NCBI GenBank assembly: GCA_036925085.1
Contig: JAUPFP010000043.1
Span: 942,632 to 1,006,631 of the forward strand
DNA: 64,000 nucleotides
Direction: 5' to 3'
Source of the DNA: Brachycybe producta
Lineage: Eukaryota; Arthropoda; Diplopoda; Playtdesmida; Andrognathidae
Shown here piece by piece: positions 1-64,000 of this stretch. The translations under genes were made by a program, and so were the position numbers. The first letter of the stretch is position 1. Each line of letters opens with the position of its first letter. The notes beneath the pieces were generated by a model, which saw only the letters and a list, made by a program, of their open reading frames with translations, ran no database searches and was not told where the DNA came from.

Positions 1-720
1 TCATGCAGTTTTTCACTACCGATTTTTGCTGCTGAAGTTTTATTTCACAGCTGATTTCTGGTATAGAAAGTGTAATCTGTATACACAGACATACGAGCCG
101 GGTGAGGGCAATTGCTCCACCTTTCTCTCCAAAGCTGCTCAGACCAAGTACACACGTGTGTACATTTGTGTACACACTGCGCAAAAATTTCAAAAGTTAC
201 ACGGTTCAGAGTGGACGTAGTTGAAGTGTAACCATGGTTCTTCATGAAATTTTAACTTTGAGAATTCATTGCAAGTGATTTATGGGTTTTTACGGTCTTC
301 GGAAGTCTTTTGGGCCCTCCTGAGTTCATTTTAGTGTTTTACAGGGCATCTAGAAGACTCATTTCTTGCCATTTTTTTGAAAATATTCATGGACTTGTCT
401 TGGAATATTTATATAACTTCGAAAATTCATTGCAAGTGAACCAGAAGAGCGGGAATTAAACTTTTGGAATCTCTAAATTCCCAGAGATATCTGGAATGCA
501 GGGATGTCTTCAATTCCAGTGTGCACTGCACGCTTTAAAAGTTACGCCATTCAGAGTGGACGTAGTTGAAGTGTAACCATGGTTCTTCATGAAATTTTAA
601 CTTTGAGAATTCATTGCAAGTGATTTATGGGTTTTTACGGTCTTCGGAAGTCTTTTGGGCCCTAATTCTGAGTTCATTTCAGTGCTTTTCAGGACATCTA
701 GAAGACTTTCATATAGGGTC
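1..720. repeat. Direct repeat of about 175 bp, two copies, in gene-free DNA
   Basis: The segment around 190-360 recurs almost base for base around 540-710, starting near TTCAGAGTGGACGTAGTTGA and ending near CATCTAGAAGACT. The two copies are in the same orientation with an offset of about 350 bases. The spacer also contains a third short match (AATTCATTGCAAGTGA near 424). No convincing coding potential is seen; the short open frames here overlap on both strands and resemble nothing known. This may be the edge of a longer tandem repeat or an LTR-like unit that extends beyond the left end of the window. Confidence 0.6.
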
Positions 721-1944
721 CCTTGAATCCCTTGTTTCAATAAAGTTTAAGTTTAACTGACAATATGAAATTACATTAACACAATATAACATATCCAAAA
801 TCTTGCGACACACCTAACCTAATTTCACGGCACACCCTTTAGAAATCACTGTGCTAAATATTTGAGGGACCTTTTCAGTTTTATCATGATAAAACTTTAA
901 AGGTCCTTCAAATACATGTTAAGACTATTACAAAGACCAGTCGACAATTGCCAGAAACATTGTTAAGAATATTGTTTCTCGGCAATTGGAGACGTCTTTG
1001 CACAAATACAAAGCAACATCACATGAGTAGGACCTATCCGGTGGCTTGACATCAAAGAGTGTTGCTTTGTTTCTCTGTTTCTCACTTCACATGGAAAACA
1101 TCGCTCTGTCTGTACCGAGAAGCAAAGAAGCGGTGAAGGATTTTATTGTGAAGGGTTAATGAAAACAGTTAAATTAATTTTCTTTGTGATTTTACTATAT
1201 TTTATGTAAGTGAACAACAGATACTGAATTCGGTTTGTACGTGCAACATCACTGGCCACATGTATTCAAATACAAGTCGCTCTGTTTGACAAAAAATTTG
1301 TCAAGTCGCTAAATACATGTGGCGATTATCAACTGATTTCTACTAGGTTTTAGAGAAAAAATGTCGTAGGTGAGGGAGCATTAATTATCTAGCCATTCTT
1401 CAAGTTTTTCTTGAATCTCTTTTAGAAGGCCACTTGATGAAATGTTTTCTGGTGCCTATTCTAGCCTTGCCGCCGAGACCGGGCCCAGGCCCAGGCCGCG
1501 GTTGAACAATAATTCCGGGCCCCATGACATACAAAAAAACCATGTGTAAACATATGTATGCCACCAATAACACTGTCTAAAAGAACATTAAACACAGTAA
1601 ACTTTTGAGTACTTCAGTTAGAGTTGTTGTTGATTCTTCTGAGCATTTCTTTTCCTCTTCCTTTGTTGTTTATCTGAAAATTCAGCCTGCGTACTTAAAT
1701 GTACAGCAATTTACAACCAATGTCCGTGCACATCCTACAGACAGAAACGCCACAAAGGGGGCACGAAAATACTGATAAACAAATTCAGAAATTCATGTGA
1801 GTGTTGCTTCACGTAACTTCTAGCATCATTTGAATGGACTTTATAACTGACAGATGTGAGCATGACGATTGTCTTCTACTTTTGACCTTCTACTTTTGAA
1901 CTATCGAATGGATACCGGTCTATAGGTGTTCAACGTAGAGTCAG

Positions 1945-2651
1945 AAGTAGTTGTATGACAATGAATTACCAATTAATGTGCTTCCTGAAGAGGATGAAAC
2001 TCTTCATAAAGGTGGCGTTGTTCTTAGCCTCTTTCTTAGTATGTTGCCTTCGAATGATCTGGAAGAATAGTTGACATTATGAGAAGACGATGCTATTTCT
2101 TATTTAAAACACTTTATTCATCTCTTGTCAAGAAATGCAGAATATAATTTAATTGATGAACTGTTACATGAAATCATCAAAGTTGTCGAAGGGTCCACGG
2201 ACCCATTATTTGTAAAAAAGATGTGAACAAGTTTGAGAAAACGACTGGATGAGGAACAAAGTGGAGTGCGGTGTTTTTATAGGCTTGGAAGTTGGACCTG
2301 TGTACCAGGTCCAAACGACCACATCCCGGAGGCATATCCCACCGCATTTCCAAACAGGTTCATAAATGGGGCAGATGGAAAGACGGCTGGAAGTCATGCG
2401 CCCCAGGCTAGCATTTTCACGGGATCATGAAATGCTGTGTGTTACACACAGATATAAAAAAAAAGAAGTTGGACAGACTTCATAAGAAAAGGAATAAAAA
2501 GAAATGGATTTTTTAAAATTTAAACTAAAACCATCAAAGACATTTATGTTAGCTGTTATCAGTGATAACACCTAAAATACATAAGAGATTCACGAAATTA
2601 TGCAACAAAATCACAAATAATAAAATTCGATAGTGATTTGAAAAAAAAAAA
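1945..2651 (+). pseudogene. Possible processed retrocopy or retroelement relic of unknown protein
   Basis: Reading + strand frames from about 1945 to 2240 gives protein-like stretches broken by stops, for example a run containing AEYNLIDELLHEIIKVVEG. A second piece follows at about 2233-2430. The region ends with AATAAA near 2618 followed about 20 bases later by an A tract (about 2640-2651). That layout looks like the 3' end of a retrotransposed mRNA. I do not recognise the protein family. It could equally be the 3' end of an unrecognised retroelement. No intact open frame remains, so it is probably dead. Confidence 0.3.
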
Positions 2652-2987
2652 GACTTCAGACTCGGGCATTGCAGGCTGCAGAGGCCCTGGGGGATTTGTC
2701 CCGCTTATCGTTGGCCCTAGTCATTTAAGTTATTTGCATAGATTAGTAAATTTGAAAAAATAAATTTGCTTTACATTTATTTGAACTTATTGCTTATGGT
2801 TCGTCTATTATGTACTTTTAGATATGTTTATGCATGATGTACTTTATGGACGATTAGATAATTTTTGCTTTTATGGTCGTTGATAATGCCACATTTTATT
2901 TTGTTTTTAATGAAAAACAACGTGTGCCTAGAAAAAATACATAATACGTTCATTGATTTTTTTTTGTTATAAAAACATTTAAACAAA

Positions 2988-3177
2988 ATTAATATTTAAT
3001 CTTAAGACAAATTTTCAAAAACAAATAAAATCGAAAATAATTGTTTTGTAACAGCCTGTTTTAAGTATGCACAAGTGGAGAATACATATGTAGGTAATTA
3101 AATAAAAGTAAAGCTTTAACCTGTTAATATAATCCAGTGGAGACTGCTCAGAGGCTACAATATAAGATTATATATAA
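2988..3177 (+). promoter_or_regulatory. Promoter of array gene 1
   Basis: The core is GAGGCTACAATATAAG (from 3151) followed by a TATATATAA box near 3169-3177, about 70 bases upstream of the start codon at 3247. Further up are a TTAATATTTAATCTT module (about 2988-3003) and a segment GTATGCACAAGTGGA.AATACATA (about 3066-3089). Both of these recur at similar spacing upstream of other members of the array. Repetition across paralogues, not a known factor site, is the evidence for function. Confidence 0.65.
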
Positions 3178-3246
3178 CATATACAGTATAAACGGATATT
3201 TTAAAAATTTGTCATTAACTTCTGCTAAAATTTCTCATTCATCAAA

Positions 3247-5179
3247 ATGTCAAAAATAATTTCTTATTGCTTTGTATTGAGTATTATTTTTCAGCTGGTT
3301 GTTTTGATTTCATCTACTACAGCAAGCTGGGGTAATATGCTAATTCATAATTTTATTTACTGTTTTATTACGAGTAAATGCGAATACTCAATACCTTAAA
3401 GCTTTTTTTAAAAAAAATAGTTTTCTATTCGTCTTAATTTTTTTTATCGATTAAATATTATTTCTTGGTAGGTTCTAGTTGCAGCGGACAAAAATTCTCG
3501 GCAAAATCAACTGCATTTTATCCTTCAAATAATCCAGTTGAAGGTGGTTATATTGATTGTGGGGGTAATCCAATACAAACGTTACAGGTATTGATAATTC
3601 AAAACTTTATATAGCAATCTGATTGGGTGAGTCTCATATGTTTTAATGTAGTGGCACAACTAAAAAAACACTTTTTTTGGGGTGCCAAAAACCGTTTTGG
3701 CTATTCACAATAACGGTTTATTTTCAAGCGCCAAATTGAACAAACGCCAATCTGAACTAACGCCAAACTGAATAAACGCCAAATGGAACAAACGCCAAAC
3801 TGAATAAGCGCCAAAATGTGATAAACACATTGTTAGGTTAGGTTAGGTTCGGTTTGGTTAAGTTAGGTTCGGTTTGGTTAGGTTAGGATTGATTAGGTTA
3901 GGTTAGCATGTTCTGTTTGTAAATCTGCACAGTCTGACGTCTATAAAAGCTCACAATATTTGGACCATCACAATTTACAAAAAACCTGAATAACCGCCAA
4001 ACTGAATAAACGCCAAATGGAACAAACGCCAAACTGAATAAGCGCCAAATGGAACAAACGCCAAACTGAATAAGCGCCAAATGGAAGAAACGCCAAACTG
4101 AATAAAAGCCAAAAATTTGGCGGTTATTCAGTTTGGCGTTTGTTCAATTTGGCGCTTATTCAGTTTGGCGTTTCTTCCATTTGGTGCTTATTCAGTCGCC
4201 CCATTGAGATAGAAACAAATGCAACTTAAAACTCATTTTCCCCTCAAAAAAGTGTTTTTTTTAGTTGTGTCACTCCTTCCATCCGAGGTGCGAAGTGTGC
4301 AACAGGTGGTTTTAGAGTGAAAACGCCCGTTAAACTCTGACTATTCTGTCTTTTTGGTACAAAATGAAGAGAAACTTGTATTTACTTTAGAAACTAGAAG
4401 GGTAGCTCAAACACTTAAGGGTATTTTCATGTTTGATATTTTTCAAACTAAACTTTTCACGAGAGTTTGAAATTCACCCAACTTAAAGTAGACGACACTT
4501 GGCGGACAATATCTTTTTTAATTTTTGTGTTTAAGAAGTTTATTATGAAAGATATCATCATGAAAATACTCTTAAGATATTAAGATACCCTTTTAGTTTC
4601 TTAAACAATTTTTAGTTTTTCTTAATTTTTCTCTTCTGAATGACAGAATAATCAAGAGTTCGAAAATCAGCTGTTTTTAAACCATCTCTTAATTAAAGAG
4701 TTTTGTTATAAAACGTCTTTTTTCATATTTATTTCACGTGTATTTTATATTAAAAATATTAATCAATAAATGTTTTTCTAAGGAATTTCTTGCTGGTCAA
4801 GTACAATATGTGAGTGTAGCAATGGATGAAAGTCTAAACATCCAATATGGAACTGAAGTTTGTATTCCTCAACTTAATGAGAAATATCAGAAACATATTG
4901 TATTCAAAGTAAGCTTATTAATACATATATATTTATATTTATTTACCGTAAATTGAATTTATTTCAGTTTTTAAACAGTATTTATTTTTTTTTTAAATTT
5001 ATTTTTTTTCATTGAAGGTTGTTGATACTGCTTCATCATTTTGCGGTCACGGATTTAGTCTTATTAATATCGCCGTTTCTACAGAACAAGACGCTTATGA
5101 TGTTTCAGTAAATGAACAGTTGACCATTGTTTTTCCGCATTTACAATTTGGAAGTCCAAGTTGTTGTAGCGAATGTTAA
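3247..5179 (+). CDS. Array gene 1: secreted double-psi beta-barrel-like protein, 162 aa, four exons
   Basis: Exons by GT-AG sites and paralogue alignment are 3247-3331, 3472-3587, 4783-4908 and 5018-5179. The phases are 1, 0, 0 and the coding length is 489 nt. Residues 1 to about 27 form a hydrophobic signal peptide (MSKIISYCFVLSIIF...), so the product is probably secreted. The mature part contains SSCSGQ, AFYPSNNPVEGGYIDC, YVSVAMD, YGTEVCIPQLN and VVDTASSFCGHGF, ending in a Cys-rich SCCSEC tail. These patterns resemble the RlpA/expansin/3D-domain double-psi beta-barrel, in which the Asp of the VVDT stretch is the active-site acid in enzymatic members; function here is unknown. The ICV cysteine of its paralogues is IAV here, and extra cysteines appear, so disulfide pairing may differ. 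A 72-nt stretch of exon 3 is identical to array gene 3. Intron 2 holds two MITEs. Confidence 0.85.
3651..4274. mobile_element. MITE with internal 16-bp repeats and a TTAGG-like array
   Basis: The ends are inverted: GTGGCACAACTAAAAAAAC at the left matches the complement of the right end near 4240-4274. Inside are many copies of a unit like GCCAAACTGAATAAAC (about 3728-3810 and 3988-4110). The same unit then appears in the opposite orientation (about 4118-4195), so the element folds back. Between them, about 3834-3906, lies GGTTAGGTTAGG-type DNA with variants. It sits in intron 2 of array gene 1. A fragment of the same unit family is at 46596-46760. Confidence 0.7.
4310..4690. mobile_element. 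Abundant MITE family J, copy in intron 2 of gene 1
   Basis: This is a foldback repeat with the phrases AAAATGAAGAGAAACTTG, AGAAACTAGAAGGGTAGCT, TTTTCATG.TGATATTTTTCAAA and their complements on the other arm. The ends read like GGTTTTA.AGTG and its complement. Recognisable copies or halves occur at about 11070-11460, 23860-24300, 25960-26285, 30880-31215, 44368-44650, 44650-44960, 51930-52205, 55505-55690, 57990-58110 and 58995-59150. It is the commonest repeat in the window. No coding capacity is seen. Confidence 0.7.
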
Positions 5180-6660
5180 AAAGAAATCTTATTTGAGACA
5201 ATACAGGGTGTGCACATTTTTTTTTTTTCTTGGAGAAGAGAGGGAGAGGCTGCAATCATAAAACATTAGGACACTATTGGGATAAATTACTTTTTAAAGT
5301 AATTAACTACAATTGCTCTATTGAAAGACTAATTACTTAGTTATAATCAGAAGCACTAAAAAAAAAGCATTTAAGTGGAAAACTTTTGAATTATATACCT
5401 CTCTCAGCCTAAAAAAAAGTTTAATTATGACATCATTGGGATTGACGAACATTTTTAGAATTGTGTCGGTTTAGTCTGATAAAATAAAAACAGATGATAT
5501 CAAACTTTTTCAACAGTTCAAAAGGGTTCTTTTAATTCTTTTGTTATTATTCTGTTTTTATCAAATAAAATGACACAATGCTAAATGTTTCATCGATCCC
5601 TGTTACGTCACAAGCTTTTTTTTTAGAATTAGGCAGGTTTTCTTTTCAATTACAACTCTTGTGGCACCATTTAAATAATACAAAAACGACAATTACAAAA
5701 CTGAATGTAATAAATGGTAAAGTCAATCATAGTTACATGTTTGACAATAATCAAAAATATTTTAACTATCTACTTCCGAATAGTTTGAGAACAGAAATAG
5801 TTAATAATAAACAAAAAGAAATTAAAAACTAATTTGAAAAGTAATTAAAAACTAATTTGAAAAGTAATTAAAAACTAATTTGAAAAGTAATTAAAAACTA
5901 ATTTGAAAAGTAATTAAAAACTAAGTTGAAAAGTAATTAAAACTAATTTAAAGTAATTGTATTTTCACTAGTAAAGGTAAATTAATTTCAATTGTTTAAA
6001 AAGTAATGTGGTATTGTACTAATTCAAAAATTAATTGAATTACAGTAATACATTACGTTCACCATGTTACTTCACAACACTGCATTAATTAAGTTATAAT
6101 TTTTTTTAATTTAATTACTAATTTTATTTTTGAACACGTTTATGTCACCGAATGTGCACCCACCCAATTTATTTCAAATGAAAGTTTTTAATTTTTAAAT
6201 TAATGACCACATATAATTTTTCACGAGTAATTTATTTTATAGATGAAATATTGTAATCTTATAAAATGAAATTATAAATGTATTGAATGCATGTAATGAG
6301 AAATAAATATAAAATAAATCAAAGGATAAATAAAGCCTATCAATATTCTGTAGTTATGCGGCAACCGAGTACCATTTATGGCGCGCTGTTATAATTTAAT
6401 GTTAGATTAATTACATGCCTCATTGTAAAAACAAATTTGTCACGTCAGAGGGGTTCATTACAAGTTAGGAATGTGATTTGGATTAAGGTGGCTTTCTAGA
6501 TATTTATTTTGTTTTCATCTCACCAGGTGTCGCACTTGTTTTGTTAATGTTTTTTTTGCTTTATTTCAGAACCTTCTGAAAATGCCTTGTTTTAGAAGAA
6601 AAAGTTATAAAAGTTATCTTTTTCTCTTTAGTTTTGTTGAGCTCTAGGAAAGCTTTTATT
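5180..6660. repeat. Gene-free AT-rich spacer with a 23-bp tandem repeat
   Basis: At about 5820-5955 a unit of about 23 bp (TAATTAAAAACTAATTTGAA plus AAG) is repeated roughly five times with decay at the right end. The rest of the spacer is AT-rich without recognisable genes. The open frame at 5578-5832 runs into the repeat, is compositionally simple and has no recognisable domain, so it is not called as a gene. Confidence 0.65.
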
Positions 6661-6666
6661 AGAATA

Positions 6667-7140
6667 CTAGTGGTGGTTACCCGTCATAAATGACGGGAGC
6701 AAAATTCACAGTTAATTGTGCCCAGCATTAGAATTTCTTTTCCTCCGCCCTTTTATGCCGTCAGACCAAGTAACAAACCCAACAACCCAATTCATAAAAG
6801 GGCGGAGCAAAAAAAATTCTAGTTTAATTTTGCTACTATTATCCCCTCCCCTTTTTTATATTCGAAAGAGAAAATGAGCGGTTCATTTTCTCTGGTGTGC
6901 GCATGCGCGTCGTTTTTTCCTTTTTGTACTCCTTTCATTTCAATTTCCGTCACCCCCTCCCACTTTTCTCTCCCCCTCTACCCCACTCCAATTTAATATC
7001 ATGGGGTTCTTGGATGGGAAGGGTGCAACATATAGTTGACCTTGAGAAAAAAAAGTTCATTTATTCATTTAAATTTATATAAATTCCGACGTGGTTCAAG
7101 GGTTAAAACGTTACTCATATGAAAAGGACAGACCTGGCAT
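6667..7140 (-). mobile_element. Non-autonomous Helitron-like element with a nested hairpin MITE
   Basis: Read on the - strand, the element ends in a CCCGTCATTTATGACGGG hairpin, a short gap and CTAG. This is the diagnostic 3' end of Helitrons (hairpin about 10 bases before CTRR, inserting at a T). The left part holds a palindromic CCGCCCTTTTATG MITE (about 6718-6815) that is absent from the copies near 40.4 and 60 kb. The interior is pyrimidine-rich low-complexity DNA. The 5' end (GCCAGGTCTG on the - strand) is slightly degraded compared with TCCCAGGTCTG elsewhere. Confidence 0.65.
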
Positions 7141-7339
7141 AATATATATATAATTATTTCCCAATTTGGAATCATTTTAGAGTTAAGAGCCTAGATACAC
7201 GTCCTCCATCTTGTTGTTTTGAGCACATGACAACGAGACAAATGAGTGTTATTATATGGTGTTACTAAAACTGCAAGGAATCGACTTACAATCGCCCAAT
7301 TAAAATACAGTGCACAAGAATTAAAGTGCACAATATAAT

Positions 7340-9181
7340 AGAATTCTCTTAATGCTTCGTTTTCGCTCTTTTGAGCGGTCTGAAAGTGGTTGGCTAGGCC
7401 ACTAATTCTATCCTGGTTCGGGAGGAAGGGAACAAATTAGTCCCTTTCGTTTCCGCACAAGTTCCTCTCTTAAGAACCTTTACACTAAAAAGGATCTTTT
7501 AGTTGTCTGCTACTTCTTCGGGCTCACGCCTGACTAAAAGCTGGTTGATTGTGTTGTCTTCTTCAGTCTCATCTAGGATTGGAGATCCAGGTTTGCACCT
7601 GCGGTGACAGTTTTAGATGATAAGACGTTAGAACTTTTGTTCTATTCAATAGATATAAAAATACGACTTTAACAACTTTTTGTGCTCATAATAACCATTT
7701 ATTTCCACAATGTACAATTTATCAAGAATTTAGCCACAATCGGACATAGATTCATCATTCGAGCAATCAATTCAAAAAGTGCTTCTGAACAAACTTGAGC
7801 ATAGATTCGTTGTCTCAAGAGTGCTTAAATTACGTACATACACGGCCTTTTATATCCAAAAAGAGGATACTGAGAACACTTTCTCAGTGTTCTCTGATTG
7901 GGTATAAACAAGAGAAAAAACCAAACTTGCCAATCAAAACAATTGACCAGTGGTCAATAAAATATAGAAAAATGACTCATCGTCAATTAAAACAAACTCA
8001 CAAAAGAAAAATACAACCCCATTGACTTAATGCTACGGCTTATGAAGACGATCTTTTTGTATTATGGGGTGGGACTGGGAGGAAAAGGGCCCAAACAGGA
8101 TATTAGTATTGTCAGCTGTATGGAACTGGGTCAACCCTCTGTACAGTGGTACAGAGGAATGACAAAGTTCCATGCCATTCCAAAAAATTAAACGAGCCAG
8201 AATTGCTCTTAATAATGATGAAAAATGAATATAAATATAAATTCATAATGTGTTTTCTTTAGCAACATAGTTTAATTGTTTAATGCAATAATAATTTATT
8301 TTCAAATCTATATAAGATATATTGAAACGATAAGTCCAGGAGCGATCCTGGCTCGTTTAATTTTAACTGGAATTGGCTTGGAACTTTGTCAACCCTCTGT
8401 ACTCACGTACAGAGGATTGACCTAGTTCTATCAGCTGATGAAGATGCCAATATCCTGTCTTGTGTCCTTTTTCCTCCCAGTCCCACCCCTTAATACAAAG
8501 AGATCATTTTGATAAGCCTCTGCATTAAGTCAATGGGGTGAAACTTTCTTTTGTAAGTTTGTTTTGATTTAAGATAAGTCACTTTCTAATATTTTGTTGA
8601 CCACTGGTCAATCATGTTGATTGGCCAGTTTGGTTTTTACTTTTGTTTTTACCCAATCAGGGGATTCTGAGAAAGTGTTCTCAGTATCCTCTTTTTGGGT
8701 ATAAAAGGTCGTGTATTTTGTATCTAAAAGAAGATTCTTTGGAACTCTTGAGCCACTGTTACTATGCTCAAGTTTGTCCAAGAAATAACGAATGATGTAA
8801 ATAAACTGTTATGCTTAAAACAGTTGCCAAGTCTGATTTTATTCTTTTTGAACCGAACGAAGAACTTAAACTTTTTGTCGTCTAGAACTGTCAACCCAGG
8901 TGTAAACCTGGATCTCTAGCCCTAGGTGAAACTTCAAAGGACAACACGATCAACAAGCTTTTAATGGGCGAAAGCCCGAGAAGTAGCAGACAGCAAAAGA
9001 TCCTTAAAACTGTAAAGGTTCTTGTGAAAGGAACTTGTGAGGAAACGAACGGGATTAATTTGCTTCCTTTCTCCCGAACTAGAATAGAATTAGTGGCCTA
9101 GCCAACCACTTTCTGATCGCTCGAAAGAGCGCTACAATACTTTTAGACAATTCTATTCACCCCCTGAACGTGGTCCGTAAC
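7340..9181. mobile_element. Foldback of two LTR-like sequences in inverted orientation
   Basis: The arm at about 7340-8212 is the reverse complement, with moderate divergence, of the arm at about 8338-9181; about 125 bp lies between them. Read on + strand, the right arm shows an LTR-like order: a TATAAAA box in GGGTATAAAAGGTCGTGT (near 8699), AATAAA (near 8801), and an end in CCGTAACA. The complementary end begins TGTTACGGACC, in keeping with the TG...CA rule of LTRs. No gag or pol remains between the arms. A related single copy lies at 41338 onward. The open frame at 7795-8025 belongs to the left arm and is not called as a gene. Confidence 0.6.
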
Positions 9182-9302
9182 AATATTATAACAGTGATAC
9201 TAATAAAAACATTTCAATAGAACTGAGCTGAAGACATTTTATGAACAGCATATTTTGAAAATTTTATTTATTTATGTTTTTCAGAACAAAAATTAAGAGA
9301 GA

Positions 9303-9490
9303 CTGCGACAGGCAGTTAGAAATAGGTGAAAATTTCAGTTTGCCCCGCCCTTTTATGAGCGTCAGACCAAATATCAACCAATTATAGAAATTGAAAAGGG
9401 ATGTGCATGTAACATCAGACCAAGTAACTAACCAGTTTGAAATTAATGACACTCATAAAAGGGTCGGGCAAACGAAAAGTTAGTGCTGGG
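9303..9490. mobile_element. Mutator-like palindromic MITE (family A)
   Basis: The arms contain CCCCGCCCTTTTATGAGCGT and its inverted counterpart CTCATAAAAGGGTCGGGC, with internal short inverted parts around ACCAATTA. The left end begins ACAGGCAGTTAGAAATAGG, shared with the copy near 42.85 kb. Other copies in the window carry 9-10 bp target duplications. The right end here matches other copies less well. Confidence 0.6.
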
Positions 9491-10286
9491 ACCATTAGGT
9501 TGTTATGTGTAAATGGTGTTCCTAATGTGGGGGTTACTATTGCTCCGTGTCTTCACGTGGCCACGCCCATTGAGTTGTAGGGTGAAACCTCGAAAATAGT
9601 AAAATAAATTGACACTTATATTGTTAGCAAAAGTGAAAAATAATCATGAGTAATTTTGGTGATGATATCTTTTAAAAAAATGTTATGGCAGTTTGAAAAA
9701 GGCGAAAATTGAAAAACTCCCAAACCGGGTCGTTTTCAAACTGCTATAAAATGTTTTTTTTTTTATTAAAGATATTACCATGAAAAACCCTTTTAACATA
9801 AATGTTAAACATTTTTTTAGCTTGGTGAAAGATTATAATCTTTTACCAATCTAGTATTGAAAATAATTTGAATTTTTTTTTCATAATGTTGTTTCTAAAA
9901 ACAACGTTCGCTTGACGTATTTACATTCAAAGTATAAAGCCACCTTAACTTCTTTCAAAACTCTAAATGACAATATTTTTATGATTAACAGAACCCAACC
10001 TGAGCATGTGACCTGCCACATGACTTTCAAACCGATTTGCAGGCCTCTTACCGAGTTGAATTGAATAACATCTCTATTATGCAAATTTCGTACATAATAA
10101 TATTAATAAGTATTGTAAATTATTTCCTTTTTTTTAAAAAAAATATTTACACAATTGACAAAAGGATTTTCTAGACGAATTAATTGTGTATTCTACTTTT
10201 AATAACATCCACTCGAAACGTCATTGATAAATAAATATTTTGGCAATATGCAGGAAAAAACCATTTTTCTTTTTATAACGTTTAGA

Positions 10287-10457
10287 TTTAATATTTAATC
10301 TTGTCAATTCATATTGTCATTGTCATTCACATTCATAACTTTGAATGGTTATTTTGTTTTTGATAATTAATGAATAATAATCAATTTTTTTAGCCTCTGA
10401 ATTTTGTCCAGCGACAGCTCTAGAGAGGCTATAATATATGGCTATATATATATACAG
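10287..10457 (+). promoter_or_regulatory. Promoter of array gene 2
   Basis: GAGGCTATAATATATGGCTA begins at 10425 and runs straight into a long TATATATATATA box (about 10443-10454), roughly 90 bases before the start codon at 10545. The upstream TTAATATTTAATCTTG module lies at about 10287-10302. The arrangement matches the promoters of the other array genes. Confidence 0.7.
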
Positions 10458-10544
10458 AATTTTTTAAAAAAATCTATTTTAACATCATCTTCTAGAAATT
10501 AACATTTCTAATTAAATTGTTTCTAACATAATAATATAACAAGA

Positions 10545-11957
10545 ATGTGTAAAATATTTGTATCTTGGTTTTTATTAACTAGTTTTTTACTTTTGGTGGA
10601 TAACACAATCGATGGTAATGTATTAAGTTTGATTTCTTTAAAATTCACTTAACAGTTATTTGAATATTAAATTTTAATTTTTATATTTCTGTTTTAAATT
10701 ATACATTAGCGGTTTCATTGAGTTGCTCTGGAACTAATAAACACACTGCCAAAGCAACTGGTTATTTTCCTGCAACAAGTGAAGGTGGATTTGTTGATTG
10801 CATGGGTAATAGTTTAAAAACTTTACAGGTAAAACAAATTTCGGAACTGCAAATTTGTTATATGGCTTTATTGAATCTTTTTTGTGTGCTAGTAATTAAT
10901 ATTTAATATTTTTTTTAATAGCAATTTGTTGCTGGTCAAGCTGATTATGTGAGTGTATCAATGGATCAAAACCTAAGGATCCAATATGGAACTCATCTTT
11001 GTATTCCAGAGTTGAATGCAAAATATAAAAAACAAATTCAATTTAGAGTAGGTTTAAAGTCGTTTTAAGGTGGAAAAACCTGGTTAATTCATTTTTCATA
11101 TGGAAAATTCAGAAAAAAATTTAAAATGTTTTAGAAACTAGAAGAGTAGCTCGATCACTTAATGGTGTTTACATTTTTCAAAAATAAGTTTTTATTTGAG
11201 TTTGAAAACAAGTCAACTTTTTAAGTAGATGGTGATTTTTTATTTAAATTTTGGTCTATAAAAAGTTATATTTTAAAAGATAACGACATAAGAATACTAT
11301 TAAGATGGTTTTTATAGTGTAAAAGCCTCTCAAGATCTGATTATTCTGTTTTTTTTTTTCAGGTGCAAAATGAAGAGAAACTTAAATGTGTTTTAGAAAC
11401 TATAAGCGTAGCTTCTAAAGCGTAGTTTCTAAAACATTTTCAATTTCTACTTATTGTGGCACTTCTGAAACGCAGAATAACCAGAAACTTCATCACAGAA
11501 ATAAAAAAAATACTTGTCATATCTAGCTCATAATCTTGTAACAGTCACAAAAGCAAATTACAAAATATTATGACAAATTATTGTTGTCATTGATTATTGT
11601 TATCACAGTCATAAAATAATAGCGCAAAAGAACTGACATCTTAAAGTACTGTATGTCTGTCGCGATTTTATGACTTTTTTTCTTTAAATGAGGCTCCTAA
11701 GTTTGAAAGTTAGCCGTTCATAAAAAACATTTTTTTAAAAGAAATAATTATTGTTATTCCAGTTTTTAATAAGAAATTTTATTTTAATACAATTTTTTTT
11801 GCAGGTTGTTGATACTGGTCCAGCATTTACAGGCAAAGGTTATTCTCGTATTGATATCTGTGTTGATAACGAACATGACAGTTTCGACGATTCGGTAAAT
11901 GGACAATTGACTCTTTATTTTACGAATTTGAAAACTGGAAGTCCATCTTGTGGCTGA
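10545..11957 (+). CDS. Array gene 2: secreted double-psi beta-barrel-like protein, 155 aa, four exons
   Basis: The exons are 10545-10614, 10710-10828, 10922-11047 and 11805-11957, with phases 1, 0, 0 (468 nt). The signal peptide is MCKIFVSWFLLTSFLLLV.... This is one of the copies closest to the family pattern: LSCSGTNKHTAKATGYFP, GGFVDCMGN, ADYVSVSMD, YGTHLCIPELN and VVDTGPAFTGKGYSRIDIC, ending GSPSCG. The DTG...GKG...IDIC run is the best argument for an RlpA/3D-like double-psi barrel. The mature protein has five cysteines. Intron 3 is long because of family J repeats. Secretion and fold are inferred from pattern; no substrate can be named. Confidence 0.87.
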
Positions 11958-12924
11958 GAACAAGATTTTATATATTTGTAAAAATAACCTATTAGGCAAG
12001 TCAAATATTATTACAAGGTGTGTAAATATCACATTTCAATACTTTATTTCTGTTTATTAAAATGCTCATTTTAGTGTTACACATTTGTCAATTAAAATAA
12101 TCAGTTTTCATTTGTTATGCTAATTATATGTTAATGATAATTTAAGTCACAGTTTCAGTGATTATTTATTAAATGATTATTATTCACTTATTAACAAGTA
12201 ATGCTTAATTGTGTTTTAAATAATATGAAAGTAACTTAGTTAATAATAATGTTTTTTTAGAGGTGGGACGAATCCTAGATTTTCTCGAATCCCTCGAATC
12301 TCCTGAATCTCGAATCCTTCCTATAAGAATCCTATATTATTCATTAAGAAGATACAAATAAATGAAATAATATTAAATATTAAATTATTAATAATAAAAA
12401 AACAAGTGTGGCTTCACTCAGGGTCGCCCCAAGGTGATTTAATTGGTGATCCGGATACCACCGAAATTGCAACAATCGCTGGTTTTTCTTTGTTAGTTAA
12501 CACTTCTATTGGACGTCAATGGCGTTCAAACTAATTGTACCAAAGTTTTTAACAGTTTTTTTGTAGGTTAGGATTCGAAAGATTCGACAGACGAAAAAAG
12601 GGCGAAGATTCGAGTTTTCGAATCTTGATTATTTTTCAAGATTCGTGGGATTCGAGGATTCGAATGTCCCATCCCTAGTTTTTTTTAAAAATCCACTCTT
12701 ATTTTTAGCTGCATCTGTATTTTGCATATTGCATGATTTTTGTTAGGAATGACTCAATTTTTCTGATGCAATGATTTTATAAACTCACATTTGTCACCAG
12801 TGTATTTTATAGAAAAATATTCTATAAGAAATTAACTGGGAAATAATATTGATATTATAATTAACTATTATTTTTTTCCATCATTTTTATTAGCAGAAAT
12901 AATAAATAGCATCAAAAATACAAT
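11958..12924. mobile_element. Spacer with a hAT-like foldback MITE (family D)
   Basis: The element spans about 12258-12680. It starts AGAGGTGGGACGAATCCTAG and ends in the complement-like GATTCGAATGTCCCATCCCT, with further GAATCTCGAATC-type inverted sequences inside. Fragments of the same family occur at about 33285-33562 and 54303-54420. Nothing coding is seen in the spacer. Confidence 0.6.
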
Positions 12925-12959
12925 ATATACGAGATGTGATCAAAAAGTATCAGACTTGA

Positions 12960-13559
12960 GGCACTTTTCACAAAACTACAAGTCTTGCCAGTAACAAGCA
13001 CATTTTTACAAGTTTATAAAATATCTACTTATTTGCATTTCACAAAAGTACAAGTGTACACTTGTAATTACAAGTGAATTTTTTTTACAAACCACAAAAG
13101 ATCACTTGTAACTAACAAGTGTAGTTGACAAACTTGTTACTGACACTTGTTGCTAACCGAAGATTTTCTACCTAACTCAACAGGTGGATAGATTGTTTGA
13201 CAAGTGTTTTGAAACTAAACAGAATATCCTTACTATCTCGTATTTCTTTTAAAATACACAACTCATTTCCTAATGCAACACTTAGACATTCTTGACACTA
13301 TTGAAAATTACACACAAAAGTTGTTACTGACAAGTTTTGCCTACTACACTTGTTGTAGACAAGTCCAATTTTACTTGTTACAAACAAGTTTTGGAGTTCT
13401 GTATGAAAATGCCTGCTCCAAACAACTTGTGATTACATAAGACTTGTAGTTTTGTGCGCAAATGTTTGTGAAAGACATGTAACCAACTAGTTGTGATTAC
13501 AAGGACTCGTAATCTACAATTGTTACTGACAAGACTTGGTAGTTTTGTGAAACAGGCCC
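12960..13559. mobile_element. 600-bp MITE (family L) with 5-bp target duplication CTTGA
   Basis: The left end reads GGCACTTTTCACAAAACTAC. The complement of the right end reads GGGCCTGTTTCACAAAACTA. The five bases CTTGA flank both sides (12955-12959 and 13560-13564). The interior repeats ACAAGT and ACTTGT many times. It is inserted into the end of the mariner relic, so it is younger than that element. Confidence 0.8.
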
Positions 13560-13649
13560 CTTGAATTTATTTTAAAAGAAGTACAAGACTTAAAGATTTG
13601 AGACTTAATCACCTTCAAATCAGTTCCCTTGCAAAGCCATATATTACAC

Positions 13650-13833
13650 TGGTTTTTCTTTCTAAATATATTTCGACTATAGAATTCTCTCCCAACACAT
13701 ATTGTTCTGTTTGACGATAATGCCTAAACCTTGTCAAAATTACAAGTTGAGTCTACCTAAGATTGGGAATTGACCCCCTGCTATATGGCTCTTGAGCTGA
13801 TTGCAGGTGTATTGAGTTGAATTGAATTGAAAC
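13650..13833 (+). pseudogene. 3' tail of a CR1-like LINE
   Basis: A reading containing IFRL-stop-NSLPT matches the RLWNSLP motif at the reverse-transcriptase C-terminus of the better copy near 20.4 kb. It ends in TTGAGTTGAATTGAATTGA, the same 3' end as that copy. It is truncated at its 5' side, as is usual for LINEs, and interrupts the mariner relic. Confidence 0.55.
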
Positions 13834-14134
13834 CTTTTTTCCCTTTCAAGTTGAATTTGATTTTCAGAAACATAAAGAAATCTCAGGAAGCGAGATCTGG
13901 TGAATAGGGTGGTGAAATGGCCTCCTGTGAAATGCGGTGCTTAAGAGAGGAACCGCTGCGCAAGTTACGGTTGCTTGGGCGGGCGCGCTTTCATGAGGGA
14001 GTTGCCACACGCCACTCTTATGCAATGTCGGCTTTTTGCCACAAACTGCGTCGAATACCGGACTTAGTATCTTGCCCGGACGAGATAATAATATTTCACC
14101 TTCTTAATTGGGCTCCGTAGAAATACATAACAAA

Positions 14135-14335
14135 ATTAATATTTAATATTAGCCAAGCTGATGAAACAAATGAAAAAGAAAAAAGATGAATAGATTTCAA
14201 AATGTGTTTAAAGTATGCACAACTGTGGATACATAATTATGTAATTAAAATTAATATAGTTTTTAGTCTCAAAATTTCATTCAGTGAAATAAAATAATAC
14301 AACAAAGAGGCTATAATATATCCCTATATATATTC
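14135..14335 (+). promoter_or_regulatory. Promoter of array gene 3
   Basis: GAGGCTATAATATATCCCTA starts at 14307 and runs into TATATATATT, about 70-90 bases before the start codon at 14401. Upstream, ATTAATATTTAATATTAGCC (about 14135-14154) and AAGTATGCACAACTGTGGAT (about 14211-14230) are shared with gene 4, and the latter also with gene 1. About 200 bp of this promoter aligns with 21448-21644. Confidence 0.7.
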
Positions 14336-14400
14336 CGATTTTTCTTTTAAAAAATTCTCCTTTGGTTTATACTGAATTTCCTACTTTAAAAAAAAATATA

Positions 14401-17400
14401 ATGATGCCGAAAATATTTTTTTCGTGTTTTGCATTGGCCATTTGCTTGATTCTCGTCTCATCAACTAAAGCGACAGTCGGTGGTAATAAGTTAAGCCTAC
14501 TTAATAGATTCGTTTTCTATAATAATGTCATAATGTTTATTATTTTTTTTTTAAAAAGATAGATTTTTAAATATTGAAATATAATTTTAATAAGTTTTTT
14601 TTTCAAAAATAATTTTGGCAGGATATAGTTGCAGTGGAAAGTCATATACTGCCAAAGCAACTGCATATTATCCTGGTTTAAGTCAAGGGGGATTTGTTGA
14701 CTGCAAGAGTAAGAAGTTGCAAAGTTTACAGGTAAAATGATTATTTATATCGGCACTGCAGTGTTTATCAAATGGGGTTCCGTGGAACCCTGAAGTTTTC
14801 TGAAGGGAAAGTAAAGGTTCCGCCAGAAAATTATTAAATTTCACACTGTGAAAAATGTATAATTCTAAAGCCCGTTATACACCGACAATTAGTTCTTAAA
14901 TAAATGTATAAATTAATTTATAAATGTGACATTGCATGTGTATAACGACGTGAATGTTAAATTATTTGTTCAAAGTTGCATTAATTTAGAAGATGTTCTA
15001 TTTTTCTTAAATGATCACATCTATACTAGAGCGCTTTTCCAGGATCAGCATCATTCTTATGTAATTTACAAAGCTATCTACGATGCACTCTGCAACATAT
15101 TTAGCACACCTCTCCCCCCAATTCTCTTGTCTAGAAGGTCACAAAGTTATATATACGATAACCTGTCACACTACGCACTGTTTTGCGCACATTTTTATAG
15201 GTAAAAATGTTCGAATACTTTTACAAGTGTATGACCACCGATTGATACTTATAAATTAATTTATACATTTTATCTACCAAATCTTTGAGTAAAACATTCA
15301 TCATTTAATTGACACAAATATTTCAGACATAATTGATGGAGTATAACGGGCTTAATAGTTTTTTAGAATAATTTAGATTTTAATTTAAGCAGTAACATAG
15401 CATCATGGGTGCGCAGCCCCCCCCCAAAGCCAGTGGAGAATTCACCCCCCTCCCGCACCCCGGGACCAAATGCTGAAAGCGGTTTTTTTTATAAATTTTC
15501 AAATATAATTTTCATCAGTTTTAAAATGATGGAATTTTAGATTGTTTGCAAAATCGTGTTGTGAATGAGTTTCAATTGGCCATAAGATGTGTTTGAAACA
15601 AAGTCTTTAAACTTTGGAAAACATTAATATTCTCCCTATTTCGCGAGCGTAGCTAGCGAGCAATTATTTTATAGTATACTCTTGCTATCAGTTCTGGCGA
15701 GCGTAGCGAGCCGTAAGAAAACAGCACTTATAGTATGACGTATAACAGTGGCTGAAACACCACTACTTTCTTTTAAAATATAAATTAAATAATATAATAA
15801 TAAATTTGGATTTTCGCCCATTCTGATTATTATAAAAATACTACTGGGGTAACCCGTCATAAATGACGGGAGCCAAATTCACTGGCAATTGTGCCCAACA
15901 TTAGAATTTCTTTTCCTCCGCCCTTTTATGACGTCAGACCAAGTAACAAACCAATTAGGAATTGATGACGTTCATAAAAGGGCGGAGCAAAGGAAATTCT
16001 AATGCTGGGCACAATTGCCCGTGATAAACTCAAGTTTAATTTTGCTACTATTATCCCCTCCCCTTTTTATATTTGAAAGAGAAAATGAGCTTTTCATTTT
16101 CTCTGGTGTGCGCATGCGCGTCGTTTGTTATTTTTTTACTTTTTTCATTTCAATTTCAGTTTCCCCCTTTTTCCCCCTACACATTTGTCTCTCTCTCCCT
16201 CCCTACCCTTTCCAACCTTTTCCCCTCTCCAATTTAATATCACGGAATTTTGGATGGGGAGAGCGCAACATAATGTTGACCTTGATAAAAAAAAGTGGTT
16301 CATTTAAATTTATATAAATTCCGATGTGCTTACACGTTTTTGTCCTTGTTTGCACAGCGTTACACATACAGTGAAGGAAGGAAGTAAGGAAGGATAGACG
16401 GGGGTTAATATATATATAATTTTAAAAAGGGTTCCGTTGTCAAATAAAATTGGGAAACCCACTGAAGCAATGAACTATTTATGGAAGTGATTGTTGTTTC
16501 CAGACCCGGATTAAGGTATACATATGCCCCTGGGTAAAAAAAAAAAAGAAAATATGCCCTCAATAAATGGTTATGGCTTACTGACTTAAGGTACAGTACA
16601 TTTCTATTATAGAACATGTCCCCCTTTTTTTCTCAATATGCCTCCTGTGGCATTTGCCCAACTCCGCCCAACTCCGCCCAAGCCGTAATCCGGCAATGGT
16701 TATTTCATACTATTCTGTATGAATGCATTGTACTTTTATATTCATTGAAGTATCCTCAAATGAATATAAAAAGTAATCTAATATACAATGCTACATCGAA
16801 CTGATTTATTCTTTATTATCGTCAATTTCAATTTTGTTTATTAAGAAATGAATTTATAAATTTGATGTTTTTTCTCTGAAGGATTATCTTGCTGGTAAAG
16901 TTGATTACGTGAGTGTAGCAATGGATGCAAACCTAAACATCCAATATGGAACTGAAGTTTGTATTCCTCAACTTAATGAGAAATATCAGAAACATATTGT
17001 ATTCCAAGTAAGCAATTGTGAATACAGGGTGTCCTTAAATTGTCAAAAGTTCTAATAATTAATAAGAAGTCTATACAATGTATTTTAAAGTAATTCAAAG
17101 TGACCCCCCCCCCCTCCCCACAGTTTTTAAAGCATAGGTGCCAACGCTCCACAGTAGCTCTAAGAACGTTTTGTAACATAAGCTTATATCTCCTGTAATG
17201 CTGTCGACTGTAGTTCGAATTTCGATTTTTAAGATCTTGATAAATCTTTAAGCAAAGAAAACTATTGGCGTTAAATCGGGTGAAAGCGGTGATCAATAGC
17301 TCTTTGCGAACTTCTGCAAATTTATCTCAAAGTCTTTGAATGCCCGTGTCTTCCCTTACGAGGATGTATATTTAATAAGCCATTAAGTAGGGCAACATTA

Positions 17401-18174
17401 TCATCTGCCAGTAAACGTCCGAAAAAGGCAAGGCTTTGGTCATTTCTTAGGGCCTGCTAATGATTCCTATTTTAGTTCCTGAAGCATAGAAGATACACTG
17501 TCAGTATACACTTCCTAGTGTCCATCTTCCTAGTATACACTCCCCAGTATACACTTCCTTTCACAAATCTTGCAGCCCTATATGCTGTACCATTTCAATT
17601 TCCTGCTTTAAGTTACTTCTAAATGGGCTTCAAATTGGGGAAAAATGTTAGCAAAACATTGGCAACTTGGTGACAATTTATTACAATTTATTAAAACACA
17701 TATGGCCCACTTATGTTTAGCTATCATTGGACCATCGAGATCAACGGCCAAATGCAATGTTGACCAGATCATTACACCAACGTCGGTATATAAACGCCAG
17801 CGGTTGGCGTTACAATGGTTCCTTATTGGCATCCTGTGTTGGGGCTCTAAGGTTAACACTTGCCCACTAGTTTCAAATATACCTAAAAAAAAAAAAGAAA
17901 ATTATTAACGTTTTCTCTAAAAAATGAATCGAGATTGTTTAAAGACACCCTGTATCAAAACAAATTACTTTCAGGACTTTCAGTTTTGATCAATATTTCA
18001 TTTTTAATATTTTCATTGAAGGTTGTAGATACAGCACCAGCATTTTGCTGTCAAGGATTTTCTCGTATCAATATCTGTGTCTCTACTGAACAAGAGGCTT
18101 ATGATGTATCAGTGAATGAAAATCTGTCTATTGTTTTTCCGAATTATAAAACCGGAAATTCTTGTTGTAGTTAA
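14401..18174 (+). CDS. Array gene 3: secreted double-psi beta-barrel-like protein, 156 aa, four exons
   Basis: The exons are 14401-14482, 14622-14731, 16882-17007 and 18022-18174, with phases 1, 0, 0 (471 nt). The start could also be the second ATG at 14404. The signal peptide is MMPKIFFSCFALAICLILV.... The mature protein shows YSCSGKSYTAKATAYYPG, GGFVDCKS, VDYVSVAMD, YGTEVCIPQLN, VVDTAPAFCCQGFSRINICV and ends NSCCS. The DTG of the family pattern is DTA here, with an extra CC pair in the following loop as in gene 1, its closest relative. Exon 3 is identical over 72 nt to gene 1. Introns 2 and 3 are inflated by a Helitron-like copy, a family H MITE and a 0.95-kb element. Confidence 0.87.
14866..15356. 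mobile_element. MITE family H, copy 1 (intron 2 of gene 3)
   Basis: The left end AAAGCCCGTTATACACCGAC matches the complement of the right end ...GGAGTATAACGGGCTT. An internal inverted pair, TATAAATTAATTTATA, occurs near both ends. A second copy with cleaner ends is at 56768-57252. The open frame at 14926-15204 is inside it and is not a gene. Confidence 0.7.
15841..16400 (-). mobile_element. Helitron-like element with a nested palindromic MITE (intron 2 of gene 3)
   Basis: It begins on the + strand CTACTGGGGTAACCCGTCAT, that is, the complement of the Helitron 3' hairpin end, with CTAC in place of CTAG. A family A palindromic MITE (about 15885-16020, CCGCCCTTTTATGACGTCAG) sits at the same internal site as in the copy at 6667. 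A pyrimidine-rich low-complexity stretch follows, which accounts for the open frames at 16015-16317. Confidence 0.6.
17015..17962. mobile_element. Element of about 0.95 kb with TACAGGGTGTC ends (intron 3 of gene 3)
   Basis: The left end is ATACAGGGTGTCCTTAAA and the right end is TTTAAAGACACCCTGTATC, an inverted pair of about 17 bases, with TA at the outer edge as in Tc1/mariner-type insertions. Inside, about 17340-17580 is the reverse complement of the LINE tail at 20195-20350. No transposase is recognised. Confidence 0.6.
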
Positions 18175-20160
18175 AGAAATAAGTTTTAAATGGAACCATA
18201 TAGAATGGTGTGCACATGTTTTTGAAAGAGAGGCATATAATATTAAGTGAGATCATTAGACACGTTTATAACTTTTTTTTGTTTAGAATGTTTATTGAAT
18301 TGTCACCATCCACCAAAATATGTTTCAGATTCTTACACACTGTATATAATAATTATATTATGAAGTAAATTCTTATTCATTAATGATATGATTAGACTAT
18401 CAATTAAATGGTTCATCAACATTAGTGCTTTTTATTTTTTTCGGTAAAACGGGGTTTTTCAAGAAGCCAATGGGTAGTATAGATATTAGATATGAATAAA
18501 AATGAGTAATTTCTCTTTCCTCAAGTTTTTGAGAAAAGTGCTCAGCTTGGTATGAATAAAATGGCTGAGTATTTACTCAAACTTGAACGGACTTTCTCAT
18601 GTTATGAGCATTTGCTCAACCTGGGAAGCATTTGCCTCACTTTCGTATGGCACCTCCTCCAGATGATACTTAAATTTATTGAGAACGATCGTTTTTAGTG
18701 AAATGGCTGAATTTATATGCCTGTTGATTATGTTAAAAAGTTTCACAAAGTTTACAGTGAAACACATGGACACAAGCAACAAGTGGAATGGATAATGCAG
18801 CATTTCCTATTAGATGATAATTCAAGTTGATTTTTTTAATGATAATTAATGTTGTAATCTCTTCTTGAATGTTGTGGCCCGGTATTAACAGCCGTTTATT
18901 GCAATATTAAAAGTTGGTTTCGTTTTATACAATTTTAAATTATTCTAATTTGCTTGACCCATGTTAAAGACCATTGACCTTCAAAAAGGTCCATTTGCTA
19001 GCCGCCTCTCTCGGTTTTTAAAATCATCTTTCAGTTTTAAGAAACATTGTGTATATACCTTAATATGTTCTACAGGTATTAATTTCGAATTGGAATTGCC
19101 GTTTAGTTGCTACAGCAATCTAGGCAACTTTTGAACCACAAAATTGACCGTTGTCTCAATGGCACGTGAAACTCTGCAGGAGTGTCTCTAGGCTCTTATG
19201 GCAACTTTATTCATATAAGAAAATTTGAGTAAATTCTCATTTTTTGAGAATTTACTCTGCTTTTTGTTGAGTAACTACCTACTTATGGGAAATGCTCAGC
19301 TTTATTAATACCCCCCACTATCGTCAATAATATAATCAATAATGGAATTCAAAAGTGGAATCAATATTTTTCCACTATTTCAAATCACTAGATGGAAGGT
19401 TTTGCCAAAGCATTATAAAATTTGTAATAACAAAAAATGTCAACAAATTGCAGCCACTACAATATATTTAACAATTAGGCCCTATATTTAAATTTTATTT
19501 CAAAGACAACATATTGCTAACAAACGCCAATCAATCAACATGGAGGTGTGACACCCTGTATTTTGTTTTCTCTTTAAATGCATAGCCTGAGGATCACTGC
19601 ACTCCAAATGCGCACTCCAAATGTCCTATTTCCGCCCCTTTCTTTTGCCAGAGGAGACCCAAAAGCACAAGTCACATCCTGGTTCCGGAATCGGCAGATG
19701 GATACCCATCAAGGCATGGTTCCTTGGGTATGGGTGCACCTGAGTAGGTGCACACAGGCTCAAGGTATAAAAGGTCCGTGTCTTGGTTGACTTGGGGTCC
19801 ATTCTCTGATATCGAAACATGAAATAACTCATTTAATGGTCCGGTGGCTAAGCAATGCCACACTTTGTAATTATTAATTAAATTAATTATTAATTAAATG
19901 AATACCAACAAGAAAATTTTGTATGGGCGTTGTACAACAATAAAAAACAACAACGCCAATAGAGAAATGTTTAGGCCGATACTCATTGCTATTATGCCAA
20001 TAATAGAAATAAATTGACCGTGCACATTTTCTCTAAAGCCTATTTGTTTTTTTCAACAATTCCCCCAAATAACCATTGCAAATAATATTGTTGCATTGGT
20101 ACTGAGACATAGATGAATAAAAATATGTATATTAGCCTAGGTTTTACAAATAATAATAGT
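18175..20160. repeat. Gene-free spacer with foldback DNA and a possible LTR relic
   Basis: From about 18480 to 19315 there are many TGAGTA/TACTCA-type inverted fragments, suggesting an old foldback element whose limits I cannot fix. About 19580-19870 is more GC-rich and contains a TATAAAAGGTCCGTGTCTTG box like that in the LTR-like foldback (TATAAAAGGTCGTGT), so it may be a solo LTR. The short overlapping open frames on both strands there are not supported as genes. Confidence 0.4.
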
Positions 20161-20164
20161 AAAA

Positions 20165-20610
20165 GCATTAAGATGGTAGGGCTGCAAGATTTGTGACAGT
20201 GTATCTTCTATATATGCTTCAGGAACTAAAATGGGAATCATTAGCAGGCCCTAAGAAATGACCAAAGCCTTGTCCTTTTTGGACGTTTACTGGCAGATGA
20301 TAATATTGCCCTACTTAATGGCTTACTCAACAGACATCCCGTAAGGGAAGACACAAGGCATTCAAAGACTTTAAAATAATTAACAGCTAGAACTGATGCA
20401 TATTTTTGGTCTTCCCCCCCTCTCAATGTTATTAGACTATGGAATTCTCTTCCAGTTGATAGTTCTTTGTTAGGACGATGATTACCATTTAAGAATGATG
20501 TCTTGTTTTACCTGAATGACAATCATTGGTGATCGGGAGCGATCCCCCCCCCCCCTTCCTGACACATGGATTTTAAGCTGATTGCAGATGTGCTGAGTTG
20601 AATTGAATTT
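20165..20610 (+). pseudogene. CR1-like LINE reverse-transcriptase C-terminus and 3' tail
   Basis: In one + strand frame, with a few stops, the translation includes ALRNDQSLVLFGRLLADDN, HPVREDTRHSKTLK and ARTDAYFWSSPPLNVIRLWN followed by SLPVDSS. This is the typical end of a non-LTR retrotransposon polyprotein (R.WNSLP motif). The 3' end is CTGAGTTGAATTGAATTTT. A related fragment is at 32690-32990, and reverse-strand pieces lie at 17340-17580 and about 58750-58900. Confidence 0.7.
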
Positions 20611-20724
20611 TTAATTCACATTGTAACAAATGCTGTACATGACTTTTAGGAATAATAACTTTTTTTTACCTTCCACATAAAATCGAAATACAAGTTAAAA
20701 AGTTATGACTCGTAACTAGGGCTC

Positions 20725-21025
20725 GGATTTTGATGCAATATCAACCGGAATGTTTCTCAATATGTGGACCAAGTGCCAATTGTGAAGTGAATCGTTTAGA
20801 TAATAAAAAAAAGCAATTGTTCTTTCTTTCTAATTAAAAACAATGGTTAGAGGCTAGAACTCTAGTTGACAACTGATAGTAACCAGATATCTAGCCTCTC
20901 AACCCAGCTTTTTTGATTAGAAATAACATAATTGCAGTTGCCCTAATGATGACTACTTCACAGTTGGCTCTTGGGCCACAAAATGATAAACATTCCGGTT
21001 GATATTGCATCAAAATCCGAGCCTT
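20725..21025. mobile_element. MITE family C, copy 1
   Basis: The left end GGCTCGGATTTTGATGCAAT matches the complement of the right end. A second internal inverted pair lies around TAGAGGCTAGA...TCTAGCCTCT. A second copy is at about 32068-32385 and a fragment is near 61420-61480. Confidence 0.7.
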
Positions 21026-21447
21026 ACTCGTAACTCATGTGGTGGCTTTGTAGATAATATTCAGAAATAATTTTACTTCGACCTCCTCCCCCCCCCTCTG
21101 TCTGGTTTAATTTTTCACTGTCAAAATCGACCATCAACATTAGTTTGTCTGTGTGCCAAGTGCTTTTAGCCCAAATGCAGCATGCAAAACGTATTGTCAA
21201 AACTAGAAAATATAAACAAATATTTTCCAGTATGTTCTGACGAAGCGGATAAGACGCGTTGTCAATCAAATTGAATGAATTAATTAAAACAAAGCATGTT
21301 TTTCGAGTGTACAAAATGCGTTGCAAATGAATAGTTAGTTCATTGTCAAATAAACATGCCGTCTGAGAAAATTACCTAAAAAAGAATTCTCAGTACTTAG
21401 AGGTTTTGTCCTTATTTGACACACGCAAGTCTTATTTAAAAAAAAAC

Positions 21448-21644
21448 GTTAATATTAGCCAAGCTGACAAAACAATTTGTCGAAGATGAATATTTGCAAA
21501 ATGAGTTTTGAATATTCACAACTGTGGATAAATATTTTCAATAGACAAAATAAAAAGACTCAAAGGTGGATTGAAAAAAAAAAAAATTAATAAACCGCCC
21601 ATAAAGTTAGCTCTGAGGCTATAATATTACTTGGCTATATATAC
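21448..21644 (+). promoter_or_regulatory. Promoter of array gene 4
   Basis: GAGGCTATAATATTACTTGG begins at 21615 and leads into CTATATATACAG, about 100 bases before the start codon at 21746. The upstream blocks GTTAATATTAGCCAAGCTGA (about 21449) and AATATTCACAACTGTGGATA (about 21511) match the promoter of gene 3. Confidence 0.7.
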
Positions 21645-21745
21645 AGATTTCTAAAACCTCCATTTGACATAAACTGAAATTTTTTTTTCAGAGCTTGAAA
21701 GTAATTAATTTGAAGCCAAAAGCTAAATTTCTAACAACATAAAAA

Positions 21746-23622
21746 ATGTCAACAATTATTTGCTATACTTTTACGTTGATTAGTTTTATTCTGCTGCAAG
21801 TTACATTAATATCTGCAGGTGAGATAAGGTTTCTGAATAGATATTTATTTTGTTTTTGTCCCTCCGGATGGCGTCAATGCAGTGGCTATAATCTATGTTT
21901 TATGGGAAGGTCTTTTTCTCACACCCGCGGTTTGGAGAAAAATTCATGTTTTTCAAGCAAACGTTTTTTTTTTCAGGAAAAACATTACAGAATAATTCAA
22001 AGTGTTTTAGAAACTAAAATAGTTGGTGATAATGCTAAAAGTTTTTTCATGTTGTTATCTTTAAAAATATACTTTTTATGACAGTTTGAAAAAAGGCTAA
22101 AATAGTTTTTTTTATGGAAAAGACTAAAACAAGTCTATTTTCTGTCTTTCTAGTTTTGAAAGCAATTTGAATTTTTTTTTTCGTAATGTTTCTAAAGAAA
22201 ACGTTTGCATAACGTTTTTACGTCCAAATTTTCAAAAAAAAAACAACAACTATAGAACTTAGCATTAGCCACTGCAGTGGTAAACTTTCTGAGAGACAAA
22301 CACAAAATAAATATCTATTCAGCCACCTAAAATTATTTTTTTTAAAAAAAAAGGCATTACAAAACAACAAAAACAAACAAATGTTTAGATATTTTAAAAC
22401 TTTTATGTTTTTGTAGACTTAGATTGCAATGGACCAAATTTACAAAAGCACACCGCAAAGTCGACAGCTTATTATCCTAGTCCAAGCCAAGGTGGAACTA
22501 CTGATTGCAGAGGAAACAAGCTGAATACTTTAGGGGTAAACAGTATTTTACAAGTGATTTCTCTTAATACAATGAAAAGTTCGATTAAAATAGTAGAATT
22601 TAGACAATTTTTTTGAATAACACATGAAAAACAAACAAACAGGAATAGTGCTAGTTTGGTGTTACAGTAAGTATAATAATATATGATTAAAGGCCAATTA
22701 GGAGCCCATATGCAGAAAAAAAAAGTCAACTGAAAATAGAATCTGTCAAATTTAAATAATTTTATTATTAAATAAGTTTTTTTTTTCAGTCGCAATTTCA
22801 TACAGGCAAGTAAGTAAAGACAGTATGATACAGTCGTTTACCCCGCCCCTTTTATGAGGACTGGCAACTTCTAATTGGTTTGTTATGTGGTCTGACGTCA
22901 CATACCCCCTCTTTTCAATTTCCAATTGGTTGATATTTTGTCTGACGTTCATAAAAGGGCGGGGCAAGCAAACGAGTTAGTATCTTCCTGTCTTTACATG
23001 CCTGTCGCTGTCATTCAGTGTTTTCAGCATGTGCGAGACCTTAGATTGACATTAACATATGGTATCACTGAATGTTAAAAATTAATTTTAAATGCAAGAT
23101 AACTATAGTCATTACATATAAGGTATATAAGTACAAATGTAGCAAGTATATCAAACAATTTCATTGCAATTTTTCAATTATGATTTTTTTTTTATAGTTT
23201 AATACATTATTGTTATGTTTTTTTTTAAACAAAAAACAGTTATTTACTGCTTATCAAGCGGATTACGTGAGCGTAGCAATGGCTCCCGATTTGAAAATCC
23301 CATATGGAACTAGTGTTTGTATTCCTGAACTGAATCATAAATATGGTAGAGAAATTGATTTTAGGGTAAGTCACTTATTAAATTTGCTTATATTTATTTT
23401 ATTTCCATTAAAGTTATATATTTTTGGTTTTTAATTAATATTTTTTATTATTATTATTTTCAATCAAAGGTTGTAGATACTGTTGAAGCATTTAATGGAG
23501 CTGGATTTTCTAAAATCAATATTTGTGTTAATAATGCACAAGATGCTGGGGATCCTTCTGTAAATGGCCAATTGACGATTTATTTTTCGAATCTTCAAAC
23601 TGGATTTAACTATTGTGGCTAA
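21746..23622 (+). CDS. Array gene 4: secreted double-psi beta-barrel-like protein, 156 aa, four exons
   Basis: The exons are 21746-21818, 22417-22535, 23240-23365 and 23470-23622, with phases 1, 0, 0 (471 nt). The signal peptide is MSTIICYTFTLISFILLQVT. The mature sequence shows LDCNG, HTAKSTAYYPSPSQGG, TDCRGN, ADYVSVAMAPDL, IPYGTSVCIPELN, VVDTVEAFNGAGFSKINICV and ends NYCG. The IPYGT form is exactly what is seen in bacterial 3D-domain-like proteins. Its GQLTIYFSNLQTG tail resembles gene 2. A TIR element sits only a few bases after the exon 1 donor, and a Mutator-like MITE lies in intron 2. Confidence 0.87.
21825..22331. mobile_element. TIR element (family K) in intron 1 of gene 4
   Basis: The ends are AGATATTTATTTTG with TGAATAG outside it, and the complement AATATCTATTCAGCCACC on the right. 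Inner inverted parts are GCAGTGGCTA and AAACGTTTGC. Longer or degraded relatives are at 46175-46826, about 37715-38150 and around 9640-9955. No transposase is seen. Confidence 0.65.
22802..23005. mobile_element. Mutator-like palindromic MITE (family A) in intron 2 of gene 4
   Basis: The left end ACAGGCAAGTAAGTAAAGAC pairs with the right end GTCTTTACATGCCTGT. Inside are CCCCGCCCCTTTTATGAGGA and its inverted partner TCATAAAAGGGCGGGGC. Confidence 0.7.
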
Positions 23623-25011
23623 ATACACACTTTTTTCAGAGTATATTCAAAGTGTGAATCAATTATTGATAATTAATAAAAAAAAACAATCACCCTACAT
23701 ATTTATTGCAATTTATATTAACATTAAAATGACGTAGGCCTATGTTTGAAATGTTCGATTGAAATTATATACCAGTATTTCTACACATGTTTTTATTTTT
23801 ATTCATACGGTAGTAATATAGTTTAAGAAATAAGTTTATAAACAGCTGATTTTTGAAGCTGATTTGAGCTGATTTCTGTCTGAAGGACAGAATAATCAAA
23901 TTCTGTTCTTCAGAAGAACAAAAAAATAAAAGAAACTGGGAAATGTTTTAGAAACTAGAAAGGTTGCTTAATCACTTAAGATTGCTCCATAAAAATATTT
24001 GTGTAAATGCACGGTAGATGGCGCCTGCAAACTCCATAGATGGCAAACTACACTCGCCAATTAGTTGAAATATAATGCAACCTTTTAGCCCAGAAACACA
24101 ATATAAATGAAGAGAGCAATTGTAGAAATAGCGATGACGCAATTAAAAGTTTGCCACGTGAAAAAAAAAGATCGAATCAGAGTTGAAGAGTGTCGATACA
24201 TTTCTATGGGAGGAGGGACAAAATAAATATTCTACTTGCATTCTTATAAGAGAATTTTCATGTTGATATTTTTCAAAATAAACTTTTATATAGACTAAAA
24301 TTTAAAAAATACCGCCTGTTAAGTTGTTAAGCATTGTCTGCTCGCCGGGGCGCCGAGATTTAGGGGGCGCCAAATTTTTGAATATATACCAGCGTTGTTA
24401 GATTTAAATCATGTTTTAAAACTAAATCACTAGAAAAATCATGATTTAAATCCCTTATATGTGACATATCTGCCTTTTTTATTTTTTTGTTTTAAATCAC
24501 GACTTTCCAAGCTTTTTGTGACTTCTGGGGCTAATTGAGCGCTCCTGAGGCATTTTAGAGCTTTTAGAGCATTTAAATATTTTTCGACTTTTGGCCGTTT
24601 TTCGAAAAAAGCCAAAACTATAGACTTGGCTTTTGACCCATGTTTTCGAATTTTAAAAATTCTTGAATCTTTGTGCTTTTCTATAGGGTTGTTTGATTAA
24701 AATCATGTGATTTAAATAACTCAAAAAATCATGATTTAAATCACTTATATACAAATTTGAAATTTAACAGAAAATTTTTTATACTTTCCGATTTTATTTT
24801 TTATTTTGGTTAATTCTCATTTTTATTAGGACAAAAAAAATAATGAAAACGTCACAAAACAAATGAAGCGAAAAAAAAAAGCCCAATTTATAGCTTTGCT
24901 TAAGATTCTTCTGTGCAAAATTAACTTAATAAATTTATGCAAAATTATTAAATTAAAACGTGCCTTCATAATACTATTTATTAGTGCAAAATATCATCTT
25001 TAGATGTCTTT
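23623..25011. repeat. Gene-free spacer with repeat fragments
   Basis: A family J fragment lies at about 23860-24300. An inverted ATCATGATTTAAATC-type repeat lies at about 24400-24750. From about 24820 the sequence starts to match 28440 onward, which is the left edge of the segmental duplication. No gene is seen. Confidence 0.5.
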
Positions 25012-25803
25012 CTATGAAACTTTTTTTAAACAGTACAATGAGCAGATTTGGAAAAAAAAAAATAGGGCCACTTGTGTAGGTACTGTACCATCTACAGCAT
25101 GTTGTGCATTATCAACACAAATATTGATACGAGAAAGGCTTTTGCCTGTAAATGCCGGGCCAGTAACAACAACCTTTAATTTAAAAAAAAAAAGAAATTA
25201 AAATATATTACTTGTTTCAAATTTAAACCTGAAATAATTAAATAAATGTAATTTTTTTTTTACTTTGAATACAATCTGTCTGTTATATTTCGCATTCAGC
25301 TCAGGAATACAAACTTCAGTACCGTATATGATTTCTAGGTTTTGATCCATTCCTACACTTACGTAACTCGCTTGACCAGCAAGATATTGCTTTTAAAAAC
25401 ATAATTAGTATAAAGAAATAATTAAAGAAAACCGGATAGGAAGGAAGCGATTCGTATTAGCAATGAAATTGAATGCGGCATTCATACTAATTACATCCCA
25501 AACTGTCATATGACAAGTTTTTTTCGTTTTGCAATTATGTAACAAATTACTAAAACTATTTATTTATGCTTGAAATATATTTCTATAAAAACAATGAAGT
25601 ATGGGCAGTTGTATTACATGTTTACCTATTGCTACAACAAATATGAAATAAAGGGGGGGGGGGGGGTTATACCTCTAAAGTGTGTAACTCATTTCCAAGG
25701 CAATCACTAGATCCACCTTCTGAGTTTTCATTAGAAGGAAAATAACTTGTTGCTGTGACAGGCATTCGTACTGGTAGTCCACTGCATTCTGAAGCTGCCA
25801 CGT
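25012..25803 (-). pseudogene. Array pseudogene 5: promoterless copy without exon 1 and with a damaged exon 4
   Basis: Exons 2, 3 and 4 are recognisable at 25673-25803, 25264-25389 and 25012-25173, with splice sites like those of gene 6. Exon 2 gives AASECSGL.VRMPVTATSYFP-type sequence, and exon 3 gives ASYVSVGMD and YGTEVCIPELN. Upstream, the duplicated flank jumps from ATTACCCTCGA straight to sequence that in the gene 6 copy lies beyond the promoter. Exon 1 and the promoter (about 0.4 kb) are therefore deleted. Exon 4 has VVVTGPAF, replacing the conserved Asp with Val. An 11-T run and a short deletion follow and change the C-terminus. This is very likely a pseudogene. Confidence 0.85.
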
Positions 25804-26339
25804 CTTTGTAGAATTTTCAATTTTAAAAGATAAAAAAGTTTTAAAAAAGTTTGTTCAAAGAAATCACATTCCGGTTTAAAAAAAAAATGCATATCTCATA
25901 AACTATAATATAATATAGAAGATATGCTGTATAGACACATTAGAAATTTTAGGGTTTAAAATTTTTCTAACTCTGGTTATTCTGGAGAAATTGAAAACGT
26001 GTTAGTTTTTAAAACGGTAATCGAATCAATTTGTACTTTCATGTTAATATCTCTCAAAATAAACCCTTTTATGGACAAAAATTTAAAAAAACATCATTGA
26101 TTCATTTTCAAAGCTTAGCCTGCCTACTTTGAAAAAAACAGCTCAACATGAAAATAATCTTTGTGGTTGAGCTGCTACCCTTCTAGTTTCTAAAACACTG
26201 TCAAGTTTCTCTTAATTTTGCTCTGAAAATACAAGAATATTCAGAGTTCAATGAGTGTTTATATTTTAAAACCACCTTAAATCAAAAATGTCTTTTTTTT
26301 AATTAAAAATTCTCAACATTTAAAATTAAAACATTGAAC

Positions 26340-26789
26340 ATAAATACGTAAATTACCCTCGAGCTATGACATGAGCTTGACAGCTATGGTTGACAGCTCG
26401 ACTTCAAAACGCTTGAATCTTAAACGTTTGAATCGTTATGTAACGTAATGGATTTGTCATATTTAATCAGCTTTAAATAATGTATCTGAAAGGTGCAAAA
26501 GGCGTTTTTTAAAAAAAACTATATGCGTGTAGAACGAACCCAGACCGTTCTAGAATAGATTCAATTCATATTGAATAAACAAAAAGAGCATAATTAATAT
26601 TTACTCTTATGTCGTCTGTCGTATGTACGCTAGTTAATATATAATTCAGAATTGAACAAGGAAACCTCATTGCGTGAGGCCCATTAAAATTATTACAAAG
26701 TGATCTATTAAATTTGAGAGTGACTAGTCTGATGACGTTTAAAAAAGGTTGGCAAAACATTAAGAGCCCAGAGACTAATGAGTGTTACT
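26340..26789. other. Gene-free remnant of the duplicated flank
   Basis: About 26430-26570 matches about 31790-31915 closely (for example GCGTGTAGAACGAACCCAGA in both). The match marks the right part of the segmental duplication. No coding sequence is seen. Confidence 0.6.
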
Positions 26790-27836
26790 CACAGCTGGGC
26801 AAAATACATTTAAATTAGTATCTTAAATACATAATACAACTAAAACATGTATTTCCATTACAAAATACATTGAAATATTTTAATAAAATGTATTTGGAAT
26901 ACAAAATACAATTGTATCTTACAAGTAGGCTGGTCACCTTTCTTCTTTTGTGGAGGACAGTCCTCCATTCGGAAGAAATGTCGTTCGGCCAGGACTGTCC
27001 TCCACGAAGGCAAACATGTCTTCCACACAATAAATTGTATAAAAACTTAAAATACGTTCGTGGAGGACGGTCCTGGCCTGAGGACAGTTCTTTCTAATGG
27101 ATTACTGTCCTCCACAGGTGGCAAGCCTACTAACAAGATACATTTCAAAATACAAAATACGGCATTTCAAAAGTTGCTGTTTGCCTTTAATAAAACAAGT
27201 TTTTCGAACAAATCATCTGAAATTGAATGTCTCTTTGAACTATTAACAATACGAGCAAATGATAAAAAACGTTCAATAGGACCAGTAGATGCCAAAGTAG
27301 TATTGTAGTGCAGGAATACTTTTTTTTATCAATGGATAGGTATCCATGATACTAACTTTTTTCAGTTTATATTCACCTGTTACTAGTTATTAGTCACTAG
27401 AAGTTGGCTAGACAGGCTTAATGGCAAAAAGTGTGATGTGGGCTAGTCTGCTAGATGTCAGTTGTAGATGACCAGTGATTAATTACTACTAATCAGTCTA
27501 ATCTAAGTATCTTATACTTAAATCTTAATAAAAGTGTGAAAATTTCGCACATTCATTAATTTTTAAAGGTAACACATTACTTAGTATAATAGTACAGTAT
27601 TTCACAGTGGAATACTACATGTATTATACTAAGCAATCTGTTACCTGTAAAAATTGTGCTTTATAAATATAGAAAAATGTATTTTATATATTTTCCAAGA
27701 TACAATACACATGTAAAATGTGTATTCCTAATACAAAATACAATGAACCAGTGTATTCCTAATACAAAATACAAAATACAATTGTATTGGGGATACGTAT
27801 TCCCCAATACGTGTATTCCGATACTGCCCAGCTCTG
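26790..27836. mobile_element. Non-autonomous hAT element with 8-bp target duplication
   Basis: The left end CACAGCTGGGCAAAATAC pairs with the right end GATACTGCCCAGCTCTG. The flanks are GTGTTACT (26782-26789) and GTGTTATT (27837-27844). An 8-bp duplication is typical of hAT transposons. A separate hairpin (about 26925-27130, arms around GTGGAGGACAG and its complement) is nested inside. The open frames in this interval are repeat-derived; no transposase is recognisable. Confidence 0.75.
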
Positions 27837-27844
27837 GTGTTATT

Positions 27845-28695
27845 ATATGGTGTTACTAGAATTGCAAGAAATAGTCTCACAATCATTCAATGAATATATA
27901 GTAAAGTGCAAATATGCAATAGATAGTATTGTTCTTTAAGTGCTCACTTTATATAAATTTTGAAAAGGCCCTTCTATTTTTAAATAAGGTTCAAAAACGC
28001 AAAATAAAAAACACAAAGCTGATGTTTTTTAATAATGGAAAATCTCAAACAAGTGAAATGACAAATTTTTGTTAAAAAAGAGGAGTTGTGGAATATTTAA
28101 AAAAAAAAACATCGAAAAATTGTGACAACAAGACGAAAATACCGGTGACGAGGGGGGTGACGGGGACCGGTTTTGAACTGTCCCAACTTATAGTAGGCGG
28201 TTTATTTTGACAATGCATTTCTATGCTGTTTTTTGGCCCTCTACCACAGGCCCTATAGGCTGCTTAAAGCGTAATAATTCAAACTCAAAAATACCACCAT
28301 TTCCACTTTTGCCCTCCCTCTCCCACTGGGCTAAAACAAATTCCAGCCATATAATGACAAACAAATTATTTAATATTCAAATCATTTTTATTTAATGTTA
28401 TAATGCATTAATTAATACCAAATTCCCATTTTTTAAAAATTAGTCATGACAAAAAAAACGATGTAAACGCAACGGAAAATAAAAACACAAAAAAAAAACA
28501 ACAAAAGAAATTAAAGAAACAAAAAGAAAAAGAAAAATTTGCATAAATTGCATATATGATTCTTCTGTGCTAATTAAATTAACAAATGCAAAATTATTAA
28601 ATTAAAACGTGCCTCCATAATACTATTTAGTAGTTTAATATATGTATATTTTGTGTAATAAATTTATTTTTAATGTCTTTCTATGAAGCGATTTT
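27845..28695. other. Gene-free spacer
   Basis: AT-rich sequence with no recognisable coding domain. From about 28440 it matches 24820 onward, as part of the segmental duplication. Confidence 0.5.
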
Positions 28696-31383
28696 TTAAA
28701 CAGTACAATGGGTATTTCCATATTGTATATTTGGAAAATGTATGGTCACTTGTGTAGGTACTGTACCATCTACAGCATGTTGGTAAGTATCAACACAGAT
28801 ATCGATACGAGAATAACCTGTACCTGTAAATGCTGGACCAGTATCAACAACCTTTAATTTAAAAAGATAATTAAATATATATTTCTTGTTTCAAATTTAA
28901 ACCTGAAATAAATAAATAAATGTAATTTTTTTTACTTTGAATACAATCTGTCTGTTATATTTCGAATTCAGCTCAGGAATACAAATTTCAGTTCCGTATT
29001 TAATGTTCAGGTTTTGATCCATTGCTACACTTACGTAGCTCGCTTGACCATTAAGAAATTGCTTAAGAACATAATTTAATTAATTAGTATGAGGACATTA
29101 TTAAAAAAAATCTTGTAGGAAGAAAGTGATTTCGAAGTATCATTAAATTGAATGTGACACTCTTGCAGATAATTCTATGCATAAAAATAAATTTGTAATA
29201 TGGGCATGGGCGCCCACAAGGGGGGGGGGGCAAGGGTGTGGGGGAGGGGGCATTTGCCCCTTTCTAGATTTGATATTTAATTTTGATTTATGAATTTTGT
29301 TCACACATTTCATTATTTACAATCACCTACACCTCGTCCTTAGGTCATTATTTCGAAGTCCCAACCTTACACTACATCATCATACATTACATAAAAAATA
29401 ACTTAGTTATGTTTATTGAAACATGAATAAGTTTTGTCCTCCCCCCACCCTTTTCTGATAAAAAAAATTCTGCAGGCACCCATGAATATGGGGGCGTCTT
29501 AATTTTCTGACAATGCTTTATTTCAGCTGCACCAGAACACATTGCAATAATAATTGTTAATGGGTCTACATCTTTGGGTTTTGACAATGCATTTCACATG
29601 CTGCAATTTGACTTTTGTCTCTATGCCACAGGCCTTCTTAGTAAAGAAATTCTTTACCAAGGTATCAATAACAGGCATCTGTAGGCAGCTTCAGAATTTC
29701 TTTGGATCCGCCCATTTTATGAGCGTCATCAATTTCTAATTGGTTTGTAACTGGGTCTGATGTCACATGCCCCGCACTTTTTATTTCTAATTGGTTGATA
29801 TTTTGTCTGACGCTCATAAAAGGGCGGAGCCAAAGAAATTCTGAAGCTGTCTACAGATGCCTGTGGTATCAATCTAGATAAATTATAATTAATTAATATA
29901 TGAATAATATATAATTAATATTTGAAAAAATATTTCTTAAAAAAACAAACTTATACAAACCAATAAAGTATAGCAGTTGTTTTAGTTTGCATTTTGATTT
30001 ATACTGTGATAAAATATGAGATAAAACGCTTTTTATACCTCTAAAGTGTGTAACGGATTTTCCTGGCAATCCTTAAATCCACCTTCTGGGCCATCGTTTG
30101 AAGGATAATAACTTGTTGCTGTGGCAGGGTGTGATGTTCCACTGCAATCTGAAGCGGCCAGGTCTTTGTTTGTAGAATTTTAAATTTGAAAAGATTGTTT
30201 AGATAAATTCCATTTTGTTTCAAAATGCATATCTCAGAAATTATATCTATAGGAATCTACATGGTTATACCTTGTACACAACACATGAGTTAATTGAATT
30301 CAAATTAAATGTGTTTAGGTAAATTATACTGGAATCCAGTTAAGGACATACGAACCAAATAAAAATTGACTTTATTATTATTTTAAACTGAAATACTAAA
30401 TTAATATTTTGTCAATTGTTTCTATATATATCAATATTTTCAAGATTATTAACTGAATAAATTGAATTCGAAATATTGTTTGTCCTTCACAGGGCTCTGT
30501 AGAACACGTTTATTATTTAAATGCATTTAAACTATCAGGTGTGTGTACTAGACACATTTGAAATTTTAGGTTTTATGAATAGGCAATTTTCAAACTCTGG
30601 CGCCTCATTAAAAAAAAATTCAGACTGTCATATTACAGTAAATCGTCATATCTAGCTCATAACCTTGTAACAGACAAGTTACAACAGTCAAGTTACAAAA
30701 TATTATTATGACAATTACAGTCATAATCATATTTCCATTGATTAGTGTACAGCATAAAATGACAGGCATAAAATAATAACGGCATAAAGATCGGTATCAT
30801 AAGGTATGACTGTCGCAATTTTATAATTTTTTTTTTCTTCTGCAATTTTTAAGGTCTCTGGTTTGTCTGCTTTTCATAAGTAGGATCACTAAGGAAATAT
30901 TGAAAGTGTGTTAGAAACTAGAATGATAATTACCGAATTACTTAGTAATTCCATGTTTGATATATTTCAAAATAAACCTTTTATAGACAAAAAATTAAAA
31001 CAACAATGTCTACTTAAAGGCGGGCTATTTTAAAACTCGCATAAAAAAGCGTACTTTAAAAGACAGGGAATAATTACTCTGCTTGCAGAATTATAATTTA
31101 AAAGATAGCAAGTGTTTGAGCTGCTACTCTTCTAGTTTTTAAAACACTTAATCATGTTTCTAAAATACAAGAATATTTGAGAGTTCAAGGAATGTCCACA
31201 TTTTAAAACCACCTTAAATCATACCATTTGTTTTAAAAAAATCCTAATATTTAAAATTCTAAATCTTAAACAATGAACATAAATATGCAAATTACCCTCG
31301 ATGGTCTTACCTACAAATAAAATAAGTGCAATCAGAGGCAATATAATTGCCAATTCCAAATTTTTTTCCACAATTTTTGACAT
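28696..31383 (-). CDS. Array gene 6: secreted double-psi beta-barrel-like protein, 159 aa, four exons, minus strand
   Basis: Coding order on the - strand is exon 1 31383-31311, exon 2 30163-30039, exon 3 29061-28936 and exon 4 28851-28696, with phases 1, 0, 0 (480 nt). The signal peptide is MSKIVEKNLELAIILPLIAL, longer and with an acidic residue early on. The mature protein shows SDCSGTSHPATATSYYPSND, GGFKDCQEN, ASYVSVAMDQNL, YGTEICIPELN, VVDTGPAFTGTGYSRIDIC and ends NTHCTV. It keeps the full DTG...IDIC signature. It is the intact twin of the broken copy at 25.0-25.8 kb. Introns contain a Mutator-like MITE, a family G MITE and a family J copy. Confidence 0.87.
29671..29864. mobile_element. 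Mutator-like palindromic MITE with target duplication GGTATCAAT
   Basis: The left end ACAGGCATCTGTAGGCAGC pairs with the right end GCTGTCTACAGATGCCTGT. The inner arms are GGATCCGCCCATTTTATGAG and its inverted counterpart. GGTATCAAT flanks both sides (29661-29669 and 29865-29873). It lies in intron 2 of gene 6. Confidence 0.8.
30268..30556. mobile_element. MITE family G copy in intron 1 of gene 6
   Basis: This is the reverse complement of the repeat at 44043-44360, 56462-56765 and 59366-59685. The ends are TATACCTTGTACACA and its complement, and the interior contains AATTTAAATGCATTTAAA-type palindromes and CACATTTAATTTGAATTC. The four copies are very similar, which suggests recent spread. Confidence 0.7.
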
Positions 31384-31483
31384 AATGAAGTATTTTAAAA
31401 AAAAACTACTAGATACTAGAAACTACTATAGTGCTTTAATAGCAAATGTTGCCAATTTGAAGATTTTAAGTAATCTGGTTGTG

Positions 31484-31668
31484 AATATATATAGCTTAAT
31501 TATTATAGCCTCCAAGCAGCAGCAGCAGCTAGCAGAAATTTGACAACATGAATATGCATAATTTTATTTCCTAAATGAAAATGAAATTAAAAATGGCTTA
31601 ATTTTCTAATTGTATTTGTGACAGTTATTAATTCATTTCGTCCATTGATTAAGATTAAATATTAATTT
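31484..31668 (-). promoter_or_regulatory. Promoter of array gene 6
   Basis: On the - strand GAGGCTATAATAATTAAGC (starting at 31512) leads into TATATATATTCAC, about 100 bases before the start codon at 31383. The TTAATATTTAATCTTAATC module is at about 31650-31668, roughly 150 bases farther up, as in the other array promoters. Confidence 0.7.
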
Positions 31669-31719
31669 ATGTTCATTTCTTTATTTTCAATAAGAATTCC
31701 ATAATGTAATGTCTATAGG

Positions 31720-34700
31720 GCTATGGTTTGACAACGAGACAACAAAAATGTTTCAATTTAAAACGTTTTGAAAACTCTTCCGCACTGTAACGTGATGGAT
31801 TTGTCATATTTAATCAGTTTTGAATAAATGTATCTGAAAGGTGCAAAAGGCGTTTTTTTTAAAACTATATGCGTGTAGAACGAACCCAGACCGTTCTAGA
31901 ATAAATGTAATTCATTAAATTTATCAAATAAGCAACAGGAAAAAAAAAATTAATATTTACTTTCATGTCGTATGTCGAACAAATCCCTCTTTATAACGCA
32001 AATTTTAAAAATAAAACTTGCGTGTGAGGCCCACAAAGTGGTTTATTAAATTTAAAGAGTGTGATGACTACGGTTCGGATTTTCATGCAATATCAAGCAA
32101 ATGTTTCTCAATCTGTGGCCCATGAGCCAATTGTGAAGTAATTACAATCCCCGTTTAGTTCAACCAGCAAATGATGATTTTTTTTCATTCAAAAACACCT
32201 GGTTAGAGGCTAGATAGTTGACAACTGATAGTAACTAGACAGCTAGCCTCTAACCAGTCTTTTTGATTCGATAAAGCATCAATGTAATTGAATTGTTCTA
32301 ATGTTGATGATGATTACTTCACAATTGGCACTTGGGACACAAATTGAGAAACAGGTTTGCTTGATTTTGTATGAAAATTCAAACCCTACTGATGACGTTT
32401 AAAAAAATGTTTTGCATAATATTGAACCTATGGAGAAATGTTCAACAATGTTTGGGACATGTCGGCTGGCCTATCGGGGTATTTTCCCCCAATGGACGTC
32501 CGCTTAATTTTGAGAGCTGGTTATTTAGATTTGAGGGCTGATTTTAAGATGAAACTACATTAAAGTTTAAAAATCGCAGACTAGAAGGAAACAAAGCTGA
32601 TTGTTTTTTTTTAAATAGTAAATCTCAAAAAAGTATAATGATAATATTTTTGTAGAAAAAAGGGGTCTATATGGTTGATAAAAGTAGAATATGATAGTGT
32701 CACTGAGATGCTGTCAGTGCTACAATGACATAGTTTGGCATATCGCAGGGCTGAGTTAAGTTTGAAATTGTTTGGAAAAATTACACGTAAACCGCAGTCC
32801 AGTGATATTCATAAAGCACTATATATGGGCAGGGCTGACCACTCTAAGAAAATTAGGGAGATTTTTGCTTGGACAGATTCATATTATTGGTCTTTTTTCC
32901 CCCTAGAGTTATAAGACAATGGAACTCTCTTCCTGAGGAAGAAGTTGTGAATGGGGATAATTTTGTTTTGTGGGATTCACATTTGTATATTCATTTTGTT
33001 TTTATATATGTGCATGTATATGTGCTTGACAATGCTTAATGATGCATCTGGACTTTTATGTCTCTCTGCCATAGGCCTATTTGGCTGCTAGCAGAGTACT
33101 GGTTGTAATTGTAATTGTAATATATTCTGGTTGGATCCCTGATGTGGAAGTGTTGATCAAGAGAGAATTTGTGGAGCATATCGAAAAAGTAAATCACGTT
33201 CTATTAAAATTTGTTTGACACGTTTCGCATGGCAAATTTTATATTTTCAGAGGACTGTGCCGATGACAGAATGTTACATAATAATAAAACAAGTGTGGCA
33301 CTCAGGGTCGCCACAAGGTAATCCATTGTGGATCCGGATACCACCACCGAAATTGCAACAATTGCCTTTTTTGTTAGTGTTCGCTTCTATTGGACGTCAA
33401 TGGAGTTAAAACAAATTTAACCAATGTTTTTAATGATTATTTTTTAGGTTAGGATTCGAAAGATTTGACAGACGAGAGAAAAGCGCGAAGATTCGAGTTT
33501 TCGAATCTCGAATATTTTTCAAGATTTGCGGGATTCGAGAATTCGAATGTCCCATCCCTAGTTTTAACAAATTGTATTATTATTATTATTATTGTTTACT
33601 TTTTTGCTTTTTTAAACAAATTAACTAGCGGATATGGATACTGGCAAGGGGCTTACGTTTCCCCCCCCCCCTTTCAAAAGCAGAATTTTTTATTTTATAA
33701 GAAAGTTTGTAAGCTTGCTGTGTTCGCAGAATTCTACACATTACAAGCTCATTTTAAAAATTAGCCTTTGGGTCTGTTTACACCAACTCCACTCTGAAAC
33801 CAAATGAATTTTTGCGTGGATTTTAGGCTAATAATTTGTCGCTGGCCATTTTTCTCCTATCCCATCCCCCCCCCCCCCGGTTGAAATTAATTCGAGGCAC
33901 CTCGCAACAGAAGAGCTTTTGATTTTTGAAATACTCTGAGCGCTTCACTTTTAGTAGTTTCTGCTAATTACATCTTCTATTACATTTTAATTACGATTAA
34001 TGAGTTTATTTTAGGAGAAATAATTATATATTCAATGTTTCTTCTACATTAACAAACATAATTATGTTTTTTTTTTTTAAAAACAACGAGTATATTCACT
34101 GCTGAAACACCTTTATTATTTTACAAAGCTTTTGCGTGACACCTTTGTTTCACCCTCGTGACTGTCTAAGACCAGAGAAAGTCGTTGACATAGTCGACAA
34201 AATTAAAAACAATTGATTGTATGACTCGTATATACTTTTTATTAAAAACGCAATTACAACTCTGGATGCGATTTACAATAGGGGGGAATATAGACATTTG
34301 CCCTGAAGGCACTTGCGCTAAAGTAGAGATCTACATAAAGCCCATGGGCCGGTGGGCTTTTGGCTGGGCTGGGCTGGGCCTGGGCCGGCATTTTTATATT
34401 AAAGGTTCATGGGCCTGATGGGCTTTGTGAGCCTGGTGAGGTTCATGGGACTGGTGGGCTTTGTGGGCTTTATGGGCCTGGTGACTGGGTCCAACATAAA
34501 GCCTCATGGGCGGGGCTGGGCTTCAAATTTTTACTCAGTGTAGGTCTCTGCCCTAAAGGGATGATTGCCTTAAATCCACTTGCCCTAAAACCATTTGAGG
34601 TTGGTCAATGATGACGATAAATGATGAGAAATAATATGAGACATAATGATGGGCCATTTGGCCCAGAACTAGGCCTAGATGTGTTTTATGACAGGCTGCC

Positions 34701-35138
34701 CTGCCTGACGTCAACTCCGTAATACTGGAGAAATTATGAAAGACCAAACACAAACTGGATTCGAACAACGGGACCTAAAGTACCGTCATCTGTAAAAAAA
34801 AGAGACAAAGAAAGAGCTAAGAAAACTAAAGCCCGCCACACATGTTCAAGTAACCCTGTCAGGTATACCTATGCAGGCCCGCCCGTACAGGTCGACCGGA
34901 GCATGTAGATGATAAAACTGCACTGTTATTTTGACCAGAACCGGAACATGTGTAGGCACGTGGCTGGCATCAGTTCAGGTGCCAGGCCATCACAGACGAC
35001 TAAAGAAAGCATGAATGATGACAGTTTTACCGGGGCATGTGCATGGTGCACTGCTGTCGTCAGGTCGACCTATTATGATATTGTGTCTGACTGTGTCACA
35101 ACACTCTTTCACTGTAATTTAATTTTGTGACGTTGAGT
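31720..35138. repeat. Gene-free spacer with MITE, LINE and low-complexity repeats
   Basis: The end of the segmental duplication (to about 31920) is followed by a family C MITE (32068-32385) and a CR1-like LINE fragment (32690-32990). A family D fragment (33285-33562) and an ATT microsatellite (33570-33590) follow. Next is a G-rich stretch (about 34340-34520) made of GGGCCTGGTGGGCTTT-like words. The open frames at 33465-33764 and 34221-34611 lie in these repeats and are not called as genes. Confidence 0.6.
32690..32990 (+). pseudogene. CR1-like LINE fragment
   Basis: A + strand reading gives KITRKPQSSDIHKALYMGRA, then IREIFAWTDSYYWSFFPPRV followed by IRQWNSLPEEE. This is the conserved C-terminal end of CR1-type reverse transcriptases. 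It is truncated on the 5' side. Confidence 0.65.
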
Positions 35139-35146
35139 GTATGGAA

Positions 35147-35488
35147 CAAGCATGTCAAACTCAAAGGCTAACATGGGCTAAATAAACAAGGTCTAAGTTT
35201 ATGTGGGCCGCAAAAAAAAAACTTCAATTTTTATGGAAAAACGTAGGTTTTGATTTCGAAAAGTACAGACTTATTAAAAAAAAACAAGGACAATTAACAG
35301 TAAAATTAATGTTTTCTTCCTGTGACACTTGGCATCTCTTCTCTGCTACAATCTTTCCTACTTCGGGGGAAATTTTGTTTGCAGTGATTACTTTCAAAAC
35401 TGACCCAAGTTGAATGTCAGTAATCCTAGATCTGACAGGGGCTGAGCCGCAAAGATATTCGTTGTGGGCCGCGAGTTTGACATGCTTG
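35147..35488. mobile_element. hAT-like element with CAAGCATGTCAAAC ends
   Basis: The left end CAAGCATGTCAAACTC matches the complement of the right end GAGTTTGACATGCTTG exactly. The flanking octamers GTATGGAA and GTGTAGAA agree at six of eight positions, consistent with an aged 8-bp target duplication. There is no intact coding sequence. Confidence 0.65.
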
Positions 35489-35762
35489 GTGTAGAAGGTA
35501 CAAATAATTCAATAACAATTACGAGCTTAGCATTTCTCAATTGTTCCTAACTGACAGCTGTCACAATCTATCAACATGTTGAAGATAAAACAAAAGGGTT
35601 TTATTCTTTTGTTACAAATATGTATTCTTAGTCAAAAAGAACGTAAAACATGGGATGTTTACATGATTGCAGACACAATTTGACAACTATTTGAGCTTCT
35701 GATAAACGGCTTGTGTTTCGATTATGATTTTATAAATATTATTAATTGCAAGCTGCAGATCA

Positions 35763-35788
35763 GAGGCTAATACTTTTGACTATAAATT
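35763..35788 (+). promoter_or_regulatory. Promoter of array gene 7
   Basis: GAGGCTAATACTTTTGACTA followed by TATAAAT, about 110 bases before the start codon at 35896. This is the family core in a diverged form: GAGGCT is kept, TATAATAT is changed, and the TATA box is kept. No clear copy of the TTAATATTTAATC block was found upstream. Confidence 0.55.
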
Positions 35789-35895
35789 AATTAACAATTT
35801 TTATATCAGACATTAATGTTTACGCCGAAAAGTCATCTCCTGAACTTCTGAAACAAGTTAAATTTACAATTCATATTTTCTTAACACTTGTCACA

Positions 35896-38674
35896 ATGTC
35901 AAAAATGATTTCCAATCCACTTGCATTGAGTATTCTTTTGGTGTTGGTTATGTTCATCTCGTCTACAGGTGAGATTAGAGTTGTGAGTGGGGAATACTAT
36001 CTCAGTGGGAACAGAAGCATAGTTTGGGGGAGGGGGACTGAGAGGGACACATGTCCCTGGGCGCCATGCCCAGGGGACCGCCGAAATTGGCATCAAAACA
36101 TGCTAAAATTGACCCACAAAACTAGCAATAACAACACTTTCAGTTTAATGCATCAATCAAATCAAATTTATAAATGCAATATTGCCATTATTTTATGCAG
36201 ATCTGTGGAGAGGAAAGGGGGAGCCCAGTGCAGCCCTACAGTTTTTTTCTTTATAAATGAGAGGGGTTAAAGTTTTTTTCCAGGGTGGAGCAAGGGTCAT
36301 TTGTCCCCCCTTTCCCCACTTGGTGGGCCTGATTTTATGAATGTTCAGTGATTTGGGTTATGGTTAACAAATGAAACATTAGTTAACCCCTTGTCCCCGG
36401 GTACCAAGAACCATCGCTACGCCTCTGAGTGAGAATTATTTCAAGGGAAGAATTTTTTGTGAGAATATTCCTCCATATAAAAATTTTTTCCCCAGTTTTT
36501 GCATATTTTCTAAAAATTTCCAAAACAAATGTTCTTTATGCATTGTTTCCACTAGGCTGAAAATTTGAACGTATTGAAAATTTCAACTGGTGAAAAAATA
36601 GAAGAAACGTGGCTCCCGCTTATGATAGTGAATGGCCACGTGTGCAATATTTTTCACCAGTTGAAATTTTCAAAAAGTTAAAAATTTTCAACCCAAAGGA
36701 AACAAAAGGCCTTAAGTTTCACTCTTCAAGATGAGAAAGATTCTAAAATGACATTTAACTGAGTGACCCATGTGCAGTTCTTATCTAAAAGTGTAGGTCA
36801 CCTAGTGACCCACAATTTATAACTAAAAAAACACATTTATTTCTTATTCTGTAAGGTTCAACTTGCAGTGGAAAAAACTACAAGTCAGTAGCAGCTGCTT
36901 ATCTCCCTCAAGGTTCTGACTGCAAGGGTAATAAATTGCTAACTTTAGAGGTAAATTACCATTCAATGTTATGCTTTAAGCTACCTTTATTTGTAATATT
37001 TTCCCCATAAATTGTTATGTGTTTAAGGATTATCTATCTGGTAACGCAGATCATGTGACTGTTGCATTGGATAGAAGTCTTCAGATCAAATATGGAACTC
37101 AAGTTTGTATTCCTGAATTGAATGAAAAATATAACAGGCAGATTAATTTCAGAGTAAGTATAATTATATTATTTATTTTGTAGAAATCATAAAATAGTAA
37201 TCAGTTTTGTACTATTGTAGCAATTTCAAATGGTTTCAGGCCCTGTCTTGATGGACCAAATAATTTTAAATTTGGTTCAAAATTAACATAGAAACAGTTA
37301 CAAACCACATTTGTACAAAAAAGAAATTCAAACTTTTTGTTTATTTTCAAAAAAAAAATATATAAAGCATATGTTACTGTCCATCTGCGGAATCAGTCAT
37401 TCTGTACAACTATCTGCACTGCGAAAACCACTAAACTGCTAGTGAATTCAATGCATTTTAGGTGTTGACTTCTGCAGATTCACTAGGAGTATGGAGGTTG
37501 TGCAGATTATCCAGGCAATCTGCAGATTGACTTGATTCCGCAGATGGACCGTAACATATACAGTGAAAACTATTCAATATTTAACACCAACAATCACATG
37601 TATTTTTAAATCAAGTTGCTTAGAATGGCATGCAGATTCTTTCTGTTAGATTATCATGAGTTACAGTATGTTTGTCACGAACAAAATATTTCTGGTTCCT
37701 TCCAGTTCGTTTTTTAATGTGGCTGAATAGAATTATTTATTTTGCTCTCCCCCCCCCCCTCCATCGGACAGCTACACTGCAGTGGCTAATGCTTTGCTTC
37801 ATAGCCATTTTTTTTGTAAAATCTGGGCGGAAAAACGTCAAGCGAACGTTTTTTTTTTTAAAAACAACATCATAAAAAAATTCAAATCGTTTTCAAAACT
37901 AGAATGGTAAAAGAATATCCTAAAAGTTTTTTCATGACAATATGCTCGTATCTTCAAAAAAAAAACATTTTGAATTTTGAAATTTAGGTTTTTTTCATTA
38001 ATATTTCATGAAAAACTATTTTCTTCTTTTTTCGAACTGTCATAAAAAGTTTATTTTTAAAGTAATCAGCATGAAAAAACTTTTAACATGATCACCACAC
38101 TATATTCTAGTTTCGAAAAAAAAACGTTCGTTTCGTTAAAAACGTTAATTTTTAAAATACACAGTCGTGGCAACGGCAATATGTTTACTACTTTTCATAT
38201 TTAAAGTTGTCCAATATAAAGCTTTCAAAGTGCAATGTGCACCTTAAATATATGCTGATCGAGTGATAAAATGACAAAAAGTCCGGTTATATTTAAAAAA
38301 AAAAACTATTTCAAAATCGCGAATTTCTAACTCTTATGTTAAACTCCATTGAGTAAGAAAAACACAACCATTAAAATGTTCATAAAAATAGCTAAAAATA
38401 ATTTTTAAAAAGTAAGGAGTTGTTTGAAGTTTGAACACGGAAGATTAATTATACAAGATTTGCTAAATGAGCAGGGGGATGTTTATTAATAAAAGTGCAC
38501 ACTACAGTCTGTTTTTAATTCTTATTTAAGGTTGATGATTGTATTGTACAAAGTCCCGGCAAAGGATATGGTCAAATTGATATCTGTGTCAATAATTTAC
38601 AGGATGCTTCTAATCCTGAATCGGTGACCCTAGTTTTTCCAGATCTGGTAACTGGAGTTGACTTCTGTGATTAA
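35896..38674 (+). CDS. Array gene 7: divergent secreted double-psi beta-barrel-like protein, 145 aa, four exons
   Basis: The exons are 35896-35968, 36856-36950, 37028-37153 and 38531-38674, with phases 1, 0, 0 (438 nt). The signal peptide is MSKMISNPLALSILLVLVMF. The mature sequence shows STCSGKNYKSVAAAYLPQGS, DCKGN, ADHVTVALD, YGTQVCIPELN, VDDCIVQSPGKGYGQIDICV and ends VDFCD. Exon 2 is about 20 nt shorter than in the paralogues (the S.GG segment is missing). The VVDTG stretch has become VDDC, keeping an Asp but losing TG. It is the most diverged intact member and may have a changed activity. Intron 1 contains a MITE with TTTCCA ends (36540-36720), and intron 3 contains family K and single-arm foldback sequence. 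Confidence 0.85.
36535..36718. mobile_element. Small MITE in intron 1 of gene 7 (second copy at 57415-57598)
   Basis: Inverted arms run from TTGTTTCCACTAGGCTGAAA to its partner CAACCCAAAGGAAACAA, with TTGAAAATTTCAACTGGTGA inside each arm. The copy near 57.4-57.6 kb has the same arms, with AGGCCTTGTTTCCATTGGG at its edge. Confidence 0.65.
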
Positions 38675-40388
38675 ATGTGTGATAAAATATAAATTATAAC
38701 AAGGTGTGCTCAAGATAATCAAAAATATTAAATCATAATGTTTATCAATTTTACTTAAATATTATGGAGCCACAAAATGTTATTACATTCTTTATGGCAA
38801 TTATGTTCTTTATAATTATTGGTAATAAGTTGACCTAATGAAAAAATAATGTTTATTAAATATGGCATCTCTATTAACATGTGTGTTTACTTTTTTTTCT
38901 CTTAATAATAACTATATTTATTGCTGCACATATGCATGCTAGCATATAATTTAGCAGTTGCTGAAGGACTTAACACGCAAAATTGCATTACAAATTACAA
39001 TAGAAAGTTGAGACACAATGGGTGTCATTGAAAATATCTATCCCCAATAACATGACACTAGCATCAGCTTATCCATGGCTTGGTTGGTGTTATTAAGAGT
39101 GAATTTGTCCAAACAATCGAGCAGCTTCTTGTGAGCTATAAAAGCAATCAGCTAACATGATTACATGAAGGACAGTGTAAATCTACTGACATCTTTTACA
39201 CCAATTTCATGTAATGCTTGTTGAATTTTTGCATTTTTGCAACTATAGGTCAAACTGGCTAATGGTTGAACCTGATCTTAAAGCAGTTCCTTTTCTGGAA
39301 CTAATTTCTTGAAATTATGCAAATATTTTCTAAATTATTATCTGTCACGAGCCATGAGAAAATTAGAAAGAATTCCAACTTTCTTTTACATATGTCTCAG
39401 GCCGTGATAAACTCTTTTTGCGACATTTATAGGGCCACCTGGGCACCAGGGGGTGCCATCTTTCAGGGCGTCAGGAATGCGAAGACGCTCACACATGTGT
39501 GCTGGCTGGTCATGCGTGGATGGTGTCACAACACTCTTTAGAAACGAAACCGACTGTCAAAAAGTTTTTTTTTTGAGTTTTCATTGCCAATTGTTTTCCT
39601 GTTTAACAAGATCTTTCTGAGGCCCAATCAATGAATTTTTACAGCATGCGAGGTGACTCACACGTGTCAGGCAGCACACGCGAAGGAACTGGCTGAATTA
39701 TTACAGCATGTTTCCTTATTGCTCTTTTCTTTATTACACTTTACTCTATATATTTGTAACTTTAGATAAATAAAAAGAGTGTCTATTTTTTTTTTATAAA
39801 TTTGTACAACTTCAGCAACAAAGTCCAAGATTGTTTATTTTATTAAAACTTATTTACTACGTATTGCTACAAAACGTACATGCAACACAACTCACCTGAC
39901 AAAAAAGCATGATTCAAAACAAATAACAAACAATTAAAACCCACTGGCTCAACTTCAAGTGAAAAAGAAAAAAAAAAATCATAATTTTAAGTTATCATAA
40001 AATGTAAAAAACTAAAATTACTTCAAATAAAATAACTTTTATTTATTATTTAAACTTCAAGTTTTACAAAACTTTTTTCAGTTGCTACTAAAATGTACAC
40101 TATGCAGAATTTTTAATTCGGCTTTTATCTTGCATTTACATATTTTGAGATAACTGCTTATAAAACTAACTTATACATAAACGTTTGATGCCGTAAGAAT
40201 ACAAATAAAGTAAAATGGGTTAAGTGCGACCCATAAATTGAAAAGTTAAACTTTTTAAATGATTTATAGCCCTAAAATATGCAACTGGGGATTTTTTTTT
40301 TAGTTTTGAAGCTTCATAATTCCCTTAATTGAATACACAATTCCTCTTATTCAGACTTTTGAAACAATTCATTATTATATATATAAAA
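38675..40388. other. Gene-free AT-rich spacer after array gene 7
   Basis: I see no recognisable gene, RNA or clear element. The open frame at 39317-39541 has no recognisable domain. Confidence 0.4.
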
Positions 40389-40786
40389 TCCCAGGTCTGT
40401 GTGTTTGTGTGTGTATGTGTCTGGAGTAACAAAAACCATTGAAGCACGTCGGAATTTATATAAATTTGAATAAATGAACCGTTTTTTTTTTTCTCAAGGT
40501 CAACTATATGTTGAACTCTTCCTTTGGAAAGTGTAGAAGGGGGGAGAGAGAGAGAAAAGTGAGAGGGGGTGAGGGGAAAAGGTTGGAAAGTGTAGAAGGG
40601 GGAGAGAGAGAAAAGTGGGAGGGGTGAGGAGAAAGTGTAGGGGGAGAGAGAAACGTGGAGGGGGAAAAGTGGAAGGGGGGAAACTGAAATTAAAATGAAA
40701 GGAGTAAAAAAAGGAAAAAACGACGCGCATGCGCAAAATTGCCTGTGAATTTTGCTCCCGTCATTTATGACGGGTTACCTCACTAG
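40389..40786 (+). mobile_element. Non-autonomous Helitron-like element
   Basis: It starts TCCCAGGTCTGTGTGTTTG and ends with the hairpin CCCGTCATTTATGACGGG, eight bases, then CTAG and a host T. The TC start and hairpin-CTRR end are the Helitron rule. The interior is a GGGGGAGAGAG purine-rich tandem low-complexity tract, which accounts for the antisense open frame. It lacks the nested MITE seen in the 6.7 and 15.8 kb copies. Confidence 0.75.
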
Positions 40787-40887
40787 TTTTTAGATAGTTG
40801 TCGTTTAAGAAGTGTTACCATGTAACTAACAAAATATAAATTTTTCAATATTACCAAAAACGTTATAATGCAAATTTAAGGTTGTGT

Positions 40888-41270
40888 TAGGGTAGGTTTA
40901 TACTCCAAACTTTGCTAAGATTTGCAAGCTTTGAAGTTCTGTAAAATTAGCTCCCCAAAGCTTAGCTTGTTCACACATACATGTGGTCTTGCAAAGTTTA
41001 CCATACTTTATAACCTTTATATCCTATAAAAGATACACAAAACAATAGAACCCTTCCCCTTCTGGAAGAAAAAAGGTGTGACTTATTCACCCCTTTTGTG
41101 TGTCCGTTTCCTGATTGGTGCTTTGAGTTGCTAAGCTTTGAAAAGTTGAACAATTTCAAAGCTAGCTTCATGCTCTGGCGAAGGCAAAAACCTGAAGTTC
41201 TGACGTCATTTTTGAAGCTTCGCAGGCTGCTTTGCCGCTTAGCAAGGGAGTATAAACCAACCCTTAGACA
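40888..41270. mobile_element. MITE with GGTTTATACTCC ends
   Basis: The left end AGGGTAGGTTTATACTCC pairs with the right end GGAGTATAAACCAACCCT. The inner arms carry GCTAAG/CTTAGC-type inverted words and AAGCTTTGAA. The open frames on both strands within it are shadows of this palindrome. Confidence 0.7.
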
Positions 41271-41337
41271 ATTTTTTGCAAATAAAATTAATGACACGTT
41301 TTTTGAGCCATAATTAATATAATTATGTTATGTACAT

Positions 41338-42000
41338 TGTGATGGACCCTTCTCGACTAGATAGAATCTGCTTATTTTGTGACACGAGATGAGTTCGCAC
41401 TCGTGTTAACAGTGATTGGCTAGGTCACTTTTTCTATCAGGTCTGGAAGGACTAGGCCAATATAATAACCTCTTACGTCCTCACTATCCCTTAAAAGGAC
41501 TTACACAGCTTCGAGGATCTTTTGTCGTCTGGATCCCGTCAGGCTTGTTCCTGATAAATCGCTTCTGAAGACCGGATTGACTGCTTTCCCTTGGAGTGAT
41601 CAGGTTCGCACCTGTTCGTCGTCTTGAAGATGATGGTTAGGTGGAAGGGCTGAAATAATGATGAAGAAGTGCACAATTGCGTAAATTAAATAAATAAATT
41701 CACCATTGTTTTAAACTGTAAAAAGATTCAACTTGGGTTTATTTTCCGAGCATAAAAATGTAAATTCCAAACTGATAAAACTCTGATTAAAAACACAACT
41801 CAAGAATAAATGTACATAAAACATAACTAGAATCTAGCCTAAATTGGGCATAGATTCTTTGCTTGAAAATTGCTTCAAAACATACAAAGACAGACAAACA
41901 GACAAGCTCTTTATTCCCAGGGCACATTTCTCATTGGCTACTTAAGGGTTTTGGGCCCAAATGGGCCAATCAATGGATTGGTCCAGTTGGCCAAGATCCA
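41338..42000 (-). mobile_element. Probable solo LTR related to the 7.3-9.2 kb foldback
   Basis: It begins TGTGATGGACCCTTCTCG, like TGTTACGGACC at the foldback arm. It shares blocks such as GATTGGCTAGG.CAC, GGATCTTTTGTCGTCTG and CAGGTTCGCACCTG with those arms. On the - strand, a TATA-like GGAATAAAGAGC lies in the position expected for an LTR promoter. The far edge is unclear. Confidence 0.5.
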
Positions 42001-42121
42001 TTACATCATCGTTTTCACACAGAGATGTGAACTTTAAAAATGAAAACAAAATCACATTAAAAAGAGATAAATCCACACAAGTGGAAAACGAATACAGTGG
42101 CAAGAAGGGTGACTCATTGTC

Positions 42122-42272
42122 AGGGCCGGACTGGCTAGTGGTTGGCCCCACCGGCTATGAAATTGTGTTGGCCCCATTTTTTTAATTTATTTATTTTTGG
42201 CCCCCATTTTCTTTTGGCCCCCAATTGACCGGCGATCGCCGGTCAGCCGGCCGGGCCAGTCCGGGCCTGCTC
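42122..42272. mobile_element. Short GC-rich hairpin element
   Basis: CAGGGCCGGACTGGCTAG on the left pairs with GGCCAGTCCGGGCCTG on the right. Between them are GGCCCCATTTT words and a CGGCGATCGCCG palindrome. No gene is seen. Confidence 0.6.
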
Positions 42273-42610
42273 ATTGTTGATATTTGGGTCAAATGGTACA
42301 CTCAGTCAGTACCAGTACCAAGTGACACAAAAGCTAAAAGCATTACAGGGCCCAACAAAAGCGTAAATGAATGCTAAATACACAAAAAAACATACAAGGG
42401 CCCCGAAACTTCTCGACATGACATCAAAAACAATTTTTTTCTAAATATTCTGAAATCACATTAAATGGATTTGAACACCCTCTTACCAGATGTCTCTACT
42501 AGTGAATATCTTTTAAAATGAACTTTTTGTTTATTTTGGGACATTTTCAGAATAATGCACTTCTTTGTATCAAACGTCAAGGGAAGGAGTGGTTAGAGGG
42601 AGGGCTAGCA

Positions 42611-42826
42611 TTATCAAAGGCAATTAGAAAACGGGATGAACAGAAGTTGGCTCCGCCCTTTTTATGACGAACGCAACTTCTGATTGGTTGGCTATGTAGT
42701 CTGACGTCACATGCTCCGCCCTTTTCAACGTCGAACCACACAACAAACCAATTAGAAGTTGCCGTTCGTCATAAAAAGGGCGGACCCAACTTCTGTTCAT
42801 CCCGTTTTCTAATTGCCTGTGCATTC
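42611..42826. mobile_element. Mutator-like palindromic MITE (family A), first of a close pair
   Basis: The long arms include GGCAATTAGAAAACGGGATG and TTGGCTCCGCCCTTTTTATG, with their complements on the right. The arms are almost perfect. Confidence 0.7.
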
Positions 42827-42848
42827 TCTTAACACCCCAAAACACACA

Positions 42849-43052
42849 GGTAGTTAGAAATAGGTCAGAACATCAGTTGGCTCCGCCCTTGTTATGACGA
42901 CAGGCAACTTCTAATTGGCTGGTTATGTAGTCTGACGTTGAAAAGGGCGGAACATGTGACGTCAGACTACATAACCAGCCAATTAGAAGTTGCCTGTCGT
43001 CATAACAAGGGCGGAGCCAAGTGAAGTTCTGACCTATTTCTAACTGCCTGTC
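42849..43052. mobile_element. Mutator-like palindromic MITE (family A), second of a close pair
   Basis: This is an almost perfect palindrome over its whole length. The arms run from AGTTAGAAATAGGTCAGAAC through TTGGCTCCGCCCTTGTTATG to a centre near GAACATGTGACGTC. It follows the previous copy after only about 25 bases. Confidence 0.7.
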
Positions 43053-43059
43053 AAAATGC

Positions 43060-43660
43060 GAGGTGTCATAAGTTGTACCATTATGGCAAAGATAGCGAGA
43101 TTTTCAAACGCAGCCTATGAAAATCAGACTTGCTAATTATTTCGAAAAAGGGTTTTCACTTTTTAAGCCAATGAATTACGACATTATTAATTAATTAAAT
43201 GTGATCATGTGAATCAGTCATATTAATTGTCGTTTATTTTATGCAAAAAAAAATATTGCTTTAAAAACAAAGGTGTTTCTCGATGTTTAGATTATTGTTC
43301 GACGTCCAGACGTCAGCCGGTCCTTTGTTTTATTTTTCTACCATCAGGAAACACTTTTTTTTATTTGGAAACAGAATTTTATAATTATTATTCTTCCTTA
43401 AGTTGATATAATTGACAAATGTCACGGCTCTGACAGCTTTTTGGAAATAAAACAATTACATCTTTTTTTTTTGTTCGCATTCTTTTATTATTATAAAGAA
43501 AAGAAAATTATTTATTAATCTTTTTCAATTAGTTGTTAATCAAGCAAACAATAGAACAAGTGCTGTTTTTCATCAAGTTTTAAGAACAACAGACAAAAGA
43601 CTGATTTTTAGCCTCTGTATATTGCAGATTGTGCGATTGATTATTGATATCTAGTTGCAT
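43060..43660. other. Spacer and upstream region of array gene 8
   Basis: AT-rich, with no gene recognised. The last 200 bases are the expected upstream regulatory region of gene 8, but I could not match the TTAATATTTAATC block there with confidence. Confidence 0.35.
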
Positions 43661-43664
43661 GGAA

Positions 43665-43697
43665 GAGGCTATTCATTTAAAAACTATATAATATTAT
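43665..43697 (+). promoter_or_regulatory. Promoter of array gene 8
   Basis: GAGGCTATTCATTTAAAAAC followed by a TATATAATATTATGCAG stretch, about 105 bases before the start codon at 43796. GAGGCTAT and the TATA box are kept; the middle is diverged. Confidence 0.55.
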
Positions 43698-43795
43698 GCA
43701 GATTTTTGAGATCCTCATTGGCATACTGTAATTTCTTCTTGAACTTTTAAAAAAAAATTAAAAAAGTTTCATTACTTAACTGAAACAATTTCAAA

Positions 43796-46700
43796 ATGAT
43801 TTTCTTTTATTTTGCATTAACTATTTTTTTGCCAATGGTTGCATCAGATTCATACCTAGGTGAGGCATTCATTTTTTTTTCATAATATTTGTTGTAATTT
43901 TATCTAATTTACATATATATTGACAGCTGATTCAATAAAATAAAAATGAATACAAAGAATTGTCACAGTGAACAGCTGATTTTTAAATTTGGATTAGTCT
44001 ACATTTTCAGAAACCACATTTAAGGTTAAATTAAAATTGTGTTATACCTAGTACACACACACCTGATAATTTAAATGCATTTAAATAATAAACGGTGTTC
44101 TACAGAAGAGCCCTGTGAAGGACAAACAAACAATATGTCGAATTCAATTTATTCAGTTAATAATCTTGAAAATATTGAGTTAATACTTAAATATAATTTA
44201 TATAAACTATTGACAAAATATTGATTTAGTATTTCAATTTAAAATATTAATAATAAAAGTCAATTTTTATTTGGTGTTCATGTCCTTAATTGGATTCCGT
44301 ATAATTCACCTAAACACATTTAATTTGAATTCATTTAACTCATGTGTTGTGTGTACAACGTATTAGTAATTATTAAGGTGATTTAAATCACTTAATAGCA
44401 TTTTCACGTCGAAATACAATTTTAAAATAAAACTCTTTTATAGAAGAAAATTAAAAATGTATCGTCTGCTTATGGTTTGGTTAGTTTCAAAGTGACATAA
44501 AAAAGTTTATTTTGAATGATATCAAGATGAAATCACCTTTAAGTAATTGAAATGCCTTTCTAGTTTCCAAACACTTTTTAAATTTTCGCTCTTAATTTTG
44601 TTCTTGGAAAACAGAATAATCAGAGTTCGAGGGCCGTTGACAAATTTAAAACCACTTTAAGATTTGATTATTCTGCATTTCACTAGGAGCAGATAAGAGA
44701 AATTGAAATTGTGTTAGAAACTAGAAGGGTAATTTTATCTCTTAAAGAGTATTTTCATGTTTATTAACTGTTTATCATTTTTAAACTGACATAAACAGTT
44801 TATTTTAAATGATATCAAGATGAAATCACCTTTAAGGGACTGAGCTATACCTTTCTATAGTTTCCAAACACTTTTTTTTTTAATTTTCTCTTAATTTTGC
44901 TCTTGGGAAAACAGAATAAGAAGATTTCGTTGGCCGGTTTACACTTTAAAACCACTTTAAAAATTATTGTGTCTTGATGATGTAGGTTGCAGTTCCAAGA
45001 CCGGTTATTCTTCTACCGCAATTGGTTTTTATCCTTCCAATAATCCAAGTGATAATGACTTTTATGATTGCAGACACAATAAGTTACAAACGCTCCAGGT
45101 TTAAAAACGTTTTTTTTTAACACTAGAAAAATTGTCTTAGCATTTTATTTTATTATTCGTCAATTGTTACTTTAAATAATTCACTAATATTTATTTTTTT
45201 AGGAATTTCTTAATAATGAAGCCGACTACGTGAGTGTAGCAATGGACGAAAATCTGAACATTGCATATGGAACTGAACTCTGTATTCCAGAACTGAACGA
45301 GAAATATAAGAAAAATATTCTATTCAAAGTAATACTTTCTTAAGAAATCGCAAAATTACTTCGAAAAATCTTCGCAAAGAGCGCTAGCATCGTTTTCTTC
45401 TATTGAGCCCATAGATCCAATGTTAAAGAAAAAATGTTAATTTTTAAAATACACAGCAGTCGCGGCGGCAATATGTTTATTTTTCATATTTAAAGTTGTC
45501 CAATATTAAGTTTTCAAAGGGCAATGTGTGCACCTTAATTATATACTGATCGAGTGATAGAATGACAAAAAATTCGTAAGTGCGGTTCTATTTTTAAAAA
45601 CTGTTTCAAAAACGCGAATTTCTAAATTTTATGTTAAACTCTATTGAGTACGCGCTCGTAAACAAAAAAAAAATCCATTAAAATGCTCGTAAAAATACGT
45701 AAAAATAATTTTAAAAAACCAGAAAAAAATCAGCACGTGCGCTAATGTATTGGCTTCACTGTAATTTATTTGTGGGTTTTGAAATTATTTTTGATATTTT
45801 GACGAGCATTGTAATGGATGTTTTATTGCTTATAAGCGCGTACTCAATAGAGTTTAACATAAGAGTTAGAAATTCGCAATTTTGAAATAGTTTTTTTTTA
45901 AATAGAACCGCACTTACCAATTTTTTGTCATTCTATCCCTCGATCAGCGTATATTTAAGGTGCACATTGCACTTTGACAACTTAATATTGGACAACTTTA
46001 AATATGAAAAATAAACATATTGCCGCGACTGCTGTGTATTTTTAAAATTAATATTTTTTCTTTAACATCGGGTCTAAGGGCTCGTTAGAAAAACGATGCT
46101 AGCGCTCTTTGCTGGAGATTTTTCGAAGTAATTTTGCGATGTAGCCTCTTAATATATTAAATTTATTTTATTTAAGATGGCTGAATAGATATTTATTTTA
46201 TTTGTTTTTGTCTTCCTCCGATGGCGACACTGTAGTGGCAATTGCTAATATTTTTTTGAAACATTTGGTCGCAAAAACGTCAAGCGTATTTTTTTATATA
46301 GAAACAATATTATGCAAATAAATTTCAAATTGTTTTCAATACTAGAATAGTAAAAGATTATGCTAAAAGTTTTTTCGTGGCACTACCTTAAAAAATAAAC
46401 ATTTTATAGCTCATTTTGAAAATGGGACCTGTTATTAGTCTTTTCCATAAAAAACTATTTTCGCCTTTTTTAAAAACTGTCATAAAAAGTTTATTTTGAA
46501 AGATATCATCATGAAAACACTTATAGCATTATTACCAACTATTCTAGTTTCTAAAACAGTTTGAATTTGTTTTAGTAATGTATCTTCTGAGGCCTCTGAG
46601 TGCCAAATTGACCAAACGCCAAACTGAATAAACGCCAAATGGAACAAATATCAAACTGAATAAGTGCCAAATTTTCGGCATGTTTATTCAGTTTGGCGTT

Positions 46701-47021
46701 TGTTTCATTTGTCGTTTATTCAGTTTGACGTTTGTTCCGTTTTGCGCTTATTCTTCTTTTTGGCGCTTGATATCAGGACATCTGTGAGGAAATACAAAAT
46801 AAATATCTATTCAGCCACCTTGAGAGACAAGAAAAATTCAAATTTTAATTTGTATGTTTTGTATGTTTTTTTTAAAGGTTGTTGATAATGGTTCATTAGT
46901 TGGTGGAAAAAAATATTCTTTAGTTGATATTTGTGTTGCTGGCGGGTACGACTCTTCAGTGAGTGGACCAGTCACTCTTTATTTTACGAATCTACAGACT
47001 GGAAGTGCCACTTGTCATTAG
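43796..47021 (+). CDS. Array gene 8: secreted double-psi beta-barrel-like protein, 148 aa, four exons
   Basis: The exons are 43796-43859, 44986-45098, 45203-45328 and 46878-47021, with phases 1, 0, 0 (447 nt). The signal peptide is MIFFYFALTIFLPMVAS. The mature sequence shows CSSKTGYSSTAIGFYPSNNP, DCRHN, ADYVSVAMDENL, YGTELCIPELN, VVDNGSLVGGKKYSLVDICV, and ends GSATCH. The DTG of the family is DNG here, and the SRID run is SLVD. Intron 1 contains a family G MITE and two family J copies. Intron 3 contains an 800-bp palindrome followed by a family K element with a fragment of the GCCAAACTGAATAAAC repeat. Confidence 0.87.
44043..44360. mobile_element. MITE family G copy in intron 1 of gene 8
   Basis: The ends are TATACCTAGTACACACAC and GTGTGTACAACGTAT, an imperfect inverted pair. 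The interior is shared almost base for base with copies at 56462-56765 and 59366-59685 and, reversed, with 30268-30556. Confidence 0.75.
45347..46142. repeat. Near-perfect palindrome of about 800 bp in intron 3 of gene 8
   Basis: The left arm begins GCAAAATTACTTCGAAAAAT and continues through GCGCTAGCATCG and CAGTCGCGGCGGCAATATG. The right arm ends in the complement of the same sequence. The arms are close to 390 nt each, with a loop near 45730-45780. A smaller relative lies at about 47800-48350, and a single arm is at about 38145-38425 in an intron of gene 7. It contains no open frame. Confidence 0.75.
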
Positions 47022-48540
47022 ATGTCATAACAATATCCGTGGTTCCCAAATTTTTGTTTTTCTTCTCTGCTAACGGCACAGTATACAGTATATTATATTT
47101 TACAATAGGTGTGCCGCGATTTTTACTGGTAAAAAAAAAGCCAGTAAAAATCGCGGCACACCTATGTACGACACAGTAGTGTGCTGCCGCAACACAACCT
47201 TTCATTGCCTAACAAAACTAATAGTTTACAAATTGTAATACGAAAGTTTCGTTATGTTTTGATTTTTTTATTATTAAAGTTCACATTTATTTGAAAATAT
47301 TAAATTATATTAAAAAAAATTCAAAATTTCGCGGAAACAATTAGCAAAAACTTGATGTCACACTAAGTGTGCCGTGATACACCTTTTAGAAACCACTGTA
47401 ATAAGAGTGTATATTCAGATAGAAATGAATTATAGATCTTTAATTATTGTTTTAAAAAAATTATCACGTTTGCAATTAAAATAGGATAAATCTAATTTCA
47501 TAATTTAGCTTCACTTAAAATTTTAATTTGAAATTAATGACTTTGTGTAATCAGTAATAAATATGAATTCAATAAAACTAAACTGCAATCAACGGTGTAT
47601 ATGTTTTTTTGTTTATAAATAAATAGATATAAATATTGTGTTTATGTGGAAGAGAAACTATAGGTTTACTATTTGGCTTACAGGGTTACATCTAACCTCA
47701 GATGTACAACCCGTAATTTCGCCTTATTGTTCTCTGTTGGCATATTGACACTTTGAATATTCAGAATGGAACAATTGTCTTAAGAGACTGCATTTGCAAA
47801 ATTACTTCGGAAAATCTCCGCAAAGTCAAAGAGCACTAGCATCGTTTTTCTATTGAGCCCATAGACTCGATGTTAAAGAAAAAAAAACGTTAGTTTTTAG
47901 AATACACAACAGTCGCGGCAAATATGTTTATTTTTCATATTTAAAGTTGTCCAATTGTGATGGTTCAAAGTGCAAATGTGTATTTTAAATATATGCTGAT
48001 CTAGTGATAGATCGTCAAAAAATTGAAAAGTGTGCTTCCATTTTTAAAAAATATTTCAAAATTGCGAATTTTTAACTCGGAGTTTAACATAAGAGTTAGA
48101 AATTCGCGATTTTGAAATAGTTTTTAAAAATAGAACCGCACTTACCAATTTTTTGTCATTCTATTACTCGATTAGCATATATTTAAGGTGCGCATTGCAC
48201 TTTGAAAACTTAATATTGGACAACTTTAAATATGAAAAATAAATACATTGCGCGACTGTGTATTTTTAAAATTAACATTTTTTCTTTAAGAACGGGTCTA
48301 TAGGCTCAATAGCGCTCTTTGTGGAGATTTTTTAAGTAATTTTGGCAAAATAGTTGATTTTTCTGGTAACGGTACGCCATGGCGCCTCAGGCCTATGGGC
48401 CTAAGCAAGAATAATTTCGAAATTCCCGCGTTTAATGATATGCATTAATTCTGTTTATACACGTTAGATGGCAGCACCTCTTTTAATTAATATTGACAGT
48501 GAAAATTACAACTCGCTTTGCATCCGCTATATAGGACTCA
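47022..48540. repeat. Gene-free spacer between array and WASP gene, with a second foldback
   Basis: At about 47090-47170 there is a short perfect hairpin (around AGGTGTGCCGCGATTTTTAC and its complement). About 47800-48350 is a decayed foldback of the same family as 45347-46142. No gene is seen. Confidence 0.6.
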
Positions 48541-48551
48541 TAAACACAGGC

Positions 48552-48690
48552 AGTTCAGCCCAGCACTAAAATTTCGTTTGCCAACCCTTTTATGAGCGCC
48601 ATCACTTTTTAATTGGTTTTTTACTTGGTCTGATGTCATAAAAAGGCGGGATAAACCAAATTTCAATGCTGGGCAGAACTGCTTGCCTTG
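48552..48690. mobile_element. Short palindromic MITE (family A) upstream of WASP
   Basis: ACAGGCAGTTCAGCCCAGCA on the left pairs with TGCTGGGCAGAACTGCTTGCC on the right in shortened form. The inner words are AACCCTTTTATGAGCG and CATAAAAAGGCGGG. It lies about 160 bases before the WASP start codon, so it may overlap the promoter or 5' UTR. Confidence 0.65.
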
Positions 48691-48849
48691 TAAACTACTG
48701 TGAATTTGAAGATTCGAAGTTTCGTGTCTTTTCGTCCATGTTTTTTTTGTGTGTGTTGTCGTTTCACTTTTATGTTGCAGAGAAATGTTTAATTCTCGTT
48801 AAAATTTAACTTATTATTTCGATAAATTGATCTGTAATCGGGCGTCAAG

Positions 48850-51800
48850 ATGAACCAATCGCGTAATAAATCATCCGCTTTGTTGTCAAAAGAAGAAAAC
48901 GAAACTCTTTTCAAACTTCTGGGCAATCGGTGTCAGGTGATTATAAAATATCGGCCCAACTTTTGTTGTTGACGGTCGGTTTTTATTGATAAGTGATCGA
49001 TTTTTATTCTCAATTTGATTAGAAAAGTATCAGACATATAAAATCTAACCACATAATATATGTATATATATATACATTGTAGACACAAGATTTGTTTTAA
49101 GCCATAAAATGTCGTTTAAAACAGATTTCTTTGATTAAATTTTAACGAGTTTTTTTTTTTTTTTCTTCTTCCGTTTTTAGTCTTTAGCAACAGGTGTGGC
49201 CAAATTATTAGTAACGGAACCTCCACATCATAGTCATTGGGAAGTTGTACAAACTGGAGTCGTGTGTTTTACGAAAGATCACTCAAAACGATCGTATTTT
49301 ATTCGTTTCTATGATGTCGAGGTAGAATCTCCTTTTTATTTATTTTTATGTCATTGATTTATGTCATTTATTGTGATATTATTTTGATTGTATGATTATT
49401 TTGATATGATATTATTTTAGCGTAAAACACTTGTTTGGGAGCAGGAAATCTATACACAATTCAAGTATATGCTACCAGCTCAGTTATTCTTTACGTTCGA
49501 AGCTGACGTAAGTGCCGATACGGGATTATTCCGCTTTTATGTCGACTCGAAATGTCGAACGGTTTTTTTTATTGGATTTCAGTCTTGTCAAGCGGCTTTC
49601 CAGTTTGCCGACGAAACGGAAAAGAATGATTTCTGTCGCATAATGGACGAGAAATTAAATAGGCATCGAGTTAACCGTCGGAACGCATCGCGAAGAAGAT
49701 CGACTCCTCCGCAGCAGAAACAACCCGTTTATAACGGTAATTCGAAGATGATGCCAACATCTGCGAACGGTGACAGCTTCTAGTTTTTAATTTTTAAGCA
49801 GTTTGTAAAAGAAATCGGTGGTTTTTTTTTTAATCAGCACCGTTTGGATCTTTGGGGACGAAAGATTCTAATCAGAATCTGACAAAACGTTCAAAATCGA
49901 AGAAAGATCAAAAGAAGCTGAAGTTGACGAAGAACGATATCGGATTGCCGACACAGTTTCGGCATATTCAGCACGTCGGTTGGGATCCCGAGAAAGGATT
50001 CGATGTAATGAAACATTTTAAGTAGTTATTGAAGTGCATCTTAACGTCTGCGGTTTTTTTTAAATGTGCTTTTATTTAAAGTGCGACAACTTGGATGACG
50101 AGTTGAAAGATTTCTTTACACGTGCCGGCGTATCTGACAGCCAACTGAACGATTCCGAGACGAGGAAGTTCATTTACGATTTTATTCAAGAGAACGGCGG
50201 TGTCGAAGCGGCCAAACGAGACATTAAAAATTGCATCATACCAACAAGCGAGGTTCAAGTTCCACCTCCTGTTCCTCAGAGACAGCCGCCGATGCATTCG
50301 ACTTCTGTAAGTCGTACGTCGTCTTCGGCTTCGCGCGGATTTGCCCCTCCTCCTCCGACACAAGCTGCACATCCGTCTCAGCCTCGAAACGTAACTTCGG
50401 CCGGCATTCCACCGCCTCCTCCTCCGACGAGACCGCTTCCTCAAGTTCCTAATGCTGTACCTCCACCTCCGCCTCCTAGTCGTGTCTTGCCATCCGTCCC
50501 CGCTGCCCCTGTCGTTGCAATAGCACCAAGTTCTGGTGCTCCTCCTCCGCCACCTCCACCGCCGCCGCCGCCTCCTCCACCACCGCCTCCTCCTATGATG
50601 GTTTCGTCAGAAGATGGTTTGGACGATTTGGCTGACGGAACGTTCGACATTCAGTCGGAACTTACGAAACAGATCACCGGTGGTTTGAAACTTAAGGTCT
50701 TAATCCCAACATAAGAAATTGAATCGAATGTGTTCAAAAATTAAGTCATTTTTATTTTAATATAATCGTTCAGAAAGTTGAGAAAAATACTAACCAGGCT
50801 CCGGTGGCGGCACCTCGCGACGAATTGTTGGAACAGATTCGGCAGGGTAAAGCGTTACGTCACGTAAGTTCAAACATCGTTGTTATGTATACGGTAATAA
50901 TTGCAAGAGTGTGTCGGAATTTCAAAAAGAATATCTTATTTTTGAATTGTTCTGTTCATTATTGGTTTTGTTTGGGTTTTGTCGATGTTTTTCTTTGGCG
51001 ATGCGTTCGTTAGGTGGACATGGAAGCGTTAGGCGAACAGCGGCGCTCCATTGTGGACGCTCGCGGTCAACTTTTGGCAGATATACGACGTGGTATAACG
51101 TTAAGGCCCGTAGGTGAACGGGTAAGGCGCGCACGTGTGCCGACCCCCTCTCCCTCCCTCTCCGCTCATTTACTCGATATGTCTAATTCACTTCTTAAAA
51201 TCTAATTTGCTTGGTTGGTGTTTAATTATTTGTGGCTAATTAGCTTTGTTTGGTGTGTGTTAGTTTGTAGGTTAGCAATTTTTTGTTCGATTGTCGAAAC
51301 AAATGCAGTCGACTGGGCATGTTACTTTCTTTTAATTAACAATTCGTGTTTGTTTATCTGAACTTTGGATAAGTTTTTTTATTCTAACAAAAAGATGAAA
51401 CGATAAAAAAGGGTCTACATTTTAGAAGAAGAAATTCAAAGTTTTTGTTTTCACAAAAAAAAGAAGAAGAAAATACTTACTCGGAAAAAGTGGCTCTCTG
51501 TGATTGGTGAAATTGAATTTTTATGTCAGTGTATAGTTTCTTTACTTGCAAGACCTATTGAAACTAGTAGGGAAAAATAATGAATGCACGAATATTTCAT
51601 CATGATTTATTTTTTAACATGTTATGTGTCAGTTTATAAATGGCCTTGAGGAGGAACACTAATGGCTAGTACACACCAGGATTCGTTGTTGCGATACATT
51701 GTTTGCGGGGCCGCTCCAATACATTGTTTGCCGGGCACAATCGCAAATGACGCGATTCAGCCCCGCAATAATGTTTCAAAGTTTCCCATTTGGGTGGGAG

Positions 51801-53269
51801 TCAAGAAACATGAATCTGAGCTGACGCAATTCAGCCCTGAAACATTTAAATAGTGTTGCTGGTCTTAATCGCAACGGGCGCGATTCAGCCCCGCAACAAT
51901 GTATCACAACAAAGAATCCTGGTGTGAACTAACCTTGAGAAACTAGAACGGTGTCTAAAACACTTAATAGGAATTTTCATGTTGCTGTCTTTCAAAGGAA
52001 ACTTTTTTTATGTTTTGCTTAAAGTTGTGTCATTTTCAAACTCACACGAAAAGCTTATTTTGAAAGATTATCAATATGAAAATACCTTTTAAGTGATTGA
52101 GCTATCCTTCTAGTTTCTAAAACACTTTCTAAGTTTCTCTTAATTTTGCTTCGGAAAGAGTGAAAAACTCGGGGTTAGAGGAACGTTTATGCTTTAAAAA
52201 GATGTTCTTTAAACGTACGAGCCTTACGCTTGTATCATCATGAGACGGTCCGTTTTTTTTTCCTGGACTTTTTTAGTTTTTAACGGCAAAGAATTGAAGT
52301 ATTTTGCGACTGTGAATATACAAACTTTTTATGCCTGCATTAGAATCGAGTTTTGTAAAGTTCCGATTATCCGAGGTTTCGTGTTATCCGAGCTAGTCTT
52401 TTGAACACAATTTTGTAAAATTTGCTTATTCTTTTTCTTGTAGTACATAAGCTATCTTCTTTAAGGGCAGGAATGAGGGAGATCTTAGAGGGGAAGGGTA
52501 AATGTTCGTAAGCTCAGTATACGAAACGTTTCCGTGTTAACCGAGTTTGCCTCGTCTCCGAGCTGTTCTTGGTCCTCATTAGTTCGGATAATCGGGACTC
52601 TACTGTACTTCGTTTCTTAGAAGTAAATTATTCACTTTTTAGGTGCAGATTTAGTTAACTAGAATAGAAAACATTTAACAATGGAAAAACGTTTGATTAA
52701 TCGGTTGAAAACTTAAGTATGAGTCGTGACTTTTGAGTGCAAGTGTTAAGTTTAATGAGCCAATAGTTTCGTTTGACTCGAACGCATACCGAAATGAGGA
52801 AATAGAATCGTTGTTGATGCATTTTGAGGGACATAATGACAACAACAAAAAATAACACACTACTGTGTGCATGTGTGTTTTGTAGAAGCTGACAACAACT
52901 CACTCGTTTTATTGTTTGCTAATGTTTGTTTGCTTTGAAGCGTAATATTTTTTTAGGGATAACATTTGAATATATGTTGCATTTTTTTTAAATGTTGTAA
53001 AGGTAAAGGAACAAACTAAACCTATGCCTGTGTCTCAAGCTGGATTATCCGGTGCCTTGGCAAGAGCCCTTCGAGATAGGGCCATGGCTATTCAGTCGGG
53101 TAAGAAATTGAATTTGAAAAATCACTCTGGAAGCAGCCAAGAAGGCCTGTAGCAGAGAGGCACGAGTGTCAAAATTTCGAGTTTTTTCATCGTTTTGTTT
53201 TTTTCAGAGGAAAGTTCTAGTGACGATGACGGTAGCGAAGAAGTGGACGATGACGAATGGGATGATTAA
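48850..53269 (+). CDS. WASp: Wiskott-Aldrich syndrome protein family member (WASP/N-WASP), 535 aa, ten exons
   Basis: The exons are 48850-48936, 49181-49321, 49421-49507, 49583-49736, 49838-50004, 50082-50696, 50774-50863, 51014-51121, 53003-53099 and 53208-53269 (1608 nt). WH1 lies at about residues 18-130 (HWEVVQTGVVCF, TLVWEQEIYTQFKY, FFTFEADSCQAAFQFADE). A basic stretch precedes CRIB at 191-212 (IGLPTQFRHIQHVGWDPEKG), and the GTPase-binding helices run to about 255 (LKDFFTRAGVSDSQLNDSET). A proline-rich region with an uninterrupted run of about 17 Pro ends near 390. WH2 motifs are at 432-448 (RDELLEQIRQGKALRHV) and 464-480 (RGQLLADIRRGITLRPV). The central helix is at 497-515 and the acidic end is DDDEWDD. 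The family carries Cdc42 signals to Arp2/3 actin nucleation. A 75-nt intron in WH1 is in frame and stop-free. AATAAA follows at 53304. Confidence 0.95.
51660..51945. mobile_element. MITE in WASP intron 8
   Basis: The left end TAGTACACACCAGGATTCGT pairs with the right end ...AAGAATCCTGGTGTGAACTA. Inner inverted words are TTGCGATACATTGTTTGC and GCAACAATGTATCACAAC. A family J copy follows directly (51930-52205). The open frame on the + strand is inside the element. Confidence 0.75.
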
Positions 53270-54453
53270 TATAGGAATTATTAGTTAAATGAAACAAATT
53301 GACAATAAAAAGGTTTGTTATTAATATTATTATCATTATTATTATTATATATCAAGATTCTCATTGTTGGGTCACTGACAAATTTCAAAATAAATTGTAA
53401 ATTTGGAAGTGTTTTATAAAAAATTTCGGTGAAGTTTTAATTTATTTTCACAAATATGTTTGAACATCAAAACAGTTTTCACAACAAGATTAAAAGGGTC
53501 TCATAGGTCAGTACAATTCTGGTGATTATTACAGGTACGGTAGCACAGTGGAGATATAGCCCCTTCCGCTTGTGGTGCTGGAGATCATGGGTTCGAATTC
53601 CGGTTGTTGTGTTTGTCTTTCATAAATTTTTCCGTCATAACGCAGGCGGAAGCAGCCTTTCGTAAAAATCATTTTTGACAAATCCGTCTCGTATGTCGCA
53701 TCTTTCATCATACATCATCGTCATTAAACTGACCGACCCCGCTCGGTACGGGGTCAATGGAAACGAAGAAGATTACAGGTACGAGCGTTAATAGAATTAT
53801 AGGATTCTCGTGTTTGTAGTCGATTGAACTATGGATTGCTTTTGTTAACGCGGTCGTTTTTGCTGATATTATGCAAAGAAGCTCTTCAAAAACCATAAAC
53901 TGAATAGAGTGACCGAAATTCAATAATCGCATTTTTCGAAATGTTGTTCGCTGGTGGTCGTCTTTTTGTGACACCACTTCTCGGAATGAGTTTTATTTGT
54001 ATTCATTGGAAACATTTATTTTTTTTAAAAAAAAAAATACGCTGATCTCTTGAGTATGCTTTCGATTAGGAACTGCTTACTAGCCTCCAAGCTAAGGCTG
54101 TGTTGTTAATATAGGTTGTGCTAAAGGCGCAAAATACGACCAAAAAAAAGCTGTACATTATGCTTGCTTAGAATCTAAGCGGCTCATAATAGAGAATTTA
54201 CAAATAAAGTAAAGTTTACATGTATAAAGTGATAAAATACTGATAATTCGCTAAGCAATTAAAAGATTTATTACAAAAAAAAGCTTAAAAAGCATTAAAA
54301 CTAGAGGTGGGACGAATCCTAAATTTTCTCGAATCCGAATCCTTCATATAAGAATCTTACATTATTCATTAAGATACAAATAAATGAAATAATATTAAGT
54401 AATAAAAAAAGTGTGGCAAACTACGGAGCTGATAGTGAAAATAATTTTCATTA
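53270..54453. other. Gene-free spacer downstream of WASP
   Basis: It contains a TTA/ATT-rich stretch (about 53320-53350) just after the WASP polyadenylation signal. A family D fragment starting AGAGGTGGGACGAATCC lies at 54303-54420. No further gene is recognised; the antisense open frames at 53529-53977 show no known domain. Confidence 0.5.
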
Positions 54454-54616
54454 CAGTTGACACTTTTTTTCTGTCAATTGACACTTTTTTTTCTGTCAAT
54501 TGACACTTTTTTTTCTGTCAATTGACACTTTTTTTCTGTCAATTGACACTTTTTTTCTGTCAATTGACACTTTTTTTCTGTCAATTGACACTTTTTTTTT
54601 TCTGTCGATTGACACT
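54454..54616. repeat. Tandem repeat of a 20-22 bp unit containing TGTCAATTGACA
   Basis: Seven to eight copies of TGTCAATTGACACTTTTTTT-like units, varying mainly in the length of the T run. Each unit holds the 12-bp palindrome TGTCAATTGACA. The array ends about 140 bases from the 3' side of the tRNA gene. Confidence 0.85.
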
Positions 54617-54758
54617 TCGTTAAACCTTTCTGCATAAAATGGCAAATTAATTAAAGTAAAAACTATTGTGTTTGCTGGGTTGTAAAAAATAGCCCTTTTT
54701 TGCTATAATTTATTCGATTTATTTAAACTTTAAAAAAAGTAAAAAAATAAAAACACGT

Positions 54759-54830
54759 GTTTCCGCCCGGGATCGAACCGGGGACCTTGCGCGTGTGAAG
54801 CGCACGTGATAACCACTACACCACGGAAAC
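54759..54830 (-). tRNA. tRNA-Val, anticodon CAC
   Basis: On the - strand the 72 bases begin GTTTCCGTGGTGTAGTGG and end CCGGGCGGAAAC. The acceptor stem GTTTCCG/CGGAAAC pairs perfectly. The D arm carries the A-box-like GTGGTGTAGTGG. The anticodon arm is TGCGC/GCGCA around the loop TTCACAC, giving anticodon CAC for valine. The T arm is CCCGG TTCGATC CCGGG, containing the B box GGTTCGATCC. Sequence and stems match the eukaryotic tRNA-Val pattern closely. No intron is present and CCA is not encoded. It lies alone between WASP and the ETS gene. Confidence 0.95.
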
Positions 54831-54839
54831 AACTTGTGT

Positions 54840-56460
54840 GTCGGATCTCTACGATAGATTTTTGAAAGGATTTCTTCTCCTTCTAGTAACTACGTGAATG
54901 ATGACAAGTATGTTTGACGTCATTGGGTTTTTATTTTTTGCAAATGACGTCAGTGCTGCTCTCGTTTAATTGGGTGGAGTTTAATTTGAAAGTAAAAATG
55001 AGAAATTTGTCGTTGTACTTTTTTTCTTACTACTTTCAGTGAGTGGTGACATTTGTCGTGTACAATGTGTGTAGCTAATGGACTGAACCACGTGGAGATT
55101 GCTCGTTATTCAGGGTCACGATTTTGGCGCTAAAAGCTTTGGCGCCTTGTGATATATATTTTTTCGAGGAAATCTTTTTTTTTTAACATAAAGTTTAGTT
55201 TAGCGGAAAAAAAAGTTTTAATCGAACTTTTGCTCTTATTATATTGGGATTTTTTTTTGACAAGAGTCTTGCCCAAAACACATAATTATAAACAGGTAAT
55301 TACTATATTTTTAACACATGTAAAGTTTATTTTAATTTTTATTATATTTTATTTTATTATTATTATTTTTATTATATTTTATTATTATTATTTTTGTTAT
55401 TATATTTTATTATTATTATATTTTAGTTTATATGTTTTATGTTTTATTTATATTGTTAATTTAATTTATGAAATATTTTAAATTTAAATATTGATTTTTA
55501 GTCTTGTGAGGTGCAAAATGATGAGTAACTTGGCCATGTTTTTTTTTAGAAACTAGAAGGGCTTTTTTTATGTCAGTTTGAGAAATGACCCAACTATAAA
55601 AAAAAGTTTATTTTGAAAGAAATTAACATGAAAATACACCCTTTTAAGTTAATGAGCTACCCTTCTAGTTTCTAAAAACCCCTTTATAGCCTCATTATTC
55701 TTAATTATTCTTAATGAGTGATGGTGTGATGTTAGATTTTATATTACTCATCATTTATTTGACTTTAAAGTGAGAATCCGGTTGCGTTTAGTATGTTTTT
55801 TTTTGTGTCTCTCATTCTAAACCCGGAACTTGTTAATGTAGGTTGAAACAAATTCCTCCTTTTCACTCAGTCTGTAAATTAAACTAAACGTAATAGTAGC
55901 CAATGTTAAAATATGAATATAAGCTGTATATAGTTGCCATGGTAACACCTCCTTTCCACCCATCTCAGGTGTGATGATGCACTTTCTAGAGAAAGTGGAT
56001 GACGTCATCTTGATGACCTACTCTTTTATTTTTTTTATTTTCGGAAATCTGATTATGATTCATAGAAAAAAACAAACAAATTTTGCAATTTCGTCACTAT
56101 GTAACAATGCCTAGGTTAATTAAGTTATTAAAATTAAATGCAAATCAGTTAGCAAATTGCTGGAAAGTATTATTAGAATGTTTCTATTTGTGGTATTGGA
56201 ACTGGTTTACAGTGACTGTTGGTTGTCCCTCTTGACATTCTCGCATATCATTAAATAACACGTCTAGCCCCAGGGTAAGGGGAGGGGTCGTTTCAAGTGC
56301 CTCGGGTTTTGAAGGTTACATCAAGATGAACTTTGAACTTAAAAAGTTTGAGAAGAATTAAATGAATGCGGTTTCATGACGATATATTTCAAAATAAATA
56401 ATTTTATTGTGATATTGGCCTATTGAAGCCTATTCAAGTTGAAAAAATGTAATGAGAGCC
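54840..56460. repeat. Gene-free AT-rich spacer
   Basis: About 55320-55480 is a TTATT/TTATA low-complexity tract that produces a spurious open frame. A family J half-copy is at 55505-55690. No gene is recognised. Confidence 0.5.
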
Positions 56461-56461
56461 T

Positions 56462-56765
56462 AGTACCTAGTACACACCTGATAATTTAAATGCATTTAAA
56501 TAATAAATGTATCTACAGAGCCCTGTGAAGGACAAACAAGCAATATGTCGAATTCAATTTATTCAGTTAATAATCTGAAAATATTGAGTTAATACTTATA
56601 TTATAATATGTAAATTATTTGACAAAATATTGATTTAGTATTTGAATTTAAAATATTAATAATAAAGTCAATTTTTAATTTGGTTCATGTCCTTAACTGG
56701 ATTCCGTATATAATTCACCTAAACACATTTAATTTGAATTCATTTAACTCATGTATGTACAAGGT
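56462..56765. mobile_element. MITE family G copy
   Basis: Same repeat as at 44043 and 59366: ends CCTAGTACACACCTG and GTATGTACAAGGTATA, interior CACATTTAATTTGAATTC. It abuts a family H MITE with almost no spacer. Confidence 0.7.
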
Positions 56766-56767
56766 AT

Positions 56768-57252
56768 AAAGCCCCCTTTACACCTACAATTAGTTCTTAA
56801 ATAAATGTATAAATTAATTTATAAATGTGACATTGCATGTGTTATAACGACGTGAATGTTAAATTATTTGTTCAAAGTTGCATTAATTTAGAAGATGTTC
56901 TATTTTTCTTAAATGATCACATCTATACTAGAGTGCTTTCTCAGGATCACCATCATTCTCATGTAATTTACAAAGCTATGTAGGATGCGCTCTGCAACAT
57001 ATTTAGCACACCTCTCTTGTCTAGAAGGTCACAAGGTCACCTATATATACTATAAACTGTCACACTACGCACTGTTCTGCGCACTTTATATAACTTAAAA
57101 TGTTCGAATACTTTTTACTTGTGTATAACAGGCGATTTGACACTTATAAATTAATTTATACATTTTTTGTAACAAATCATTCACAAAAACATTCATCATT
57201 TAATTGACATAAAAATGCAAGTAAAAATTGTAGGTCTAAAGGGGGCTTTAGA
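56768..57252. mobile_element. MITE family H, copy 2
   Basis: The left end AAAGCCCCCTTTACACCTAC pairs with the right end GTAGGTCTAAAGGGGGCTTT. The interior matches 14866-15356, including ATAAATGTATAAATTAATTT and AGTTGCATTAATTTAGAAGA. Confidence 0.75.
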
Positions 57253-58510
57253 GAGAGAGAGAGAAAAAAAAAAGATCATTGAGATAAGGAAATATTTTTA
57301 ATAATATTTATTTTCTTGAATTTTGTTTTTAATATTTTACAACAAATTTTTGTTAGCTTGTGAATAGCGCTGACTGATAATTTTTTATTCTGTTGTGTAA
57401 CATCAATCATAAGTAAGGCCTTGTTTCCATTGGGAGGAAAATCTGAGTAATTTTTGAAAATTTCAACTGGTGAAAAATTGAATAAACGTGACTTTTGCCT
57501 ATGATAGTGAATGGGCGGGCGTCACGTGCGTTCTATTTTTCACTAATTGAAATTTCAAAAAAGTTGAAATTTTCATCCCAGTGGAAACAAGGCCACAACA
57601 TTTATGCAAATAAATGTGCAAATTTTTTTTTTTTTTAGAAATTGTGCGTTTTATGCATATAAAAAACCAATCCAATAATGTCAAATGTGGTTGAAACTTT
57701 TTCTTTTACAATTAATTATGATTAATTAAAATCATAGCTTTAATAACAAGTACCAAAAAAAAACAGAAAAAATTAAAGTAATTTAGTGTCGAATGTTTTT
57801 TTTAAAACGTCTAAGACGTTACTTAGGCCAAAGTGAAATTTAAAAACTCTTCATAGACTTACTATAGAGAGTTTTTTTTTGTCTTGCATTATGTTTTAAG
57901 TTTAACTTTGTTTTAAGAAACGTTTTTTTAGTACGGGGTTAAGTTGGTTTTATTTGTGTAAATTTACGTCTCTCGAACTTTGTTTATTCGGTCTTTCAGG
58001 TGCAAAATGAAGAGAAACTTGCACGTGCTTTAGAAACTAGAAGGGTAGTTCAATCACTTAAGTTTAGTAATTTCATGTTGATGTTTTTCTTATGAAAAAA
58101 AAAACTTTGGTGGAGCTATTGAAATTTGTATGGCGATATTATCGATATCTAGTAATTGAAATGGTTGAGAGAATTTGATATTAATTATGAATACATTAAA
58201 CGAATGCAGTGAGTGACAAAAAATGTCATTATTTACTCTTGTGTTTTTTTTTTCTTTTGTTTTTAAAATTCTCTTGAGTGGGAGGAGCCATCAAAATGAC
58301 AGTATTGACTATTTTTATATTAACACTTATAAGTGAAAAGAAAAATATAGGCAGTTAATTTTAATTTTCCTGAGTTTTAATTGCATTTTCTAATTAAATA
58401 TTTAATTTTCTAAAAATCCAGAGTTTCCAGGTTTCTAATGTAGCTGGGACCTTTGAGCTTAAAAGCCATGTGTCAGGAGGGGGAGGGGGATTGCTCCCGA
58501 TCACATATGA
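57253..58510. repeat. Gene-free spacer with GA microsatellite, a small MITE and a family J fragment
   Basis: A short (GA)n and A-run lies at 57250-57275. The second copy of the gene 7 intron MITE is at 57415-57598. A family J half-copy is at 57990-58110. I see nothing coding. Confidence 0.5.
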
Positions 58511-58513
58511 TTG

Positions 58514-58709
58514 ACAGGCATCTATAGACAGCTTCAGAACTTCTTTGGCTCCGCCCTTTCATGAACGTCATCAATTTCTAATTGGTTTGTTAGTGGGTCT
58601 GATGACACATCATGCCCCGCCCTTTTTATTTATAATTGGTTGATATTTGGTCTGACGCTCACAAAAGGGTGGAGCCAAAGAAATTCTAAAGCTGTCTGCA
58701 GATGCCTGT
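58514..58709. mobile_element. Mutator-like palindromic MITE with target duplication CATATGATTG
   Basis: The left end ACAGGCATCTATAGACAGC pairs with the right end GCTGTCTGCAGATGCCTGT. The inner arms are TTGGCTCCGCCCTTTCATGA and its inverted partner. The ten bases CATATGATTG flank both sides (58504-58513 and 58710-58719). It is closely similar to the copy at 29671-29864. It appears to have inserted into the reverse-strand LINE fragment, whose sequence resumes after it. Confidence 0.8.
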
Positions 58710-59365
58710 CATATGATTGTCATTCAGGTAAAACAAGACATTATTGTTAATTTGAAATTACTGTCTTAACAAAGAACTATCAACTGGAAGAGAATTCCAT
58801 AGTCTAATAACATTTGGGAAAAAAAGACCAAGTCCTTGAATGCCAGTGTCTTCCCTTACGAGGATGTGTATTCAGTAAGCCATTAAGTATAACAGACCTA
58901 TTTTACATTTTCTTTATCCCATGTGTGGGTGCTTTGGATATAAAACGCAACCTGTGGTTAGCTTTACTGCCTGCATTGGTTATGCGTTCTTTCCAAAGCA
59001 TGTCGTTTATTTTGAAAGATATCAGATTGAAAATAATACCATTAAGTGATTGAACTACCCTTCTAGTTACTAAAAGACTTTGTAGTTTCTATTAATTTTG
59101 TTCTTCTGAAAGATAGAACAATCAATCAAGAGTTCGAAAGTCAGCTGTTCATCATCATACATGATTATTATTGCACATAATGACACTCATTATGATGTGT
59201 AGTAGTATCACAGTAATACCTACATGTAAAAGGGGATTGAAACTGTCCTTATGCGTTTTCTACGTTTTCTCCACAAACTTTAAAAGTTTTAGACTTTTTT
59301 GACAAAGCTTTAGAAAATTAATATTTAGGAGAGAGAAAAATATTAAAAATTATGCCATTGAGTAT

Positions 59366-59685
59366 TACCTAGTACACACACACACCTGATAATTTAAATG
59401 CATTTAAATAATAAACGGTGTTCTACAGAGAGCCCTATGAAGGGCAAACAAACAATATGTCGCCGAATTCAATTTATTCAGTTAATAATCTAAAAATAGT
59501 GAGTTAATAACTTAAATATAATTTATAAACTATTGACAAAGTATTGATTTAGTATTTCAATTTTAAAATATTAATAATAAAGTCAATTTTTATTTGGTGT
59601 TCATGTCCTTAACAGGATTCCGTATAATTCACCTAAACACATTTAATTTGAATTCATTTAACTCATGTGTGTACCAGGTATAATA
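59366..59685. mobile_element. MITE family G copy
   Basis: The ends are TTACCTAGTACACACACAC and GTGTGTACCAGGTATAA, the best preserved inverted pair of the family. Confidence 0.75.
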
Positions 59686-59689
59686 CAGT

Positions 59690-60310
59690 TGGTTTGACAG
59701 TGTTTTACAAACTTCAATCATTCTCATAAAACTACACGTTTTTTTGGTCGTAACTGCGCCCCCCCCCCCCCACACACCTGCACTATTATTGACTAAATTT
59801 TGTATGGGGGTTACCTACTACCTACAGTACTAATACCCACCAATCGTTTTCAAGAGTGAATTTTGTCAATTTTCCTGGACCGAAAATAACCTTAACTTTT
59901 GCGTCATTTTGCTGAAGCTTTGAGAAATATGAATGTTTTATTTTTTATTCTACTTGGTAGCAACATAGAACTATTTTTTTTAACTATTTTAATGTTAATT
60001 TTATTAAATTTGAATTCATTTTTCATCATTCTACGATATTTATGTTAATTCCCTGATTACAAGTACAGTATATTCCTCCCTGTTATAGTTTTTTGTGTTA
60101 ATTTTGCAATTATTGTCTACAGAGCTATTAAAGATAAAAAAAATAGGCAATGTAACAATTTTAGTTAAATTTTAGATTTTTTTCTTCTTAAATTTTATGT
60201 TTTAATAAAATTATAATTAATTATTAATCTTAAAAATGTCAAAATTGTATATTGTCAAAAAAGACAAACAATATAAGTTTAATGCATTAAAATAATTATA
60301 TATATATAAT
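59690..60310. other. Gene-free AT-rich spacer
   Basis: A C-run is present at about 59760. No gene or clear element is seen. Confidence 0.4.
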
Positions 60311-60311
60311 A

Positions 60312-60648
60312 GCCCAGGTCTGTGTATGTATGTGTGTGTGTGTGTGTGGAGTAACAAAACCATTGAAGCACGTCGGAATTTATATAAATTTGAATAAATG
60401 AACCGTTTTTTTTCTCAAGGTCAACTATATGTTGAACTCTTCCTTTGGAAAGTGTAGAAGGGGGGAGAGAGAAAAGTGGGAGGGGGTGAGGGGAAAAGGT
60501 TGGAAAGTGTAGAAGGGGGAGAGAGAGAAAAGTGGGAGGGGGTGACTGAAATTGAAATGAAAGTAGTAAAAAAAAGGAAAAACGACGCGCATGCGCACAA
60601 TTGCCTGTGAATTTTGCTCCCGTCATTTATGACGGGTTACCCCACTAG
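60312..60648 (+). mobile_element. Non-autonomous Helitron-like element, left partner of a convergent pair
   Basis: It starts near GCCCAGGTCTGTGTATG. It ends with the hairpin CCCGTCATTTATGACGGG, TTACCCCA and CTAG followed by T. The purine-rich tract (GGGGGAGAGAGAAAAG units) is shorter than in the 40.4 kb copy. Confidence 0.75.
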
Positions 60649-60818
60649 TTTAATAATATTGGTTGAAGCCAACGTTTCGACTCAATATTGAGTCAAATGA
60701 CAATTCAAATTAACAAAAATAAAAATCTCCAATAATTTTTCCATTTTTATTATCATTTGTCCTGATGATGACTCAAAATTGAGTCGAAACATTGGCTTCA
60801 TCCAATATTATTAAATTA
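60649..60818. repeat. Palindrome between two convergent Helitrons
   Basis: TTGGTTGAAGCCAACGTTTC and ACTCAATATTGAGTC on the left pair with GACTCAAAATTGAGTCGAAA and CATTGGCTTCATCCAATATT on the right. The two Helitron-like copies end exactly at its edges. Confidence 0.7.
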
Positions 60819-61120
60819 CTAGTGGGGTAACACGTCATAAATGACGGGAGCAAAATTCACAGGCAATTGTGCGCATGCGCGTCGTTTTTTCCTTTTTTTA
60901 CTCCTTTCATTTCAATTTCAGTCACCCCCTCCCACTTTTCTCTTTCTCTCTCCTCCTTCTACACTTTCCAACCTTTTCCCCACACCCCTTCCCAATTTTC
61001 TCTCTCTCTCTCTCTCCCCCTTCTTCTTGAGAAAAAAAACGGTTCATTTATTCAAATTTATCTAAATACCGACGTGCTTCAATGGTTTTTGTTATTCCAC
61101 ACACACACACAGACCTGGGA
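60819..61120 (-). mobile_element. Non-autonomous Helitron-like element, right partner of a convergent pair
   Basis: On the - strand it starts TCCCAGGTCTGTGTGTGTG and ends with the CCCGTCATTTATGACG(T)G-type hairpin and CTAG. One base of the hairpin differs from the left partner (ACACGTCAT on the + strand). Confidence 0.7.
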
Positions 61121-61139
61121 TATTATATATATAATTTTA

Positions 61140-62109
61140 ATGCATTGAACAATTTATACAATAATTAATTATACAATTTGGACATTTATTTTAAGATTAA
61201 TTAATTATATTTATAACTTTGGTCAAGAATTATACTATTTTGTTTTTAATAAAACATTAAAATATTAAAAGTAAATTTTAAATTTTTATTTAAAGTTTAT
61301 TTTGAATAAAAAGTGATTTACTCCTAATACTAGAAAAGTTAACTGCAATTATACTTTATAACCAAGGTTGTAATTAACAGCATATATAAGCTAGAAGTCG
61401 CACTAAGGAATAATGATGATGATGATTACTTCATAATTGGCACTTGGGCCCACAAATTGAAGAACCAATTGCTTGATATTGGCATACAATGATATTGGCC
61501 TACTAATTATTAACATAAAATTTGATGAGTTTAGCGCTAGCTTTGACTATCTCAACTCAATTTTCGAGTAGTGTTTTTTTATTAGAAAAATTCCTAGCTA
61601 AAATTAACAACACGTTGAAATTACAGATTTACAATCATATAATATAACTATTTGCTTGCCAACGTGAAAAATCGATTTATTTTTTTACGAAATAGTCTGA
61701 GAATTTGGAAATTCTTATTTTCAAGTAGTAATAATAATTGTTTTAAAAAAATGAACTGAAGTCTGAATTCTTTGTTTGTTATTAACTTATTAGAAAAATT
61801 CCTACTAAAAATAAAAAATATGAATTTTTTTCAGGAATATTCCCAGGGAATAATCTCCAAAAATAAAAGTCTCGAGAATTTTCTAATAACTACTCCTAAA
61901 ATATGTTTTGCTCTTCTGAAATGCAAAAAATAACCAAAAGTTCGAAAATCAGATGTTCATAAAACAGATTTTAATAATTTTAATTTTAATAATTTATTGT
62001 AGAACATCCGAACTTTAAAGAATACATTGAAGACTGGAATCAGATGGAATCAATGGAGAACAAAGGTATATATTATAATAATAAAACATATTAATAGTTG
62101 ATGAGATGA

Positions 62110-62168
<59 letters not shown>

Positions 62169-63128
62169 GAAAGAAAAAAAAAGATCATGTGAGAATTATA
62201 TTTTATTGTCGTCACCATTAACAGAGGGGTTGGGGGGTGATGTGAGGGAGGGGGTTGTCTTTCAATTAGAACGGACAAGAAAAGGGTCAAATTCATTGAG
62301 CCTAATTAGCATAATAGCATTTAGTTGTTTAAACGCAGGAAGCAAATATTATAATACACAGAGAGTGTTAGTTGGTTATTGTGTGTGTTTTTAGGGTTGT
62401 TTTTTTTTAATCTCTCCTCCTACTCCACCCTCAATTTGCACCCTGTCTAATAGCAAAATTTTTTTTTTTGGGGGGGGGGGGGGTGAGGTTAGTTGGGGGG
62501 GGGGGGGTGATCCATTTGAAATCCTCCCGTCGCTTTAAATCAAATTTATTTCAATTTTTTTAATACATAGATTAGGAAGTAGTGTATTAACAAATTTCCT
62601 TTTATATATTGTGAGTGAGTTTTATATAGTTTGATCAGGAAGTTGTTCATCCGAAAAAATATATTATGAAAAAAAAAAATGTTTTTCATTTCTGATTATT
62701 TCGAAATAATCCTCCGGAGTTTAGTTTGGTGTTTTGAGTCACTCTTTATACAGTTTGCATCTTGGTTAAGATTTTTTGAAAAAATGTTTTAATTTATAAT
62801 CCTTATTTGAACAAAGTCGTGATTTTTTTTTTAAAAAAAATTTCTTATGATGTTTATAGTATGAAAAAAAATTTTTTGGTGAAATAATAATTATTAATTA
62901 TGTTTTTCATTTGTTATTATTTCGAAATAACCTCCTGGGTTTAGTTTGTGTGTTTTGAGTCACTCTTTATACAGTTTGAGTCTTGGTTAGGATTTTTCTT
63001 TTTAAATTTTTTTACTTATAGTCGTTATTTGAACACAAAGTCGTGATTTTTTAAAAAAAAAAACTGTTGCAATAATAATTATTAATCATGTTTTGAAATG
63101 TTAATCATATTCGGTAGATACGAACAAC
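61140..63128. repeat. Spacer upstream of the ETS gene, with ATT microsatellite and homopolymers
   Basis: A family C fragment is near 61420-61480. A long (ATT)n microsatellite is at about 62110-62167, which produces a poly-Ile antisense open frame. G runs lie at 62470-62508. About 62680-62830 and 62870-63020 form a direct duplication (both contain TTTTGAGTCACTCTTTATAC and TTATTTCGAAATAA). This region probably includes the promoter and 5' UTR of the ETS gene, but I cannot place a TATA box or first exon. Confidence 0.5.
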
Positions 63129-64000
63129 ATGGAAAGTAACATCACTTTATGGCAGTTTTTACTTGAACTTCTACTTAGTAATCGTTATTCACAAATAATT
63201 GCATGGACCAACAATGAAGGGGAATTCAAACTTCTTAATGCGGAAGAAGTGGCCAAACTTTGGGGTCTTCGTAAAAACAAACATAATATGAATTATGATA
63301 AATTGAGCCGTGCTCTCAGATATTATTACGACAAGAATATCATCAAGAAAGTTTTGGGACAAAAGTTTGTTTATCGGTAAGTTCAAAACGTTTTTTTTTT
63401 ATTTAAATAAATTGGTTTAAATATGGTTATTGGTATCTTAATTACCAGAATTAATGTTGCCACTTAAATTGTAACGTGAAATTATTTGAACAATTTGGTA
63501 ATGAAATAATTTATTCTGATTTTTATTTCAAAAACATTCTTTCAGGTTTGTTTCTTTTCCCGAAATTGTCAAAATGGAAAACAAGATTCCATTTCGTGTC
63601 AAAATGGAAAGTTTACACAAATCCGGAATTTTGTCATCTGGAAAATTTCCGTCAAACTCTTCATCTTCGCAGTCTTCGACGATTTATTCATCAAGTTATG
63701 TTCCTTCTACAACAGACTCTAAATTAACATTGTCTTCTTCTTCTTCCTGTTCAGTTATTCAGTCATTAAAGCGTTTGTCACCATCCTATGCAATTGGTGT
63801 TTCGGCATTCGAGACTGCCGAAGAGTCCTCTTCCGCCTCCTCTTCTCGTTCCTCTTCGAGAACGTCCTCTTACGATCGCTCTGCAGAATCTCCAGTCCAC
63901 TTCAGTCCTCCTTTGGCCAAGAAACGTCGCGTGAATTCTTTATCGGAGTGTAACGGTTCGTTTCGATTGAAGCCATCGCCACTGACACTATCGACTCCTC
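63129..64000 (+). CDS. ELK/TCF-type ETS transcription factor, N-terminal part, runs off the window
   Basis: The visible exons are 63129-63376 and 63546-64000 (incomplete), giving 234 residues. The ETS DNA-binding domain occupies residues about 5-86: [62 protein letters not shown]. The two recognition-helix arginines (SRALRYYYD) are present. An ETS domain at the extreme N-terminus, preceded by only four residues, is the hallmark of the ELK subfamily, whose members act with SRF on serum-response elements and are phosphorylated by MAP kinases. After the domain come Ser-rich stretches, a basic KKRRV that may be a nuclear localisation signal, and SP motifs ([18 protein letters not shown]) that could be MAPK sites. 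The ATG at 63129 was chosen because it gives the ELK-like start. The B-box and transactivation region lie beyond the window. Confidence 0.92.

Follow-up and report, generated by a model that had tools for sequence, protein, structure and literature searches.

A clustered family of probably secreted millipede proteins resembling 3D-type lytic transglycosylase domains

To cut bacterial cell walls, animals chiefly use lysozymes, amidases and PGRPs. In the diffocin hub-hydrolase CD1368 (PDB entry 8v3w), residues 338-458 are described by its authors as a lytic transglycosylase with a Tyr-Asp-Asp triad (excerpts of PMC10996793). The PF06725 proteins (YuiC, YocH, Sps and phage 3D proteins) are small and carry three aspartates. 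YuiC consists of a signal peptide and the domain, MltA of E. coli contains an inserted domain, and for YuiC and MltA the catalytic role is assigned to Asp308/162 and an orienting role to Thr99/91 (excerpts of PMC4499186). In aphids, RlpA1-5 are clustered, intron-bearing genes of the DPBB type, four of the five with signal peptides, and their products carry a one-exon DPBB preceded by an added cysteine-knot domain on an exon of its own (excerpts of PMC2829048). No description of an animal family of the kind presented below was found in the literature searched, which does not prove its absence.

The window analyzed is a stretch of 64,000 nucleotides from contig JAUPFP010000043.1 of Brachycybe producta. 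The seven intact four-exon genes and one broken copy proposed in the initial annotation were confirmed by tblastn and a constrained exon search, all introns of the seven genes being of the GT-AG type. Exons 3 and 4 were positioned by tblastn matches, and the ends of exons 1 and 2 were searched under the constraints of GT/AG, frame and a single terminal stop. The solution was unique for five of the seven genes, while g3 had four and g4 two. Scanning for hydrophobic first exons supplied that exon in g6 and g8; in g8 there were two candidates, of which the one nearer to the gene, with the better donor, was chosen. The exons are predicted to be joined at GT-AG splice junctions as listed here:

g1, 3247..5179, plus strand: exons 3247-3331, 3472-3587, 4783-4908 and 5018-5179; 162 aa; Asn in the catalytic-Asp column.
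g2, 10545..11957, plus strand: exons 10545-10614, 10710-10828, 10922-11047 and 11805-11957; 155 aa; active-site set T/Y/D/D/D complete.
g3, 14401..18174, plus strand: exons 14401 (or 14404)-14479 (or 14482), 14622-14731, 16882-17007 and 18022-18174; 154-156 aa; Asn in the catalytic-Asp column.
g4, 21746..23622, plus strand: exons 21746-21818, 22417 (or 22423)-22535, 23240-23365 and 23470-23622; 154 or 156 aa; Ala at the first Asp and Asn in the catalytic-Asp column.
g5, about 25792-25057, minus strand: broken copy; coordinates are the ends of tblastn matches.
g6, 28696..31383, minus strand: exons 31383-31311, 30163-30039, 29061-28936 and 28851-28696; 159 aa; active-site set complete.
g7, 35896..38674, plus strand: exons 35896-35968, 36856-36950, 37028-37153 and 38531-38674; 145 aa; EGG loop and orienting Thr missing, three Asp present.
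g8, 43796..47021, plus strand: exons 43796-43859, 44986-45098, 45203-45328 and 46878-47021; 148 aa; Thr to Ile and Tyr to Phe, three Asp present; first exon less certain than those of the others.

In all solutions for the seven window genes, the intron phases were 1, 0, 0 and the third exon measured 126 nt. The constancy claimed earlier for this layout holds within the window, but the exon length does not extend to every copy: 13 of the 14 open copies have 126 nt (7/7 in the window and 6/7 outside), the exception being the copy at C30:1453k with 129 nt. Introns ranged from 77 to 2150 nt, the earlier estimate being under 100 bp to over 2 kb, and proteins from 145 to 162 aa. Of the seven window genes, only g2 and g6 have an intact VVDTG, a conserved pattern previously listed as shared.

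In the broken copy g5, exons 2 and 3 are open, VVDT is changed to VVVT in exon 4, and the frame of this exon is lost at a poly-T run; the scan for hydrophobic first exons detected none for this copy. Six of the eight window copies lie on the plus strand. With g5 and g6 in the opposite orientation (minus strand), the genes form a cluster and not the pure head-to-tail array implied by the term tandem. Two further copies were located upstream of the window (C43:932159 and C43:939448), the cluster extending past it, and at least 15 family copies on four contigs were found genome-wide. The predicted gene family is real, chance being excluded because exon-level tblastn matches between paralogs reach E-values down to 5.7e-22. 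Hydrophobic first exons are present in all seven window proteins, and the proteins are probably secreted.

Similarity to known domains was evaluated by profile-profile comparison (hhalign). Clostridioides-type phage hub domains matched the family with a probability of 97.2% and a score of 64-65, compared with 19.2 for the best of 60 column shuffles and 11.2 for the reversed control. For an alignment of 12 phage 3D-type domains, the probability was 83-84% and the score 35.8-36.6; none of 200 shuffles was as good (maximum 22.0), and the reversed control reached 11.8. The three Asp were all aligned in this comparison (83.9%, 96 columns). E. coli MltA scored above all 200 shuffles, with an hhalign probability of only 3.3.

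When the profile of the seven window proteins was searched against the PDB, 8v3w was matched with E-values of 0.0032 for the sequence and 0.013 for the stretch 338-428, which falls within the lytic transglycosylase region 338-458. With the 14-member profile the match was weaker (E 0.3) and covered residues 338-368 only. The evidence from 8v3w rests on the window-protein profile and not on joint-alignment profiles; a PDB search with the joint alignment is circular for this entry because the alignment includes Clostridioides phage rows, and a search with a further alignment (A3) is likewise circular.

No convincing Pfam match was obtained for the 14 members. The 3D model (PF06725) was listed for one of them, g6, near full length, with an E-value of 0.011; its 16.4 bits fall below the cut-off of 23.8. 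Searches of PHROGs and NCBIfam gave nothing useful, and tblastn against plasmids and phages yielded weak matches only (E 0.3-0.5 in four records and 0.04-0.7 in six), nine of the ten being Clostridioides hydrolases. Scans of genome and viral contigs with the family alignment confirmed no close prokaryote or virus relatives; because the CIP motif, on which the search patterns depend heavily, is specific to the family, relatives at a greater distance may have escaped. The segment LQTLQxFLAGxADYVSVAMD had no counterpart in six of the eight phage rows of the joint alignment.

The comparisons support assignment of the family to the 3D (three-aspartate) group of lytic transglycosylase-type domains, and a double-psi beta-barrel fold is suggested by the similarity to 8v3w and MltA-type domains. 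Of the likeness to RlpA, expansin and 3D proteins put forward initially, the 3D part is supported.

Like the family, the CD1368 domain and the Clostridioides phage hub domains start with TAYYP...EGG..DC, and the VxDxG and RID motifs and the Tyr-Asp-Asp triad columns are common to both sides (hhalign 97%). Unlike the animal genes, the CD1368 domain is intronless and lies within a larger phage or bacteriocin baseplate protein, beside an NlpC/P60 domain; it ends with FGRxxG, which is missing from the animal proteins. In the PF06725 proteins, VDP..PLG, DTGG and KID align with VAMD..YGT, VVDTG and RID of the family, respectively, and the predicted combination of signal peptide and domain is that of YuiC. 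The animal proteins differ from PF06725 proteins in that they score below the cut-off of the Pfam model and contain additional segments as well as conserved cysteines; in half of the copies the third Asp is gone. Equivalents of MltA Asp261, Asp297 and Asp308 are found in the family, whereas the direct match to MltA is weak.

Among the 14 open copies, the column of the sugar-binding Asp297 was conserved in all, and that of the first Asp (Asp261) in 13. The column of the catalytic Asp308 contained Asp in seven copies, Asn in five, and His and Arg in one each. The Tyr and Thr columns were kept in 11 and nine copies, respectively; in the phage set, the Thr, Tyr, Asp297 and Asp308 columns were kept in 13 of 13. 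Thr together with all three Asp was present in five of the 14 copies (g2, g6, L032, L034 and L035). Enzymatic function is therefore not general, as the catalytic Asp is absent in half of the copies and the complete set is limited to these five. With the cutting residue kept in one half and lost in the other, the residue pattern suggests that some members of the family are enzymes and others bind the wall.

Codon models gave omega values of 0.23-0.42 (0.35 for nine cluster genes and 0.26 for 14 genes), corresponding to purifying selection. Pairwise dN/dS by simple counting (Nei-Gojobori) ranged from 0.29 to 1.25 among the 20 pairs listed, the lowest belonging to the dispersed pair L034/L035. 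Despite ratios of up to 1.25, positive selection is not claimed because omega in the codon models was so low; the high pairwise values are also compatible with relaxed constraint. Between g1 and g3, DNA identity was 91% in exon 3 and 62% in exon 2.

The explanation we consider probable, if only somewhat so, is a lineage-expanded animal family of small, probably secreted proteins with one 3D-type (MltA/YuiC-like) domain each, comprising glycan cleavers and their dead relatives. The copies with the full residue set (g2, g6, L032, L034 and L035) would most likely act like lytic transglycosylases. At subsite -2, the N-acetyl group would be held by the Asp297 equivalent. Cleavage of beta-1,4-linked amino-sugar chains would fall to the Asp308 equivalent, for whose orientation the Thr of the TAYYP motif would be responsible. 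The substrate would be bacterial peptidoglycan or chitin oligomers, with a 1,6-anhydro end left. Copies with Asn, His or Arg in place of Asp308 are predicted to be non-cutting, and glycan binding through Asp297 may remain in them. Plausibly, the proteins serve to defend against bacteria, to digest microbes or to keep the walls of symbionts under control.

If so, an animal would be making use of a 3D/MltA-type domain, and the wall-cutting chemistries of animal biology would be extended by one of another kind. Aphid RlpA would be joined by a further arthropod example of a barrel family that is clustered and has links to bacterial wall proteins. The live and dead active sites in one cluster would represent a natural set of active-site variants. 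An extended form of this explanation appears rather unlikely: a 3D lytic transglycosylase of bacterial or phage type acquired long ago would have gained introns and a signal exon, expanded into a cluster that keeps changing, and split into cutters and Asp-to-Asn dead sensors or holders of wall fragments, forming an undescribed innate-immunity or symbiont-control system.

A tentative alternative is that catalysis has been lost family-wide, the remaining residues being structural and the proteins acting as binders, in lectin-like recognition of microbial glycans or in protease inhibition. Protease inhibition occurs in some other double-psi barrel proteins; it had been raised in the initial annotation and found no support in the analysis. 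Loss of catalysis would agree with the seven substitutions in the Asp308 column and with the scarcity of complete sets. It would also agree with single-domain DPBB proteins lacking evidence of wall loosening in the whitefly (excerpts of PMC11800479) and with the doubts raised about a peptidoglycan role of aphid RlpA (excerpts of PMC9116674). However, every mapped active-site residue is kept by five copies on three contigs, including the dispersed pair with the lowest dN/dS among those listed, which argues against a family-wide loss.

It is improbable that the barrel serves as the scaffold of a secreted salivary or gut effector directed against a plant, a fungus or an animal host: the clustering, the broken copy and the exon-wise identity differences between g1 and g3 would fit such an interaction gene family, but the active-site pattern points to glycans. 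Looseners of plant or fungal walls of the expansin/RlpA/GH45 type are very improbable. DPBB genes of that kind occur in whitefly, aphids and plant-parasitic nematodes (excerpts of PMC11800479 and PMC2829048), and such proteins would share the broad fold class. Against them stand the clearly positive 3D and hub-hydrolase comparisons and the shuffle-level score of E. coli RlpA, which 74 of 200 shuffles reached (probability 0.2; a single sequence of limited power). Pfam listed no DPBB_1, RlpA or expansin model for any of the 14 members up to an E-value of 10, a range in which the filters of HMMER discard most matches beyond about 0.1.

An aphid-type RlpA was also rejected as a candidate, since its exon layout differs and it has an extra domain; the family is of the 3D type, with the matched domain spread over exons 2-4 and no separate second-exon domain.

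Rfam gave no matches at the gathering score in the whole window. Pfam analysis of ten other window ORFs gave a single clear match, WH1. The mitochondrial contig measures 15,359 bp, uses code 5, has a GC content of 18.8% and shows a rearranged order.

Seven four-exon genes were modelled in the window (C43:942632-1006631, from a genome of 295.3 Mb assembled into 442 contigs) by exon-level tblastn, a hydrophobic first-exon scan and a constrained splice search. As described in the initial annotation, intron phases 1, 0, 0 and the 126-nt exon 3 were unchanging in all seven, and intron lengths ranged from 77 to 2150 nt. The window also contained g5, a broken eighth copy; six of the eight were located on the forward strand and two (g5 and g6) on the reverse strand. 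Fragments of a WASP-like gene (49421-50711, forward strand) adjoined the array downstream, with a WH1 domain (Pfam, E 6.8e-7) followed by a proline-rich (polyproline) ORF containing a motif that we take to be CRIB-like; on account of this gene, the cluster is placed in ordinary nuclear DNA. A 16-nt-period satellite (CGCCAAACTGAATAAA-like), with an inverted half, was observed in intron 2 of copy g1 (3694-4209) and intron 3 of copy g8 (46582-46785).

Whole-genome searches used two family proteins as queries, and the resulting counts are lower bounds: on contig C43, at least ten copies in a stretch of about 58 kb, of which two lie upstream of the window and eight inside it, and at least five elsewhere (one each on contigs C15 and C67, three on C30), at least 15 in total. 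Exons 2-4 were open in 14 copies, and the 126-nt exon 3 held in 13 of these, the exception being the C30:1453k copy with 129 nt. First exons of the seven copies outside the window were sought by script. L037 had a single solution, L033, L035 and L036b had two apiece, L036a had four and L032 had none; L034 also gave none, the exon-4 end used being off, and an ATG exon is visible in its sequence. Exon 2 of L036b (L036 4586) had a GC donor, not GT, and in L033 (C43, upstream of the window) a partial exon 2 duplicate (4333-4425) directly preceded the real exon 2.

A Pfam search of the family gave no convincing match; the sole meaningful weak match was 3D (PF06725) in g6, under cut-off (E 0.011, profile positions 2-68 of 72). 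The PDB match to 8v3w, a solved diffocin hub-hydrolase, weakened to E 0.3 when the profile was widened to 14 members. When one member was compared with phages and plasmids by tblastn, the matches were weak, nine of the ten records being Clostridioides hydrolases like 8v3w. Alignment of the 14 family rows by hhalign with 13 domains of this hydrolase type, two of which came from Carnobacterium phage proteins that carry a 3D annotation, reached 97.2% and a score of 64-65, compared with 19.2 for the best of 60 column shuffles and 11.2 for the reversed alignment. Twelve phage 3D-type domains, not fully independent of the hydrolase set (one row in common, and row L096 from a search with that row), gave 83-84% and a score of about 36, equalled by none of 200 shuffles (maximum 22.0); removal of g6 from the family changed this little (81.7%). 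The two phage sets matched each other at 99.6%. Against the single E. coli MltA (aligned stretch 276-327) the family scored 22.3 versus a maximum of 20.6 in 200 shuffles, at a low probability of 3.3. Of the proposed 3D/RlpA resemblance, the 3D part was supported by the phage comparisons, which exceeded all shuffles, whereas the RlpA part was not, 74 of 200 shuffles reaching the score of the one E. coli RlpA sequence compared.

In MltA and YuiC, catalysis is assigned to the carboxylate of Asp308/Asp162, which Thr99/Thr91 orients; Asp297/Asp151 is described as contacting the sugar at -2, and Asp261/Asp129 as the third of three Asp (PMC4499186). The diffocin paper names a Tyr-Asp-Asp triad (PMC10996793), whose Tyr may be that of the TAYYP motif, because no other Tyr is invariant in the hydrolase-type alignment. 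Mapped by alignment (MltA numbering), Asp297 was kept in all 14 copies and Asp261 in 13; the Tyr column held Tyr in 11 and Phe in three, Thr was present in nine, and the Asp308 column contained Asp in seven, Asn in five, and His and Arg in one each. Thr and all three Asp were retained together in g2, g6, L032, L034 and L035. The broken g5, outside the 14, had lost Asp297, its motif reading VVVT. Since the Asn, His and Arg copies sit at about three places on the family tree, whose deeper nodes are weakly supported, the catalytic Asp was probably lost more than once.

Copies with the full residue set would be secreted lytic-transglycosylase-like enzymes cutting amino-sugar polymers. Peptidoglycan would be the first candidate substrate, with chitin oligomers also possible because YuiC acts on penta-NAG (PMC4499186), and the remaining copies would be non-cutting binders. 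Secretion of the family is proposed solely from the hydrophobic first exons. The family was possibly derived by transfer from bacteria or phages.

Codon-model omega was 0.35 for nine cluster genes (0.34-0.42 per exon) and 0.26 for all 14, values that fit purifying selection with moderate freedom. By simple pairwise counting, 89 of the 91 pairs had a lower pN than pS, and the median of the ratio was 0.67. DNA identity between g1 and g3 differed by exon, a possible sign of exon-wise exchange.

Exons compared between g1 and g3 (window coordinates, forward strand)
3474-3587 in g1, 14624-14731 in g3: exon 2, 62% identity
4783-4908 in g1, 16882-17007 in g3: exon 3, 91% identity
5018-5176 in g1, 18022-18171 in g3: exon 4, 74% identity

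The closest known situation found is that of aphid RlpA1-5, barrel genes clustered in an arthropod genome and reported as raised in bacteriocytes (PMC2829048, PMC9116674), which differ from the present genes in family, exon layout and an added domain. A single-domain barrel protein of plant type is described in whitefly (PMC11800479). RlpA, expansin, beta-barrel and 3D domain go unmentioned in the main text of a 2026 arthropod HGT chimera survey (PMC13389597), and none of the papers listed by literature searches dealt with a 3D family in animals.

The mitochondrial contig C442 (L045, L046) comprised 15,359 bp at 18.8% GC. The protein genes of its Thr-ND4L-ND4-His-ND5-Phe block were on the COX1 strand, and a Leu tRNA looked for between COX1 and COX2 was not found; the gene order is rearranged relative to the presumed ancestral one, with ND2 moved. 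COX1-like stretches in two large contigs (C1:12697416-12698753 and C17:4027703-4029047) are probably nuclear copies of mitochondrial DNA.
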